Assembly: GCA_011033025.1 (NCBI GenBank)
Contig: WFMF01000028.1
Coordinates: 558,001-622,000, forward strand
Length of the DNA stretch: 64,000 nt
From: Beroe forskalii
Lineage: Eukaryota; Ctenophora; Nuda; Beroida; Beroidae
Direction: 5' to 3'
Both the position numbers and the translations under genes were made by a program. Numbering within the stretch: position 1 is the first letter of the stretch; each line of letters opens with the position of its first letter. The notes beneath the pieces were generated by a model. The model searched no databases. It saw only the letters and a program-made list of their open reading frames with translations, and was not told the origin of the DNA. Positions 1 to 64,000 of this stretch are shown piece by piece.

Positions 1-875
1 TTAAGCCCAAAACGAAGTCTCTAGCTCATTCACAAGCCCAGATACGAATTTTCAGCATGCGCATGCGATCCGCGTCAAAAGGGCGTGGCTTTGGGCATGT
101 TCCCCATCAAATTTTTTTGGGCTCCTTGCTTTTTTCGATTATTTATACCCTTGGGAGGCTCTGTACAAATTTTCAGACTTCTACCCATATTTGCAGGTTG
201 TGAGACCTAAGTGACCAGACTATAAAGTGTTGTAAGGTGTAAGAAACTAACAGCACTTGAAAGTCAAGTGCAACAACTTTCATGTTGTAATGAGAGTTGT
301 GAAAATTTATGAGATTTATGCATGAAAGTCGTACTTGATGAGTTGTACGTGATAAGGCTTTATTTCAGTGCTATAGACAAAGATGTCTATTGATTAGCAT
401 ATTCCTATGAAGATAAATGACTGTGAATAAATATAATAAAATGGGGCCTGATTGGTGTAGCAGGTGGTCCCCAGGGGCACTCTTAAGCATATAGCAACTG
501 TGTCCTTTCTCCAGCCACACATACTGCTACACTGATCAATTGGTCCCCTGAAACGGAATTGGTCAAATTGGTCAATTGGTGATTTATAGTGAATTCATTA
601 GACCAGTTCCAAATAGCCTTATAAATTACTTCATGTAAATTATATAAAATAGATCTCTCTATACACTTGGTGCTCACCAAGGTGCGTACTTTACTGTCAT
701 AACATGAAGTATGTGCTTTGCAAAGGGGTCTGGTATCATTCTCCTTTGTATAGCGGACCAAGCTCAAGAGCTATCTATACCATGGCGTAGCATCAACATG
801 CCAAGCCATGCTTCATTTAAATAGGCCTCCACTGGTCTGATGAATTTTAACGGTACCTATCGACACAATACAGAT
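1..875. other. Intergenic, no gene recognised
   Basis: No exon with convincing coding character is visible. The first 200 bases contain AT-rich phrases and a GGGCGTGGC block that recur in other repeats of the window (near 1,760 and 27,800), so part of this is probably old repeat DNA. The short frames on either strand have no recognisable domains. Confidence 0.4.
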
Positions 876-1063
876 AATATAGAGTTACATAACGAGCAAC
901 AGTGAAGTAACATGATTTATGCCTCGAGCGAAGCGAGTGGCATAAATTGCATTATTCACCGAAGCCGAAGGCTGAGTTGAATAATGATTTGTTTTCATCG
1001 AGGGCGCAGCCCGAGTTGAAAACAATTTGTTACTTCGCTGTTGGGAGTTATGTAACGATATTA
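876..1063. repeat. Cloverleaf-like fold-back element with three inner hairpins
   Basis: An outer imperfect inverted repeat pairs about 876-912 (GAGTTACATAACGAGCAACA) with about 1028-1063 (TGTTGGGAGTTATGTAAC). Inside it lie three separate hairpins in a row: 916-946 (TTTATGCC ... GGCATAAA), 951-985 (ATTATTCA ... TGAATAAT) and 991-1023 (GTTTTCA ... TGAAAAC). A single strand could therefore fold like a four-armed cloverleaf. No coding potential is visible. The order stem, hairpin, hairpin, hairpin, stem is seen directly; mobility is inferred. Confidence 0.75.
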
Positions 1064-1196
1064 TTTACCAAGTTTTTCAAACGCAAGAAAACATTTTCTT
1101 CACTCTCAGCATATAAATATAACTTTTGTCTTTAGACGGTAGGCTTTACGTGGTGAGCAATACGACTTGTTTATCAAAGCTTTGATGTGAGGCTCC

Positions 1197-1386
1197 GTCT
1201 CGGAGTTCCTTTAGGAACTCTTGACAAGAAGTGTGAATATAACATGATAATACCTTCGTACTTTGAGCGCCGCGCGTGATAACGCTCGAACGAAGTGAGA
1301 GCGTTTGCGCGGCGTCTCAAAGTACGAAGGTATTATCATGTTATATTCACACTTCTTGTCAAGAGTTCCTAAAGGAACTCCGAGAC
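1197..1386. repeat. Near-perfect fold-back (hairpin) element, about 190 bp
   Basis: The left arm starts GTCTCGGAGTTCCTTTAGGA and the right arm ends TCCTAAAGGAACTCCGAGAC. The arms are about 85 bases and almost identical, and the centre holds a second small hairpin rich in CG (CGCTCGAACGAAGTGAGAGCG). The high arm identity suggests a young insertion or ongoing gene conversion. It lies about 130 bases from the cloverleaf-like element at 876-1063. No open frame of interest and no clear target duplication were found. Confidence 0.85.
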
Positions 1387-1398
1387 TTTGTTTACTTT

Positions 1399-1745
1399 AA
1401 TGGTTTGCGGACTACTCCGAAGATGGTTTTTGGCCCATAACTTCTTCCCTGAGGGTTCTGCGGCATATTGGTGTCAACAAATGTATAAAAACACGGATGT
1501 TGCGATTCTTTTGCGCCCAAGATAAGGCCTCTACGACCTTCCTGAGCCAAGATACCAATATAGCCCAAATAATGGTTCGCAGACTACTCCAAAGATGGTT
1601 TTTGGCCCATAACTTCTTCCCTGAGGGTTCTACGGCATATTGGCGTCAACAATTGTATAAAAACACGGCTGTTGCGATTCGTTTGAGCCCAAAGTGAAGT
1701 CTCTACGACTTTCCTAAGCCGAGTTATGAAAAAACGACATAGCGT
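1399..1745. repeat. Two-copy direct tandem repeat, period about 173 bp
   Basis: The phrase GGACTACTCCGAAGATGGTT near 1408 recurs with few changes near 1581, and similarity continues through CATAACTTCTTCCCTGAGGG to GCGATTC and CTACGAC. Both copies are noncoding as far as I can see. Related wording (a CAAGCCCAG start and GGGCGTGGC) occurs at the left edge of the window, so the unit may be part of a dispersed family. Confidence 0.75.
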
Positions 1746-2320
1746 ATAAATATTAAAAAGGGCGTGGCCCAAAAAACCACCGCCCTCATGGGGTAGGTTG
1801 GTAAACTTTTTTTTTCTGGGCTCCTGAGACCCAGTACTAGCCCCTGAAATAGTTAATGAATTGTTATAAAAAATTTCCAGGTAAGCTGGATTTTTTGCAA
1901 AAATTGGGTGGATAATTAGCAAATTTTTGACATTTATCCTTGCTAAAGAAGCTTATTAGGCAACCTCCCCGTTAACTCAATATTTTAAGATTTTTAGATG
2001 ACTTTTTCTGAAAGCTGATTTAAACACTGAATTGACCAAATAATAAGGTTCCTATAAAGTATAACTTACATATCGGTATATCGCTTTGTTCCTCTTCCGA
2101 TTTGAATTTGATAATATTGTGACTGGAGTCTCATCAACCTATCACCAGTCACCACCCGTTTATTTGAGACCACACCGTATGAGGCGATTTTGCTAATTCA
2201 CTACCCAAAGATGTTTATTCCGACCCCCCCCCCGTCTATTTGGCTCTTGGGATTAATTTAAATAGAAGAGCAAAGTCTAACTCTATGACACTCTCTAATA
2301 AAATCTTCCATTCACCACAG
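1746..2320. other. Intergenic, no gene recognised
   Basis: AT-rich sequence with a short poly-C run near 2,224. If the cysteine-rich exons that follow belong to a secreted protein, the missing signal-peptide exon could lie here or further upstream, but I did not find one. Confidence 0.3.
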
Positions 2321-2787
2321 GGCGCCTGCTGGAAGCAGTGTAACAGAGTGCGGTCTGACGGAACACGGTGGTTTGCTCCTGGTGTGACTTGCTCTGATAG
2401 GTTCTCGTGGAACAAGGAATGGTGCTACATTGCTGGGAAGTCAGGTGTGATAAGACTATAGGCATAAGACCCCCACTTGAAGGAGGCCCTTAGAATTCCA
2501 ACTAAAAATTTACCTTAGTAATTGTCAGATGGATCATTTCTGAAGGCATACAGAAATATTACGATTGCGAAACGTTGAAAAAGGGGCGTGTGGTCGATTG
2601 CCGCGACGGCGTGTCGTGAAGTCTGAAATTTCAGTGCTTTGCAAATGCAATGGCAAAATAAATTTGTACGTTTGCAACCCGACTTCTCAAACCAGGTGGC
2701 AGGAGACGCAAGGTGAAGTGCACTAAAGACGAGGACTGTGACCAACACGGGGCAGCTCCTGGGTGTCGTTCGAATTGCATCTCTTGA
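2321..2787 (+). CDS. Small cysteine-rich protein, last two exons (partial)
   Basis: I do not recognise the family. Exon A (2321-2444) follows an acceptor ending ACCACAG and ends at a donor TCAG/GTGTGA in phase 1. It encodes a GACWKQC start and a later FSWNKEWCY segment with four cysteines in all. Exon B (2696-2787) follows the acceptor AAACCAG and continues in the matching phase through a GGRRRK basic stretch, then four more cysteines (KCTKDEDCDQ, GCRSNCIS) and a TGA stop. The eight cysteines in about 71 residues, with tryptophans between them, suggest a disulphide-rich secreted domain. The frame match across the intron and the Cys/Trp-rich make-up are the evidence. No signal-peptide exon was found upstream, so the N-terminus is missing and the secreted location is inferred. 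Confidence 0.5.
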
Positions 2788-3365
2788 AGAAGGAGGACAT
2801 TCGTGAGTTTGATGGAGAGCCGAGTCAGGAGCAGACAATCTGAGGAATATACTTTTCGGGAGATTGGGGACTTGGTGGATTTTTTGGTGAATAACTGACT
2901 TACATAACTGACTTTTTCGTGAATAACCGGCTTATAAAATATATAGATGACTTTAATAGACTAGGAGTAGGACAAGGGCGCCATATTCATCAAACATTAG
3001 ATTTAATTAATTTTATAAAATTGATATATTGGTTGTGGGTTCTTCTTAAAATGTCGATTATTCATTATTCATATTGACAATGACCATCATGAAATTTCTG
3101 CAACGAAGTTTTGAACAGAATTTTTATAACTGGATATAAGTTCTAGAATTCAAATTTGTGAAAGATCTTGTTTCAAATTTTGTACCAGACACTGCATTTA
3201 GCTAATTAGTCAAGGGTGGGTTGTAACGACTTATACATAATTCCACAAATTTGAGAAAAAGTATTAAAAACATCGTACGTATTAACTCTCCTAGTTCAAT
3301 GTCGAATCATTATTTTAGAAATGAATTGAATTGAAACCAGCCTTCACTTTCAGTCTTTTAGTCAT
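2788..3365. other. Intergenic, tail-to-tail spacer
   Basis: AT-rich spacer between the cysteine-rich exons (plus strand) and the 3' end of the sugar transporter (minus strand). It would hold the 3' untranslated parts of both. I see no further exon. Confidence 0.3.
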
Positions 3366-4853
3366 TTAATCTTTCATGCACAAAACGAAAGGAGGAAGTC
3401 GCTCTGCCTGTGATTTGATGTTTTGTGTTATTTCCTGAATTGTCCTCTTTCTGGTTTCGGGCATGAGAAGCAAAGTGAACAGGTAGCCCAGGAAGCACAA
3501 TCCCCCAAACACGAAGAAGGTGTAAGATCCCAGTGCCTTATGTATCGAGTCATACGAAAAGAGAACAGCTAGAGCAAAGCCCCAGTTGAATCCTACGCAG
3601 ATGCTATTGGTCTTCCCCCGGGCCTCAGGTGTTGTGATTTCGTTGACAATAAGCCAGGGAATTGATCCCACGCTGCCTGAGAATCCGACGATGAAGATGA
3701 AGACCGAAGCAATGGCAAGTTTCCCATTCCACGCCCCCTGACAATCCCACTCACCAGTAGCACAAGATTGAGACACAGCCAGACTAACATGAGCCAGTGC
3801 TGTAACCATCAGTCCAATTAGCATGAGAAGCCTCCTCCCCAACCTGTCCATGAAGAAAGAGGCAATCACTACCGCGCCCACGTTCACTAGTCCTGTCCCT
3901 ATGGTAGCCATGGCGGTGTCGGATACGTTAGCTTGAGCGAATATGGTGGGTGTATAGCTCAGGACCACATTGATAGCACTCAGCTGCTGAGCACTGTGGA
4001 GTCCGATACCGATGATAAGGGCCAGTCTGTGTCCCGAGTCAGAGAGGAGTTCCCACAGTGACAGAACTGTGGTGGACTCGCTCACTTCTTGCTCTAGATC
4101 CCCAACCTCCTCCTTCACCAAGCTCCTGCGGTATTGTCGCAGGGCACTGACAGCTAGTCCCGGGTTCTTCCTGTTGAAAGCGAGGTAGGGAGGGGGCTCA
4201 GGACAGAACAGGAGTATCAGGGTCTGGTAGAGAGCTGGGAGGATTGGGAAGGCAAACACTAGCCTCCACCCCACTTCCTCTGTTCCCATGACCTGGGTGG
4301 TGCTGATGAGCAGTGATACCAGTGCCCCCACAGTCAGGAAGACACCCCACAACATTCCCACAAAGCCCCTGACTGCCACCGGGGCAATCTCAGCGAGGAA
4401 TATGTTAGTGAGACCCGAGCTCATCCCCACCCCGAATCCCAGCACTATCCTGCCAGCCAGCAGCATGGCTGGGTGCTGGCAGGCTGCCATGAGAACACTC
4501 CCCAACAAGAAGGGCACGACGTTGAGCACCATGCCTCGGCTTCTCCCCACGTTGTCAGCAACAGACCCGGCCAAGAGAGCTCCTATGAGGCCCCCGATAG
4601 GGTTACCACTTACAATAGCACTGATGTACAGGTCAGTTGCGTTGAAGTAGGTCTTGACAGGGGTTATGGTGTTGGCAACCACTGTCAGCGCATATCCGAA
4701 CTGGAATGCTCCCCCCAGCACCACTGCAGTGATGGCCAGCCAGAACTTCAGGCTGCAGTTCCGGAACCCGTTCTCCTCTGGAGGCTGGCCTGGCTTCTGC
4801 ACATTCCCTGGCTCGGATTGGAGCAGCATAGGGTCCCCACCATGGGTAGACAT
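3366..4853 (-). CDS. Facilitative sugar transporter, SLC2/GLUT-like, single exon
   Basis: A 495-residue major facilitator protein that should carry a hexose or similar sugar across a membrane. Family signatures appear in order: a first membrane helix near residues 36-60, DNVGRSRG (100-107), GRIVLGFGVG (134-143), EIAPVAVRG (155-163), a PEPPPYL loop (218-224, usually PESPRYL), a long cytoplasmic loop at about 225-270, QQLSAIN (289-295, usually QQLSGIN), MDRLGRR (335-341), PW (399-400) and PETRKRT (465-471). Length is typical for GLUT proteins. The start at 4853 gives a 35-residue hydrophilic N-tail, normal for the family. The changed PESPR and QLSGIN motifs mean the substrate cannot be assigned; fructose, glucose or polyol are all possible. 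The whole reading frame is in one exon. Confidence 0.92.
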   Translation of the reverse strand: MSTHGGDPMLLQSEPGNVQKPGQPPEENGFRNCSLKFWLAITAVVLGGAFQFGYALTVVANTITPVKTYFNATDLYISAIVSGNPIGGLIGALLAGSVADNVGRSRGMVLNVVPFLLGSVLMAACQHPAMLLAGRIVLGFGVGMSSGLTNIFLAEIAPVAVRGFVGMLWGVFLTVGALVSLLISTTQVMGTEEVGWRLVFAFPILPALYQTLILLFCPEPPPYLAFNRKNPGLAVSALRQYRRSLVKEEVGDLEQEVSESTTVLSLWELLSDSGHRLALIIGIGLHSAQQLSAINVVLSYTPTIFAQANVSDTAMATIGTGLVNVGAVVIASFFMDRLGRRLLMLIGLMVTALAHVSLAVSQSCATGEWDCQGAWNGKLAIASVFIFIVGFSGSVGSIPWLIVNEITTPEARGKTNSICVGFNWGFALAVLFSYDSIHKALGSYTFFVFGGLCFLGYLFTLLLMPETRKRTIQEITQNIKSQAERLPPFVLCMKD

Positions 4854-6780
4854 GTCTACTTGCGAGAACTGGTAATGTTGAGTTTTATAAAGTTCCTTGA
4901 AATATCTTGATAAACTATGGGGTACAGGAAATAATAAAAACTCAGTACTTTGATAATCATGTCAGAATTTTAAATTACAGCAGGTCATACACATAGGGCC
5001 GAGAAAATAAGCACTCTGCAGTCACTTGGTCGTTCATTCGAAAAATGAGAATCGCATGAAATTTCTGATCCGCACGGTAACCTGTTCGTACTTGCCGTAA
5101 TGTTAAATTGTTATCACGTACGTACAAATGGCCGTCGTGTGGAAATTTCAGAACGCTTTCTCTGGACTCTCGACATCTACGTTAAATAATTAAATTGAAA
5201 ACAAGGTAGGATTTTAAAATGTGTACCTTGCGAGACATATTTAAAAGGTACAAAATTTGGGGATTTTTCGAAAAAATCCCCATATTTTCGTTCCCCCAAA
5301 ATTTCGATCCCCAAAATTATTAATACCCCGAATTAGTTAATTGCGGGTTTGTGATTTGACTAACGGTCCATAAATATGGAATTCCCGGACAAATTTCAAT
5401 AAGTATATCAGTGCAGAAGATTTCAAAATATCTAAAATGCAGTTATTCCAAATAAAACCTTCTACACTCGACTTGATAAAAGGGATCTTGTACTGGAAAT
5501 TTTACTACATCGATCATCTCAGTGATATTGGCCTTTCTGAAGTTCGGATTTATTCCCAAAAGTTACCCTATTTCTTCGAATTTGAAAAAAGGCGAAAATC
5601 CCTTAATTTAATTTGGAGAACGAAATTTGGGGATTTTTGAAAAAGAATCCCCATATTTTCGAACCCCCAAAATTTCGATCCCCGGAATTATCACAAAACG
5701 TGAGCATCAAGCTATAAATAGGTGAGTATCTGGTAACTAGAGAAGTGAGTCAGAGTGTTGTTAAAGCTGTAGATTCTACAGAAGAATTCGAAGAGCAAAA
5801 GAAGGAACGAACTGTAGGTCAGCATAGGAAGTAGATTTTGCTGTAATAAATTTAGATGAAATCATGGAGAACTGGAAAGCCAGTAGCCTTTGTGTATTTG
5901 GATTGAAGCGTTTTCGCCTCAGTTATATTTACCTAAATCTTATTTTCTCTCATAGACATAGAAATTTGATTTCAATAATCAAAAGGAACAAAGAAAAACA
6001 CAATCTCACAGTTTCGAATGAAGTATGAACTAAACAACCGGGTAGACATTAGGTACAAATTACAAATTTCTGTTGTTTCCGAAGTTATTTATAGGTACAC
6101 AAAGATAGATAAACGGATAGATAGGTGTTCCATTCTTCCATAGCTCAAAATAATAATAATTTCATCTAAATTTATCACAGCAAAATGATAATAAAATAGT
6201 ATGAGTTTTAGACAAAATAAATAAGTGGGTCTTTCACACAGTTCCCTCAACAAAAACTTTTCTTAAGAAAAGGCACTCAACCTTAATCAAATTGTAACAT
6301 GAGATCCTGATATCTTGAAGTTATACAGAAATATACATTGTTTAGGCAGGGTGTAACTGTGTACTTGTGTACCGTACACATGTATCTAGAGAATAAAAGG
6401 CAGTAAGTCACAATACTACCATATGTTTCCTGGCTCCTTCATACAAAGAACAAAGCATTACTCATGAAGTTTTATCAAATTTCAAAAGCTTACATTTTAA
6501 TGAAAGTGGAGAAGGGTATACCTAGTCTTAATAAGGTGTGAGCATAATTAAGTAACCTAATCGGTACCATTTGACATTTTTAACATATAATGGGACAATC
6601 TGCGATTGACATTTTTTCTGGATTGAACCGTGTCTACTGTCTTCAAATACAGAAAAAACTCAAATAGTCGCACTGACGAACTCGTAGATCGTAATGCGAT
6701 TCTGACTCATCGGTTACTGCTGACCGCACAACTTTTACACAGCAGTATGATAGGTGTCAGTCTTATGTTAGGTAGACAAT
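4854..6780. other. Intergenic with a pair of direct repeats
   Basis: No exon recognised. About 65 bases starting near 5252 (AAATTTGGGGATTTTTCGAA, ending in CGATCCCC) recur in direct orientation near 5622, so a segment of about 370 bases is bracketed by two diverged copies of the same sequence. They could be the ends of a small mobile element or a simple duplication. The remainder is AT-rich. Confidence 0.4.
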
Positions 6781-8726
6781 TTACATGAGGTTGGGAATAG
6801 CGATGTTCGTCGTTCTTGCTTCACAGACTTCCTCCTCAAAGTTAGAGAGATGCTTCATATAGCCCAGGGTGGGGCGGATGTAGCTTTTGTTCTGTTTCAG
6901 TGTCTTCCAGGATTTCTGAAATACAATAGAGTTAGATGGAGTATTCGTATTAACAAGTGAAAGATATTGCAATGTTGAATGTAATTGACGAATATATTTT
7001 GTATTAGGTATTCTGTATATCGTTAAGTGAGTGCATACTGTTTATCTAGGAACCCACCTCCAGAGTCCATTTGTTTCTCTTCATCTGGTAGGCCAGTATC
7101 AAAACCACACTCCTACTGAGACTGTCAGAACTGAAATCAAATCACGGGGTAATATGAAAATTCTAACGCTCTTTAAAAAGTTAAAAGGAAGATTCGGTAA
7201 TAAGCAGCAGCGTCTGAAGTTTATCGCCTTTTTAGACATGGAGAATTAACGGCCATAAGCTGCCAAAGATTGGTACCTAACACATACGAATGAAGAAACA
7301 GATAAGAATGAAAGAAACCTCACAATTAGGATTGGTCTCTTCTTGGCTCTGAAACTCTCAATTAGCTGGGATATCTCCCTCAATAAGGGTGCAATATCCG
7401 CAGAGTCACTCAGAGATACTTCCTTCATCTTAATACCTTCTGCAACACTGAAATGAGAAACAATCCTTAGGATTAAGGATATTATACCAGTCATGAATTC
7501 GTGCCATCAATAACATATATACCATCAATAACCTTTTGTAATGACGCCATCCTAAGTTAGAAGGGCGAAAACTGACTAACTTTCAGGTCTTTATGGGACC
7601 GAAGTAAGAAACGGACATTTGTGAACCTCACCTAACAGGTACTTCTGGGGAGGCATTGATAAGGCACTGGAATGCGAGACGTTTCACAAGCGCTGCATTG
7701 GACGCCTGAGCTGAAGTCCCCATGTACACAATACCAGGCACCACTTCTATCGGGAAGAGCGTCAATTCCTCCAGCTCCTGTGGGATCAAATAGTTCATTA
7801 AATTTTATGCTTGTGCACTTCAGGCATTTTAATTAGACAGACATTTTCATGGAACACATCGTATGTAAGCATTAATTCATTGAAAAAGGTAGTGTAATAA
7901 CTCGTTTACCTACCCGTGGGCTGTATATCACTTGTATAGACTTTAGGAAGGGGTAAAGTGCTGAAAACTTCTCGTATCCACCATTCAGTATCAAGATAGG
8001 TGTTTTACAGGTCAGTTCAGACAACATTTTAGCACAGAAGTACACTTCGCCTGTGGGAAATTATTTCAGTCAAAAGTTGTAGGAAATTCCTTTTCTATTG
8101 GAAATTTTCTTGGAGAAAGTTTTTAGGAGTGATGGCTGAGAAAAGGCAATTTCATTGCAAATAGTATCGGAGACTTCTCAGGGATGTATGAGTGATACAG
8201 GTGATTTTGAGACATCCCTGAACAGCTTTAAAAACTTCTCAGTCTCTGTCTCAAGAGTTAACTTGTCAACTCACTCTCTTTGTCGATGTGATCTGTGGTG
8301 GAGCTGTCGTAGACCACAACATGGTGTTTGGTCTCCACCTCTGCATCAGTGGGTATCAGGAAGTCGCCCCCAGGACTCCCCCTCACGGAATGTCGAGCTG
8401 TGATCACATGGGATTCCTCGTACGCATTGTACTCTCGGACATCTGAAGTAGACCCAGTTAGTGATTGGTGTGTCGGAGACTTCCCCTATGCTGAGTTTAA
8501 ATTCCAGAAATAGACCTCTCCAATCAACATTACTCCGAGTGGGCCCTCCAGAGAATGAACCTAAACACTGTGAAGGAACGGTTCCCGGTGAATTACACTC
8601 AAATACTTTCTTACCTAAAAGGAGCAAATAAGTTCTGTCTGACACACAGGGGATTCCTTTCAAATCAGTCTGATTTAGGATGTTGTACAATTCAGTGGGT
8701 TCGCAGAGTTGTATACCAGTGCTCAT
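6781..8726 (-). CDS. STYXL1: STYXL1-like protein (rhodanese domain plus inactive dual-specificity phosphatase)
   Basis: Seven exons on the minus strand, read as 8726-8615, 8442-8275, 8050-7914, 7777-7632, 7447-7319, 7130-7058 and 6915-6781, give one frame of 299 residues (human STYXL1 is about 313). The start MSTGIQLCEPTELYNILNQ closely matches the human N-terminus. The rhodanese-like half carries DVREYNAYEESHVITAR and ILILNGGYEKFSALYPFL; the phosphatase half carries FPIEVVPGIVYMGTSAQAS and SDSLSRSVVLILAYQMKRNK. Where active phosphatases have HCxxGxSRS, this protein reads VSSDSLSRS, so the catalytic cysteine is a serine, as in mammalian STYXL1. It should bind rather than hydrolyse phosphoproteins; the mammalian protein has been linked to mitochondria and stress granules. 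The donor of exon 5 must be the second of two GT sites (AG/GTTTCT) to keep frame. The two-domain order and matched phases make the call firm. Confidence 0.9.
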
Positions 8727-9308
8727 GCTCAGAAATTACATGGTTAGGGGCTTGAATAAAATTAGAGGCTAGAATAAAATTATATGGTTATGAGCTAGAA
8801 TAAAATCATTTCCAATCAATGGTTCCAATTTTGCGGATCTCAGAAATGTCTCTGGAGCGCAAATGTTAATTTGACCCCACTGCTGTGAAAATCGGAACGA
8901 AGTTTGATTGTGCCACATTATTTCACTGCTTTTTCTTTGATTTTGTGGCAATCAGAAATCGGTCACACTTTTTCACAGTAACGGTTTCCATAACAACAGA
9001 TCAACCGAGTCAAACTTTGCGCGCACAGTTCCATACTAAATAAGCCGCGCCATACGTAAAATGAAAGAGAATTTTGAAGAATGTGCCAAATTGTACCAAG
9101 AAAACACAGTCGTTGGTCAAAAACAAATGCAATTCATTGTGGAATCATTTTGAACGACACGATGACTGAATAAAGACAAATCAATCAGATTATAATTAGT
9201 TACAAATATTTATCATAATACATCTCTATCAATCGCATTATACATCTTCTCTGAACTCAACAAGTCTGATAAAATCACTCGAATAGCAACAAAAGTTGTC
9301 CTGAACTC
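8727..9308. other. Spacer between STYXL1 and MYCBP
   Basis: Contains two short repeats of a GGTTAGGGGCTTGAATAAAA-type phrase near 8,745-8,800 and presumably the STYXL1 promoter and the MYCBP 3' untranslated region. No exon seen. Confidence 0.35.
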
Positions 9309-9626
9309 TTAACTTTCTGCCTCCTTCTCTTCAGCTGGAGCTTCATACTCCTGGAGTTTAGCTTTGAGGGTTTCGTTCTCAGACACCACTGTCTCGTGTT
9401 TCGTTCTCAGTTCCTGAAGCTCCAGTCTGAGGGTCTCGACATCGTTACTTTCTGGGGATCCACCGTGGAGGTGTTGCTTGAGGAAGTCCAGCGCGTTGAC
9501 TGGTTTCTCTGGTTCTTCGTACAGACACACTAGGATCTTCGTCAGGTTGTCCAGGACTCCCTCCTTCTCCAGGTACTTGCGGAATTCCTCGCGTTTGGAT
9601 TCGGAAGTCTTGTAGGTTGCAGACAT
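9309..9626 (-). CDS. MYCBP: MYC-binding protein (MYCBP/AMY-1)
   Basis: A 105-residue protein, almost exactly the length of vertebrate MYCBP (103). It contains the hallmark N-terminal stretch SESKREEFRKYLEKEGVLD, then LTKILVCLYEEPEKP and ALDFLKQHL, followed by a coiled coil (about residues 58-97, LRLELQELRTKHETVVSENE) and an acidic tail EEKEAES. Mammalian MYCBP binds the N-terminus of c-Myc and A-kinase anchoring proteins and is also found in sperm flagella. The coding part is in a single exon; an acceptor-like CTCTCCAG lies 10 bases before the ATG, so an untranslated first exon is likely. It sits between two genes of the same strand that also have links to sperm or cilia. Confidence 0.96.
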   Translation of the reverse strand: MSATYKTSESKREEFRKYLEKEGVLDNLTKILVCLYEEPEKPVNALDFLKQHLHGGSPESNDVETLRLELQELRTKHETVVSENETLKAKLQEYEAPAEEKEAES

Positions 9627-10267
9627 AATGCTATCTCTGGAGAGAAACGGGGTTTAGAAACAATTTTATCATAGATAGTTAGCATAGGACATCTAATTGT
9701 GAATAAATCCGTTCAAAAATAAAATGTTATGATATGTTCAACTGATGGATAAAATCATTATGATCTATTAATTCCTTGATGGCAATAATGATCAATGATT
9801 CATCGGGAACCATGAAGAATCGGCTGTATGGAAATTTAACATCAAATAGTTTCATCAAGTTATAACAGTAGTAAATATACATGAAATGGCTAAATTGATC
9901 TATTTACATTCAACTATCATACAATATAAATATCTATAAAAACAGCTGTTCAATTTAGCTATACCCTTCAGATGAAAACAATCAATGTCGGCAGAGAGTT
10001 AATCAAACACGTTGAATTAAGATTTCTTATGTCGTGAAAATCGTAAAATCCTTTTCTTAATATAAAGTAAATTGTGACTGATAAAGAATCATGATATCTC
10101 TTTTTCTTCTCAGTTCAGCCATTCCAGTCCTTCGACCACTTAGCGCAGAGAATTGAGTATTCCCAAAGTTACAATCATCTTCCTCTTGAACAGTACACAA
10201 GAGAGATATCCTCCTCATTCCTCTTCTATAACAGCGAGTGTGATATCCTACTAATCGCACTGGTTCT
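9627..10267. other. Spacer between MYCBP and MDH1B
   Basis: AT-rich intergenic DNA expected to contain the MYCBP promoter with its 5' exon and the MDH1B 3' untranslated region. No other feature is evident. Confidence 0.35.
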
Positions 10268-13200
10268 CTACTCCGCATCCTCGTCGAAATCCTGATCCTC
10301 CTCCATGGCGGCGGCAGCAGCAGCTGCTTCTTCTGCCGCCTGCTTCAGGGCGTCCTCTTCAGCCTTCTTCTTAGCCTCTTCCTTGGCTCGGGCCTCAGCC
10401 GCTTTCCTCTCAGCCTGGGGTCATGGTTTTTAGGAAACCCTGTACACCGTGTTTCATGGTTGTTAGAAAACCCTCTACTGACTACTTTGACTTTGGGTCT
10501 GAAAACACAATGATATATCCTGTGATAACTTAGTTATTAAAATCTATCCAGAGGAGCATTGAGGAAGAGGTTGCACTAAATAAAGTCATTGGAATTACTC
10601 GAGTATTTCTATGTTAAAATCTTACCTCCTCGGCCGCTATCCTCTCAGCTTCCTTCTCCTCTATCGTTCTTTGTAGTTTCGGTGTTTCCAGGATCGTCCA
10701 AAGTGTTTTCTCCACCATTTCCAGGGCCTTCTCTACATCGTCACACTCACCCAGAGCTACCTGAAAAAGTAAACAGGTGAGTCAACCAGAGCTATCTGAA
10801 ATAACAAGCAGGTGAGTCAACCAGAGCTACCTGAAATAGCAAGCAGGTGAGTCAACCAGTGCTACCTGAAATTACAAACAGGTGAGTCAACCAGAGCTAC
10901 CTGAAATAGCAAGCAGGTGAGTCACCTGGTGCTATCAAAAAGGTCTAGGCCGCGCCTGAGTAGTACTATAATGAAACTAAAACACTTCAAACGCTCTTTA
11001 GTGCAGTTAGTGGTACATTCCAAGTATTACCCTGAAACTGCTTCTTTTATCGATTATATAGGTTCACATTCCAGGTATAATCACCTGTTTCTCCACCAGC
11101 AACTGGTTGTTCTGGAGTTGTATCAGCTCCCGCACTTTCTCCGACTGCAGCTCCAGCTCGCGTATCTGTACCACGCCCCCGCTCACTGCCACAGGGAAGC
11201 CGAACACCACGCCGGGTGTGGTACCGTACTGCCCCTCCGACACACACGCCATTGTGGTGGACTGCTCGCCGCCTACCAGGACCGACAGGTGGCGGTACAC
11301 GGCCAGCGCTGCAGCCATGTTGGATTTGTGGCCTGTAGTGGACCTGGAACAAAATATGGCGTGAAGAATTAATTCCACAACAGTGACAACTTACTTGTGA
11401 GATCAGCTCTGCAATGCTTTGGAGACTTGCAGAAGATTCGTATTAAGCACGTGACGGCAGTTAAGATTTCAGAATTGGACTTAAAGGAGTCGAAAAGGTT
11501 TGGGAAAGATAACCGCCTGAATATTCAATCAAAAAGCTGCCTTAGGTATCTTAAAAAGCAACACCCATGATGCAATGGAAAACTCACAGTATCTGAGAAT
11601 CCCGTTCATTGCGAGCATCCACATTCGCACACTCCCAGTCAATTTCATTGACAGCCTCGAATACCGTCTTGTTGTACTCCGCTGGTCCCGTGATTGCACC
11701 CTCGTGATTAGCGACAGTGGCGATGGCTGGACTTGCCACGTGATGTATCGGTATGTTGCCCCAAACAGTTATATCTGATATGTCGCAAGGTAACACCTCT
11801 AAGGGGAGGTATGGTGGTACATTGGGACATTTCTGCATTTCATATTGTCATTATGAGGTTTAACTAAATTATAACGACTACTAATCAACAACGAGGGGAC
11901 TCAAATTAATTGGCGATCATGAGCCAATAGCTTACCTCTAACTTTCTAGCAAGCTTTGCCCTGAGTCTCTGTTCATCGAGAGCCATCACCACAGTAACAT
12001 TGTCACAGTTCACGCCGTAGTGCTGTAGCAACATGCCCCCCAGACACCCCTTGTACCCGTTTATCACGACCTTACAGCCCGCTTTGAGAGAGCCCTTCAG
12101 AGACCCTGCCAGCTCCTTGTAGAAGGTATTGGTAGCCTTGAGAAGGAGGAACCTATCCGCGTGCAGGGAAGTGTCCACAGGGTCCAGGATGATAAGGTAG
12201 TCAGCTTCCTTAGCTGCTGCTTTGAGATCGTGGGAGATCGTCACTGAGTGAAGCTCCTTGTAGGATAAGTCTGATATTTCCATGCTCATTCCTGGAAAGA
12301 GTTGTACAACTAGTCTCTTGAAATGTACTGAATTTCATAACCAGTTTAGAGACAAAAAAGTGTCAAGTTGTCATGCAAGATGCTTGATGCTTGAGAATCT
12401 AATTCATCAAACTTTCATTAATTTGAACTAAACGCAGACCTAACTCCATATCCCATCTCATAACGTAACCAATTGAACGATAACCATGTTACGTACCCTC
12501 CAAAGCCGCGGCATGTTCCTTGGCATCGTAGAGAATGAAGGCGAGGGGTACTTCAGTGAAGCACGAGTTGAAGAGGAGGGGAACGAGACTATAGGCGAGG
12601 GACTGCGCAGCCCCCACGATACAAACCCTGACCGGAACCACGGGGGTTTTCACTGCCGCAGCAACGTTCTGTTGGTGGGTTACCTTGTTCTCTGACGCAA
12701 TGTCCGTCACCAATGCGGGGACTGCGAGGGATTGAAGTTGTAACATCAAGCTACTGTTGCAGAATTAGAAGAGGAAAAAATGCGTAATTTGGACAAGAAA
12801 TTATCAATGTTTAAAACATAGTTGAAATGATTTATTATAAATTTTAAAAAAAAGCATAATCGCACGTCATTTGAAATGCACTACACTGCAAAGCATGGCG
12901 ATATCACCACACATACCAAGTTTATCAGAGTAGCCGTACCAATGTTCCGTCATCTTCTTGAAGTCGTCCCATCCCCCCAGGTAAGTGCCAGCCCCTCCCC
13001 TGTCCACCAGCTCCCGCCATACTAAGGGTGAGGATTCGTGCTTCCAGCCGTGTTTGGAACACGTTTCTTTTAACCAGGCCTTCCACTCGCCATCTGATAG
13101 CACTATCTTGTGTACCTGTGGGAAGGATCTTATGGTGTGGTGTTCTATCAGAAAAACTGCGATATTTTAATGATCCACAATTGATGTCATGATGTGGGAA

Positions 13201-13458
13201 ATGGACGTTACTATTCATTACCGCATCATGATAGAGTAACTGTGACACCACGGCAGAGCTAGCTAATTATCAGGATAACCTGGTAAAACAGAAACAAATA
13301 CAGAAAGCTGCAGTTCAATAGATTTAATGAAAATGATATTCTATAAAAACGAAGCTCACTTTAAAGTCTGGGAGGTTTATAGACAAGTCATCAGCTAAAA
13401 TCTCGGCTCTAGCATAGTTCGGACATTGAGCAACGCCAGCTAGAACATATTGAGCCAT
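10268..13458 (-). CDS. MDH1B: Malate dehydrogenase 1B-like protein (MDH1B)
   Basis: Eight exons (13458-13360, 13115-12913, 12753-12497, 12291-11936, 11796-11588, 11343-11085, 10760-10626, 10414-10268) give one frame of 554 residues; human MDH1B is about 518. The N-terminus [19 protein letters not shown] and the block [16 protein letters not shown] are diagnostic of MDH1B. The rest follows the lactate/malate dehydrogenase fold, but key parts are worn: the dinucleotide glycine loop reads [11 protein letters not shown] (about 147-157), and the catalytic histidine block (IWGNHSS in MDH1) reads VWGNIPI (about 316-322). Human MDH1B lacks that histidine too, so a binding or structural role, possibly in cilia or sperm, is likelier than catalysis. 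The C-terminus extends into an Ala/Glu/Lys-rich helix ([15 protein letters not shown]) ending in DEDAE. Exon 2 must use the donor AT/GTGTGG rather than the nearer GTATGT to keep frame. The exon 7 acceptor lies at the edge of a tandem array. Confidence 0.93.
10750..10935 (-). repeat. Tandem array of a splice-acceptor unit in the MDH1B intron
   Basis: About five copies of a unit of roughly 35-43 bases. Read on the coding strand each copy contains CTATTTCAG followed by GTAGCTCTGG, which is the real exon 7 acceptor and first exon bases (exon 7 begins at 10760), then TTGACTCACCTG. The genuine acceptor is the copy at the downstream end. Alternative use of an upstream copy would add intron sequence to the message. 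Confidence 0.85.
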
Positions 13459-14470
13459 TACTTAGCATCAGCTCAACATCGGAAAGATAAGAGCGGTGTA
13501 GCGTTGTTTAACAGCGCTTAAAGTAGCGGGGTTTTAAGCAAACTCAATACTATATGATTGGTAGCATTTGTTTTAATCTTTTATTATATCTTATCAAAAC
13601 TTTTGGAGCTGCTTCACAGCACTTAGACTCCAAAATGAGGTGTCTCGATACTTGAATGAAGGAAGATTTCTTTGCCAGCTATTTTCGAGTAATAGTTACT
13701 ACTACTGTCGTACTGTAAAAGCAACAAACATTTTATACATTTTATACATCACAAAATTCTTACATAAATTCTTAGAAAATTATCACAATATCACAAAGCA
13801 CAAAGAATACTATTTACTAAAACAATACCCATTGGCTATACCATTTATCTAAAAATAAATTAATAAAATCTATCAAAGATCTTAATTTCACACTAATTGG
13901 AGAGAAAACAACTGGCTGCATTGAGTATTTGTTAGGGCTTATCAAAAGCAAAGAATTTGTCGTTTTTAGTGTCTCTCACGTAGATGAAAATAGTCATATG
14001 ATGGTCTTAAATCTCAAACATATCATGGTTGTTATGACGTTGGTCTTTTAGAAGGTTGGAAGTTGATGGGCATTTCCCCAGATTTTACCTTTTTGGGAAT
14101 TCAGAAAGAGTAACATATGGTGGTGTTCTACTGTCACCATTGCTGGGCATAATTGACAGATGAAAACCTGAAAAGATGACCTTAGAATTAAATTCATAAA
14201 TGATTGATCACGTGGTTTTAGGTTTATAGGTATAATAAACCTTAATGACCGTAGATAATGACCGACAAATTATGGCACTCAATCTGCAATATTCTGTTTA
14301 TGGGGTATCCTAAGATATAGATTAAAGGCTAGGTACAGGAACATAATAAGCCCGGCCGAGAAGGTTTTTCATGCCAGAGTAACTAGGTGGTTCATAAATG
14401 AATAAAAATGATGATTTATATACACTATGAATAAGAATTTGTTTCATTCATTGTAATTAATCAAAAGACA
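13459..14470. other. Intergenic, no gene recognised
   Basis: AT-rich DNA upstream of MDH1B, expected to hold its promoter and the 3' end of the next minus-strand gene. Short frames here have no coding character that I can defend. Confidence 0.3.
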
Positions 14471-14668
14471 TTAAAAAACGCTGCACCTCTTTTTGCACTT
14501 TTCACGGTTTTCGACCTCTAGTTCCTTCAAATAATCGACATCTGGAACGCTCTTTACTTGTGCTACTTTGGTCTCTTCTACATTTAATCCCTGCTGCTCC
14601 TGCCAGGCAACATTTTTCTCTAAAACTCGAGCTTTTCTCAATGCTTCGTGGTGATAAGCTGATGACAT
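14471..14668 (-). CDS. Small hypothetical protein with a C-terminal CaaX-type prenylation motif
   Basis: A 65-residue frame that starts MSSAYHHEALRKARVLEKNV and ends EKCKKRCSVF. The end is a CaaX-like box (C-S-V-F) preceded by a lysine/arginine cluster and a second cysteine, the pattern of small proteins held on membranes by a prenyl group; phenylalanine in the last position would favour geranylgeranylation. The middle is charged and likely helical (VDYLKELEVENREKC). I do not recognise the family. It is the size of a G-protein gamma subunit, but the conserved gamma motifs (KVS, NPF) are missing. It lies between MDH1B and CCDC103 on the same strand. It may be a complete gene or the last exon of a longer one. 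Confidence 0.5.
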   Translation of the reverse strand: MSSAYHHEALRKARVLEKNVAWQEQQGLNVEETKVAQVKSVPDVDYLKELEVENREKCKKRCSVF

Positions 14669-15763
14669 TACTTAACTAGCTTTGAAATATATCATTTTAT
14701 TATTTATGAATGATATTTCTTGTTTACATGCATCAAATTCAAAATGCATGATTCCATTGGTTGATAGGGGCAATAATTGACAGAAAATTTGTCTTATTTA
14801 ACTTTTCAGCTATATAAGTCTTATGATAAATGATGAACGATATTGTAAATCTTGAAGTTTAGTCCAAGCTCATCTGGTTCTTATAGCATATATCCAGGAT
14901 TTAGAAGTCGTACTTTCATTATTCATTTTATCCAAAAAGATGCAATCAGACTTCGAAAACACATTTATAAAATAAAACCGTTTAAATGACACAAATTATT
15001 CAGTCCAGCTGTTTGTTATAGTTGAATTAGTGTCAAAGATGAAATAAAATCTTCAACAATCTATGTCGACATCAATTATCAACAAACAGTGGCACAGCAT
15101 TGCACTGTTATTATATCAACAAACAAATTTTCAATATTGAATCATGATAAGAAAAAAAGAATTCGAAACAATAAGTTATGTGTGCCTAATTTAAAAAAGT
15201 AAACAACCTCGTTGAAACTTATATTTATTTTATTATCACTAAAGAGTATCTCGGTGTTCAAAATTCAGATATCGTCACAGGAGTGATGTTCTTTCTTCAT
15301 CTGTAATAATCAATAGTATAAGAATTTAGGTTGCACAAGGAAACTCCTTAATACAGAAATCATCTCAACATCATTAAACAGGTTTCACAGCATCTGTTAA
15401 TTATCGTACTATTATACATAGGTGATACTCATTCAACACTATGTGATCACATACATTGTGCACAGTGCAGCATAAACGGAAATTTCAGAATGATTCTCAT
15501 TTCTCGATGTGATGACTCTCGTTAAAAGGAAATTAAATTGGCATTATACTTAAGATTAAATATGGCAAAGTTCTTCTTTTCATAGGTACATTATTATGAG
15601 ATTGAAGATTATGAATAAAATGTGTGCTCACATGAATAGCAACACATGAATAGGGAAGAAGGAGTGAAATGATTGCTGCCAAACCCTCGCAATGCAAAAA
15701 AGGCAAATGGGGAGGGAAAGCCATAAAAATGGTGAAGTAAACAATACAACGCACATCAGGACA
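14669..15763. other. Intergenic, no gene recognised
   Basis: AT-rich sequence between the small CaaX protein and CCDC103. It should include the CCDC103 3' untranslated region. I see no exon or repeat of note. Confidence 0.3.
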
Positions 15764-16462
15764 TCAGGTTCTTAAATATAATGATTCCAGCTGCTTGATG
15801 TTTTCAGCATTATAATCCTTAGAAAGACTTTCTAAAAGATCATTAAGAAATTTGCATTCACTTTCAGATAAAAACCTCAGAGAAAGTTCAAATCGTCCAC
15901 ATTGTGATAGAGTGTAAAGAATGTTAGCAATAGTTTCAGCTTTTTCTGTAGTATAATGTCCATACATGACTGTTATCATTTCCCCTAAAAGTCCTAACCC
16001 AATTTCTGCATGAAATATTTTCAAAATTAATTCACACTGAAGCTCTATCAGAAATTCATATTGCTCATTAGGAGTCTTGCTGAGTCGTTTCCATTCACGA
16101 TTAAACTGATTATAATTTGTGACTGAACATGCTGCTATGGCAGAACACTTTTCATCAGAAGTAGTAGCTTTACTATTTCCTGGCCCATTCTTACATGCAT
16201 TTATATTCCATGGTTGCTTGAAAACTTTGATATCACTAATCCTATCACCCTTCTCCAGAGGTTTGAGATGGCTTGCTTTAACAATATCAACAAATTCATC
16301 ATATGAAGCAACTTTATTACTTACAGCTCTAATTTTGGCTTCATTCTGAGTCCAGTACATTTTATCTGATTGAACTGCAGAATCAATCTGCTGTTCAAGC
16401 TTCGAGAAGTTAATTTCTCCATCTTTTTTCATAATGCCATAACTGTCTTTGCCTTTCCACAT
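15764..16462 (-). CDS. CCDC103: Dynein arm assembly factor CCDC103 (DNAAF19)
   Basis: A 232-residue single-exon frame (human CCDC103 has 242). The N-terminal helix INFSKLEQQIDSAVQSD followed by NEAKIRAVSNKVASYDEFVD and ASHLKPLEKGDRI matches the family closely, and the second half (about 115-215) is the RPAP3 C-terminal-like domain, with NREWKRLSKTPNEQYEFL, EIGLGLLGEMI and LSQCGRFELSLRFLSESE. In vertebrates the protein attaches or stabilises outer dynein arms on axonemes, and its loss causes immotile cilia. The first ATG (16462) adds ten residues before MKKDGEINFSKLE; the internal Met at residue 11 fits the family start better. Presence of this gene implies motile cilia in the organism. Confidence 0.94.
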   Translation of the reverse strand: MWKGKDSYGIMKKDGEINFSKLEQQIDSAVQSDKMYWTQNEAKIRAVSNKVASYDEFVDIVKASHLKPLEKGDRISDIKVFKQPWNINACKNGPGNSKATTSDEKCSAIAACSVTNYNQFNREWKRLSKTPNEQYEFLIELQCELILKIFHAEIGLGLLGEMITVMYGHYTTEKAETIANILYTLSQCGRFELSLRFLSESECKFLNDLLESLSKDYNAENIKQLESLYLRT

Positions 16463-16941
16463 TGTCAGCTGAAGGATTCAGAATGAATGATCCAAAAGGA
16501 AACTTTTAAACTTGCACTGGTACTATTACAGTATTACAGAATGGTCATGAAATCTGAAATCTGTGAAATTTACACACAAGATATATGGAACTGTACTATA
16601 TTACATGCATGATAGGTCAGGTATAGTCAGAGATTTCAGAATGTTTCTCATTCTTCAATGTCATGACAGCTGCCTTAGAGGCTTTATTTGTGACATTCAG
16701 CATCTATTTGCATCTGAATGGAATCTAAGTGGAACTTGGCTGGAAAAATTTTCTGGCAGATTTAAAAATCTGTAGTGGATTTCTGGCCTGTATGCAATGT
16801 AAGTAACTCTCCATGTAGATTCTGCCACTCAAAACAGACTCTGCCACTCCAAGCAGACTCTGCTTGGATCTGTCCTAGATTGTTGGATCAGCCATTCCAC
16901 AGTTCAACTCTTGCCCTTCACCATAACCCAAATCAGAATTA

Positions 16942-17050
16942 GGGGCCATCCAGAAATAAGCTCATCACTTGAGTATAAATGATGAGGTAGTGATGAGGTA
17001 GTGTGTATGTAGGTTTTCAAAATGGTGAGCTCATCACTTAAAGGCGAAAT
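16942..17050. mobile_element. Possible MITE end fragment (GGGGCCATCC terminus)
   Basis: After TTA the sequence reads GGGGCCATCCAGAAATAAG, matching the first ten bases of the intact MITE at 43855-44243, which also follows TTA. A phrase CTCATCACTT recurs at both ends of this stretch. No matching right terminus is visible, so this is at most a truncated or different member. Confidence 0.35.
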
Positions 17051-17099
17051 TTTGACATAAACCACGTGTTGTAAAATTGAACCAATGCTGGACCTAAGT

Positions 17100-17960
17100 T
17101 AGGATTTAGTTTATCAAACTTAAGCCCTTATAGCAGTTTTCCCTGAAACTATTAAGCCCTGATAGCAGTTTTCCCTGACACCAATTTTTCTTGGCACTCA
17201 ATAACCCTGTCACTACTATATCCTAACACCACTTAACCCTGACAGCAGTTTACCCAGCCATGACTTCACCCTGCCACCAGTTTCTCCTAGACACCAGTTT
17301 TCTCCTGCAATTCTTTACCCAGACACCAGTAAATGCTGACACCACTTTATCATGACACCGGTTTACTTTGACACATCTTTTCACTGAAACCATTTAACAG
17401 TTACTCTGACACCACCTACTTACACTGACACCACTTAACCCCAAATCCATAACATGACCCTGACTCCACTTTACCCTGACAGTTCCCAAGCCCGCATAGG
17501 TTTGCATAGTTTTATATGAATGCAGCACTTCCCTGCACTAACAGGGGTATACCCTTTAACTATTTAGCAACCCTGACAGCACTTTTACTTGACACCAGTC
17601 TAACACTTTGCCCTGACAACTTAACATTGGTACTTTTTTTGCCCTGACACTCCGTCACCTTGAAACTATTTGACACCATAATGACACTACTTTATCCTGA
17701 CACCACTTTAAGTTGGTACAATTTTGCCCTGACGCCATTTTACCCTGACACCACTCTACTCTGACACCATTTTACTTTGACACCACATTACACCAACACC
17801 ATTTTTCCTTGACTTCACTAAACCCTGGCATCGCCCTGACACAATTTTACTTTGACTTTAATTAATTCCCTGATAATACATTATCTTCACACCACTGTTC
17901 ACTGACACCATTGTGCCCTGACAACACTTTACTTGGTAAAGTGGTGTTAGGGTAAAAAGC
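17100..17960. repeat. Degenerate satellite of CCTGACACCA-type units
   Basis: Dozens of imperfect short units of about 15-25 bases built around CCTGACACCACTTTACC. Copies differ in both spacing and sequence, which points to an old, no longer homogenised array. No coding capacity is apparent. Confidence 0.75.
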
Positions 17961-18147
17961 AGTTTAGGCATATCACCTCACTATACATTTAAGATTATTA
18001 CTGATCAATTCACCAAATGATGTGTCATTGATAATTGATTAAGGCCAATTCTAAACCTCTCATCAGAAAAGGAGGTTAAAATCATATAGGTGATAATTAT
18101 TGGTATCAGCATAATTATGAGAAATTCTGGCAGATAAAAAATTTGGA

Positions 18148-18691
18148 CTGATAATGCAAATCCTTATCACAACACTTAACAGTAATATCACAATATATTC
18201 AAATCACAAAGATATTTGAATTTAAAAGAAAACTTTCTTCAAGACATCAATCTGCAAGACTTTTCTCCAACTCCGTACTTGAACTCCAACATGATCCCTT
18301 TAGGTAATGTGATGTAGAGAGCAGCAGGATCTAAATGAGTTACACCAAGATGAATGGTGTGCAGGCATCTTCAGTCCAATACCTACCTCAGCTTTCGGGG
18401 TGTTTAAATTGTGAGAGCTTTTTATGAGGTAGCCCCCCCAGCAGTCACCCCCTGGTACCAGGGTATAGCACCGTCAAGTGCAGTGACCACCTGCCTGAAT
18501 GAAACTGAAACTTGCTCTTTGGTCACAAAGATTTTTTTTCAATACATCAATCTCTAAGGCATATGAGTCTTCATACTTTAGAGTATGAAGACTCATATGC
18601 CTTACAGATTGATGTATTGAAATAAATCTTTGTGATTTGAATATATTACGATATTACTGTTAAGTGTTGTGATTAGGATTTGCATTATCAG
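18148..18691. mobile_element. Non-autonomous element with terminal inverted repeats, about 544 bp
   Basis: The ends are CTGATAATGCAAATCC and GGATTTGCATTATCAG. The arms continue for over 100 bases (AACACTTAACAGTAATATC against its complement near 18,650), with a second inner palindrome at about 18,540-18,610 around CATATGAGTCTTCATACTTT. No transposase frame is present and no clear target duplication is seen, so the superfamily is open. Confidence 0.75.
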
Positions 18692-18977
18692 GTCAAAAGC
18701 AACAGGTCCAAAGGAGGTTGAAAGGAGAGGTAAAAAGAACCAAGCATTTCCCCCATAGCTTCAGTTTAGCAGTTTTTCCTATGGAAAAAATCTTTGCTTC
18801 ATCTCTCTTGAAGATTGCAACCATGATGGCATGATATGCAATTTCCAAGCAATTGAGCTCATTTGACCAGCTCTTTCAACCCACGTTAAAACCAGTTACT
18901 TTCAATCTATGATCACATTTGTCTGACGTCGTCAGACGTCACGAGGGGGTCTGGCAACGCCTAACAAACCCTACCCA

Positions 18978-19187
18978 CTTGCTAAAAACGTATATCCCTG
19001 TGTGAGTGTGTGCGTTGCGCGGCGCGCTTCCCCAGGGAAGCGCGCCGCGCTTCCTAAGCCCGCATAGGTGTGCGTACGCGCGCCGCGCTTCCCTACGGGA
19101 CACTGGGGAAGCGCGCCGCGCAACGCAGACAGGGATATACGTGTTTAGCAAGCGCCGCGCGTACGCACACCTATGCGGGCTTAGGGA
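18978..19187. repeat. Interleaved inverted repeat (A-B-A'-B'), GC-rich
   Basis: Four blocks follow one another. A (18978-19042) begins GCTAAAAACGTATATCCCTG and ends in a GCGCGGCGCGCTTCCCC tract; B (about 19049-19095) begins CCTAAGCCCGCATAGGTGTG. A' (about 19104-19151) is the complement of A, ending CAGGGATATACGTGTTTAGC, and B' (about 19152-19187) is the complement of B, ending CACCTATGCGGGCTTAGG. The A/A' and B/B' pairings therefore cross each other. No gene is inside. Confidence 0.85.
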
Positions 19188-19540
19188 ACCTACCCACGCG
19201 CGCAGCGCAACGTTCCACATTTAGACGTCACTTTGCGCTCGAGCTCTCGCGCTTTGAATGCTTTGATAGCCAGCCATCCATTCAGAAGAAATAGACGGGC
19301 AACGTCCGTCGACGATAGTTTCACCTAACCCATTGCCCTAACCAGGACCCTGGTTACGCGCACGGAGTGCGCGCGCGCGGCGCCCCTGGTTAGGGGAACC
19401 TAACCCATAACCAGGTGCTAACGCTGATCAGCTAAGTTTTGAGGAAGTGAAACGACAGCGCACGCAAAACAGGGTTCCCCTAACCAGGGGTGTCGATACT
19501 GGTTTAGCGCTTGCCGCGCCGCGCACTTCGTGCGCGTAAC

Positions 19541-19642
19541 CATTGCTAAACACGTATATCCCTGTTCCTAAGCCCGCATAGGTGTGTGTACGCTGGGGAA
19601 GCGCGCCGCGCGAGCCACACAGGGATATACGTGTTTAGCAAG
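19541..19642. repeat. Shorter relative of the 18978-19187 element
   Basis: Contains GCTAAACACGTATATCCCTG, then CCTAAGCCCGCATAGGTGTG, then CAGGGATATACGTGTTTAGC, i.e. blocks A, B and A' of the neighbouring element, but the final B' block is absent. It shows that the A and A' ends define a mobile or recombining unit, and it may be a deletion derivative or a different stage. Confidence 0.75.
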
Positions 19643-19694
19643 TGTCCCATATAACTCTGGCTGAGTGACGTCACAAACCTAAAGGTCAATTTTT

Positions 19695-19785
19695 CTGTAT
19701 CCTAAACCTAACCATGACCCTAACCAAAACCCTAACCTTAATCCTAACCCTAACAAATCCTGACCCTAATCGTGACCTTCCCCTA
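19695..19785. repeat. Short telomere-like CCCTAA stretch
   Basis: Imperfect repeats of CCCTAACC-type units such as CCCTAACCTTAATCCTAACC. It is too short and degenerate for a functional telomere; an internal relic or a replication-repair insertion is more likely. Confidence 0.6.
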
Positions 19786-21016
19786 ACCAGGGGTGTCGCG
19801 AGACGACACCCCTATTTCTCACTAAGCTTTTTTGAGTACGTGCGCGGCGTTACGCCGCGCCGCAACTCAACAAGAAAGATCGGAAAACTAGATTTTGGGA
19901 AAATCCGCGTATTCAGTGAAAATTCTGTACTTGTACATTGAAATGTCGATTCTGATTGATGCAGATTGCAGATAATTTACAAATTGAAAACTACACTCTG
20001 CATTCTCAAAGTAATCAAATACAAATACAAGCAATCAAAATTAATACAAATACAGTTACACATACTGCTTACAGCACTTGCTCAGGATATATCATATCGA
20101 TAAAAAGCTTCATGATTTTGAGACGCTGATAGCATTTTAATTTGAAGATTTTTAGCCGTCTCATATACTCACAAGAAGCTCGAACAGGCTCGGAGATTCA
20201 AAATAAATGAAATACAGAACACGCCCGTATGGAGGTATTTCAAATTAACCAGGAACTGATAAGACATTAAGCAATGGTTTGAAATACAAGAGGTAACAAT
20301 TTACAAAAAGTTATAGGAACACAGAACCTTTCCTCATTGCATATAATATGTCTCTTGATAATCCCAACCATGGCCCATCGAGCCTAATGGTGATTCTTTG
20401 CTATAATTATGCTGCATAATCACTAGATTAGAAGGTATGCCATTGAAATGCAAAACTTCTAGCGGTTGTTTTGAATGGACTGAATGCCCTGATTAGCTTC
20501 AGACGATGATAAGGGGGAGGAGTTCCTGTGGGGGTTTTTAGGCTCCAAACGGGAAGTGGCGATGAGACTCCATGGAGACAGGCAGTGCCAACGAGATATT
20601 GAACAAGGCAAGTGTGTGGAGGTTCCACAGAGGCTGGGGTCCAGCTTGCTCGGTTGGATCAAGTCTCAATGAAGCACCGAGTGGGTGTGGCCTGGTTTCG
20701 ATCCTGCGTCTCTGGAGTACTGCCAGATTTGATGCACATGGTTGTGGAATTAGTCCAACATAAGCTGCTCGGCGCCCTCCATACAAGTAAATATTCCAAT
20801 ATTTTCTGTGACCAGTGGGGCAAATCTACGGGAGTCACAAAATGCTGCTTGTTACCCATGGAACAGAGCATCGTTGTTTAATGAATTCGATCAATTCACA
20901 GCTGAATCTAAAATGTTTTCAATTACTAAACCATTGTGTGCTTTACTTAAGTAAATCGCAAAGCGCCATCCTCAAATTAGATCATCGAAAGGAAATGGAT
21001 CAAATTCTGAACCTGC
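19786..21016. other. Intergenic, no gene recognised
   Basis: Mixed-composition DNA leading up to the large fold-back transposon. Overlapping short frames on both strands near 20,430-20,880 mirror each other and have no domain. A GC-richer part at 20,500-20,780 could be a remnant of something older, but I cannot name it. Confidence 0.3.
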
Positions 21017-21026
21017 CGTCTGTCCG

Positions 21027-24000
21027 CGTTGATACTAAAAGGTGGAACCACCCGAAACCACCCGAAACCACCCGAAACCACCCAACCCACCCGAAACCAC
21101 CCCCGAAACCACCCAACATAACTCCGAAACCACCCGAAACCACCCGAAACCACCTGAAACCACCCGAAACCACCCGAAACCACCCAACCCAGCCAACGGT
21201 GGGTTGGGTGGTTTCGGGTGGTTTCGGGTCACTCACATTTAAGTAAAATTTTGGGTCGTTTCGGGCTGGTTTCGGGCTGGTTTCGGGCTGGTTTCGGGAT
21301 GGTTTCGAAATTTTAGCATAAATTGGGGAACTTAAAACACCGAAACCATCCGAAACCACCCGAAACCACCCAAAACCACCCAAAATTCATATTTTGGGTT
21401 GGTTCGGTGGGTTGGGTCGTTTCGGGTAGTTAAATTTTGGCTCGTTTCAAAATTTTTGCATAAATTGGGAAATTCTAACCACCAAAATGACCCAAAACGA
21501 CCCAACCCACCTGAAACTATCCAAAATCCATATTCTGGGTTGGTTTGGGTGGTTTCGCAGTTCAAATTTAAGTAAAATTTTGGTTCGTTTTGCTAGTTTC
21601 GAAATTTTTGCGTAAATTGGGGGTATTCAAACCACCTGAAACCAGCCGATTCCACACAAAATATGAATTATGCACTTTGTGCTGTTTCGTATGGTTTCGA
21701 AATAGCCCGAAACAACCCAAAACAACCCACAACAATCCGAAACCACCCAAACGATGAATTTTGGGTTATGGTGGACTGACGGTTTCTAAACTGGCAATTG
21801 TTATCATATCAATCATTCTCCTCCGATATGTACATTTTGATACTCTGTCGATTTTACGTTAACTTAGCGTGTAGGTACCATTACTCCAATCTCCATTATA
21901 TGATGTATAGCTCTGTTACCAAATAAAATGAGGAAATTTGGTAACTTTCCGAAATTTAATGATCACATGCAATGATGAATCATGAACTGATCATGTGCCA
22001 CGTGCAATGTACATGGATTACGTTTACGAGCACAATTGCATGGAAGTAGTGGCATAAAGCTCTGCAAATTCTCAAATATTACGTAGTCATAGACCAGAGA
22101 TTGTGAGACATCTGAAATCCGAAATTTATATCAATGGCCGTGCTGAAATTCAGCTTGCTGTAGGTACGATATAAGTTATTGGATCATGCTGAAAATCAAA
22201 AAGAGGCTTGCAAAAGAGATGAAATATCACACACAAACTCGTCCACTCGTTAGGCATAGTTTTTTATTTTGTTACAATTACATGCGCTGTTTCTTAATTA
22301 GTTAATTGCCAAAACCTCGATACCATGTCAGTATTACCCGACATACAATTCAAGGGCTGCCTGTAATAACTTATCATTGCACAATACACAAGTAACATTT
22401 GATACACGTCTGTAAGTGTACATTGTGGGGATTTATATAGTCCCACCGCCCACGTGATTATATATCAAGTAACATTAACAACAAAATATAATGTTGGAAT
22501 GTAGTATTTGAACATTTTCATAAAGGTGAATAAGATGAATAAGATGAACGTACGGTCGAATTACATGCAAAAATGTGAATATAAGTGCACGGGCCGTCTG
22601 AGCAATGAAAGTACTGTAATGCAACGAAATGAAGGATTCTTACGCAACCAATGACACATTCACGATATTTCCCTAACTGCCGCTGAACTTGCCCGGGCAT
22701 GTTATGCGTCACGCGCGAAAAATAGGCGCAAGAATTGTTACTGTTACTGACAGTGTCAGGGGCATATTGTTCGTGTGGGACTTACTATTTGTGCGCGATG
22801 TTACCCTCGGCAAAATCTTCCATCATTTCAAACAAATGTCAGATGTTTCGTTGTGAATTATATTTTTGAATGTTTTAATGAATCAGAATTTGCACATTCA
22901 CCAAGTAAAGTGATGCAATCATCATAAGTGATAGTGTTGTTTTAAGAACATTTTTGGGTCAAAAGTGTTACCACGCATGGTTTTCAAAAAGTTCAAAGCA
23001 CCTTTGCCTCTTTACTCTTTTACAGTAAAAGTCTCTCAAACGTTGAATGGTCGTTTGGTTTGCCGTAGACTGCTAGCCCCAGTGTGGACGATTTTCTTTA
23101 CAAGAACTACGTATTTCTCTGTAGATTAAAACCACCATATGCAATTACCCGGCCACTGAGAATCTTTCAGAGCCATTTCACCCCTTTCAACTTGTTTTAC
23201 AATCTGATGCTTCTGACCTATGATTTATGAAGATACATATCAATAACGAGCTAGGCCGTCGGGCTCGTTCTTCGTAGCTCAAGCTGCCACAGGTCATCAA
23301 TAAGTCAATACACGTCTTGTTCCTGATTAACGATTTTAAGTCGAGCTCAGTGTTCAACCCATGTTAATAGTGATAATATAATAATGCTGTTATTTCTTTG
23401 AACCTCGCTCTTGCATTGAATAGTCGTTGTATTTTGCCACAAGAACTTTCTGTTGGTTTTAAAATTCTTTGAAGATTTATATTCAAACTTTCAACATCTA
23501 CTGGGACCCACCTGGTTGCACTACTAGTAGGCCAGTAGAACTCTCTGTTGTTGAGAGTTGCCACCCACTCCGCAAGGTGATGTGGTGGTCCGTGGATTTT
23601 GCACCAAAAAAAAAAAAAAAAAACTTTCAACATTTCCTTTCTAGAAGGGTAAATCTCTCAAATAAGCTCCGAGAATGATAGGTATTGGATAATGGATATA
23701 TCACAGTCAATTCATTGGCCCAGACTATTATTCAGTTTCACATGAATATAAAATCTGCCGCAAAATTCGCTCTCCAGGTATTATACATATTATTGATACA
23801 CGTATGGATTGGGTCACGCTGAATTTGAGCAGAGCCGTGGACACACGAAGTGAAATAGCCCATGTCAGTGTCAACTGTGCAACATGCTGGAGGATGGAAG
23901 TCACGCTACTGATACTGTACTACAGTTATACCATCCGAATTGGAAACTTTTGCCATGGGCTTTCCTTGAATTCACAGTGTATCGGGTTGATTCACGTGGG

Positions 24001-24886
24001 TTGGGTGGTTTTGGGTGGGTTGGGTGGTTTCGGTGGGTTGGGTGGTTTCAGGTGGTTTCGGATGGTTTCGGTTGGTTTCGGGGCTATATTGGGTGGTTTC
24101 GGGTGGGTTGGGTGGTTTCGGGTGGTTCCACCTTTTAGTATCAACGAAAATGTTGTAACAGAGGTGCTACACTTTTAGACGATAATCAGATTTTCCAACC
24201 TTAGCCAGACCAATTGAAAAATTTATTGACAGGCAATAGTATCAACAGTCGAAACTGGGTGGTTTCGGGTGGGTTGGGTGGTTCTGGGAAGGTTGGGTGG
24301 TTCCGGGAAGGTTGAGTGGTTTCAGGTGGTTTCGGGTGGATTCGGTGGTTTTGGGTGGTTTCGGGTGTTTTGGGTGGTTTCGGGTGGGTTGGGTGGTTTC
24401 GGGTGGGTTGGGTGGTTTCGGGTGGGTTGGGTGGTTTCGTGGGTTGGGTGGTTTCGGGTGGGTTGGGTGGTTTCGGGTGGGTTGGGTGGTTTCGGGTGGG
24501 TTGGGTGGTTTCTGGTGGGTTGGGTGGTTTCGGGTGGGTTGGGTGGTTTCAGGTGGTTTCGGGTCGTCCCACATTTTAGTTAAATATCAGCTGGTTTCGG
24601 GCTGGTTTCGGGCTGGTTTCGGGCTGGTTTCGTATTTTTGACAAAATGTTATAGTAAAAACAATGTTTTTGGGTGGTTTCGGGTGGGTTGGGTGGTTTCG
24701 GGTGGTTTCGGGTGGGTTGGGTGGTTTCGGGTGGGTTGGGTGGTTTCGGGTGGTTTCAGGTGGTTTCGGGTGGTTTCGGGTGGTTTCGGGTGGTTTCGGG
24801 GCTATATTGGGTGGTTTCGGGGGTGGTTTCAGGTGGGTTGGGTGGTTTCGGGTGGTTTCGGGTGGTTCCACCTTTTAGTATCAACG
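21027..24886. mobile_element. Fold-back transposon with minisatellite terminal inverted repeats and 10-bp target duplication
   Basis: The left end reads CGTTGATACTAAAAGGTGGA and the right end is its complement (TCCACCTTTTAGTATCAACG). Both continue inward as tandem ACCACCCGAA units of about 10 bases, running on for about 700-750 bases on the left (to about 21,760) and about 880 on the right (from about 24,000). The ten bases CGTCTGTCCG stand directly outside both ends (21017-21026 and 24887-24896), a target-site duplication. A second copy of the terminal sequence lies inside the right arm near 24,144. The 2.2-kb middle has no transposase frame, so the element is non-autonomous. Tandem-repeat arms with a 9-10 bp duplication recall the FB elements of Drosophila and Mutator-like elements; this assignment is by analogy. 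Confidence 0.82.
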
Positions 24887-26070
24887 CGTCTGTCCGAACT
24901 CCGACTAAAACAGGATCACTCTTCTTACCACAGGATCAGCACAATCATCTGAGAGGAACTTATATCAATATTATTCAACAGCTGCAGCTTGACAGAGCAA
25001 CAGGAAATAACATAATTAATTTCATCATTCAAATGATTTCTAGATCAAAGTAGCAAGCATGGCATATAAGTTTAAATGACTCGTGTCCACATTCTACATA
25101 GCAAATTTTAGAGAAAAGCAAATACCCAGATTGATTTCAGATTCAAATTCGATTCTGCGTTTTATGCTTATATTTACGTTCCAAAAATTAAATTGGGATA
25201 TTACATCTAGGCAGTAGGTTTTATTCTCTTGGGCTTTAGAGAAAATTTTCCATTGCTGATTTTATCGAATCAAGTTTGAGATTTTTTACTTCATGCCTGA
25301 CGTTATTTTCAGACGCTCATTACATATCAATACGGGACAGTAGGCAGGCCAGCTTTAAAAGTGTAAAATCAGATCTCAAGGGAGATTTTATCTTCAACTT
25401 GACTCTAACTGGGCCATGTCATCGGATTAGCCGTACTATCCTGAAAACAGGGGAGCCTCAGCCCTCATCTACCTGAGAATCACAAGTACTATGAATCCCA
25501 ATGCTCTTGAGCTTGAGTAGTTATATACTTATTGGCCCTAATTTAACCAGCCCTTGAGAACAAAAACGACTTTTCAAGGGGCCGTTTAAAGTGGGGCCGA
25601 TTAAATCAAAGGCCAGTTGATTTAGGTCAGATGAAACTTTTATTAGTTGGCTTATGTACTGGTAAACTTATTTGACCGTCATTATATAACACAGATAATG
25701 ACCTTAATCAATATTAGACCAGGATTTGGGTTTTTGATGCAATTTTGATGCAATTTACGAAGTTGGTTTTTGTGGCTATTCTGAGCAAAAATTTCTTGGC
25801 TTGGCAACTGCTTGGAAAATTTTTGTCCATAGGGCCGGCTAAAAAAGGGCCGGTTAAATAAAGGCCGGCTAATTAAAGGCCGATAAGGTTGGTGAACTAA
25901 CTTTGAAGCATAAATATAAGTTAGCTGGAAAGAGAAACGTCCATCAATCCATTCTTCCCTTTGAACTTTACAAAGTTGATCGCAATATACTTTTTGAAAT
26001 TTTGATTACAGTACTTAATTAAAACATAATATTTACTAACTTATTTACTACAGCTCACACATGATTCAAT
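24887..26070. other. Intergenic with a GGCCGGTTAAA-type repeat
   Basis: No exon recognised. Between about 25,545 and 25,890 several phrases of the form GGGCCGGTTAAA or AAAGGCCGGCTAATTAAAGG recur; a related stretch in opposite orientation is at about 48,405-48,490 (TTTTAACCGGCCC), so this is a dispersed family. Confidence 0.45.
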
Positions 26071-26074
26071 CTGA

Positions 26075-26880
26075 GTTTTTGCTATTTCATAAAACTGTTG
26101 CCATTTAGAATGTGAACACGAGTTGTGTTACCTGTGCAATGTTCTCAGTCAATACAAGCTTTTGAAACATCATTACAAGTTATGAAAATTCAACTTACAT
26201 TTAGAATGAAGGGCGAAGGCGTTCATGAAATCACGAATTCAGGGAGCGAGGTTCGGTGAGGTCCCAAGCACTTGTAAGGACAGATCTGCAGATAGCTTCT
26301 CTATCTCTCTTCTCTTGTGTAACGAATGAAAAGGATGCTCCACTGTCACTTCTGAAGTCCGGAGCTCGTCTGCAATAACAAAATTGAAGAAAACTACGAT
26401 ATTAGGGAGATGAGGTATGAAGTTTGGGGAATCAATATTATGTTATAAATCAAACAATCTTACTACCCTATTGACGAGGTTCTATTGACTGATGAGCACA
26501 TATGTGTTACGTGATTCAATCTGAGTCTTTGCTTTTTAAATTGCTGCCATTTAGAACTTTAGAACGTGAAAACGAGTTTTTGTTACCTGTGCAATGTTCT
26601 CAGTCAATACAAGCATTTGGAATATCATTACTTCATTACAAGTTATGAAGCCATTCAAAATGGTGAGGCTTGTCAAAGAAAACTTGAAAATTTTACTCAC
26701 GTTTGAAACGGAGGCGTTTGAAATCACAAATTCAGGGAGGGGTTTGTTGTTAGCGTCAGATCTGCAGATAACTTCTCTATTTCTATTCTCTAGTGTAACG
26801 AATGAAAAGGATGCTCCACTGTCACTTCTGAAGTTCGTCGCTCGTCTGCGATGACAAAAATTGAATCAAACTACGAGATT
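26075..26880. repeat. Two-copy direct duplication, period about 450 bp
   Basis: The string CTGTGCAATGTTCTCAGTCA near 26,131 recurs near 26,588, and GAATGAAAAGGATGCTCCAC near 26,322 recurs near 26,799. Each copy ends, on the complementary strand, just after an acceptor-like GCAG followed by ACGAGC. That edge looks like an exon border, so the unit might carry a duplicated exon of an unidentified minus-strand gene, but the reading frames are too short to say. Confidence 0.6.
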
Positions 26881-27387
26881 AGAGTATGCAGTATGGGTAA
26901 TAGATATCATGTTACAAATTAAACTATTATATCAGTGTCATGGTTTGGTCAATTCAACGAAAAATTAAATTATAACTTTAAAATGTTAGATGTATTACAT
27001 GGTCATTTCATAAAAGTTTCATCAGTTTTTAAACAATTGTTTAAACCCATTATGCCGATAATGATATAAACCATTTTATGGTATGCATTGGGATTGCGAT
27101 GGGAACCCATATAAGGCCTGAGATGTTTGGGAACCTATAAGGCCTGAGGAGTTTTTAGGATGCTGGCAGTTCATTTACCATTATGTTGGGAGTTAGGCCC
27201 CCCTCCCCCCCCCCCCCCCCCCCCGAGTTATCATGAGGCAATGTTGGGAGTTCATGTGGCAATGTTGGAGTTCATAGAGCAATATTATAGAATTTTATTA
27301 GAATTTTAGGCCTATCTCTATTTTCTAGGAAAATTTGTTATCAATTTTGTTATTTTTAAATGTTGTTGTTTGTATATTTGGACGACT
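26881..27387. other. AT-rich DNA with a poly-C run
   Basis: Contains an uninterrupted C run at about 27,206-27,224 and short repeats of ATGTTGGGAGTT around it. Nothing coding is seen. Confidence 0.4.
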
Positions 27388-28768
27388 ATCTTATCTTACT
27401 ATATATAATGCGTGTTGTTAATATATATATATTTATTTATATGTGGCGTTACTGATTTCAAGTAGGCAACAAAATTATTTTTCCGTCGTGTTGCAAAAAC
27501 TTAACAATAAATTAGAAAAACTAGTCGGTTCCCGTCCTACGGACGGCGAATGATGGCAGCCGCATGAGCTAACAGCCATATTTCCCTTTGACAGTGATTT
27601 GACCGTGTGAGTTTGGAAGGGAAATTCGAAACTTAAATTTCTGCGAAAAAAGCTTCCCACGCCCCCATCGGTAACCCAATATTGCCGACATTATTCTCAA
27701 AACCTTTACTCATCATAAGCAACTCCATAGCGAAGGAATTTTGAAAAAAATCGAAAATCTATTTTTTTGCGAAAGGGGCGTGGCCTCCGCCCATCAGATG
27801 ACAATAATTCGGAAAAATTCTCCAAAACCTTTACTCATCATATATAATAAGCATTTGAAGGCAAAGGGTTTGAAAAAAAATCCTTTAATTTTTTGCGGAA
27901 AAAGGGCGTGGCCTCCCAGGCCCCTCAGGCTGATCCAATAATTCGGACAAAATTCTCAATATTTCTATTCATCATAAGCAACTTGATGGCGAAGGAATTT
28001 TTGAAAAAAATTCGAAGTTAAATTTTGCGAAAAAGGGCGTGGCCACCCACGCCCTCAGGAAGATGGCCGAAAAATTATTTCGGTATTTTCTAATTTATTG
28101 TTAAGTTTTGCAACGACGGAAAAATAATTTTGTTGCCTACTTGAAATCAGTAACGCCACATATAAATAAATATATATATATTAACAACACGCATTATATA
28201 TAGTAAGATAAGATACCGAAATAATTTTTCGGCCACCCTGAGGGGCGTGGGTGGCCACGCCCTTTTTTTCGCAAAAATTTAACTTTCGAATTTTTTCAAA
28301 ATTCCTTCGCCATCAAGTTGCTTATGATGAATAGAAATATTGAGAATTTTGTCCGAATTATTGGATCAGCCTGAGGGGCCTGGGAGGCCACGCCCTTTTT
28401 CCGCAAAAATTAAAGTTGCGATTTTTTTCAAAATTCCTTTGCCTTCCAAATGCTTATTATATATGATGAGTAAAGGTTTTGAGAATTTTTTCCGAATTAT
28501 TGGGTCACCCTGATGGGCGTGGGAGGCCACGCCCCTTTTCGCAAAAAATAGATTTTCGATTTTTTTCAAATTCCTTCGCTATGGAGTTGCTTATGATGAG
28601 TAAAGGTTTTGAGAATAATGTCGGCAATATTGGGTTGCCGATGGGGCGTGGAAGCTTTTTCGCGAAATTTAAGTTTCAATTTCCTTCCAAACTCACACGG
28701 TCAAATCACTGTCAAGGGAAATATGGCTGTTAGTCATGCGGCTGCCATCATTAAGCCAAATCAGGACG
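27388..28768. repeat. Interleaved inverted repeat (A-B-A'-B'), about 1.4 kb
   Basis: Block A (27388-27526) runs from ATCTTATCTTACTATATATA to CAATAAATTAGAAAA. Block B (27527-28085) runs from CTAGTCGGTTCCCGTCC through three subunits of about 130 bases with GGGCGTGGCC, and ends AATTATTTCGGTA. Then comes A' (28086-28213, starting TTCTAATTTATTGTTAAG) and B' (28214-28768, starting TACCGAAATAATTTTTCGGC and ending near GGACGGGAACCAAC). B and B' are over 500 bases each and still closely similar. No protein-coding frame belongs to it. The block order is read directly. Confidence 0.85.
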
Positions 28769-28959
28769 GGAACCAACAGTTGAGTTAATTGCATTTTGAT
28801 TTTCGGCGACCGTTAGGTTTTTTTTAATAGCACAATTTAATAATATGATTCTTGTTTGAATTTTCTTCATGTTTTTAAGGTTTTTTATCTTATAAACTTG
28901 GATAGATATTTTAACCTTTCTTTTATTATAGGTAGGAAGCCAGAAGGCTTATTAATGAT

Positions 28960-29560
28960 AATAATAATAATAATAAGAATGAACTTATATTCCGCTAAAC
29001 CATGATTGAGCAAGCTCTAAGTAACAAAGCGGAAGCCTACCAAATAACCTTCATAAACAGTCTTGATAAGTATCCTTGAACTAACAAAGTGAGCTAAAGG
29101 TCAAAAATGTCTCAACTTATTGAACATCAAATGCACAGCGATAAAAATAAGTTTCAATGCAACTTTGAAATTGTCAATATTAGGTATACATCTGATTTCG
29201 TAAGGCAGCCTGTTCCATACTTTTGGTGCACTATAACTGAATGCCCTTGTGTTTTCTTACACCTTGGTTCACTGGCTTCCTTGAGTAGGAAAGTCATTAT
29301 CAGCCTTACACTGTGCTGATTTTGTTGTCTGAGAGATAACATATCTGATAAATACTCAGGACTAACATTGTTAATGCATTTGAAAACATGTAAAGCAAGT
29401 TTGAATTCGATTCTGTATTTCACTGGTAAATGAGCTCTTTGAGAAAGGGTGTTATTGGAAACCTTTCCTTTCCTCGAAAATTAAGAATATATCTCACAGC
29501 TGAATTTTGATCTTTGAAGTCTGATGTTTCTTTTTAAAACAAAAAGTTCCGGTTTATGTG
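28960..29560 (-). mobile_element. Non-LTR retrotransposon (LINE) fragment, 3' end of the reverse transcriptase ORF
   Basis: On the minus strand the frame from about 29,440 reads LPVKYRIEFKLALHVFKCIN and NVSPEYLSDMLSLR, the well-known C-terminal tail of CR1/L2/Jockey-type ORF2 proteins (RYRIxFKLALLTYKALxGxxPxYLxDLL), followed by a degraded YGTGCLTKSDVY in place of the usual WNSLPxxIR. Further upstream the frame is broken, and the catalytic reverse transcriptase core is not in the window. This is a dead 5'-truncated copy. Clade assignment is only by the tail motif. Confidence 0.75.
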
Positions 29561-31040
29561 TTCTTGATTAGTGTTGACTTGATATTACATACATATCTAG
29601 CTTTAATATTCAGATAAAAGGCGGTGTACATTGTGCAAATTCAAGGAATAAATTTGGCACGGTTGGAGAGGGTGGGCAGTACGCATGGGAGAGAGTGCTC
29701 AAATTGACTGGAATTTGAAAGTTCAGGGGTTCTTTTGTACAGCTCCACTGGCAGGGGGATTTCTAAGTTTTGTTGGTTTTAAGTGTCTAGAGGATTTAGT
29801 CAGGTGAGTGCTATCAGGAGTAAGTAAGGGGAGATAAGCAGTAGAATGAAGATGAATAAATCCCTTGTTTTCGCCTGATTAACCCAGTCCTGCCTCACTA
29901 GATATAGATATATCAGCCGAGTCGGCACCACACCACGAGGCTCTGAAACCTAGGTGTGTACGCGCTACCAGTTCCCCTGTAAATCATAATCAAGCAAGAA
30001 AGTCAACAATTTTAATCACGAGGGCTTGTGTGCCTCTGGTGATGAAAACGCGTTACCCTTCCTGGTTTAGTGTAGAATAGAGTGAAACAAGGTTTGCAGA
30101 ATAATGAGGAAGGGTAAAAGAATAAAAGTAGAATTTTGTCTTCCATATATCAGTAAGTACTATATCGGTCTATTCCTTCACTATCAATCAAAGTGCTAAC
30201 TAAACTATATCGATAGCGAACATGGCAGCAAGGGGATTTGTTTGGGAAAGTTTTATCACTGCAAAGGAGAAGAGTGAAATTGTCTCAACTTAAACGGGTG
30301 GGGTTCTAGGTAGACTTTGGTTTTGGTGACCAGAGTAACATGATCACACGGGGAGCCTGCTGGAAATGCAGGGAATCCTTCATGCAGAGGTAAGATTGGG
30401 TTGATCAGAGGGATTTTTGGTTTAAAAAGGTAACGCAACTGGTGTTGGGCGAGGGTCGTCGCAATGTTCTCGGACCAATCAGCGTTTCTTACGTCAAACT
30501 TGGGCCAATGGACGACTCATAGGTCAAACCCGATCGTAATCGACCAATCAAATCCGTCGAAGATAAAAGCGTTTACCTCAGATAATTGCTTTTTATTTTT
30601 ATTTTCCCCACGTTTCTTATTATTTCGCTAATGAAAGTGATGTTTTTCATCGAGCCGCAACTGTCCTTTCGTAATTGCTCTTTATCAGAACGGGTATAAT
30701 CGTCCCCAGGATACTAATGGAAATTTCCCTCGTGGGGTGATTTAATATTTATTAATGGGGTGATTTAACAAAAGTCTTCTCGTGATCAGAATTGAGATTT
30801 CTGACGTAAGTTAAGGGCTCCACGTGACCAAAATTGATATTGTCTCCTACTTATCCCAACGCGTTGAAGCAAACCACTATGGAATGATGTCATTCGGCGA
30901 AGACTGGAAGATTCTAAGGTGTATCATCGAAGACTGGAAGATTCTAGGGTGTATCCTCGAGAAGTAAATGAAAAGGATCGTGAGTCGCGATTTTAGAGAT
31001 AAGAGCGCGCCTCACATGGCTCATTACCATAATTAATAGC
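29561..31040. other. Intergenic, no gene recognised
   Basis: No convincing exon on either strand. A tandem pair GAAGACTGGAAGATTCTA occurs near 30,899-30,945. The remainder appears unique at this resolution. Confidence 0.3.
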
Positions 31041-31089
31041 TTTATTCAATTCAGGTTGAAGCTATGATGCAAGTATTGCATTTTTGCGT

Positions 31090-31570
31090 CATCACTAATC
31101 AGGGGGCTGGCAAGCCCCCCGCGGCGGTTCGCGAGCCCGAGGGCCCGAAGGGCCAGGAGCATTGGACGGCACGGTCCCCTAACAGTGCGAGGCCGAGGAG
31201 GCGTGAGCCCGAGGACCCGAAGGGTCCGAGGGGCATTGGACGGCGGACCTAACAGTGCGAGGGCCGGAAGGCCCGAGCTGAGACCCCGAAGGGTCCGAAG
31301 GCAACGTGGAACTATCTTAACAGTACGACCTCCGAGCATCGGGAGTAAGTTAATGTAACTTTACGCCGGCCCCAACTATATGTTTTCATGGATTGGCCAT
31401 ATTTACGTTGAAATTTGGGTATGTTCCCCGTTGCCGAAATCGCACTAAAAATTTGAACATCGCATGTTTAGATGTTAAAGGTGCAACTGTCAAAATTTCA
31501 GATTCAACGATTGGATTAAAAATGGCCGAGTTATAACAACTTGAACTTTGCCAAAATCGAGGGTGTTCTT
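31090..31570. repeat. Dispersed repeat family, copy 1
   Basis: A GC-rich head (GGGGGCTGGCAAGCCCCCCG, then repeated CCCGAAGGGTCCGAGG phrases) followed by an AT-rich tail with AACTATATGTTTTCATGGAT, CTGTCAAAATTTCAGAT and GGCCGAGTTAT. The same head and tail in the same order recur near 61,990-62,345. The head phrases can form small hairpins. There is no coding content. The family's nature is unknown. Confidence 0.75.
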
Positions 31571-32680
31571 GTTAAATCGGGTTACGACCATATACATATA
31601 CATAGGATAGATATATGCGAGTACCCTACATACAAATAGAGAACGTTTTTATGCCAAAGTATACCCTCTTTAAAGAGCTATATCTCGAGAACCGTAAAAG
31701 ATACAGAGCTCATCGACCCAGCGTTGGAAAGTAGAAAGATAGACCTTTTAATAGTGACCTTCATTACTATCTTACGTCATGCTAATGACGTCATAATGAC
31801 GTCTACAAAGCAGAATTTCAAATAATTTGCCAAAATAGGCGTTTTTTCAACGCAATTTTTCGGTATGAAGCTTTCGAATAGGAAAAAATATGTTAGCGTA
31901 GAAAGGAAATTTTATGTACTTTTTCAAAATGTGGTTGAAAAGTTCTGGGCTCCCAGCATCATTGAGATATATGCGTTTGTTTGAAACACTCTGACACGAA
32001 AAATCCCGAAAATAGCAAAAAACGGTGACTAGTGGAGAGAACAGGACCACCCAGAACTTCATCTTTGGATATGTTGTCGGTCATAGTCCCAATTGTGTTA
32101 ATGAATGGGTCTCAGATAGCGTATGTCATTTTATGACGTAATTGTGACGTCATCAGTAATGCTAGGTTACGCGAATTTTGTACGCGCGATTTGACGTCAA
32201 ATTTCAATATCAGGGTACAGAAAAAGGGTGATATTTTTTCCCAAAACCAAAATGGATTTGGTTGTGATGGTCCGCGGCGGTTTTAAGGCGTTCTTTACTT
32301 TAAAACCCATGATATGGAAAGAACGCGACGGTTAAAACTGCCACCAACATTTTTCGAAGCATTATAGTTTCCTGAATGCTGTACATTTTGAAGTGACGTT
32401 GCTGCAGCAAAACCGTTCTTCCATATCATGCAAAATAATTTATCCTAATAAATCCGACTGATTTGAAAAAAAATCAGTTCCTACGTCAACCTTGCTTTCA
32501 AAATTCCCTTAATTTCTAAATTCTTAAATTCCTTAATTTGAAAAAGTAAAAAGTTGTCACCAAATTCAAAGAGAAGACAAACTTCTGTGACTTCCTTAAA
32601 AGTACAAACTTCCATGTCTTTTTGAATTGGTCTATTTCTGGAACCCCTGCACGTGATGGATATATAACCCGCTCTGAGGG
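31571..32680. other. Intergenic, no gene recognised
   Basis: Contains phrases such as ATATCTCGAGAACCGTAAAA and repeated ATGACGTCA palindromes near 31,780-31,800 and 32,135-32,150. The CG-containing palindromes could be incidental. No exon recognised. Confidence 0.3.
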
Positions 32681-33864
32681 GGTGCACACACGTGGCTTAC
32701 AAGCCATGGACTATAAGCCATGGCTTATAAGCTACGTGTGTGCTGTCGATCTTACCCATGGACTATTATCCATACATTATTGTCTTGGGTAGAAAGTATC
32801 GACTACACTCTACAAAAAGTGTGGAGGATGGTCCATGAAAAATAGCCGGTCTTAAATGTGGTACGGTATTACAATCCACATGGCTTGTAAGCCACGTGTG
32901 TCTTGTAGCTTATAGTCGACACTGTACATAATTCCGAGAAAAGCTGTATACATTAACGCTACCCAATCAGGGCGCTGTATCTCGCGTGTCATTGACCAAT
33001 CAAAAGCAAGAAAAGCGATAGGGGTAATGTTTCCGATATTTCCTGCGTTGTGTTAGGGGCTGCACACACGTGGATTATAAGCCATGTCGACTATAGTCTA
33101 CGCCGAGTTTTGGGGTGAAGACACACGACGTGGAGTATAAATACGAATCTACGTGTGTCTTGTAGACTATTGTCAACACACGTTATTGTAACAAAACTTC
33201 AAGCAGTTTCTTCTGAGTCTCCGGACAGAAATTGATTAGTGCAATTTATTCAATACCCTCGGATGCTCTGATCGTAACACAACGCAGGAAATATCGGGAA
33301 ACATTACCCTATCACTTTTCTTGCTTTTGATTGGTTAATGACACGCGTGATACAGCGTTCTGATTGGCTAGCGTTAATATACAACTTTTCTCGGAATTAT
33401 GTACAGTGTCGACTATAGTCTACAAGACACACGTGGCTTACAAGCCATGTGGATTGTAATACACATTTAAGACAAGCTATTTTCATGGACTAATCTCCAC
33501 ACTTTTGGCAGAGTATAGGCGATACTTTCACCCAAGACACGTATGGATAATAGTCCATGGGTGGTAAGTTATCGACAGCACACGTAGCTTATAAGCCATG
33601 ACATAGTCCATGACTTATAAGCCACGTGTGCACCCTACGATCAGAGCATCCGAGGGTATCAGGTCAAAATTGCATCAATCAATTTCTATTCGGAGACTCA
33701 GAAGAAACTGCTTTCGAAGTTTTGTTACAATAACGTGTGTTGACAATAGTCTACAAGACACACGTAGGATTCGTGGCTTATACTCCACGTCGTGTGTCTT
33801 CACCCCAAAACTCGGCGTAGACTATAGTCGACATGGCTTATAATCCACGTGTGTGCAGCCCCTG
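32681..33864. repeat. Interleaved inverted repeat (A-B-A'-B') with CACACGTGG ends, about 1.2 kb
   Basis: A (32681-33054) starts GGTGCACACACGTGGCTTAC and ends TCCTGCGTTGTGTTA. B (33055-33276) starts GGGGCTGCACACACGTGG and ends GGATGCTCTGATCGTA. A' (33277-33634) starts ACACAACGCAGGAAATATC and ends GCCACGTGTGCACC, and B' (33635-33864) starts TACGATCAGAGCATCC and ends CCACGTGTGTGCAGCCCC. A and B share related outer ends (CACACGTGG and nearby AAGCCATG), so two foldbacks of one family appear interlocked. Short words such as CCATGGACTAT, GACTATAGTC and CTTATAAGCC recur throughout. No reading frame of note. Confidence 0.88.
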
Positions 33865-34988
33865 ACAATACTCTGCAATAGGAACCACCTGACCCAGAAA
33901 ACCAGTCTAACCTGATTAGCCTGCTCGACTGTTATAACCAGAACACGAATAAAATTAATACATCTTGTGATGCAACTTAATTTGTAAAACCATGCGCACA
34001 ACCCAAACTTTAGGCGGTTCAGTGTAAGTAGTTTCCAATGCTGGTGTTTAATGATGACATCACTCCCTCATAACCGCGTATAATTATCACATGCACACTA
34101 CGATGTGTACTGCACTAATAGGCTGTTAGGATGACTTCATCACCTAGCTAACAGTGGTGAGTTGGTGACGTCATCTACCAACACGGCGAGGTGGTGTGAT
34201 ATCAGCTGATAAGAAGTACATACCTCCCCGCTTATCTCACTGTGTCACTGTGGTGTGCTCTGTGAACACTTCGTTCTGACCGTGTATCTGGGTTGCCGTG
34301 TAACCGGGTTTCTGACTGACTGGGTTTCTGTCGGACTGGTTTTTCTGCCTGGTTTTCTGTCTGACTGGTTTTCTGTCTGACTGGTTTTCTGAATAACTGG
34401 TAGTTTGTACCTTGTTAGGGTATCCGGGGTTTGAAGAAGTGTCCGGTTTATAGAAGAGGTTAAACTGGTTGATCGTGAGTAGCTAAAATTAAAGGTGATG
34501 TATGCAAGTGTATTTTTCACTTGCAGGTATGTCCTTTCGTTTTTATCCTTATCCTTTCTTCTTTATCTTGATGAAAGTTCATATACTTATTTTGAATTTG
34601 GTTCTCATTGCACATTTTCTCAACTATTGAATTTAATGCACATGATTAAATACATGCTTTTCATGAATTTTCTCTTGCATTGAAAAGTAGATATTTGTTC
34701 ATCACACATATATGTGCAGAATATTCCCCGATTGTCAAAGGGTTTGATAAAGATGTGCTGTACTTTCGGATTAATTAAGTTTATATCGAATGTTGACCCC
34801 CGAACCTAGTAACTTTACGCAGCTTGATCAAGTTCAACCCCTCTGTCAATCGAGCGATCTGCACAGTAAACACATAATAATATACAGAGCGATGACTAAT
34901 TCCCGCTTATTTTGTAGTCCCGCCACTAACCTGTGTCCCCCAGGGTGTCAGTAGGAGCTCCCTACCGCCTAATCTACCAGATAGCACA
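33865..34988. other. Upstream region of the UNC93-like gene
   Basis: Contains a simple tandem stretch near 34,300-34,400 (GACTGGTTTTCTGTCT units) whose complementary frame is an artefact. An acceptor-like TGTCCCCCAG at about 34,938-34,947 precedes the first coding exon by about 40 bases, so an untranslated first exon further upstream is likely. Confidence 0.4.
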
Positions 34989-37900
34989 ATGGTGGGGTTC
35001 TCTAACAGAATGAAGATGTTCAACGTCTTTGTCAACGCTATCGGCACAATGCTGATCTATACCAGCTTCTTTGCCGGGACCATGCTCATGGTAAGCAGTG
35101 TGCGGGATTCCAGCCCAAAGTTACCATGCTCATGGTAAGCAGTGTGCGGGATTCCAGCCCAAAGTTACCATGCTCATGGTAAGCAGTGTGCGGGATTCCA
35201 GCCCAAAGTTACCATGCTCATGGTAAGCAGTGTGCGTGATTCCAGCCCAAAGTTACCATGCTCATGATAAGCAGTGTGCGGGATTCCAGCCCAAAGTAAC
35301 CATGCTCATGGTAAGCAGTGTGCGGGATTCCAGCCCAAACTAACCATGCTCATGGTAAGCAGTGTGCGGGATTCCAGCCCAAAGTTACCTTGCTCATGGT
35401 AAGCAGTGAGCGGGATTCCTGCCCAAAGTTACCATGCTCATGATAAGCAGTGTGCGGGATTCCAGCCCAAAGTAACCATGCTCATGGTAAGCAGTGTGCG
35501 GGATTCCAGCCCAAAGTTACCTTGCTCATGGTAAGCAGTGAGCGGGATTCCTGCCCAAAGTTACCATGCTCATGGTAAGCAGTGTGCGGGATTCCAGCCC
35601 AAACTAACCATGCTCATGGTAAGCAGTGTGCGGGATTCCAGCCCAAACTTACCTTGCTCATGGTAAGCAGGCAGTGAGCGGGATTCCAGTCCAAACTAAC
35701 CTTGCTCATGGTAAGCAGTGAGCGGGATTCCAGCCCAAACTAACCATGCTCATGGTGAGCAGTGTGCGTGATTCCAGCCCAAACTTACCTTGCTCATGGT
35801 GAGCAGTGTGCGTGATTCCAGCCCAAACTTACCTTGCTCATGGTAAGCAGTGAGCGGGATTCCAGCCCAAACTAACCATGCTCATGGTAAGCAGTGTGCG
35901 GGATTCCAGCCCAAACTTACCTTGCTCATGGTAAGCAGTGTGCGGGATTCCAGCCCAAACTTACCTTGCTCATGGTAAGCAGTGTGCGGGATTCCAGCCC
36001 AAACTAACCATGCTCATGGTAAACAGTGTGCGGGATTCCAGCCCAAAGTTACCTTGCTCATGGTAAGCAGTGAGCGGGATTCCAGCCCAAACTAACCTTG
36101 CTCATGGTAAGCAGTGTGCGGGATTCCAGCCCAAAGTTACCTTGCTCATGGTAAGCAGTGTGCGGGATTCCAGCCCAAACTAACCATGCTCATGGTAAAC
36201 AGTGTGCGGGATTCCAGCCCAAAGTTACCTTGCTCATGGTAAGCAGTGAGCGGGATTCCAGCCCAAACTAACCTTGCTCATGGTAAGCAGTGTGCGGGAT
36301 TCCAGCCCAAAGTTACCTTGCTCATGGTAAGCAGTGTGCGGGACCATGCTCATGGTAAGCAGTGTGCGGGATTCCAGCCCAAAGTTACTTGTTTTATTTT
36401 ATTTTTGATCGGGCACTACGGTGGTCTTCCGGGTAATCCTAAAAGTATGCCTTCTAAATTTGAGTTCTCGGACAATGGCAATCTTTTTAGTGGAAATGTC
36501 TTTGATTTTATACATATTACTTTAATAAGAGAGTCTCCTCACCAACTGCCCCCTGCAGCCTACTCTGCTGAAAGCCACCATTGACGAGCAGACTGTGTTC
36601 TACTCTATGGCTGTCCACTCCCTCACTGCCTGCGTCAGCTGCCCCGCTGCCATGTTCATTATCAAGTCAGTTCATGTTTCTATGTGTTTTGTTAGTGAGC
36701 TGCCCCGCTGCCATGTTCATTATCAAGTCAGTTCATGTTTCTTTGTGTTCTGATAGTGAGCTGCCCCGCTGCCATGTTCATTATCAAGTCAGTTAATGTT
36801 TACTTGTGGTTTGTTAGTCAGCTGCCATGTTCATTATCAAGTCAGTTCATGTTTCTTAGTGTTTTGTTAGTCAGCTGCCCCGCTGCCATGTTCATTATCA
36901 AGTCAGTTCATGTTTCTTTGTGTTTTGTTAGTGAGCTGCCCTGCTGCCATGTTCATTATCAAGTCAGTTCATGTTTCTTTGTGTTTTGTTAGTGAGCTGC
37001 CCTGCTGCCATGTTCATTATCAAGTCAGTTCATGTTTCTTTGTGTTCTGTTAGTCAGCTGCCCCGCTGCCATGTTCATTATCAAGTCAGTTCATGTTTCT
37101 TAGTGTTTAGTTAGTTAGCTGCCATGTTCATTATCAAGTCAGTTCATGTTTTGTGTTTTGTTAGTCAGCTGCCCCGCTGCCATGTTCATTATCAAGTCAG
37201 TTCATGTTTCTTTGTGTTTTGTTAGTCAGCTGCCCCATGTTCTGCCATGTTCATTATCATGTTCATTATCAAGTCAGTTCATGTTTCTTTGTGTTTTGTT
37301 AGTCAGCTGCCCCGCTGCCATGTTCATTATCAAGTCAGTTCATGTTTCTTAGTGTTTTGTTGCCCCGCTGCCATGTTCATTATCAAGTCAGTTCATGTTT
37401 CTTTGTGTTTTGTTAGTGAGCTGCCCCGCTGCCATGTTCATTATCAAGTCAGTTCATGTTTCTTTGTGTTTTGTTAGTGAGCTGCCCCGCTGCCATGTTC
37501 ATTATCAAGTCAGTTCATGTTTCTTTGTGTTTTGTTAGTGAGCTGCCCCGCTGCCATGTTCATTATCAAGTCAGTTCATGTTTACTTGTGTTTTGTTAGT
37601 GAGCTGGCCCGCTGCCTGCCATGTTTGTTAGTCAAGTCAGTTCATTACTATCTTTTCTTAATGTTTTGTTAGTCAGCTGCCCCGCTGCCATGTTCATTAT
37701 CAAGTCAGTTCATGTTTCTTTATGTTTTGTTAGTCAGCTGGCCCGCTGCCATGTTCATTATCAAGTCAGTTCATGTTTCTTTATGTTTTGTTAGTGAGCT
37801 GGCCCGCTGCCATGTTCATTATCAAGTCAGTTAATGTTTACTTGTGGTTTGTTAGTCAGCTGCCATGTTCATTATCAAGTCAGTTCATGTTTCTTTGTGT

Positions 37901-40900
37901 TCTGTTAGTCAGCTGCCCCGCTGCTATGTTCATTATCAAGTCAGTTCATGTTTCTTTATGTTTTGTTAGTCAGCTGCCCCGCTGCCATGTTCATTATCAA
38001 GTCAGTTCATGTTTCTTAGTGTTTTGTTAGTCAGCTGCCCTGCTGCCATGTTCATTATCAAGTCAGTTCATGTTTCTTTGTGTTTTGTTAGTGAGCTGCC
38101 CTGCTGCCATGTTCATTATCAAGTCAGTTCATGTTTCTTTGTTTCATGTTTGTTTTCCTAGTTCATGTTTTAATTGTTTCTTCTGCTTCTCCTAATAGCT
38201 ATGTAGCTGCAAGCTGCACGTTGTCACCACTAACAATTAACATCCTCCATCTCCAAACATTTCGGCGCCAAGCTGTCTCTCATCACGGGCAGCATCTGCT
38301 GTGTCTTCTTCTACATCTCCATCATGATACCCAACTCCGTGGCTATCTACGCGACCCAGTCTGTGTTTGGGTTCGGACTGGCGTTAGTCAGACCTGCTTC
38401 ACTCAAGTTCTTAGTGAGGAACTCCACTCCTGATAACATGGGTAAGGGTTTATGTTTCATCCAGCCATCACGTAACTTCTTCCTCTTTAGTCTTTACTTC
38501 ACAATCATTGGAGGTGGAGTAATGTAAAAAGTGGCTAGATTGCTATCTCAGATATATTAATTGATCGGTTACGTCTTCACATGACGTCATGGCATCCCAG
38601 GAAGAGACTCTGGCATCCACTGGGGAGTCTTCATGAGCAGCATGATTTGGGGAAACGCTATCGTCTTCATCGTTACCCACGGACAGACGGACGTGGACTA
38701 TCAGAAGAGGTAATTTCATTCGTTATTTTGCTTGTCTATGTTTTGCCTTTTTTTTGGTGTATTTTTTTGCATGCTTCCAAATCTGTTTTTGTATCTTGAG
38801 CATTCCTCTCAATCAGTTATCGCCTTACAATTGTCAATCCCGCACCCCCAGGATGATGGTGTACGCTATTCTGGGGAGCCTGAGCCTGCTGGGAACTATC
38901 TGCTACGTGCTGCTGAGGAGTCCTCCACGACCCCAGGGGGAGAGGCAACCGCTACTCGATGGGATGAGCTTTATTCTTTGTGCAGAGAACTGCAGAGAAC
39001 TAGATGGGGTGAGTTTTATTCTTAAATACATGAAGAGGTTCTTAGTGCAGAACTGCAGATAACAAATTAAGCTATAATAGGGTGGCTATGGTTTTAAATT
39101 TACCGTCAAGAAGAAAACTACTCCGGGCTGTCTGTTGTTTGTGAATCGAATACGGTTAATGATTTAAGGAAGCTTTCTCTTACTGTAGCATTTGACAACC
39201 TCATAACAGTCCACTATCTGCCCATTGCAGATGAAAGAAGACCTGAGCCCTCGTACCTGTGGCAACCTGCTGAAGGAGACCTTCTCTCTGGTTATTCTGA
39301 AGCAGACTTTGTGGCTGGTTCCCTCAATGGCTGCTGCTGGCTTCTACTTCACCATGTACTGTGTAGAGGTGAGCAATCCTGAGAGCATTCCTAGTGTAGA
39401 GGTGAGAAAACCTGAGAGCATAATTTGCTGTAGACTGGTCCTAGGAATTTTCCTGAATTCTTTAAGATCATCCAAATATGATCTAGTCTCATATATAATC
39501 AAGTAATCTCTATTCAATGCACTTATTCCTAATCACTGTTTCCCAGATCCCTACTATGCTAGGAGAAAACATAGCCCTGTTTGGCATGGTTGTGGGAGTT
39601 GGGGAACTCGTGGGATCTCTTGCTCTAGGTATGAATTCAGATTATTGGTATGATCACTTTTGTAGTGACCAAAAAGTAAGGCTTAAAATGTCTATACTCT
39701 ATGGAAAGTTGAATTAGGCGCCGATCCAACTAATTTGTATGCTGTTCTGTCTTATTTGTATGGTTTATAACCCTCTCAGTGTTAACTCTGCAGGTAAAAT
39801 ACTGAGTGTGTTCAGCTATGTGTTGGTAACTATCCTGTCCGGGTGTCTGGCTGTCATCTCACTCCTCCTCACCTGCACCTCCTTCCCAAAGGTAAGTTCT
39901 TACAATACTTGGAGAGCCTGGCAATGCAACCGCCTGGTTCATGTGCGGGGTTCTAAATTTATTCCAATATGGTCATTGCATTAGCTTACCTAAAGTTTCA
40001 ACTTGAGATCAACCTGAGATTGTCATGCCTTTGACCAATCAGCACGCGAGATCGCACTCAACTCATATTGGCGACATATACGTTGGAAAAAGGGCTTCCA
40101 GTGTTCAATATTTACTCAGTACTGTGTTCCACACTTCCCACATGCTCGTAACACGTTCCTACTCCTGTAGGACACTGAATCAGCTATCCTAACCCTAACC
40201 CCTACTCTATATCTCCCCCAGGACACTGAATCAGCTATCCTAACCCCAACCCTAACCCCCAGGACACTGAATCAGCTATCCTGCACCCCCCTGGAATAGC
40301 TATACTGGTGGCAGTAGCTCTGGCGTACGGTGTCAGTGATGCAGGGAACAACCTCTCCCTCAACACAATCATTGGACGGCTCTTCAGCGAGCGAAGCGAG
40401 GTAGGTACTGGGTAATTATCATGTGTTGTAGGTTTGTGGTAGTGACATCACTATCAAGGAGTGAAGCGAGGCGAGTACTGAATAGGGGTCATGTTATGCA
40501 AGGTTGTTAAATACGTATTTTTAAGATACGGCAAAAAATATAATGCGTATTTTTTGGCAGAAACTGTCTTACCTTTTTCTTCTTCAATTTTGAAATTTTG
40601 CCAAAATTTCGATTAAGCACTATTGTCACATAAAGGTCGCGCGCGTACTCTAAATGTTTTCGATAACATCGTTTCATTGTAATAAGGGTTGTTAAATACG
40701 TGAAAAAGTACGCGCGCATTCGCTATCAAATGATAGCGCATGCGCCCGTACTTTTTCACGTATTTAACAACCACTATTTAGACTCCATGGTGAGATTTTT
40801 AAGTCGCGTATTATGAGAAAAATACGCCTAATAGAAATAGGCCAATACGTCGTACTTTTTGGTTTTTCTCTTGCGCTCCCAGTTAGCCAGGTATATGGGC

Positions 40901-41086
40901 CCCTTTACTATAACGACACCCCTATCCCAGGTGATATTCTGCGTTCTCTCCTGTGTGATGAACCTGGCAGCCATGACCTGGTACTTCATCTACACCGTGG
41001 TTGCCTGGGAAACTATCATCGTAGCAACGGGGCTCTCCGTTCTAGCTAGCATGATCGGAATCTTCATTGTTGTGAGACCGAAGTGA
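34989..41086 (+). CDS. UNC93/MFSD11-like membrane protein, 10 coding exons
   Basis: Exons 34989-35090, 36559-36665, 38257-38441, 38601-38709, 38852-39008, 39231-39368, 39547-39628, 39794-39891, 40263-40400 and 40883-41086 give a continuous frame of 439 residues; human MFSD11 has 449. Matches to MFSD11 run the whole length: MKMFNVFVNAIGTMLIYTSF (SKKLFNIIILGVAFMFMFTAF), FGAKLSLITGSI, DSGIHWGVFMSSMIWGN, LGSLSLLGTICYVLLRSP, VGVGELVGSLALG and GVSDAGNNLSLNTIIGRLF. About twelve hydrophobic segments fit a major facilitator fold. UNC93-family proteins act as ion-channel regulators or as escorts for receptors; transport by MFSD11 has not been established to my knowledge. Exon 3 needs AA in place of AG at 38255-38256 to keep frame. 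Six junctions of this gene carry tandem duplications, described separately. The family call is firm; the exact orthology (MFSD11 or another UNC93 branch) is less so. Confidence 0.85.
35079..36390 (+). repeat. 44-bp tandem array that copies the exon 1 splice donor
   Basis: About 29 copies. Each unit carries ACCATGCTCATG (the last 12 coding bases of exon 1) directly followed by GTAAGCAGTGTGCGGGATTC and CAGCCCAAAG. The first copy overlaps exon 1 itself, so the array was seeded on the exon-intron border. Copies vary at a few positions (GTAAGC, GTGAGC, GATAAGC; TGTGCGG or TGAGCGG). Nearly all keep an intact GTAAGC donor. Confidence 0.95.
36625..38135 (+). repeat. 60-bp tandem array that copies the end of exon 2 with donor and a mock acceptor
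   Basis: About 24 copies. The unit holds CAGCTGCCCCGCTGCCATGT and TCATTATCAA (last 30 or so coding bases of exon 2), then GTCAGTTCATG (donor) and TTTCTTTGTGTTTTGTTAG (a pyrimidine-rich tract ending in TAG). Each copy is therefore framed like a 30-odd base mini-exon with its own acceptor and donor. Exon 2 forms the first copy. Some copies are shortened or have extra bases. Confidence 0.95.
40160..40290 (+). repeat. Triplicated exon 9 acceptor
   Basis: GGACACTGAATCAGCTATCC occurs three times (about 40,170, 40,221 and 40,262), each preceded by TAG or CCCCCAG and, in the first two copies, followed by CTAACCC. The third copy leads into the conserved coding sequence and is the likely true exon 9 start. 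The intervening CCCTAACCC bases resemble a telomeric motif. Confidence 0.85.
40687..40774. repeat. Long perfect-looking palindrome in the last intron of the UNC93-like gene
   Basis: GGTTGTTAAATACGTGAAAA at the left is matched by TTTTCACGTATTTAACAACC at the right, around CGCATTCGCTATCA and TGATAGCGCATGCG. Arm length is about 42 bases. A related GGTTGTTAAATACG phrase stands alone near 40,502, which suggests a larger inserted element. Confidence 0.85.
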
Positions 41087-41092
41087 TTGGGA

Positions 41093-41215
41093 GACAGCTG
41101 CACCCATGGGGACTTTGACAGAGACCAATGAAACAGCTGCATTTAACCATGGGTACTTTGACAGAGACCAATGAGACAGCTGCATGTTACCCACGGGTAA
41201 TCAGGGACCAATCAG
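41093..41215. repeat. Short tandem repeat after the UNC93-like stop codon
   Basis: The phrase GAGACAGCTGCA with CCCATGG and ACTTTGACAGAGACCAATGA is present two to three times with a period of about 45 bases. It begins seven bases past the stop codon, in the presumed 3' untranslated region. Confidence 0.75.
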
Positions 41216-41935
41216 CCTCTAAGATTTTAAAGTCGCGCTCAGATTCATAGTCCCTTGGGCGATCCATGAATATTTTACCGTGTCAGTGATTGAGGAATCG
41301 GCAGTTTGAGAAGAGGACTTAGTTGGAGCGTGATTGCAGAATAACGAAAAACAGAACACATGTGTTGTTGAATTTGAACGTGTTAATATTGAACAATTAC
41401 AAGTTAAAACGTTAAGTTAAAACGTTAGTTGAATCCGAGCAATGAGCTAACACAGAATATTTGATTTGTTTAATTCCAGAGTAAAGATTGGTGAAAAACT
41501 ATTGATTACAGTCGAATTAAATTCATAAAGAAACGTTGTTTCATTTGTTTTTATTGTTAGCCCCGTTAATAAAAGTAAATTGATTGAAGCATTTTAATGA
41601 TTTTCTTGTTTCAATGTCTATATTTGCCGAGAAATAGTGATCGGTCACGTTAATTACAAGCTTCGTGGTGATTTCAATAAGTTGTTGATAACGTTGAAAT
41701 GAGTCAGATACGACAAATGTGCGTGAAATTAGATCTGGTTGCTATATTTCAGCACGTGAGTACACACGGCCGTTTTGTAGAAATTAGGGGATTTGAAGAA
41801 AGTGATATTTGTACGGGATTTTCGACTTGGTTACGTTGAAATGAGTTCAAATACGACCAATCATGTGAAAACTGAAATTAGATCTGGTTGCTATATTTCA
41901 GCACGCGAGTTCATGTGGAGGATTTGTAGAAATTA
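41216..41935. other. 3' region of the UNC93-like gene, then intergenic
   Basis: AT-rich DNA with a two-copy imperfect duplication (TTAGATCTGGTTGCTATATTTC near 41,728 and 41,877, shown here in parts as TTAGATCTGG and TGCTATATTT). No further exon. Confidence 0.4.
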
Positions 41936-41939
41936 AGAA

Positions 41940-42145
41940 AATTATCAATTCTAGTAATTCCAAGTGAGAATAACGTAGTTTGGGTCTTCGTCTGGGTAAG
42001 TTGCGTGGGTTAGACTTGCGTGTGGGTAAGTAACCTCGGTTTGGGCTACGTGGTGGCATGTTACGTGGGTTTAAATTGCGTTTGGGCAAGTTATGGGGGT
42101 CAAAGTTGAGGTATCCATGTAACGGTGGTCTGAGTTACGGGGGTC
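41940..42145. repeat. Degenerate GGGTAAGTTGCGTGGGTT-type tandem stretch
   Basis: Several diverged units of about 30 bases (TGGGTAAGTT, ACGTGGGTTT, TTGCGTTTGGGCAAG) lead into the more regular 24-bp array. The reverse frame with repeated NPRN and PRR words is a translation of this repeat and not a protein. Confidence 0.6.
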
Positions 42146-42224
42146 CGAATAATTGCAATTGTTTTGCACGCGAGTTTAAGTGATGGAGTCGTAGATATCC
42201 ACGAGTTTTGTGAATTCCGAGTTA

Positions 42225-43790
42225 GAATAATGCGTCAATTCCAAGTTAGAATAACGTGTCAATTCCAAGTTAGTATAATGCGTCAATTCCAAGTTAGAAT
42301 AACCTGTCAATTCCAAGTTCCAATAATGCATCAATTCCAAGTTAGAATAACGTGTCAATTCCAAGTTAGAATAACGTGACAATTTCAAGTTAGAATAACG
42401 TGTCATTTCCAAGTTAGAATAACGTGTCAATTCCAAGTTAGAATAACGTGTCAATTCCAAGTTAGAATAACGTGTCAATTCCAAGTTAGAATAACGTGTC
42501 AATTCAAGTTAGAATAACGTATACTGTAAACCATATAGTTTTCATGGTGCTATTTTTCGCGTTTCTTTAAAAACAGGTAATTTCACGGTTTTAATTTTTC
42601 AAAATTCCTTAAACACAAACCAGTGCTTGTACGTGGCCATTTATCATTTTCGCTCATTGCTGTACGCCTTGATAGCCGGTGATTGTACAAAGGCAAAAGT
42701 AATGAGGTGTCTTGTTCGTCTATGTTTACTTAAGTGTGCCTCTGTTTGTCAGACATTACAGCATGTCATCCGTAAACGATACTGCGAACTTAGTTGAGAA
42801 CAATGTTTCTAATGAGACACTTTGAGTTGAAAATAATGCCTCTTGAAGTTAGAATATATCGACTTATCGAATACCTACCAACAATAGCATAAGTTTCTTC
42901 CACTCAAAAAATACGCAGATATAAATTTATCTCCAAGAATTGAAAATTAACTTCACGGCTGATATTTTCGCGGATTTTCTTTTCCAAATAAATGCGCGAA
43001 AATTAATGCCGCGCGAAAATTAATGGCTTTACAGTATATTCCAAGTTAGAATAACGTGTCAATTCCAAGTTAGAATAACGTGTCAATTCTAGGTTAGAAT
43101 AACGTATTAATTCCAAGTTAGAATAACGTGTCAATTCTAGGTTAGAATAACGTATTAATTCTAAGTTAGAATAACGTGTCAATTCCAAGTTAGAATAACG
43201 TGTCAATTCCAAGTTAGAATAACGTATTAAGTCCAAGTTAGGATAACGTGTCAATTTCAAGTTAGAATAACGTGTCAATTCCAAGTTAGAATAACGTGTC
43301 AATTCCAAGTTAGAATAACGTGTCAATTCCAAGTTAGAATAACGTGTCAATTCCAAGTTAGAATAACGTGTCAATTCCAAGTTAGAATAACGTGTCAATT
43401 CCAAGTTAGAATAAGGTATATATTCCAAGTTAGAATAACGTATATATTCCAAGTTAGAATAACGTGTCAATTCCAAGTTAGAATAACGTGCCAATTCCAA
43501 GTTAGAAAGTTAGAATAACGTGTCAATTCCAAGTTAGAATAACGTGTCAATTCCAAGTTAGAATAATACGTCATTTCTAACTTAGAATAACCTGTCAATT
43601 CCAAGTTTGAATAACGTGTCAATTCCAAGTTAAAATAACCTGTCAATTCCAAGTTAGAATAACGTGTCTATTCCAAGTTAGAATAACGTGTCAATTCCAA
43701 GTTAGAATAACGTGTCAATTCCAAGTTAGAATAACGTGTCAATTCCAAGTTAGAATAACGTGTCAATTCCAAGTTACAATAACGTGGTTT
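42225..43790. repeat. 24-bp minisatellite interrupted by a MITE
   Basis: Unit CAATTCCAAGTTAGAATAAC plus GTGT, about 40 copies in two blocks (42225-42520 and 43037-43790). The 24-base period keeps all frames open on the minus strand, producing long false frames of RYSNLELT repeats. Most copies in the second block are nearly identical, suggesting recent expansion. Confidence 0.95.
42522..43036. mobile_element. MITE with TACTGTAAA ends, TA target duplication, 515 bp
   Basis: Left end TACTGTAAACCAT, right end ATGGCTTTACAGTA, each flanked by TA. The interior carries near-end ATTTTTCGCG and CGCGAAAATTAATG words. It splits the 24-bp minisatellite, which is continuous on both sides, so the insertion is later than the array. 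A TA duplication fits Tc1/mariner-type transposases, but no transposase frame is present. Confidence 0.85.
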
Positions 43791-43854
43791 CTGGTTTCGG
43801 ATCGGGATAATGTAAGTCACTTGGGTTCTAATTTTCCCGATGTGATTAATGTTA

Positions 43855-44243
43855 GGGGCCATCCATAAAGGACGTCCGCAAAAAGGGGGGAGGGGGGAGT
43901 CTGGCCAATGCGGACGTTTGCGGACGTAGGGGGGAGGGGGGTGTTTGGCCGAATTCGGACGTCCGCATTTATGAAAATTTTGGTCGATTTGAGTAATTTT
44001 TCACTTGAAAAAAGTCGATTTTTTAGAATTTCGTCTTAGATTTTCGACATTGAGTCAAATAATAAAGTTGATTTTGTCACCATATTTGAGAAAAAGGGCA
44101 TAAAAATGATGACACAAAAGATTTTCAATGAAAATGCGGACGTCCGGAGGGGGGTATTTCAGGTTGCGGATGTTTGCGGACAAGGGGGGAGGGAGGGGTC
44201 TAAAACAGCCAAAATTTTGCGGACGTCCTTTATGGATGGCCCC
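43855..44243. mobile_element. MITE with GGGGCCATCCATAAAGGACG ends, TTA target duplication, 389 bp
   Basis: The left terminus GGGGCCATCCATAAAGGACG, continuing TCCGCAAAA, is matched by the complement at the right (CGTCCTTTATGGATGGCCCC). TTA flanks both sides (43852-43854 and 44244-44246). A trinucleotide TTA duplication is typical of PIF/Harbinger elements. Inner GGACGT and GGGGGGAGGGG words recur. No transposase is encoded. The two ends are nearly identical, so the copy is probably young. Confidence 0.9.
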
Positions 44244-44246
44244 TTA

Positions 44247-45103
44247 CAGAATTTGAGCTGCAGTTCACTGTTGTCTTTGCTATGTGATTCGACACTGTTA
44301 GCCACATATTTTCCCAAATTTTTATTAATTATCGACATTTCCACCGTCCCTCTGATACCCCCACGTTTCTAGGTGAATGATCGCCTGCGGCAGCTATAAG
44401 AGCACAACACAAGCCCGTGTCTTGGTACGGCCTCAAGGGTACTCCTCTCAACTCTCAAGGGTACTTGTCACTCGGCGGAATCTAAACTCTCTTTTCAAAC
44501 AGGTGATTTATTCAAATTGTCTGTGATGTTTGATAGTTAGGTCTTCTACCAATTCAGTATGTTACCAAAAGCAAACGATTGGACGGTGTCAATTATCGAT
44601 ATCAATTCTTTAATCTTTATTCCTACATGAATTGCAGAAGACCGACTTCATCTAAATAAGTAAATTCAACAAATTTTTAGAAAGACCCTTGGTAGTTACT
44701 ACAAAAGTCATCTTTGTACTGACCCGATTTTTGATTGAGGCTTCGGGCCTCAGAAATTGAGATCTCGTTTTTTAGTCTGAAAATCACCATTTTTGACGTT
44801 TTTGGCCAAGGCCAACTTTAGAAAATTAAATATTCGTGATTTACATGAATTGCAAGACATGATTTACAATAAGTACATAATTATAAATTTATTTTCCTAT
44901 TGATGAAATCAAATAAATTAAAATGAAGCGAACACAATCATTGGAACCCTAATCACTTCAGTTTTTATTTTGTTTCAACTCTGAGAGTGAGATTGATATC
45001 AACAAGTTTTAAATAAACTGAAAAGTGAAAACTGAAAGTTGAAACAAAATCAATTTCTTTATGGGTCCAATGTTTTTACAAGAGTTAATGAGAATCGATT
45101 TTT
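44247..45103. other. Intergenic, no gene recognised
   Basis: AT-rich stretch, including the expected 3' untranslated region of the glutamate receptor on the minus strand. Nothing else is evident. Confidence 0.3.
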
Positions 45104-48100
45104 TCAGTGGGTGTTGTTTTCAATGACATTTTCTTTTTCGCCATCTTTTAGCCTTTTCTCAAACGTTGACCTCTTCTTTGATCCAATCCAGTCTTCCCTA
45201 ACATCATGCCACTTCAAACCCAGCCTGCTCTTCAAGGATCTACAAAAAGAGCCACTGTTATAACTGTCAAGGAAAGCAGCTTGTATGAACTCACAGATGG
45301 CAATGAGGAAAGATAAGACTATTCCAGTGAAAAGTATGAGAAAGAGGCCCCTAAGATGTGCCATGCTGAACTTAGTGTCGCTTCCTAGCAAACTATCAGC
45401 TCCACAGTCCAGTTTCTGGTCCGGGTTCTCAAACCAGAACTCGAAGGTTTCCACGAACCAGCCCTCGTCTCTGTAGACCAGGAAACGTCTGTTGATGGCT
45501 TCCATGTAAGGGGAGTGAGGCTGCACTCCCATTGCCCACTGGTTGTGAAACCTGTTCATCTTGTTTAGCACCATGTCGCAGTCTTTGTTGGCATGTATAA
45601 TCAGTGCCGAGCTGTCCCCTGCCATGTACACAAAGTCCCCCTGTTTCACTCGCTCTATCGCCGCTGCTTCCTCGTCGCTGGGGATCCTGACAGCGTTCCT
45701 GGCAATCTTCCGGAACTGCTCGTTGTCGCTTTCCTCCAGGAGGGACTCGAAGCTGATGTTACCCATGAACCCCCACTCATACTGTGTCTGCGACAGCAGG
45801 TCCTCTATCTTAGTTATCCCTGTGTCTGAGCGCTCCAGAGTGAGATGGGCTGTTAAGTTGGCAGTGAACATGGTAGTCATCATCATGATGAACAGCCACC
45901 ACACGAACAGCAGGAACCTGCCTGACAGAGCTTGAGGGAGAACATCAGTCGCTTGCCCAACTAGACCTGGGATGGGGATTGGATTATTGATTACTGCTGT
46001 ATGCTAATTACTTAATTACGTTAGGGAATCAGTACCTAATTAGTATGGCAGCAGTTCAATGAGACAAGTCTCTTCTCCAATGTTATCTTAATAGTTAATA
46101 TCTTATCTTATCTTATCTTCTGAGAACTGATTAATTCGACTTTTACCTGTGCTGACGAGAAAAGTGGAGTTGTAAAGGGACAAGTCACATAAGTAACCGC
46201 TCTCTTCGGCTTCACTCAATAGACAATCATGAGATTTCGTTTCAGCAAGTCGACACTTTCTAGCTACTTTTATGTTTCGCCTCTCAGCACAGCTGCTACA
46301 CTCGCAGCATTGCATGGCATGGATTTTTCTACCATAGAATCCGTAAGGAGAAAACTTGCCGAAAAAGCTTATAAATGCTCCTATCACCAGTGTTAACAGC
46401 AGAATAGATACCCAAACTGTGATATCAAAGGGTTCCATGAAAAAGAACATGTCAGATAATCCTTTTGAAGATTTGGATTTATATAGAATGAATCCTGCTT
46501 CATCTTCAAAGAATGAGGAAGTGAAGTCAATGACTCTAGAACGCATTAAGTTGATTGATATGCCCAGACACAGATCTATTTTCCTGTTGATGAGATCCCT
46601 CACCAGGCCGTTCCATTCTCCGTTGTAGAACCCTCCCCATTGTCTGTCTTCAGGCATGACATACTCATAGGTGAACTTCAACTCAGTAGCTAGTCTCTGG
46701 AATATCTGAGGATTCCATCCGTACCAACAATCAGGAGAAGAGATGCTGGCCGAGTCTTGACTGCAGGACTCGTTGATAACTGCTAGAGGACTGAACGGCA
46801 ATATCCCTATCTTGATGTGATACCCTAACAGGTTTTCTGCCACGCCTGACGGCGGGGAGTAAGACCCTCCAATGAACTTTACGTCGCTTCTACCTGGCCA
46901 GGGGACCTGTTCTTCTTTCAGATTTGTCAGTTTGGTTTCAGGGTTCCATTTGCCAATTCTCTCGAAACCATTTTCAACACTTTTAAAGTTCAAGATGTCA
47001 TAAGTTGGCAACTCGGATTTGAATACAACATGTTTTCCATTCAAGAGATTCTCCCCCATCTTGTCATGGAAAGCTGTGCCAGAACTCCAAGGTATTTCTG
47101 GTAGGGCACAGGTCAGACCGCTTGGTTCTGAGAAGCCTGGAGTTTCTTTGATGGAGCCATGTATCAGCCTGATAGCATCCGAGATGTAAATCGTACACAT
47201 GTTAATATCTGTGGGCATGTGCTCGGCATTGGACTCAGTGTAGTCATCCTGCATCTCTGTGAAGGCTTGTGTTTCTAGTCCATAGTTTGGTTGAGTCCCC
47301 AACAAACCAACATAGGTGCTGCTGTACTTTCCATTTGCTTTTAGAGTTTCCTGATTAGCTGTTGTTCCTTCTGATGTTATCCAAACATAAGATTCAGTTA
47401 ACAAACCTCTCTTTGCTGCTTCACTGAAAATTATTGATATGATTGAAACATTTAGTTAAGAGGATTTCCGAAATTTTTCGATCATGAGAAATGAATAGTT
47501 GGTAAATTGGAGGTTTGTAATCTTAAATTGCCATTTAGATGAATAAAACTTGAAGGAAGGATGACTCCCTGTGCATTTTTATTTGCAATTTCCTAATTAA
47601 AAATATTCCAGCAGTTTTATGGAAATCATTAAGTGATTAGAAATTTACCTGAAAATCCTCTTTGCATAGATGCCCCTACAATGCAGTACAATCACCTTGA
47701 CCAGCTCGCTCTTAATGAGATCTAGTTCTTCCTCGAACAAGTATTCTTCATCATTTATATCAAAGTGCTGCACGAATTTCAAGTCAAATGCAGCATTCTG
47801 TGTTGCTAAGTTCTGGAGCTCAAGAACCCCATTGATTCCGTAGTCATCTGCAGACGCAATGATGGAGAAGTCATACCACCTGTACTCCTTCAAGAGGTCA
47901 AATATTGCTTGACTTTGATGCAAATCAGAGGGGATGAAGAACTGAATCCAGCTGTGGAAATGAAGGTAGGGGTTCGAAGCAGCTGTTGCTAGGATGGGAA
48001 CCTGGACACCCCTCAGAATGTCTTCCTCTATTGCTGCTGTGGAGGAACCACTGTCAGATATCACAGCAACCACCCCTTCCTCAATGAAACTGCAGACTAC

Positions 48101-48307
48101 CTCGTAAGTACTGAGCACAGTGCTATCATGCTGTTTCATCTGCACCTCAATGCCACCTCCTAGCTTCCCAACTGTGTAATCAGTTATCCTTCGCACCGCA
48201 TCCTCATCATAACATCCATTTCCTTCAAGGAGTATTCCAACTTTATAGCCAAAGATACAGGAGATGGTGAGCAGCGGAATCAGGGGAAGATAAGTTGTTA
48301 GTGCCAT
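45104..48307 (-). CDS. Ionotropic glutamate receptor subunit, complete, three exons
   Basis: Exons 48307-47649, 47423-46147 and 45966-45104 give one frame of 932 residues. A signal peptide (MALTTYLPLIPLLTISCIFG) precedes an amino-terminal ligand-binding-like domain. Ligand-binding half S1 spans about 423-541, with NGEWNGLVRDLINRKIDLCL and the conserved arginine in LMRSRVIDF (about 514). M1 is near 552-574, the pore loop near 636-656 (GLVGQATDVLP then QALSGR), and M3 near 667-690 with TANLTAHLTLER where most receptors have SYTANLAAFLTVER. S2 has an acidic residue at GDS (about 763, the NMDA-type aspartate position) and two cysteines (DCDMV, KLDCG) in the usual disulphide places. M4 is near 850-872. 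The site equal to the AMPA Q/R/N position appears to be glycine. It should form a ligand-gated cation channel in the plasma membrane; the ligand (glutamate or glycine) is open. Confidence 0.95.
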
Positions 48308-49985
48308 ACCATTCCTTCCTTTTGGTTTGCATGGGTATGACCAAGCAACAAGCCCAATAGAATGCTATTTAGACACAGAGCTGATATCAAGGATAAAGGT
48401 TGAAGCGGCCCCATTTTAACCAGCGTTTTTTAACCGGCCCTTTGGACAAAAATCTCAAAGACGTTTTTTTTTAGATTTAAAAGCCGGTTATATGGTGCAT
48501 TATGGTACAAAAAATTGGGTTGACATCGAAAGGAATCGATCTCCATAAATGCAACAATTTTGAAAACAATCAAAGAAGAAATAGGAACAAGTATCAACAT
48601 TTATTTCTCTGAAAACTCGGTTGGCCAGTGACTACACTATTTAACTACACTATTTAACTACACTATTTAACAGGAGCAGACAGTATCTCACGGGGACAAT
48701 ACTAACCCACTATCTCACTTTTTCCTCCCATACTGGGCCTAGCTCCAAATATCGTGCAGTGATTCAACCTTTGCCGTATTTCGTGTCTTTGTGTACAATT
48801 TAGTACAAGTGTACCAAGAAAAAGTGGACAAAAGTTAATAACTCGGCTTTTGTTTAGAATTTCTGGATAAAATTTTGGGAAGTTATAGATAAAGGCTGAA
48901 AGTTTTTGCACAAATAATTTGAATGTCCGAATAATCAACGAAAAACCGGTTTTCGCCCATATCTCCAAACAGAAGCCGAGCGTTTACTTTTGTCCATTTT
49001 TTCGTGGTACACCCGGTACATTTATGGTCCGATGAATGCAATTTTTCCCAAAATCGAGACTGTATTGACACAGTGGAAAAAAATTAGTTTTCCATTTCCA
49101 GCCATGACCCAAAATTATGTCGGATTTCCATTGTCCGTCCACAATTATAAATGCCCTGACAGTTAATTAAGCAGTTATCAAATTGTTCAAACTACAGTTT
49201 TCTACAAAGAATCTTTACTTTCTGCCTTAGATTCTGCCTAAATTAAATTAGCCATGAATTTTTGATATTTTGATAAAATCAAATTTTATATGTATGAGTC
49301 AGACTAAAAATAAGAGTCAAAAATATTCGCTATCAGTTTCTGTAGGCTCCTATGAGTAAAGATAAAACAGAATTCTAATAAGACGACGGCAAAATGATTA
49401 CACAGAGGCAGAATGCTGATCATACTCATACTCATTCGATATGAAATCATCTTATCTAGATCCGAGATCCGGAGATCCGGAGCTCCGATCTAGACCCAGG
49501 ACAATAGAAGAAAGGATATAGTATATCCTCTCTTCTATATCTCTCTTCTTGTTATACAAGTCCAACTTCGCCATAGTTTTGTTTTTTCCTACCGTGAGCT
49601 GAGCATAAGTCCTATAGGTTATTGTCGGTTTGATGAAGCCGAGAAGAATCACAATTTTCATGGAAAGGACGAATATACGGGTCGTTGTCAGCGTCAATAT
49701 ATAGAACCTCCGACTGTTTACTCCTTATCATAGTTTATCTGTAAGCAATCAAAATGTATGATGCTTTTAAAGCATCATTAGTTTTGATCCGGAGGTTTTA
49801 TAACACTCATCATTTTTTGATATCATAAACACATGGATCTGTGAAATGCTAATATATGCAGTGATCAATTAGGAAATAACAGAGGCGACCTACTTTTTGC
49901 TGCTACAAAGATTCTGTAATGGCCAATCTTTCCTCACGGGGCATATCAACTGCTAGATTTTTTTAGTTTTTAAATCTCAGCATCA
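48308..49985. other. Intergenic upstream of the receptor, with repeat traces
   Basis: Holds the receptor's presumed promoter, a copy of the GGCCGGTTAAA repeat family in reverse orientation (about 48,405-48,490), a triplicated ACTACACTATTTA phrase near 48,632-48,670, and a small palindromic run of CCGGAGATCCGGAGCTCCG near 49,467-49,490. No gene recognised. Confidence 0.4.
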
Positions 49986-49989
49986 ATGG

Positions 49990-50480
49990 AAGGTACACTG
50001 CTGAGTATGGGCGTGTAGCTTTTATTGCGGTGTCTAAATTACACTTATTTATTAACTGAGAGAACAGCAACCTAAATATTCATATCAGTGGTCGTGCGAT
50101 AATATAAAACGTTTTTCACTGTAAGTCGCCAACTGCCCACCCATCTCAAATGTTGTGGTGGCAGATTGCATCGAAGGACATGTATGGGGAGCCTAAAAAC
50201 CGAGTCTGGTACATTTTGTGCCTCATAGTCTTGGTACACTGCTGAGTATGGGCGTGTAGCTTTATTGCGGTGTCTAAATTACACTTATTTATTAACTGAG
50301 AGAACAGCAACCTAAATTTTCATATCAGAGGTCCGGCGATAATATAAAAAGTTTTTCTTAAAAGTTTTTTCACTGTAAGTCGCCAATCGCTCACCCATCT
50401 CAAATTTTGTGGTGGCAGATTGCATCGAGAGGCCTGCATAGGGAGCCGAAAAACCGAGTCCTGTATATTGTGTGCCTCAT
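49990..50480. repeat. Two-copy direct tandem duplication, period about 240 bp
   Basis: GGTACACTGCTGAGTATGGG at about 49,991 recurs at about 50,232, and similarity extends through TTATTAACTGAGAGAACAGC, CACTGTAAGTCGCCAA, TGGTGGCAGATTGCATCG and TGTGCCTCAT. Copies differ at a few percent of positions. The unit has no long frame. Confidence 0.85.
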
Positions 50481-51792
50481 TGTCCATCTGATGACCCCTT
50501 GTTAGCCCAGAGCACTTGTTGGTTTTTAGGCCTTCAATTATTATCAACACCTGACACTATGGATTACTTCTTCATTAAGTCACACGACAAAATCTTTGGT
50601 CTAAAAGTGAGATTGGTAAGAAACCTAAAATTTCGTTCAGATGAGGTTTTCTGTCGGCTCTAATACGGTGATGTTGTACCGAAAGCTGAGTCATCCGGCC
50701 CAATTCAAGTCTGCAAAATTTAATGCTTGAATACATACCTACCTACCAACTCAGGAACCTAGAATTCTCTGTAAAATTCTTGTGAAATCGTTGTGCCAAC
50801 GTTGCTATGAGTGTTTCCAACTTTTTAATTTTAAGGTGAGCTATTAGGGAATCTACCTTTTTCCTCACAGTGTAATTTTAGATTTTAGATCATACGAAAT
50901 CCGCATGATAACATTGAGATTTGGGTGCTATCATACTCCTCTATAAGTTGACTTACTTTTTATTCTAGTATTCAACCCCAAGAGTAAGCCCACAAATTTC
51001 AGCATTTTTTCAAGGACCCCCATTTTTATTTAAATCATTGCGGATATTGTGTACTTCATATACTTTTTTCACAAAACAATGGAGTCATCAACGACAACTT
51101 GATTTACATAAATCGAAGGTCTATTTGTGATTTTATTTTACACAATCATGATGATCATTTCTACAAATTTTATCGAAATGGCAAAATCAAATATTCGTTT
51201 TGGTCAAAAAACGATTTGACTCGGAAATCTATTTTAAAAACGACGCTCTCAACTTTCTTGGCGATGTTTGTATAGGAACAGTTACATCTAAAGATCTCAG
51301 TAATCAGTACTGCCCAGTGATACTAAGCCTAGCTGATCCTTCAAACTCTACAACGTATGCAGTACATAAAGTGTAGAACTGGGACATTTTCGCTGGCAAA
51401 ATCTTTAGAAATGCTAAGTGCAAAAGCTTCTGACAAAATCTTATGAATATGGCGTAAGAAAGCTGGCAAATTCCTCCAGCTGAAAAGCTGACATATTTGA
51501 CATTCAAAATTTGCATTTAATTATAACCCAGGATTCCGTGCTCCACTCAAAACTACATTCAATATACTCATTCTTGTAACATAATGTGAGCAAACTAAAA
51601 CTCTTGTGAAAGAAACACGTACAGGGAAAGATGTTTAGTGTCTCTACTTCTAGAAGTTAGCCCATAGCGACTCACCATGGCAACCATGTTGTCCTCATGG
51701 CAACCTAAAACGCTCCATGACAACTAATACGTCACCATGGTAACCTATGAAGCTAAGTCCTGGTTATGATATAAGCTGCATGCTGTGAGGAA
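50481..51792. other. Intergenic, 3' region of the peptide precursor gene
   Basis: AT-rich DNA with no exon that I can support. A small triple repeat of CATGGCAACC and related words lies at about 51,677-51,745. The 3' untranslated part of the peptide gene must begin at the right edge. Confidence 0.35.
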
Positions 51793-53060
51793 TTAATATT
51801 CGTTTTCTCCGGCGAGCTCTTCACTGTCTCCTCCCACTCCAGTCCAGCCTCGTCTGCCCTGCTTGTAGCCCTTGTAGTCACTGATATCGAACTTTGTACC
51901 TCTCTTCACTAGGTTCGAACTGTCTTCCTCTGAAGATTTTATCATTAATTGTGAGTTGAGAATCAAAACATTAGGTTAGTAGACATATTCTTTACTTGTA
52001 GTTTAATGGAAGAAAATATAAGTTAGAGTTTCAGCGTGTTGGTAATTTGCCAACAAGCACCATCCGACCTGATACAAATATAATATCTATTAAAATTGTA
52101 AGATGTAATATTGATGACATATGACCAAGTGCTGAACCCTCATCTAACTCCTATGGGGTAATGTCCGAAGGTGCTTAGAAAGTAAAAATCAATGCAGTGG
52201 TGAATTGGTGTAATGGTTAACAAGTCTTCGATTCCTGCCAGTAGCTGCCACTGATGCTGGAAGTGAAATAAAGCAGTCCTAGAAACCTCACCACATCTTG
52301 GAATGGAAGTGAAATAAAGAGAACTCACCACATCTTGGAATGGAAGTGAAATAAATAGAACTCACCACATCTTGTTATGGAAGTGAAATAAAGAGAACTC
52401 ACCACTTCTTGGAATGGAAGTGAAATGAAGAGAACTCACCACTTCTTGGAATGGAAGTGAAATAAAGAGAACTCACCACATCTTGGAATGGAAGTGAAAT
52501 AAAGAGAACTCACCACATCTTGGAATGGAAGTGAAATAAAGAGAACTCACCACATCTTGGAATGGAAGTGAAATAAAGAGAACTCACCACTTCTTGGAAT
52601 GGAAGTGAAATGAAGAGAACTCACCACTTCTAAGAATGAAAGTGAAATAAAGATAACTCACCACTTCTTGAAAAGGAAGTGAAATAAAGAGAACTCACCA
52701 CTTCTTGGAATGGAAGTGAAATAAAGAGAACTCACCACATCTTGGAATGGAAGTGAAGTAAGGAGAACTCACCACTTCTTGGAATGGAAGTGAAATAAAG
52801 AGAACTCACCACATTTTGGAATGGAAGTGAAATAAATAAAACTCACCATATCTTGGAATGGAAGTGAAATAAGGAGAAGTCACCACATCTTGGCATGGAA
52901 GTGAAATAAGGAGAACTCACCACATCTTGGAATGGAAGTGAAATAAAGCAGTCCTACAGAACTCACCGCTTCCGTTGAGCTCGACGGTATCCTCCTCCTG
53001 GATGGCTTTGCTGTTGATGATGGCAATCATTCCAAGGAGTACAACTAGGAAGAACTTCAT
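51793..53060 (-). CDS. Secreted peptide precursor with a predicted amidated peptide
   Basis: Two exons (53060-52967 and 51929-51793) give a 76-residue precursor. It starts with a strong signal peptide (MKFFLVVLLGMIAIINSKA), followed by an acidic spacer (IQEEDTVELNGSEEDSSNLV). A Lys-Arg cleavage site then precedes GTKFDISDYKGYKQ, which is followed directly by Gly-Arg-Arg, the classical signal for dibasic cleavage and C-terminal amidation. An acidic tail ending EELAGENEY closes the protein. The expected product is a 14-residue peptide ending in Gln-amide. The layout is that of a neuropeptide or peptide-hormone precursor, acting outside the cell probably through a G-protein-coupled receptor or channel. 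I know no family with this sequence. The intron is filled with a donor-site tandem array. The exon junction is phase-consistent; function is inferred from processing signals alone. Confidence 0.75.
52260..52965 (-). repeat. 34-bp tandem array copying the peptide gene's splice donor
   Basis: About 20 copies. On the coding strand each unit reads GTGAGTTCTCTTTATTTCAC then TTCCATTCCAAGAAGTG, and the next GTGAGTTC follows at once. The real exon 1 donor is GGAAGCG/GTGAGTTC at the start of the array, so each unit repeats a complete donor context (AAGTG or GATGTG before GTGAGT). Most copies keep a consensus donor. Confidence 0.92.
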
Positions 53061-54370
53061 CTTTCAAACGAGAGAGATAGAGATGAACTAGATCCTATTT
53101 GGGAATAAGTGGTTAGTCTTATTTCATAGATTTGGGTCGAAACGTTTGTGCATGCGGTGGTTCATGTATGAAATTGATTCCATATCAGATGTTGAAATGG
53201 TGTGTGACCTTTTGTAATTTGGCTATTCGATAAGGTTTCTGATTGTGGTAAAAGACTAGAACAAGATGACCTTGTGACTCAAGCAACATATCTGGGAACA
53301 AGGATGGAAGCCAATGGATAGCGTATTGGGAAACAAAGTTCCAATCAGTAAAATCAGTAAAAAGAGAATGAAGAAAAGACGCGTACATAGAAGCAAGTTC
53401 CCTGTGAAATTCTGGTGGAATGAAATGATGGTTGATGGGGCGTGGGTGGAGGTTAAATAATCATCCAAACGACCTGGATGTTTGAAAGAGCTCGGTTGTG
53501 CGAATTACCAAGTATTCAACCTATTAAATGAGGTGTACCCCCTAATTTACCCTAATTTTCCGGGTGCAGCCTCATTTACCTGCGTGATCAGTCAGGAAAT
53601 CCTGCATTTAGTTTTAGCCAGAAGTTTACTGCAATGGCTGGTAGTATTATGGAGCATGGCTATTTCTTTGAACAAATATCATGGATTTATGCGGAAAATG
53701 ATTTTAACTTGCAGCTCCATTATACAAAATGCCTGAATTAAGGCCAAGTACCCTTATCTACTCATGTTAGTAATTTCACATCATCCTGACCATGTTCTTA
53801 TTTGAATTGTTGGATGAATTAGTTCTCTAGACTGAAGCTCTTTGTAAAATAGTGACAGTGGTAATCGAAGATTGCAATAACTTTTGTAATCCTGTAATCA
53901 TCTCAGCTCCATGGAAGATCTCTCAAAGGAATTCACTTTCCCCAAGAATTTTCCAGGAGATCAGAAGCAGCAAATGAAAGCCTGTCGATAAAAATTGAAC
54001 CCTTGGACACCATGACGTCATAAAAAACTTTCAGCCCAACTGGGGCAGAAGGGGAAGCACCCATTAACTTATAACCTTCAGTACACAGAGCGTGGAGGCG
54101 ACACTCCATTTTCTGAAAGTTTCAAGTTTATGTGGTTCAGACACTGCTCCGAGCTAGTGGGGCCAGGGAAGTTACAAAAATTGAATTGTATGAAGTAGTC
54201 GGCCAATACTTCTTGCGCCAAGTTTAATCACCAAGATTTCATTCATGAAAACTGAATTTTTCCTCGCCAAGGGCCCAATTTTACAAAATACACCTGGGAA
54301 GATCTTGAATCATTGTAAAAAACAAAGTATAGCTGCGATTCTTGAGATGCAAAAGATAAAACCAGGCACA
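53061..54370. other. Intergenic, no gene recognised
   Basis: Includes the presumed promoter of the peptide gene. An 84-codon plus-strand frame at 53,482-53,736 has no domain or splice context and is treated as chance. Confidence 0.3.
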
Positions 54371-54374
54371 TTGT

Positions 54375-54630
54375 AATGAATTAATGGGACCAGGGCTCAA
54401 TATATAGGGGTGCTTGCAAGGATTATGAGATTATGGGCTGCATATAGTAATGAATTAATGGGACCAGGGCACAATATATAGGGTGATTGCAAGGATTATG
54501 GGGCTGCACATAGTAATGATTAATGGGACCAGGGCTCAATATATAGGGTGCTTGCATGGATTATGGGGCTGCACATTGTAATGAATTAATGGGACCAGGG
54601 CACAATATATAGGGGTGCTTGCATGGGTTA
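54375..54630. repeat. Tandem repeat, about 65 bp unit, four copies
   Basis: The unit contains GTAATGAATTAATGGGACCA, GGGCTCAATATATAGGGGTG and CTTGCAAGGATTATGGGGCT. Copies differ by small changes (CTCAATAT or CACAATAT). No gene overlaps it. Confidence 0.85.
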
Positions 54631-56985
54631 CAGACTGCAGCTCAGAGCAAGCTAAATGATCACCACCCAAACAAGTTAACATGAATAATGTGACACCATA
54701 CAAAAAGGTCCATGCTCTCACTCCATCATTCGCTGGGAACCATTATTCCAATTATTAATGAGGTCCTGTAATAACCGGCATTTCAAAGAAGAATCCTATT
54801 TAGCTAGGCATCTGGGACACCCTCAATTGCACCGGCAAAATCGAGAAGGAAGTTAGACTTGTTAATTACAACGAGAGCTCCTCATTCACGACTGCGAAGT
54901 TCCCTGCAAGTCGGAAGTCAGATCGGATTCTCCCCAGATCCTCCCGAGAATGAGAGGATTTATAACAAAGGAACAAGCTGATATTGCAGATATTTAAATC
55001 CAGGCGTGACCTGACCAAATGTTTACGTGATCCTGTCTTTACTTGACTCAAATTTCTGTGATACCGATATGGGAGTATGAATGGCATTGATCACTTCCGA
55101 CAAAACCGGTTACAATGGTGTTATGAATCTGTTACTTGTGGCACAATGGTATGCCGAATTGTTACATCTCCTAGCAATACACTACTGACCCAGCAAATAT
55201 GCAGAGCCGACAATCAAATAAAGTGGGGGAGTTAGATGCCGCAAAAAGCTGTTTTGTAATGTCATTTATGATGTGATTGGCAAATGAAAATGCCTCTTAT
55301 CGGCTCCGAAATGGTTGCAAGATACAGGCCGAATATAGACCCAGATGAGTTGATATGATGGTGGCAAAGCTGCTGCCTCTGACTGTATATGCTCTATCAC
55401 TTGACAGAGCCTCTAGTAAGCGAGTTCCTTCACACTGCGAGTCTCGCTGCAGTAAATAGCACAGATCCTCCTGTGTTTTCACTCTGTAGTATTAGGCTAG
55501 GCTTGTCGGCGGGGGAGCCACCCTGGATCCCTCAGCAGGGGGTGGCTGCAGTGACCAGTGACTGGTATATCTTTAGTGAGATCCATTAGTGAGATCCTCT
55601 ATCAATTTATTGACTGCGGAGCATATGGAAATGCTAAATGCAGCCGCCAGGCCGAGTTCCAAAGGACCTTATGTAATTACTAATTAGTGAAAACACATCG
55701 CAACCGCTAATTTAATTAATTAGCACTGTATAATGGTAATTATTGCCCATGTTGACGTTTAGCTTGTCTATAGACACAAGACAATGATTGAGCTGACTAA
55801 ACAATGCCTTTTATAGCAATTATTCTCTTTTGGATAATGACACATGGCAGAAATATTGTCAACAGTGAGTGGCGTTTTTGGGATGATACTCGAAATGAAC
55901 ATTAAGAATGACGGAGATCAAAAAAATTTGTGTTGTATTTTAATAATTATGCTTAATAGTGAAATGAGTGACACAGCTTCAGCAAAATGCAAATTTACTG
56001 ATAGAAATAGGCTTACTGCAAGCCCCACCTTAGTTTTCATTTCTACATCCTCCAAATATGAAACCATTTAAGGGGCGGGAGGGGGGGCGTAATTAAAACC
56101 TAATTAGTGAAAACACATGATCAACCTAGATCAATAATTTAATTAAGTGAATTGGTCTCCTATTTAGCCACATAATTTAATTAAGAAATTTTGTCAAATT
56201 TTTAAAATCTGTCAAATTTTTTAAATTTTTTAAATGTCTATTGCAAAATCTAAAACCTATATGCATCTATATGCATCTAAACGCGCATCTGAAATTACTA
56301 AAATTTATGTTCAATCACTTAACATGCCAGTACCTATAGTAAAGTACCTACTTATTAGTACTCGTGAAAAGTCCAACAATATCAACAGAAACGGATCAAT
56401 GAATATCTTCGCTTGAACGTGAAGTGTTGTCACGTTTGCCATATAATAGGTGAATCGCCGTTTTATTTCATTTATTTCAATCTTATTCAGGTAAAATATA
56501 TCTGCTTGTCTCAAAAAATAACGTATCGGATTGATATAGCAACAATCATACCTCCTCACTGCGTTGAGAGCATATCTAATTTGATTAGGGTCCAAATCGA
56601 ATGAAACCAAGATATTATTCAAACTTAATTACGACCAACGTGAAATAACATTTTCGTTCAGTTTGGGGGTTTGATTCATGCAACCTGCGAACGCGTTCGT
56701 CTTGAGCTCGCTCTTAATAAGATTACGACAAGGAACAGGAATTGCTATCACCTAGCAGTAGCACAAGCTGCACGTTAAACAATCGATGATTTCGATATAG
56801 AGTAGTAAGTATCAAGTAGGTAGGTACTGGCATTCTAGGTATTATAAAAAATTGATCGAATGATGAATTGTTGTTAATAGTGTTAAGTTTTAACGAAATA
56901 ATTGACAAAAAATAACTTTTTGATTTATCCACTCAAATTTGGTCGCCCCCATATGAGCCTTCGTTCGCCATGATATTGATTAGGG
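54631..56985. other. Intergenic, no gene recognised
   Basis: Over 2 kb of mostly AT-rich DNA. Small frames on both strands lack domains, signal peptides or matched splice sites. A short poly-G stretch lies at about 56,075-56,090. I see nothing else. Confidence 0.3.
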
Positions 56986-56989
56986 TGGA

Positions 56990-57620
56990 TCAGTCTACAA
57001 AAATATCATAACATTCCACACTGGATGAGATCAGCCTATGAAAATCTCAAAATTTTGCATTGGATCAGCCTATGAAAATCACAACATTTTGCACCGGATC
57101 AGCCAACGAAAATCACAACATTTTGCACTGGATCGGCCTATGAAAATCACAACATTTTGCACTGGATCAGCCTAGGAAAATCACAACATTTTGCTTTGGA
57201 TCAGCCTATGAAAATCACAACATTTTGCACTGGATCAGCCTATGAAAATCACAACATTTCGCACTGGATCAGCCTATGAAAATCACAACATTTTGCACTG
57301 GATCAGCCTATGAAAATCACAACATTTTGCACTGGATCAGCCTAAGAAAATAACAATATTCCGCACTGGATCAGCCTATGAAAATCACAATATTCCGCAC
57401 TGGATCAGCCTATGAAAATCAAAACATTTTGCACTGGATCAGCCTATGAAAATCACAACATTTTGCACTGGATCAGCCTATGAAAATCAAAACATTCCGC
57501 ACTGGATCAGCCTATGAAAATCTCAAAATTTTGCACTGGATCAGCCTAAGAAAATAACAATATTCCGCACTGGATCAGCCTATGAAAATCACAACATTTC
57601 GCACTGGATCAGCCTATGAA
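56990..57620. repeat. 34-bp tandem array of GGATCAGCCTATGAAAATCA units
   Basis: About 18 copies of GGATCAGCCTATGAAAATCA followed by CAACATTTTGCACT, with variants ATTCCGCACT and CCTAAGAAAATAACAA arranged in higher-order blocks near 57,330-57,380 and 57,540-57,590. The array ends in GAAAATAGAGTCG. Confidence 0.92.
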
Positions 57621-58075
57621 AATAGAGTCGTCACGGTTTGGGCAGACGTGTTGCCGGTCATTAGTAGACTAGCATCTTTTAAAGCAAAGTCGTTTAATCG
57701 GGTAATTTGCATTAGGCGAGTCATTAAAAGGCAAATTGATTCGTTTCTCAAGGAGTTCGCACCTGCGGAGGCAATTAACCACTGTTTGACACCGTTTTGT
57801 CCTATTAGCTGCTACAAATTGCCGGATTATCGGTTAGAACGCAGCCACGTGACCTGGTTAGCCTCGCATTATTACAATTTAATGATGTCAAAACTCACCC
57901 CGCCTCCAGGACACGCGGAGGTTTATGTTAATATATCCCCGGACTGGTTTTGTCAGGGACTAACTTAATATAATAACATGTTCCATGTATGTCAAGTTAG
58001 TCCGGCCACAACCCAACCCTCCAACACGCCCTAGATAATCTGCAGTTAGATGCTGTCATTGACACTGGAGACTGG
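57621..58075 (+). other. Unique segment between two arrays with an open frame of uncertain status
   Basis: A plus-strand frame (stop at 57,968) of about 115 codons outside the array reads VVTVWADVLPVISRLASFKA and later HVTWLASHYYNLMMSKLTPP. It is longer than expected by chance in this AT-rich DNA and has ordinary residue composition, but I recognise no family and its upstream part is array sequence. It may be an old exon or part of a mobile element. Confidence 0.3.
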
Positions 58076-58079
58076 ATGC

Positions 58080-60640
58080 TCGGGGAGGCAGGGTGGTGGC
58101 AGGGTGGTGGCAGGGTGGTAGCTTCACTGGTGGCAGGGTGGTGGCAGGGTGGTAGTTTCACTGGTGGCAGGGTGGTGGCTTCACTGGAGGCAGGGTGGCT
58201 TCACTGGTGGCAGGGCTTCACTGGTGGCAGGGGTGGCAGGGTGGTAGCTTCACTGGTGGCAGGGTGGTGGCTTCACTGGTGGCAGGGTGGTAGCTTCACT
58301 GGTGGCAGGGTGGTGGCAGGGTGGTGGCTTCACTGGTGGCAGGGTGGTAGCTTCACTGGTGGCAGGGTGGTAGCTTCACTGGTGGCAGGGTGGTAGCTTC
58401 ACTGGTGGCAGGGTGGTGGCTTCACTGGTGGCAGGCTGGTGGCTTCACTGGTGGCAGGGTGGTGGCTTCTCTGGTGGCAGGGTGGTAGCTTCACTGGTGG
58501 CAGGGTGGTAGATTCACTGGTGGCAGGGTGGTAGCTTCACTGGTGGCAGGGTGGTAGCTTCACTGGTGGCAGGGTGGTGGCAGGGTGGTGGCAGGGTGGT
58601 GGCAGGGTGGTAGCTTCACTGGTGGCAGGGTGGTAGCTTCACTGGTGGCAGGGTGGTAGCTTCACTGGTGGCAGGGTGGTAGCTTCACTGGTGGCAGGGT
58701 GGTAGCTTCACTGGTGGCAGGGTGGTGGCAGGGTGGTAGCTTCACTGGTGGCAGGGTGGTAGCTTCACTGGTGGCAGGGTGGTAGCTTCACTGGTGGCAG
58801 GGTGGTAGCTTCACTGGTGGCAGGGTGGTAGCTTCACTGGTGGCAGGGTGGTGGCTTCACTGGTGGCAGGGTGGTGGCTTCACTGGTGGCAGGGTGGTGG
58901 CTTCACTGGTGGCAGGGTGGTGGCTTCACTGGTGGCAGGGTGGTGGCAGGGTGGTAGCTTCACTGGTGGCAGGGTGGTGGCAGGGTGGTGGCTTCACTGG
59001 TGGCAGGGTGGTAGCTTCACTGGTGGCAGGGTGGTGGCTTCACTGGTGGCAGGGTGGTAGCTTCACTGGTGGCAGGGTGGTGGCTTCACTGGTGGCAGGG
59101 TGGTAGCTTCACTGGTGGCAGGGTGGTAGCTTCACTGGTGGCAGGGTGGTAGCTTCACTGGTGGCAGGGTGGTGGCTTCACTGGTGGCAGGGTGGTGGCT
59201 TCACTGGTGGCAGGGTGGTAGCTTCACTGGTGGCAGGGTGGTAGCTTCACTGGTGGCAGGGTGGTGGCTTCACTGGTGGCAGGGTGGTGGCAGGGTGGTG
59301 GCTTCACTGGTGGCAGGGTGGTGGCTTCACTGGTGGCAGGGTGGTAGCTTCACTGGTGGCAGGGTGGTAGCTTCACTGGTGGCAGGGTGGTGACTTCACT
59401 GGTGGCAGGGTGGTAGCTACACTGGTGGTAGCTTCACTGGTGGCAGGGTGGTGGCTTCACTGGTGGCAGGGTGGTAGCTTCACTGGTGGCAGGGTGGTGG
59501 CTTCACTGGTGGCAGGGTGGTGGCTTCACTGGTGGCAGGGTGGTGGCAGGGTGGTAGCTTCACTGGTGGCAGGGTGGTAGCTTCACTGGTGGCAGGGTGG
59601 TGGCTTCACTGGTGGCAGGGTGGTAGCTTCACTGGTGGCAGGGTGGTAGCTTCACTGGTGGCAGGGTGGTGGCTTCACTGGTGGCAGGGTGGTAGCTTCA
59701 CTGGTGGCAGGGTGGTAGCTTCACTGGTGGCAGGGTGGTGGCAGGGTGGTAGCTTCACTGGTGGCAGGGTGGTGGCAGGGTGGTAGCTTCACTGGTGGCA
59801 GGGTGGTAGCTTCACTGGTGGCAGGGTGGTAGTTTCACTGGTGGCAGGGTGGTAGCTTCACTGGTGGCAGGGTGGTGGCTTCACTGGTGGCAGGGTGGTA
59901 GCTTCACTGGTAGCAGGGTGGTAGCTTCACTGGTGGCAGGGTGGTAGCTTCACTGGTGGCAGGGTGGTAGCTTCACTGGTGGCAGGGTGGTGGCTTCACT
60001 GGTGGCAGGGTGGTGGCTTCACTGGTGGCAGGGTGGTAGCTTCACTGGTGGCAGGGTGGTGGCTTCACTGGTGGCAGGGTGGTGGCAGGGTGGTAGCTTC
60101 ACTGGTGAGTGGTGGCAGGGTGGTAGCTTCACTGGTGGCAGGGTGGTGACAGGGTGGTGGCTTCACTGGTGGCAGGGTGGTGGCAGGGTGGTAGCTTCAC
60201 TGGTGGCAGGGTGGTAGCTTCACTGGTGGCAGGGTGGTGGCTTCACTGGTGGCAGGGTGGTAGCTTCACTGGTGGCAGGGTGGTAGCTTCACTGGTGGCA
60301 GGGTGGTGGCAGGGTGGTAGCTTCACTGGTGGCAGGGTGGTGGCTTCACTGGTGGCAGGGTGGTAGCTTCACTGGTGGCAGGGTGGTAGCTTCACTGGTG
60401 GCAGGGTGGTAGCAGGGTGGTGGCAGGGTGGTAGCAGGATGGTGCCTTCACTGGTGGCAGGGTGGTGGCTTCACTGGTGGCAGGGTGGTAGCTTCACTGG
60501 TGACAGGGTGGTGGCAGGGTGGTGGCTTCACTGGTGGCAGGGTGGTGGCAGGGTGGTGGCTTCACTGGTGGCAGGGTGGTAGCTTCACTGGTGGCAGGGT
60601 GGTAGCTTCACTGGTGGAGTGGTGGCAGGGTGGTGGAAAT
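58080..60640. repeat. 2.5-kb minisatellite of TTCACTGGTGGCAGGGTGGT units
   Basis: Units of about 23 bases, TTCACTGGTGGCAGGGTGGT plus AGC or GGC, interspersed with shorter GGTGGCAGGGT units of 11 bases. Well over 100 units are present, mostly differing by one A/G exchange (GGTAGC or GGTGGC). Strong G-richness on one strand. It produces open frames of WWQGG and VASLVAGW repeats in several phases, none of them believable proteins. Confidence 0.97.
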
Positions 60641-61985
60641 TACAAGTCACATGGTCGCAAGGGATGAAGGCTTTTGAGCACTGCCCCATTGTGCAACTAT
60701 GAACGGAGGTTAGAAAGAAAAATATAGGTAGATTTGATAAGAGGTAAAGAGATTGATACTGCGTGCTTGAACCGACTAGATAGCAAACCATATGAGCTCT
60801 GAAGAATAGTACAAATTATTATGTTTCATCCGTTTGACGAAGATGCGTATTCTCATCTCGCTATTATTGATTATTATCACGGTGTAAATTAATAATCAGG
60901 GATATTCTAACAAACCTTGAAATATTACGAGAGACTAATCCCCGATAATTATCAATGATTTGGCTGTTCCACTAAACAGTAACACTAGGTACGTACTGAC
61001 CATGGGTAGTTTAGAAACGTGATGTATTTCCTTCTCCATTGGGATATTAGAAGTGCGAATGATTAACCTAATTTTAAATGGAATTAAATTAAGGGGCGAG
61101 GCCGAATAGTGTTGTCTCTTTGCCTCTGTTTCGAAGCTTGCTGATCAAAGCAAGTTTATTATGAAAATCACCATGCCCGCCCCAAAATTGAAGATACCTG
61201 CTGTGATTGGCAATTCCTATAACCCTACCTTGACACCTTGAGACCACCAATTCCTCCGGATCATAAATACAATATAATACCTGGCATAACATTAACAAAA
61301 CCATCGGAGGAGGAATTGACAAAACCACCACTGCTTTTTGCAGGAACCAATAATTATTGGGTGGAGCAACTGCCCCTTAAATATAAAGAGTCCTGCATGT
61401 AATCCCACTAAGTACCTTGGGGGATTAACCTCCCCCCGCCTCGAGCCAGGGCAGCAAATATAACAAAGGAGTGATCGGCAGTGAGTATAATGGACAAGCA
61501 GTGTGCTTTGCAGAACTATTAGTATTCTATATACTTTATATATACCTCCATATATTATATTTAGTTGCTTTACTCAAGGATTAATGTCGTGTAAATCTCA
61601 GAAAAAAAGCTCTGTTCAAAAAAAAGAAGTCGATAAATGACAAAGATGCGTTAAACGATTTTTTGCATTAGGACTTATTGTGAAAAAGTGAGGCAAGGAT
61701 CTTTAGCACTCTCAACTTCTCTATAATCGGCGAGGGTAGCTGAAAAGTTGCACTATAAATCCACAAACTGGAGGAAAAGGACGTAAAACAAAAGAAATAG
61801 GTATGATTCTCAGTGGAGATTCATCACCTCGTCATAAACCGTCCTGGTAGGTGGAACATTGCACACATACCATTTGTTGCACGCAGGGCCTCCTAACGAC
61901 AGACTGGGCTCGTATGAGAAGAATAAAGAAAAAGGATTTTTAGAAAATGCTAGCGGTTTAGAGAAGGTTTAGAGAGAGGGTTATT
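60641..61985. other. Intergenic, no gene recognised
   Basis: AT-rich DNA without exon evidence. The minus-strand frame near 61,089-61,331 has no domain. Nothing repetitive at this scale. Confidence 0.3.
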
Positions 61986-61989
61986 CAAA

Positions 61990-62345
61990 TCCGCTGTCTT
62001 GCAGCCTTATCAGGGGGATGGCAAGCCCAATGGCGAGCATTGGACGACCAACCTAACGGTGCGAAGGCCCGAGGACCCATAGGGTCCGAGGCTGAGCTCG
62101 TTATAATCGATTTTATCGAGTACGAGGGCCTGAGGACGTGTTTTCGTGACTTTGCTTGCCAGCCTCCAACTATATGTTTTCATGAACTGGCTATTTTTCA
62201 CGGCGAAATTTGGCAAATTTCCTATTGCCGGATTGCACCAAAATTTCTACATCAGAAGTTTATGAGTCAAAGGCTCTACTGTCAAAATTTCAGATCAATT
62301 CGATAAAAAACGGCCGAGTTATGACACCTTGAAGTTTCGTAAAAT
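61990..62345. repeat. Dispersed repeat family, copy 2
   Basis: A head with GGGGGATGGCAAGCCCAATG and CATTGGACGACCAACCTAAC, then CCCATAGGGTCCGAGG, followed by an AT-rich tail with AACTATATGTTTTCATGAAC, CTGTCAAAATTTCAGAT and ACGGCCGAGTTATGACA. It matches copy 1 at 31,090-31,570 in the same order and orientation with moderate divergence. Confidence 0.75.
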
Positions 62346-63180
62346 ACACCCAGTTAAATTGGACACTTTTTAAACTTTCCGATGTTTCACCTTTTATAGA
62401 AATCTCTGCAGCTTGCACCGGACAGGTCCATATTGATTAAAACCCCCGCCCTTCAGGGCGCAGGTCAACACTAAGACCGGATACATCCCCTGAGCTATAT
62501 GCTCGGAAAGCATCTTTAATTGAAGGAATGTGCGCGGGTTTAAATATCTTACAGGTCATTCATGAATCACAACACTTGCTGCTTTATAGTGTTGTACGCG
62601 TTTATAGGAATTATTTCCGATTAAATAATTATTTAAGGGTAATAGAGTGGTTAAGAGGCTAATTCAAGATAAAGTTCCAGCTGATGTCGATTATACTTAA
62701 AATCTTCATTCATGAATCCAATGCAGTAACCTATGCTGAGATAATATTCAAGTAAAAAAATTTCTTTGAAATAGTTTAGTAGGTTTTGATGCAGAGAAAC
62801 TATTAAAGATGACCAGATGCTCAAATGATAAAATTTCGTGATGTGTTATTGCTTTTTAGGACCAATTTTCTAATTTCGTTTGGGGATAATAGATCAAAGA
62901 TCCGCACAGCTCTGCTGCAGGACACTAGTGGAACAGCAGGATGGAAACTATCACAATCGTGTCCTTGGACAATCGGATAATTATGTCTGTGGAGTGCAAC
63001 CCTCTGATACCTATATGATTAGAATATGAGGGGGGTCATGACATTTTTTGATGGAGTACCAAAAAGAAATAAAATCAAGAAACAAAAAATAAGAATTGAG
63101 GTAAGTAAGAGAAAGCAACGAAAAAAGAAATTGTACTTTAAATACGTGTCCTATATGCAAAAAATGAAGAAGATATTGCA
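62346..63180. other. Intergenic, no gene recognised
   Basis: Nothing coding or repetitive could be supported beyond a small GC-rich hairpin (CGCCCTTCAGGGCG) near 62,448. Confidence 0.3.
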
Positions 63181-63410
63181 AAAATGAATTCAGTTTCGGA
63201 CCGAAACTTGCAGTTTCGGTCCGAAACTGACTCAATTGAATTATAGATTGGTCATATTTGGATGAAATGTTTCAAATTTTCACGGACGCTGTCTTATGCC
63301 ATAAACTGTATCCATGCAAATTTTGGCATCAATTGGACATTCACAAATGGTTTCATGAGTGAAATGGTCAAAATTTGGGCGCAGCACTTTCGGTCCGAAA
63401 CTGATTCATG
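63181..63410. repeat. CAGTTTCGG(T/A)CCGAAACTG palindromes
   Basis: The palindromic word CAGTTTCGGACCGAAACT or TTTCGGTCCGAAACTGA occurs three times (about 63,190, 63,211 and 63,389). Each copy is self-complementary. They could be ends of a small inverted-repeat element about 200 bases long. Confidence 0.6.
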
Positions 63411-63519
63411 TTGTACACAGTCATTTGTGTGAACAAAATATTTCCGTGTGTTCTAATACTCATAGTACCTCATCAAGTTCGTTTATTTTTGATTTATTTT
63501 TCGTTTGCATAAAAAATTT

Positions 63520-63860
63520 CTCTCCAACCAAAAACAAACGTTTAAAAATGTTAATTTCGAAAGAAACGTTTTCTGCAAACCAAACAATAAAAATATGCGT
63601 TTTGAAACGTTTATTTTAAGTTTTTATGAAATGCAATTTTCCAGTCCGAAAATTGGTTTTTGGTACACCATAGATAAACGTTTTCCAAACGTTTATTTTT
63701 AGTTTCATATAAGCGTTTTGGTCGAACGTAGCAGAATATCAGAAACGTTTATTTTTGGGTTTCAATAAACGTTTCCACAGAAACGTTTCAAAAACGCATT
63801 TTCCATAACGTTTGAAGGAAACCAAAATAAACGTTTATTATCGGTTTATTTTTGGTTCAG
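63520..63860. repeat. Irregular AAACGTTTATTTTT repeats
   Basis: The word AAACGTTT with TATTTTT or its complement occurs about ten times at irregular spacing. AACGTT is self-complementary, so both strands look alike. No coding content. Confidence 0.7.
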
Positions 63861-64000
63861 TTTGGGTTTGCCGGCTGGGGTACAACCACTAGCAAGGATG
63901 AGAAGGTGTAAGTTATAGTCTCCGTACTCCTTAGCTCCTTGAGGAGTGATAGATGAGGGATACTGAGTGTAATCTGCAGCAGGATAGAAATTATGACATA

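Follow-up and report, generated by a model that had tools for sequence, protein, structure and literature searches.

Tandem copies of exon-intron borders in a ctenophore UNC93-like gene resemble lancelet mirages

In the window (the whole 64,000-nucleotide stretch of Beroe forskalii DNA analysed here), the exon-intron border itself is repeated in tandem at 7 of the 38 splice junctions in four genes with frame-checked models. Donors account for five of these junctions and acceptors for two, so both 5' and 3' borders are affected. The arrays are probably mirage-type minisatellites as known from lancelets, formed by duplication and subsequent growth. The initial annotation had reported at least eight affected junctions; we counted seven, in two genes. 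Its observation is largely right. Its claim that such repeats had not been described in this form is wrong: amphioxus mirages have already been described and intron gain proposed (PMC3087553, PMC3902484). The window thus holds a rich case, not a new kind.

Six of the seven junctions belong to a UNC93-like gene.

34989..41086, + strand: UNC93-like gene, 10 coding exons, 423 aa
35079..36371, + strand: array A, intron 1 donor, 44-bp units (Tandem Repeats Finder, 28.7 copies)
36634..38142, + strand: array B, intron 2 donor, 61-bp units (Tandem Repeats Finder, 24.9 copies)
38954..39023, + strand: duplication C, intron 5 donor, lag 45
39361..39421, + strand: duplication D, intron 6 donor, 2 copies, lag 33, 8 exon bases
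40169..40282, + strand: duplication E, intron 8 acceptor plus 20 exon bases, 3 copies, lags 51 and 41
40389..40480, + strand: diverged 2-copy duplication, intron 9 donor, lag 70

The joined exons of this gene form a single open frame, in which one exon join uses an AA acceptor in place of AG. The protein matched Pfam UNC-93 (PF05978, E 9.8e-34), and a PDB search with the same query returned no match at E up to 1. Five donors (introns 1, 2, 5, 6, and 9) and the intron 8 acceptor carry repeats of their own borders, and copy-number stages of two, three, and 24–30 stand side by side in the gene. The array-bearing introns 1 and 2 measure 1468 and 1591 nt, versus 142–530 nt for the remaining seven, which fits the earlier proposal that the repeats can lengthen introns.

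Each unit of array A joins the 12 terminal bases of the exon to 32 intron bases, and each unit of array B joins 32 terminal exon bases to 29 intron bases. The exon end is present in 30 copies in array A, with the GT kept in 28. Array B has 24 matched exon-end copies, followed in every one by GTCAGT. Both arrays bear the mark of block growth: array A contains an exact 207-nt repeat at a spacing of four units (176 nt), and array B contains exact 110- and 101-nt repeats ∼1.1 kb apart. Any copy of a donor or acceptor had been expected to work. In silico, five arrays yielded the full protein from the exon-proximal copy alone, and the two-copy duplication D at intron 6 was the sole case in which either donor copy keeps the frame. 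With 24 to 30 near-identical donors, only the first of them protein-preserving in silico, the two large arrays offer a test bed for splice-site choice among decoys. A small repeat (38126-38194) adjoins array B.

The four smaller junction duplications of this gene came from self-comparison or local alignment and were absent from the Tandem Repeats Finder list even at score 30. In duplication C, copy 1 reads GATGGG/ATGAG (without GT) and copy 2 reads GATGGG/GTGAG, where the slash marks the border. The first unit, 45 nt long and located at 38964-39008, can be read as 15 in-frame codons. With and without these 15 residues, respectively, the UNC-93 profile scored 117.6 and 119.7 bits, and MFS_1 scored 56.6 and 56.3. 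The intron 5 donor scored P 0.29 in the adjacent-intron scan, its other copy sitting on the exon side; a separate direct test gave P 0.0005. The most interesting detail is that the first donor has lost its GT and that the unit reads as coding sequence. At exon 5, capture of a repeat unit may have shifted the exon edge. The copies at the intron 9 donor are identical at 18/22 positions (shuffle P 0.0015) and fall under the self-comparison threshold. A telomere-like CCTAACCC sits between copies of duplication E, and a further duplication lies past the stop codon, at 41104-41199.

The seventh junction lies in MDH1B, and a third gene, on the same strand, carries an array near its donor.

10268..13458, - strand: MDH1B gene, 8 coding exons, 542 aa, frame-checked model
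10421..10478, - strand: duplication H, intronic, 2 copies, lag 33, near the MDH1B intron 7 acceptor
10747..10984, - strand: array G, 35-bp units over the MDH1B intron 6 acceptor (Tandem Repeats Finder)
51793..53060, - strand: small peptide-precursor-like gene, 2 coding exons, 76 aa
52287..52948, - strand: array I, 37-bp units near the peptide gene donor (Tandem Repeats Finder, 17.9 copies)

The best PDB match of the MDH1B protein was MDH1B (9fqr_Xq, E 1.1e-64). Judged by eye, the array G unit takes in about 16 exon bases; five copies have the AG and two degenerate copies lack it. Duplication H excludes the intron 7 acceptor, as the acceptor probe found no copy there (P 0.81). The peptide-precursor-like protein has, by eye, a signal-like start and a KR site, and a Pfam search with it gave no match at E up to 0.05. 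The array I unit has the donor motif GGTGAGTTC in common with the junction, yet only one exon base (scan P 0.04). We dropped this array from the junction count because the exon part is absent, but still scored it as a miss among the events tested below. The exon edge and splice site had been placed inside the units of three genes: this holds for the UNC93-like gene and MDH1B and fails for the peptide gene. The proposed unit range of 33-60 bases needs widening at its upper end, since 33 is the smallest and 70 the largest unit or lag observed.

We asked how often such matches arise elsewhere. In a scan of the 38 junctions with shuffles that preserve single-base composition only, six junctions had a copy in the adjacent intron at P<0.01, and the direct test added the seventh. 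Among the controls, 10/318 exon-interior probes (including one at duplication C) and 5/220 intron-interior probes away from the arrays passed. These control rates predict about one chance match among 38 junctions. The contrast (6/38 junctions versus 15/538 controls, Fisher P 0.0014) is favoured by an intron control that leaves arrays out by design.

A test of duplication events is fairer than the junction probe. In three genes, 6 of 8 duplications cross a junction versus 1.3–2.1 expected (P 0.0004–0.005), a post hoc result from a window chosen for the pattern, with hits and misses assigned by hand. Under a uniform null 1.48 crossings were expected (P 0.00064), without purely coding segments 2.12 (P 0.0051), and with segments at most 55% coding 1.33 (P 0.00037). 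Genes were collapsed to one unit manually, and duplication C was left uncollapsed. Scoring duplication C as a miss gave 5/8 (P 0.0042–0.033), and removing it gave 5/7 (P 0.0017–0.014). The test omits the two copies at the intron 9 donor, which fell short of the preset threshold, the repeats at 41104-41199 and 38126-38194, and weaker or nested segments (e.g. 12111-12122, score 12.0). The excess of junction-crossing events rests on one gene: the UNC93-like events alone cross a junction in 5/5 cases (P 0.0002–0.0021), those of MDH1B and the peptide gene together in 1/3 (P 0.32–0.51). Arrays are also not confined to junctions, as, of the 18 arrays with periods of at least 20 that were listed by hand, 13 fall outside the seven placed coding spans; this list omits 63191-63228 and arrays that also have a shorter period (17729, 24256, 24590, 34309).

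The mutational mechanism that we infer would begin when a short stretch happening to span an exon-intron border is duplicated in tandem, by slippage or short-homology repair. The outermost copy would retain the whole exon edge and splice site, and the duplicate would fall within the intron. Because the outermost copy holds both, the mRNA would be unchanged, given use of the exon-proximal site, which we infer for the cell. The duplicate could then expand, via exchange or slippage of multi-unit blocks, to ∼30 copies, the inner ones being passengers that bear decoy splice sites.

A junction-directed process, in which transcription-linked breaks, R-loops, or nucleosome edges favour duplication at splice borders, would be hard to tell from ordinary tandem duplication combined with tolerance. 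The event test (6/8 versus 1.33–2.12 expected, P 0.00037–0.0051) and the junction scan (6/38 junctions versus 15/538 controls at P<0.01) argue for direction, and tolerance alone may not suffice, since the excess of events is also seen without purely coding segments. However, these numbers are post hoc and come from a single window picked for its pattern, the excess is that of the UNC93-like gene (5/5, versus only 1/3 in the other two genes), it weakens to P 0.0042–0.033 with duplication C as a miss, and 13 of 18 listed arrays lie outside the placed coding spans. We consider a junction-directed process unlikely. It is likewise rather doubtful that junctions are the preferred duplication target here, with arrays that lengthen introns and occasionally add a coding unit when the outer donor dies, thereby shifting the exon edge.

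Duplication could also have created the introns themselves. Under the Rogers model, tandem genomic duplication yields an intron between two AGGT copies, and MDH1B intron 4 fits, with TTAGAGGT at each end and 8 nt shared through both borders; a related model was put forward for the amphioxus globins (PMC3087553). However, 16 of 17 introns, the array-bearing ones included, share at most 5 nt through both borders. We rejected intron gain between duplicated AGGT because donor and acceptor are not copies of one segment in these 16, and it is very improbable as the source of the repeats. An assembly artefact is, in our judgement, more improbable still. Repeat arrays are known to cause misassembly, and the lancelet papers mention PGBD5 copy numbers that differ between two sequence versions (PMC3902484) and one aberrantly assembled globin mirage (PMC3087553). 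Yet the PGBD5 authors state that re-examined and new reads confirmed their sequence (PMC3902484). Here, numerous substitutions and small indels, arranged in ordered patterns, distinguish the copies, and the diverged two- and three-copy cases are hard to ascribe to assembly stutter; on these two grounds we rejected pure stutter.

The mirage-type reading draws on the lancelet reports. These place amphioxus mirages in Adh3 and the globins BflGb6 and BflGb9 (PMC3087553) and in TnC and PGBD5 (PMC3902484), with units of 10-72 bp in Adh3 and 150-160 bp in the globins (PMC3087553) and of 60 and 108 bp in PGBD5 (PMC3902484). Globin RT-PCR and Adh3 data suggest that regular splicing is undisturbed at mirages (PMC3087553). 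As in those accounts, the Beroe repeats are minisatellite-like tandem units across exon-intron borders, 5' and 3', and their units are tens of bases or longer, many containing splice signals. Unlike the globin and PGBD5 mirages described there (2 to 7 repeats), the large arrays here have 30 and 24 exon-end copies. Six junctions in one gene and a unit reading as coding are further differences. Mirages are also characterised by occurrence in cephalochordates and by lengths that vary between haplotypes or within the soma; on the latter trait, the block repeats within the arrays here bear only indirectly.

Two other systems invite comparison. As in tandem duplication under the Rogers model (PMC3443670), splice signals are copied and the mRNA can stay unharmed; unlike intron gain under that model, existing introns are lengthened here and intron ends are not mutual copies. 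UBC-type dual-specific splice sites share the splice motif arrays within tandem repeats, and there the repeated sites serve the inclusion of varying numbers of coding monomers (PMC10809524). In contrast, inner copies of the large arrays here, if used, would yield a disrupted or truncated protein in silico. The junction repeats of this window are a dense natural test bed for a little-studied lancelet phenomenon. Among the titles and abstract beginnings listed from open-licence papers, none announces a genome-wide count of such repeats, a weak hint that such a count has yet to be published.

The window holds other features. An iGluR has, in translation, a Cys-rich stretch recalling the loop insertion of Epsilon receptors, which are reported from non-bilaterians, hemichordates, and non-vertebrate chordates (PMC6307864). 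Only this stretch suggested the Epsilon-like reading, and the best PDB matches, kainate and AMPA receptors, do not support it. Neither Rfam at gathering scores nor ARAGORN gave a hit, and a search of prokaryote genomes and viral contigs with 23 bases of a palindromic repeat returned no exact match. One placed coding span, which we presume to be MYCBP, had no Pfam match. Elsewhere in the window Pfam matched Dynein_attach_N and Sugar_tr, which we take to be CCDC103 and GLUT, respectively.

The genes of the window mark it as animal DNA. TRF placed four large arrays within the UNC93-like, MDH1B and peptide genes. Genes were modeled by joining exons at splice sites with a single open frame required; a fourth gene encodes a glutamate receptor.

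34989-41086, forward strand: UNC93-like gene, 10 coding exons, 423 codons (Pfam UNC-93, 9.8e-34)
13458-10268, reverse strand: MDH1B, 8 coding exons, 542 codons
53060-51793, reverse strand: peptide gene, 2 coding exons, 76 codons
45104-48364, reverse strand: ionotropic glutamate receptor gene (Pfam Lig_chan and ANF_receptor)

The top PDB match of MDH1B was putative malate dehydrogenase 1B (1.1e-64), and a Pfam search with the peptide gene product returned no match. The UNC93-like intron 2 acceptor (38240-38260) reads ...ccatctccaa/ACATTT, AA and not AG, and the closed frame joins exon 3 here; this could be an allele, an assembly error or an unusual site.

We also searched for ungapped tandem similarity (lags of 15-160 bases, score at least 12), which recovered small duplications beyond the TRF arrays; the background was 1 segment of this score in 18 shuffled gene sequences. 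The following repeats lie at junctions:

Forward strand, UNC93-like exon 1/intron 1 donor: array A, 44-base unit of 12 terminal exon and 32 intron bases
Forward strand, UNC93-like exon 2/intron 2 donor: array B, 61-base unit of 32 terminal exon and 29 intron bases
Forward strand, UNC93-like intron 5 donor: duplication C, two copies
Forward strand, UNC93-like intron 6 donor: duplication D, two copies
Forward strand, UNC93-like intron 9 donor: diverged duplication, two copies
Forward strand, UNC93-like intron 8 acceptor: duplication E, three copies, 20 exon bases
Reverse strand, acceptor preceding MDH1B exon 7: array G, 35-bp units

We scanned 38 junctions of the four genes, including two further receptor introns placed from sequence reading, for recurrence of 16 exon and 6 intron bases in the ~150 adjacent intron bases. 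Six of the 38 reached P<0.01: UNC93-like donors 1, 2, 6 and 9 and acceptor 8, and MDH1B acceptor 6. The UNC93-like intron 5 donor failed the scan (P 0.29) because its second copy sits exon-side; a direct test gave P 0.0005. The peptide-gene donor scored P 0.04. The array near it repeats GGTGAGTTC, and the preceding bases are mostly AGATGT or AGAAGT, versus GGAAGC in the exon. Thus, the initial annotation, which saw repeats on exon-intron junctions in three genes, holds for UNC93-like and MDH1B but not for the peptide gene. Telomere-like CCTAAC runs occur at 19701-19769 and 40188-40258, the second flanked by copies of the repeat at the intron 8 acceptor.

We wondered how often such overlap would arise by chance. 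Eight duplications within the coding spans of three genes were counted as events: A to E, G, a two-copy intronic duplication near the MDH1B intron 7 acceptor and the 37-bp array near the peptide-gene donor. Six of the eight cross a junction by at least 5 exon bases. One unit placed uniformly gives 1.48 expected crossings (P 0.00064); excluding purely coding segments gives 2.12 (P 0.0051), and segments at most 55% coding give 1.33 (P 0.00037), all of these statistics being post hoc, as the window was selected for the pattern. Scoring duplication C as a miss moves the event-test P to 0.0042-0.033. The crossings are concentrated in UNC93-like (5/5); MDH1B and the peptide gene together have 1/3 (P 0.32-0.51). 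In the junction scan, control points passed at 10/318 and 5/220, so that junctions exceeded controls (6/38 versus 15/538, Fisher P 0.0014). Thirteen of 18 hand-listed arrays (period at least 20) fall outside the seven placed coding spans, and the region is therefore generally minisatellite-rich.

It had also been proposed that any copy of a splice site would work. We used each copy in turn and read the protein in silico. The full UNC93-like protein was obtained solely from the first of the 30 copies in array A, the first of the 24 in array B and the last of the three acceptors of E. Full MDH1B required the exon-proximal site among 7 positions tested (two lack AG), as did the full peptide-gene product among 18. 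Among the cases read in this way, only duplication D kept the frame from either donor, the second adding 11 codons; judged by reading frame, the proposal mostly fails. GT is retained in 28/30 copies of array A and GTCAGT in 24/24 matched copies of array B, so intact decoys adjoin the true donor.

At the end of UNC93-like exon 5, copy 1 reads GATGGG-ATGAG, without the donor GT, and copy 2 GATGGG-GTGAG. The open frame continues across the 45-nt unit (15 codons) up to the second donor. The UNC-93 profile scored 119.7 bits without these 15 residues versus 117.6 with them, and MFS_1 56.3 versus 56.6; the scores lend weak support to a candidate inserted, captured repeat unit.

Array A contains a 207-nt exact repeat at a spacing of 176 nt (four units), and in array B stretches of 110 and 101 nt recur without mismatch ~1.1 kb away. 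Variants among units are ordered, not noise-like. This pattern fits growth in blocks of several units, by slippage or unequal exchange. TGTAGA is present at both edges of duplication D, a hint that short-homology slippage may have produced it.

The arrangement had been presented as not described in this form. Similar border repeats have already been reported from amphioxus: PMC3087553 names those of B. floridae and B. lanceolatum mirages, cites further amphioxus loci of similar structure, and places mirages at 5' and 3' borders alike. Its data suggest that regular splicing is undisturbed; clusters differ in length, with somatic instability at Adh3, and an intron-gain model is proposed. PMC3902484 adds PGBD5 as a case and names troponin C, and PMC2632668 mentions amphioxus VCBP3 introns that hold whole exons or parts of exons, canonical splice sites being present in some of these. 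The junction arrays in the window are real and rich, and are probably a case of this known lancelet phenomenon. MDH1B intron 4 (11797-11935) carries TTAGAGGT at either end, the pattern expected from tandem-duplication intron gain; the shared ends could be due to chance.

The receptor translation contains a Cys-rich stretch, judged by eye to follow the first membrane segment. According to PMC6307864, Epsilon receptors carry an insertion between membrane segments one and two, a "cysteine-rich loop" in ctenophores; they are reported from non-bilaterians, hemichordates and non-vertebrate chordates, are expanded in cephalochordates, and were not found in the studied protostomes, echinoderms and vertebrates. 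The receptor is possibly of Epsilon type; however, its top PDB matches, kainate and AMPA receptors, count against this. Taken with the mirage pattern, an argument that would be circular by itself, the receptor makes a lancelet the probable source, as a matter of judgement.

Other repeats were seen in the window. Nested, MITE-like inverted repeats occupy 32800-33880, with arms measuring, for example, 107, 101 and 52 nt at 88, 94 and 100% complementarity, respectively; searching viral and prokaryote collections with 23 bases of this sequence gave no exact match. Two arrays of one 24-bp unit (42209-42520 and 43038-43786) are separated by ~0.5 kb, and 10-bp-unit arrays (GGGTGGTTTC) at 21046-21385 and 24001-24867, mostly opposite in orientation, lie ~2.6 kb apart. 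A direct duplication at 49992-50484 (spacing 240-254 bp) comprises pieces of 31, 97 and 126 nt with 100, 95 and 86% identity. At 58139-60626, where no gene was placed, a 23-bp G-rich unit forms a 2.5-kb array with higher-order structure.
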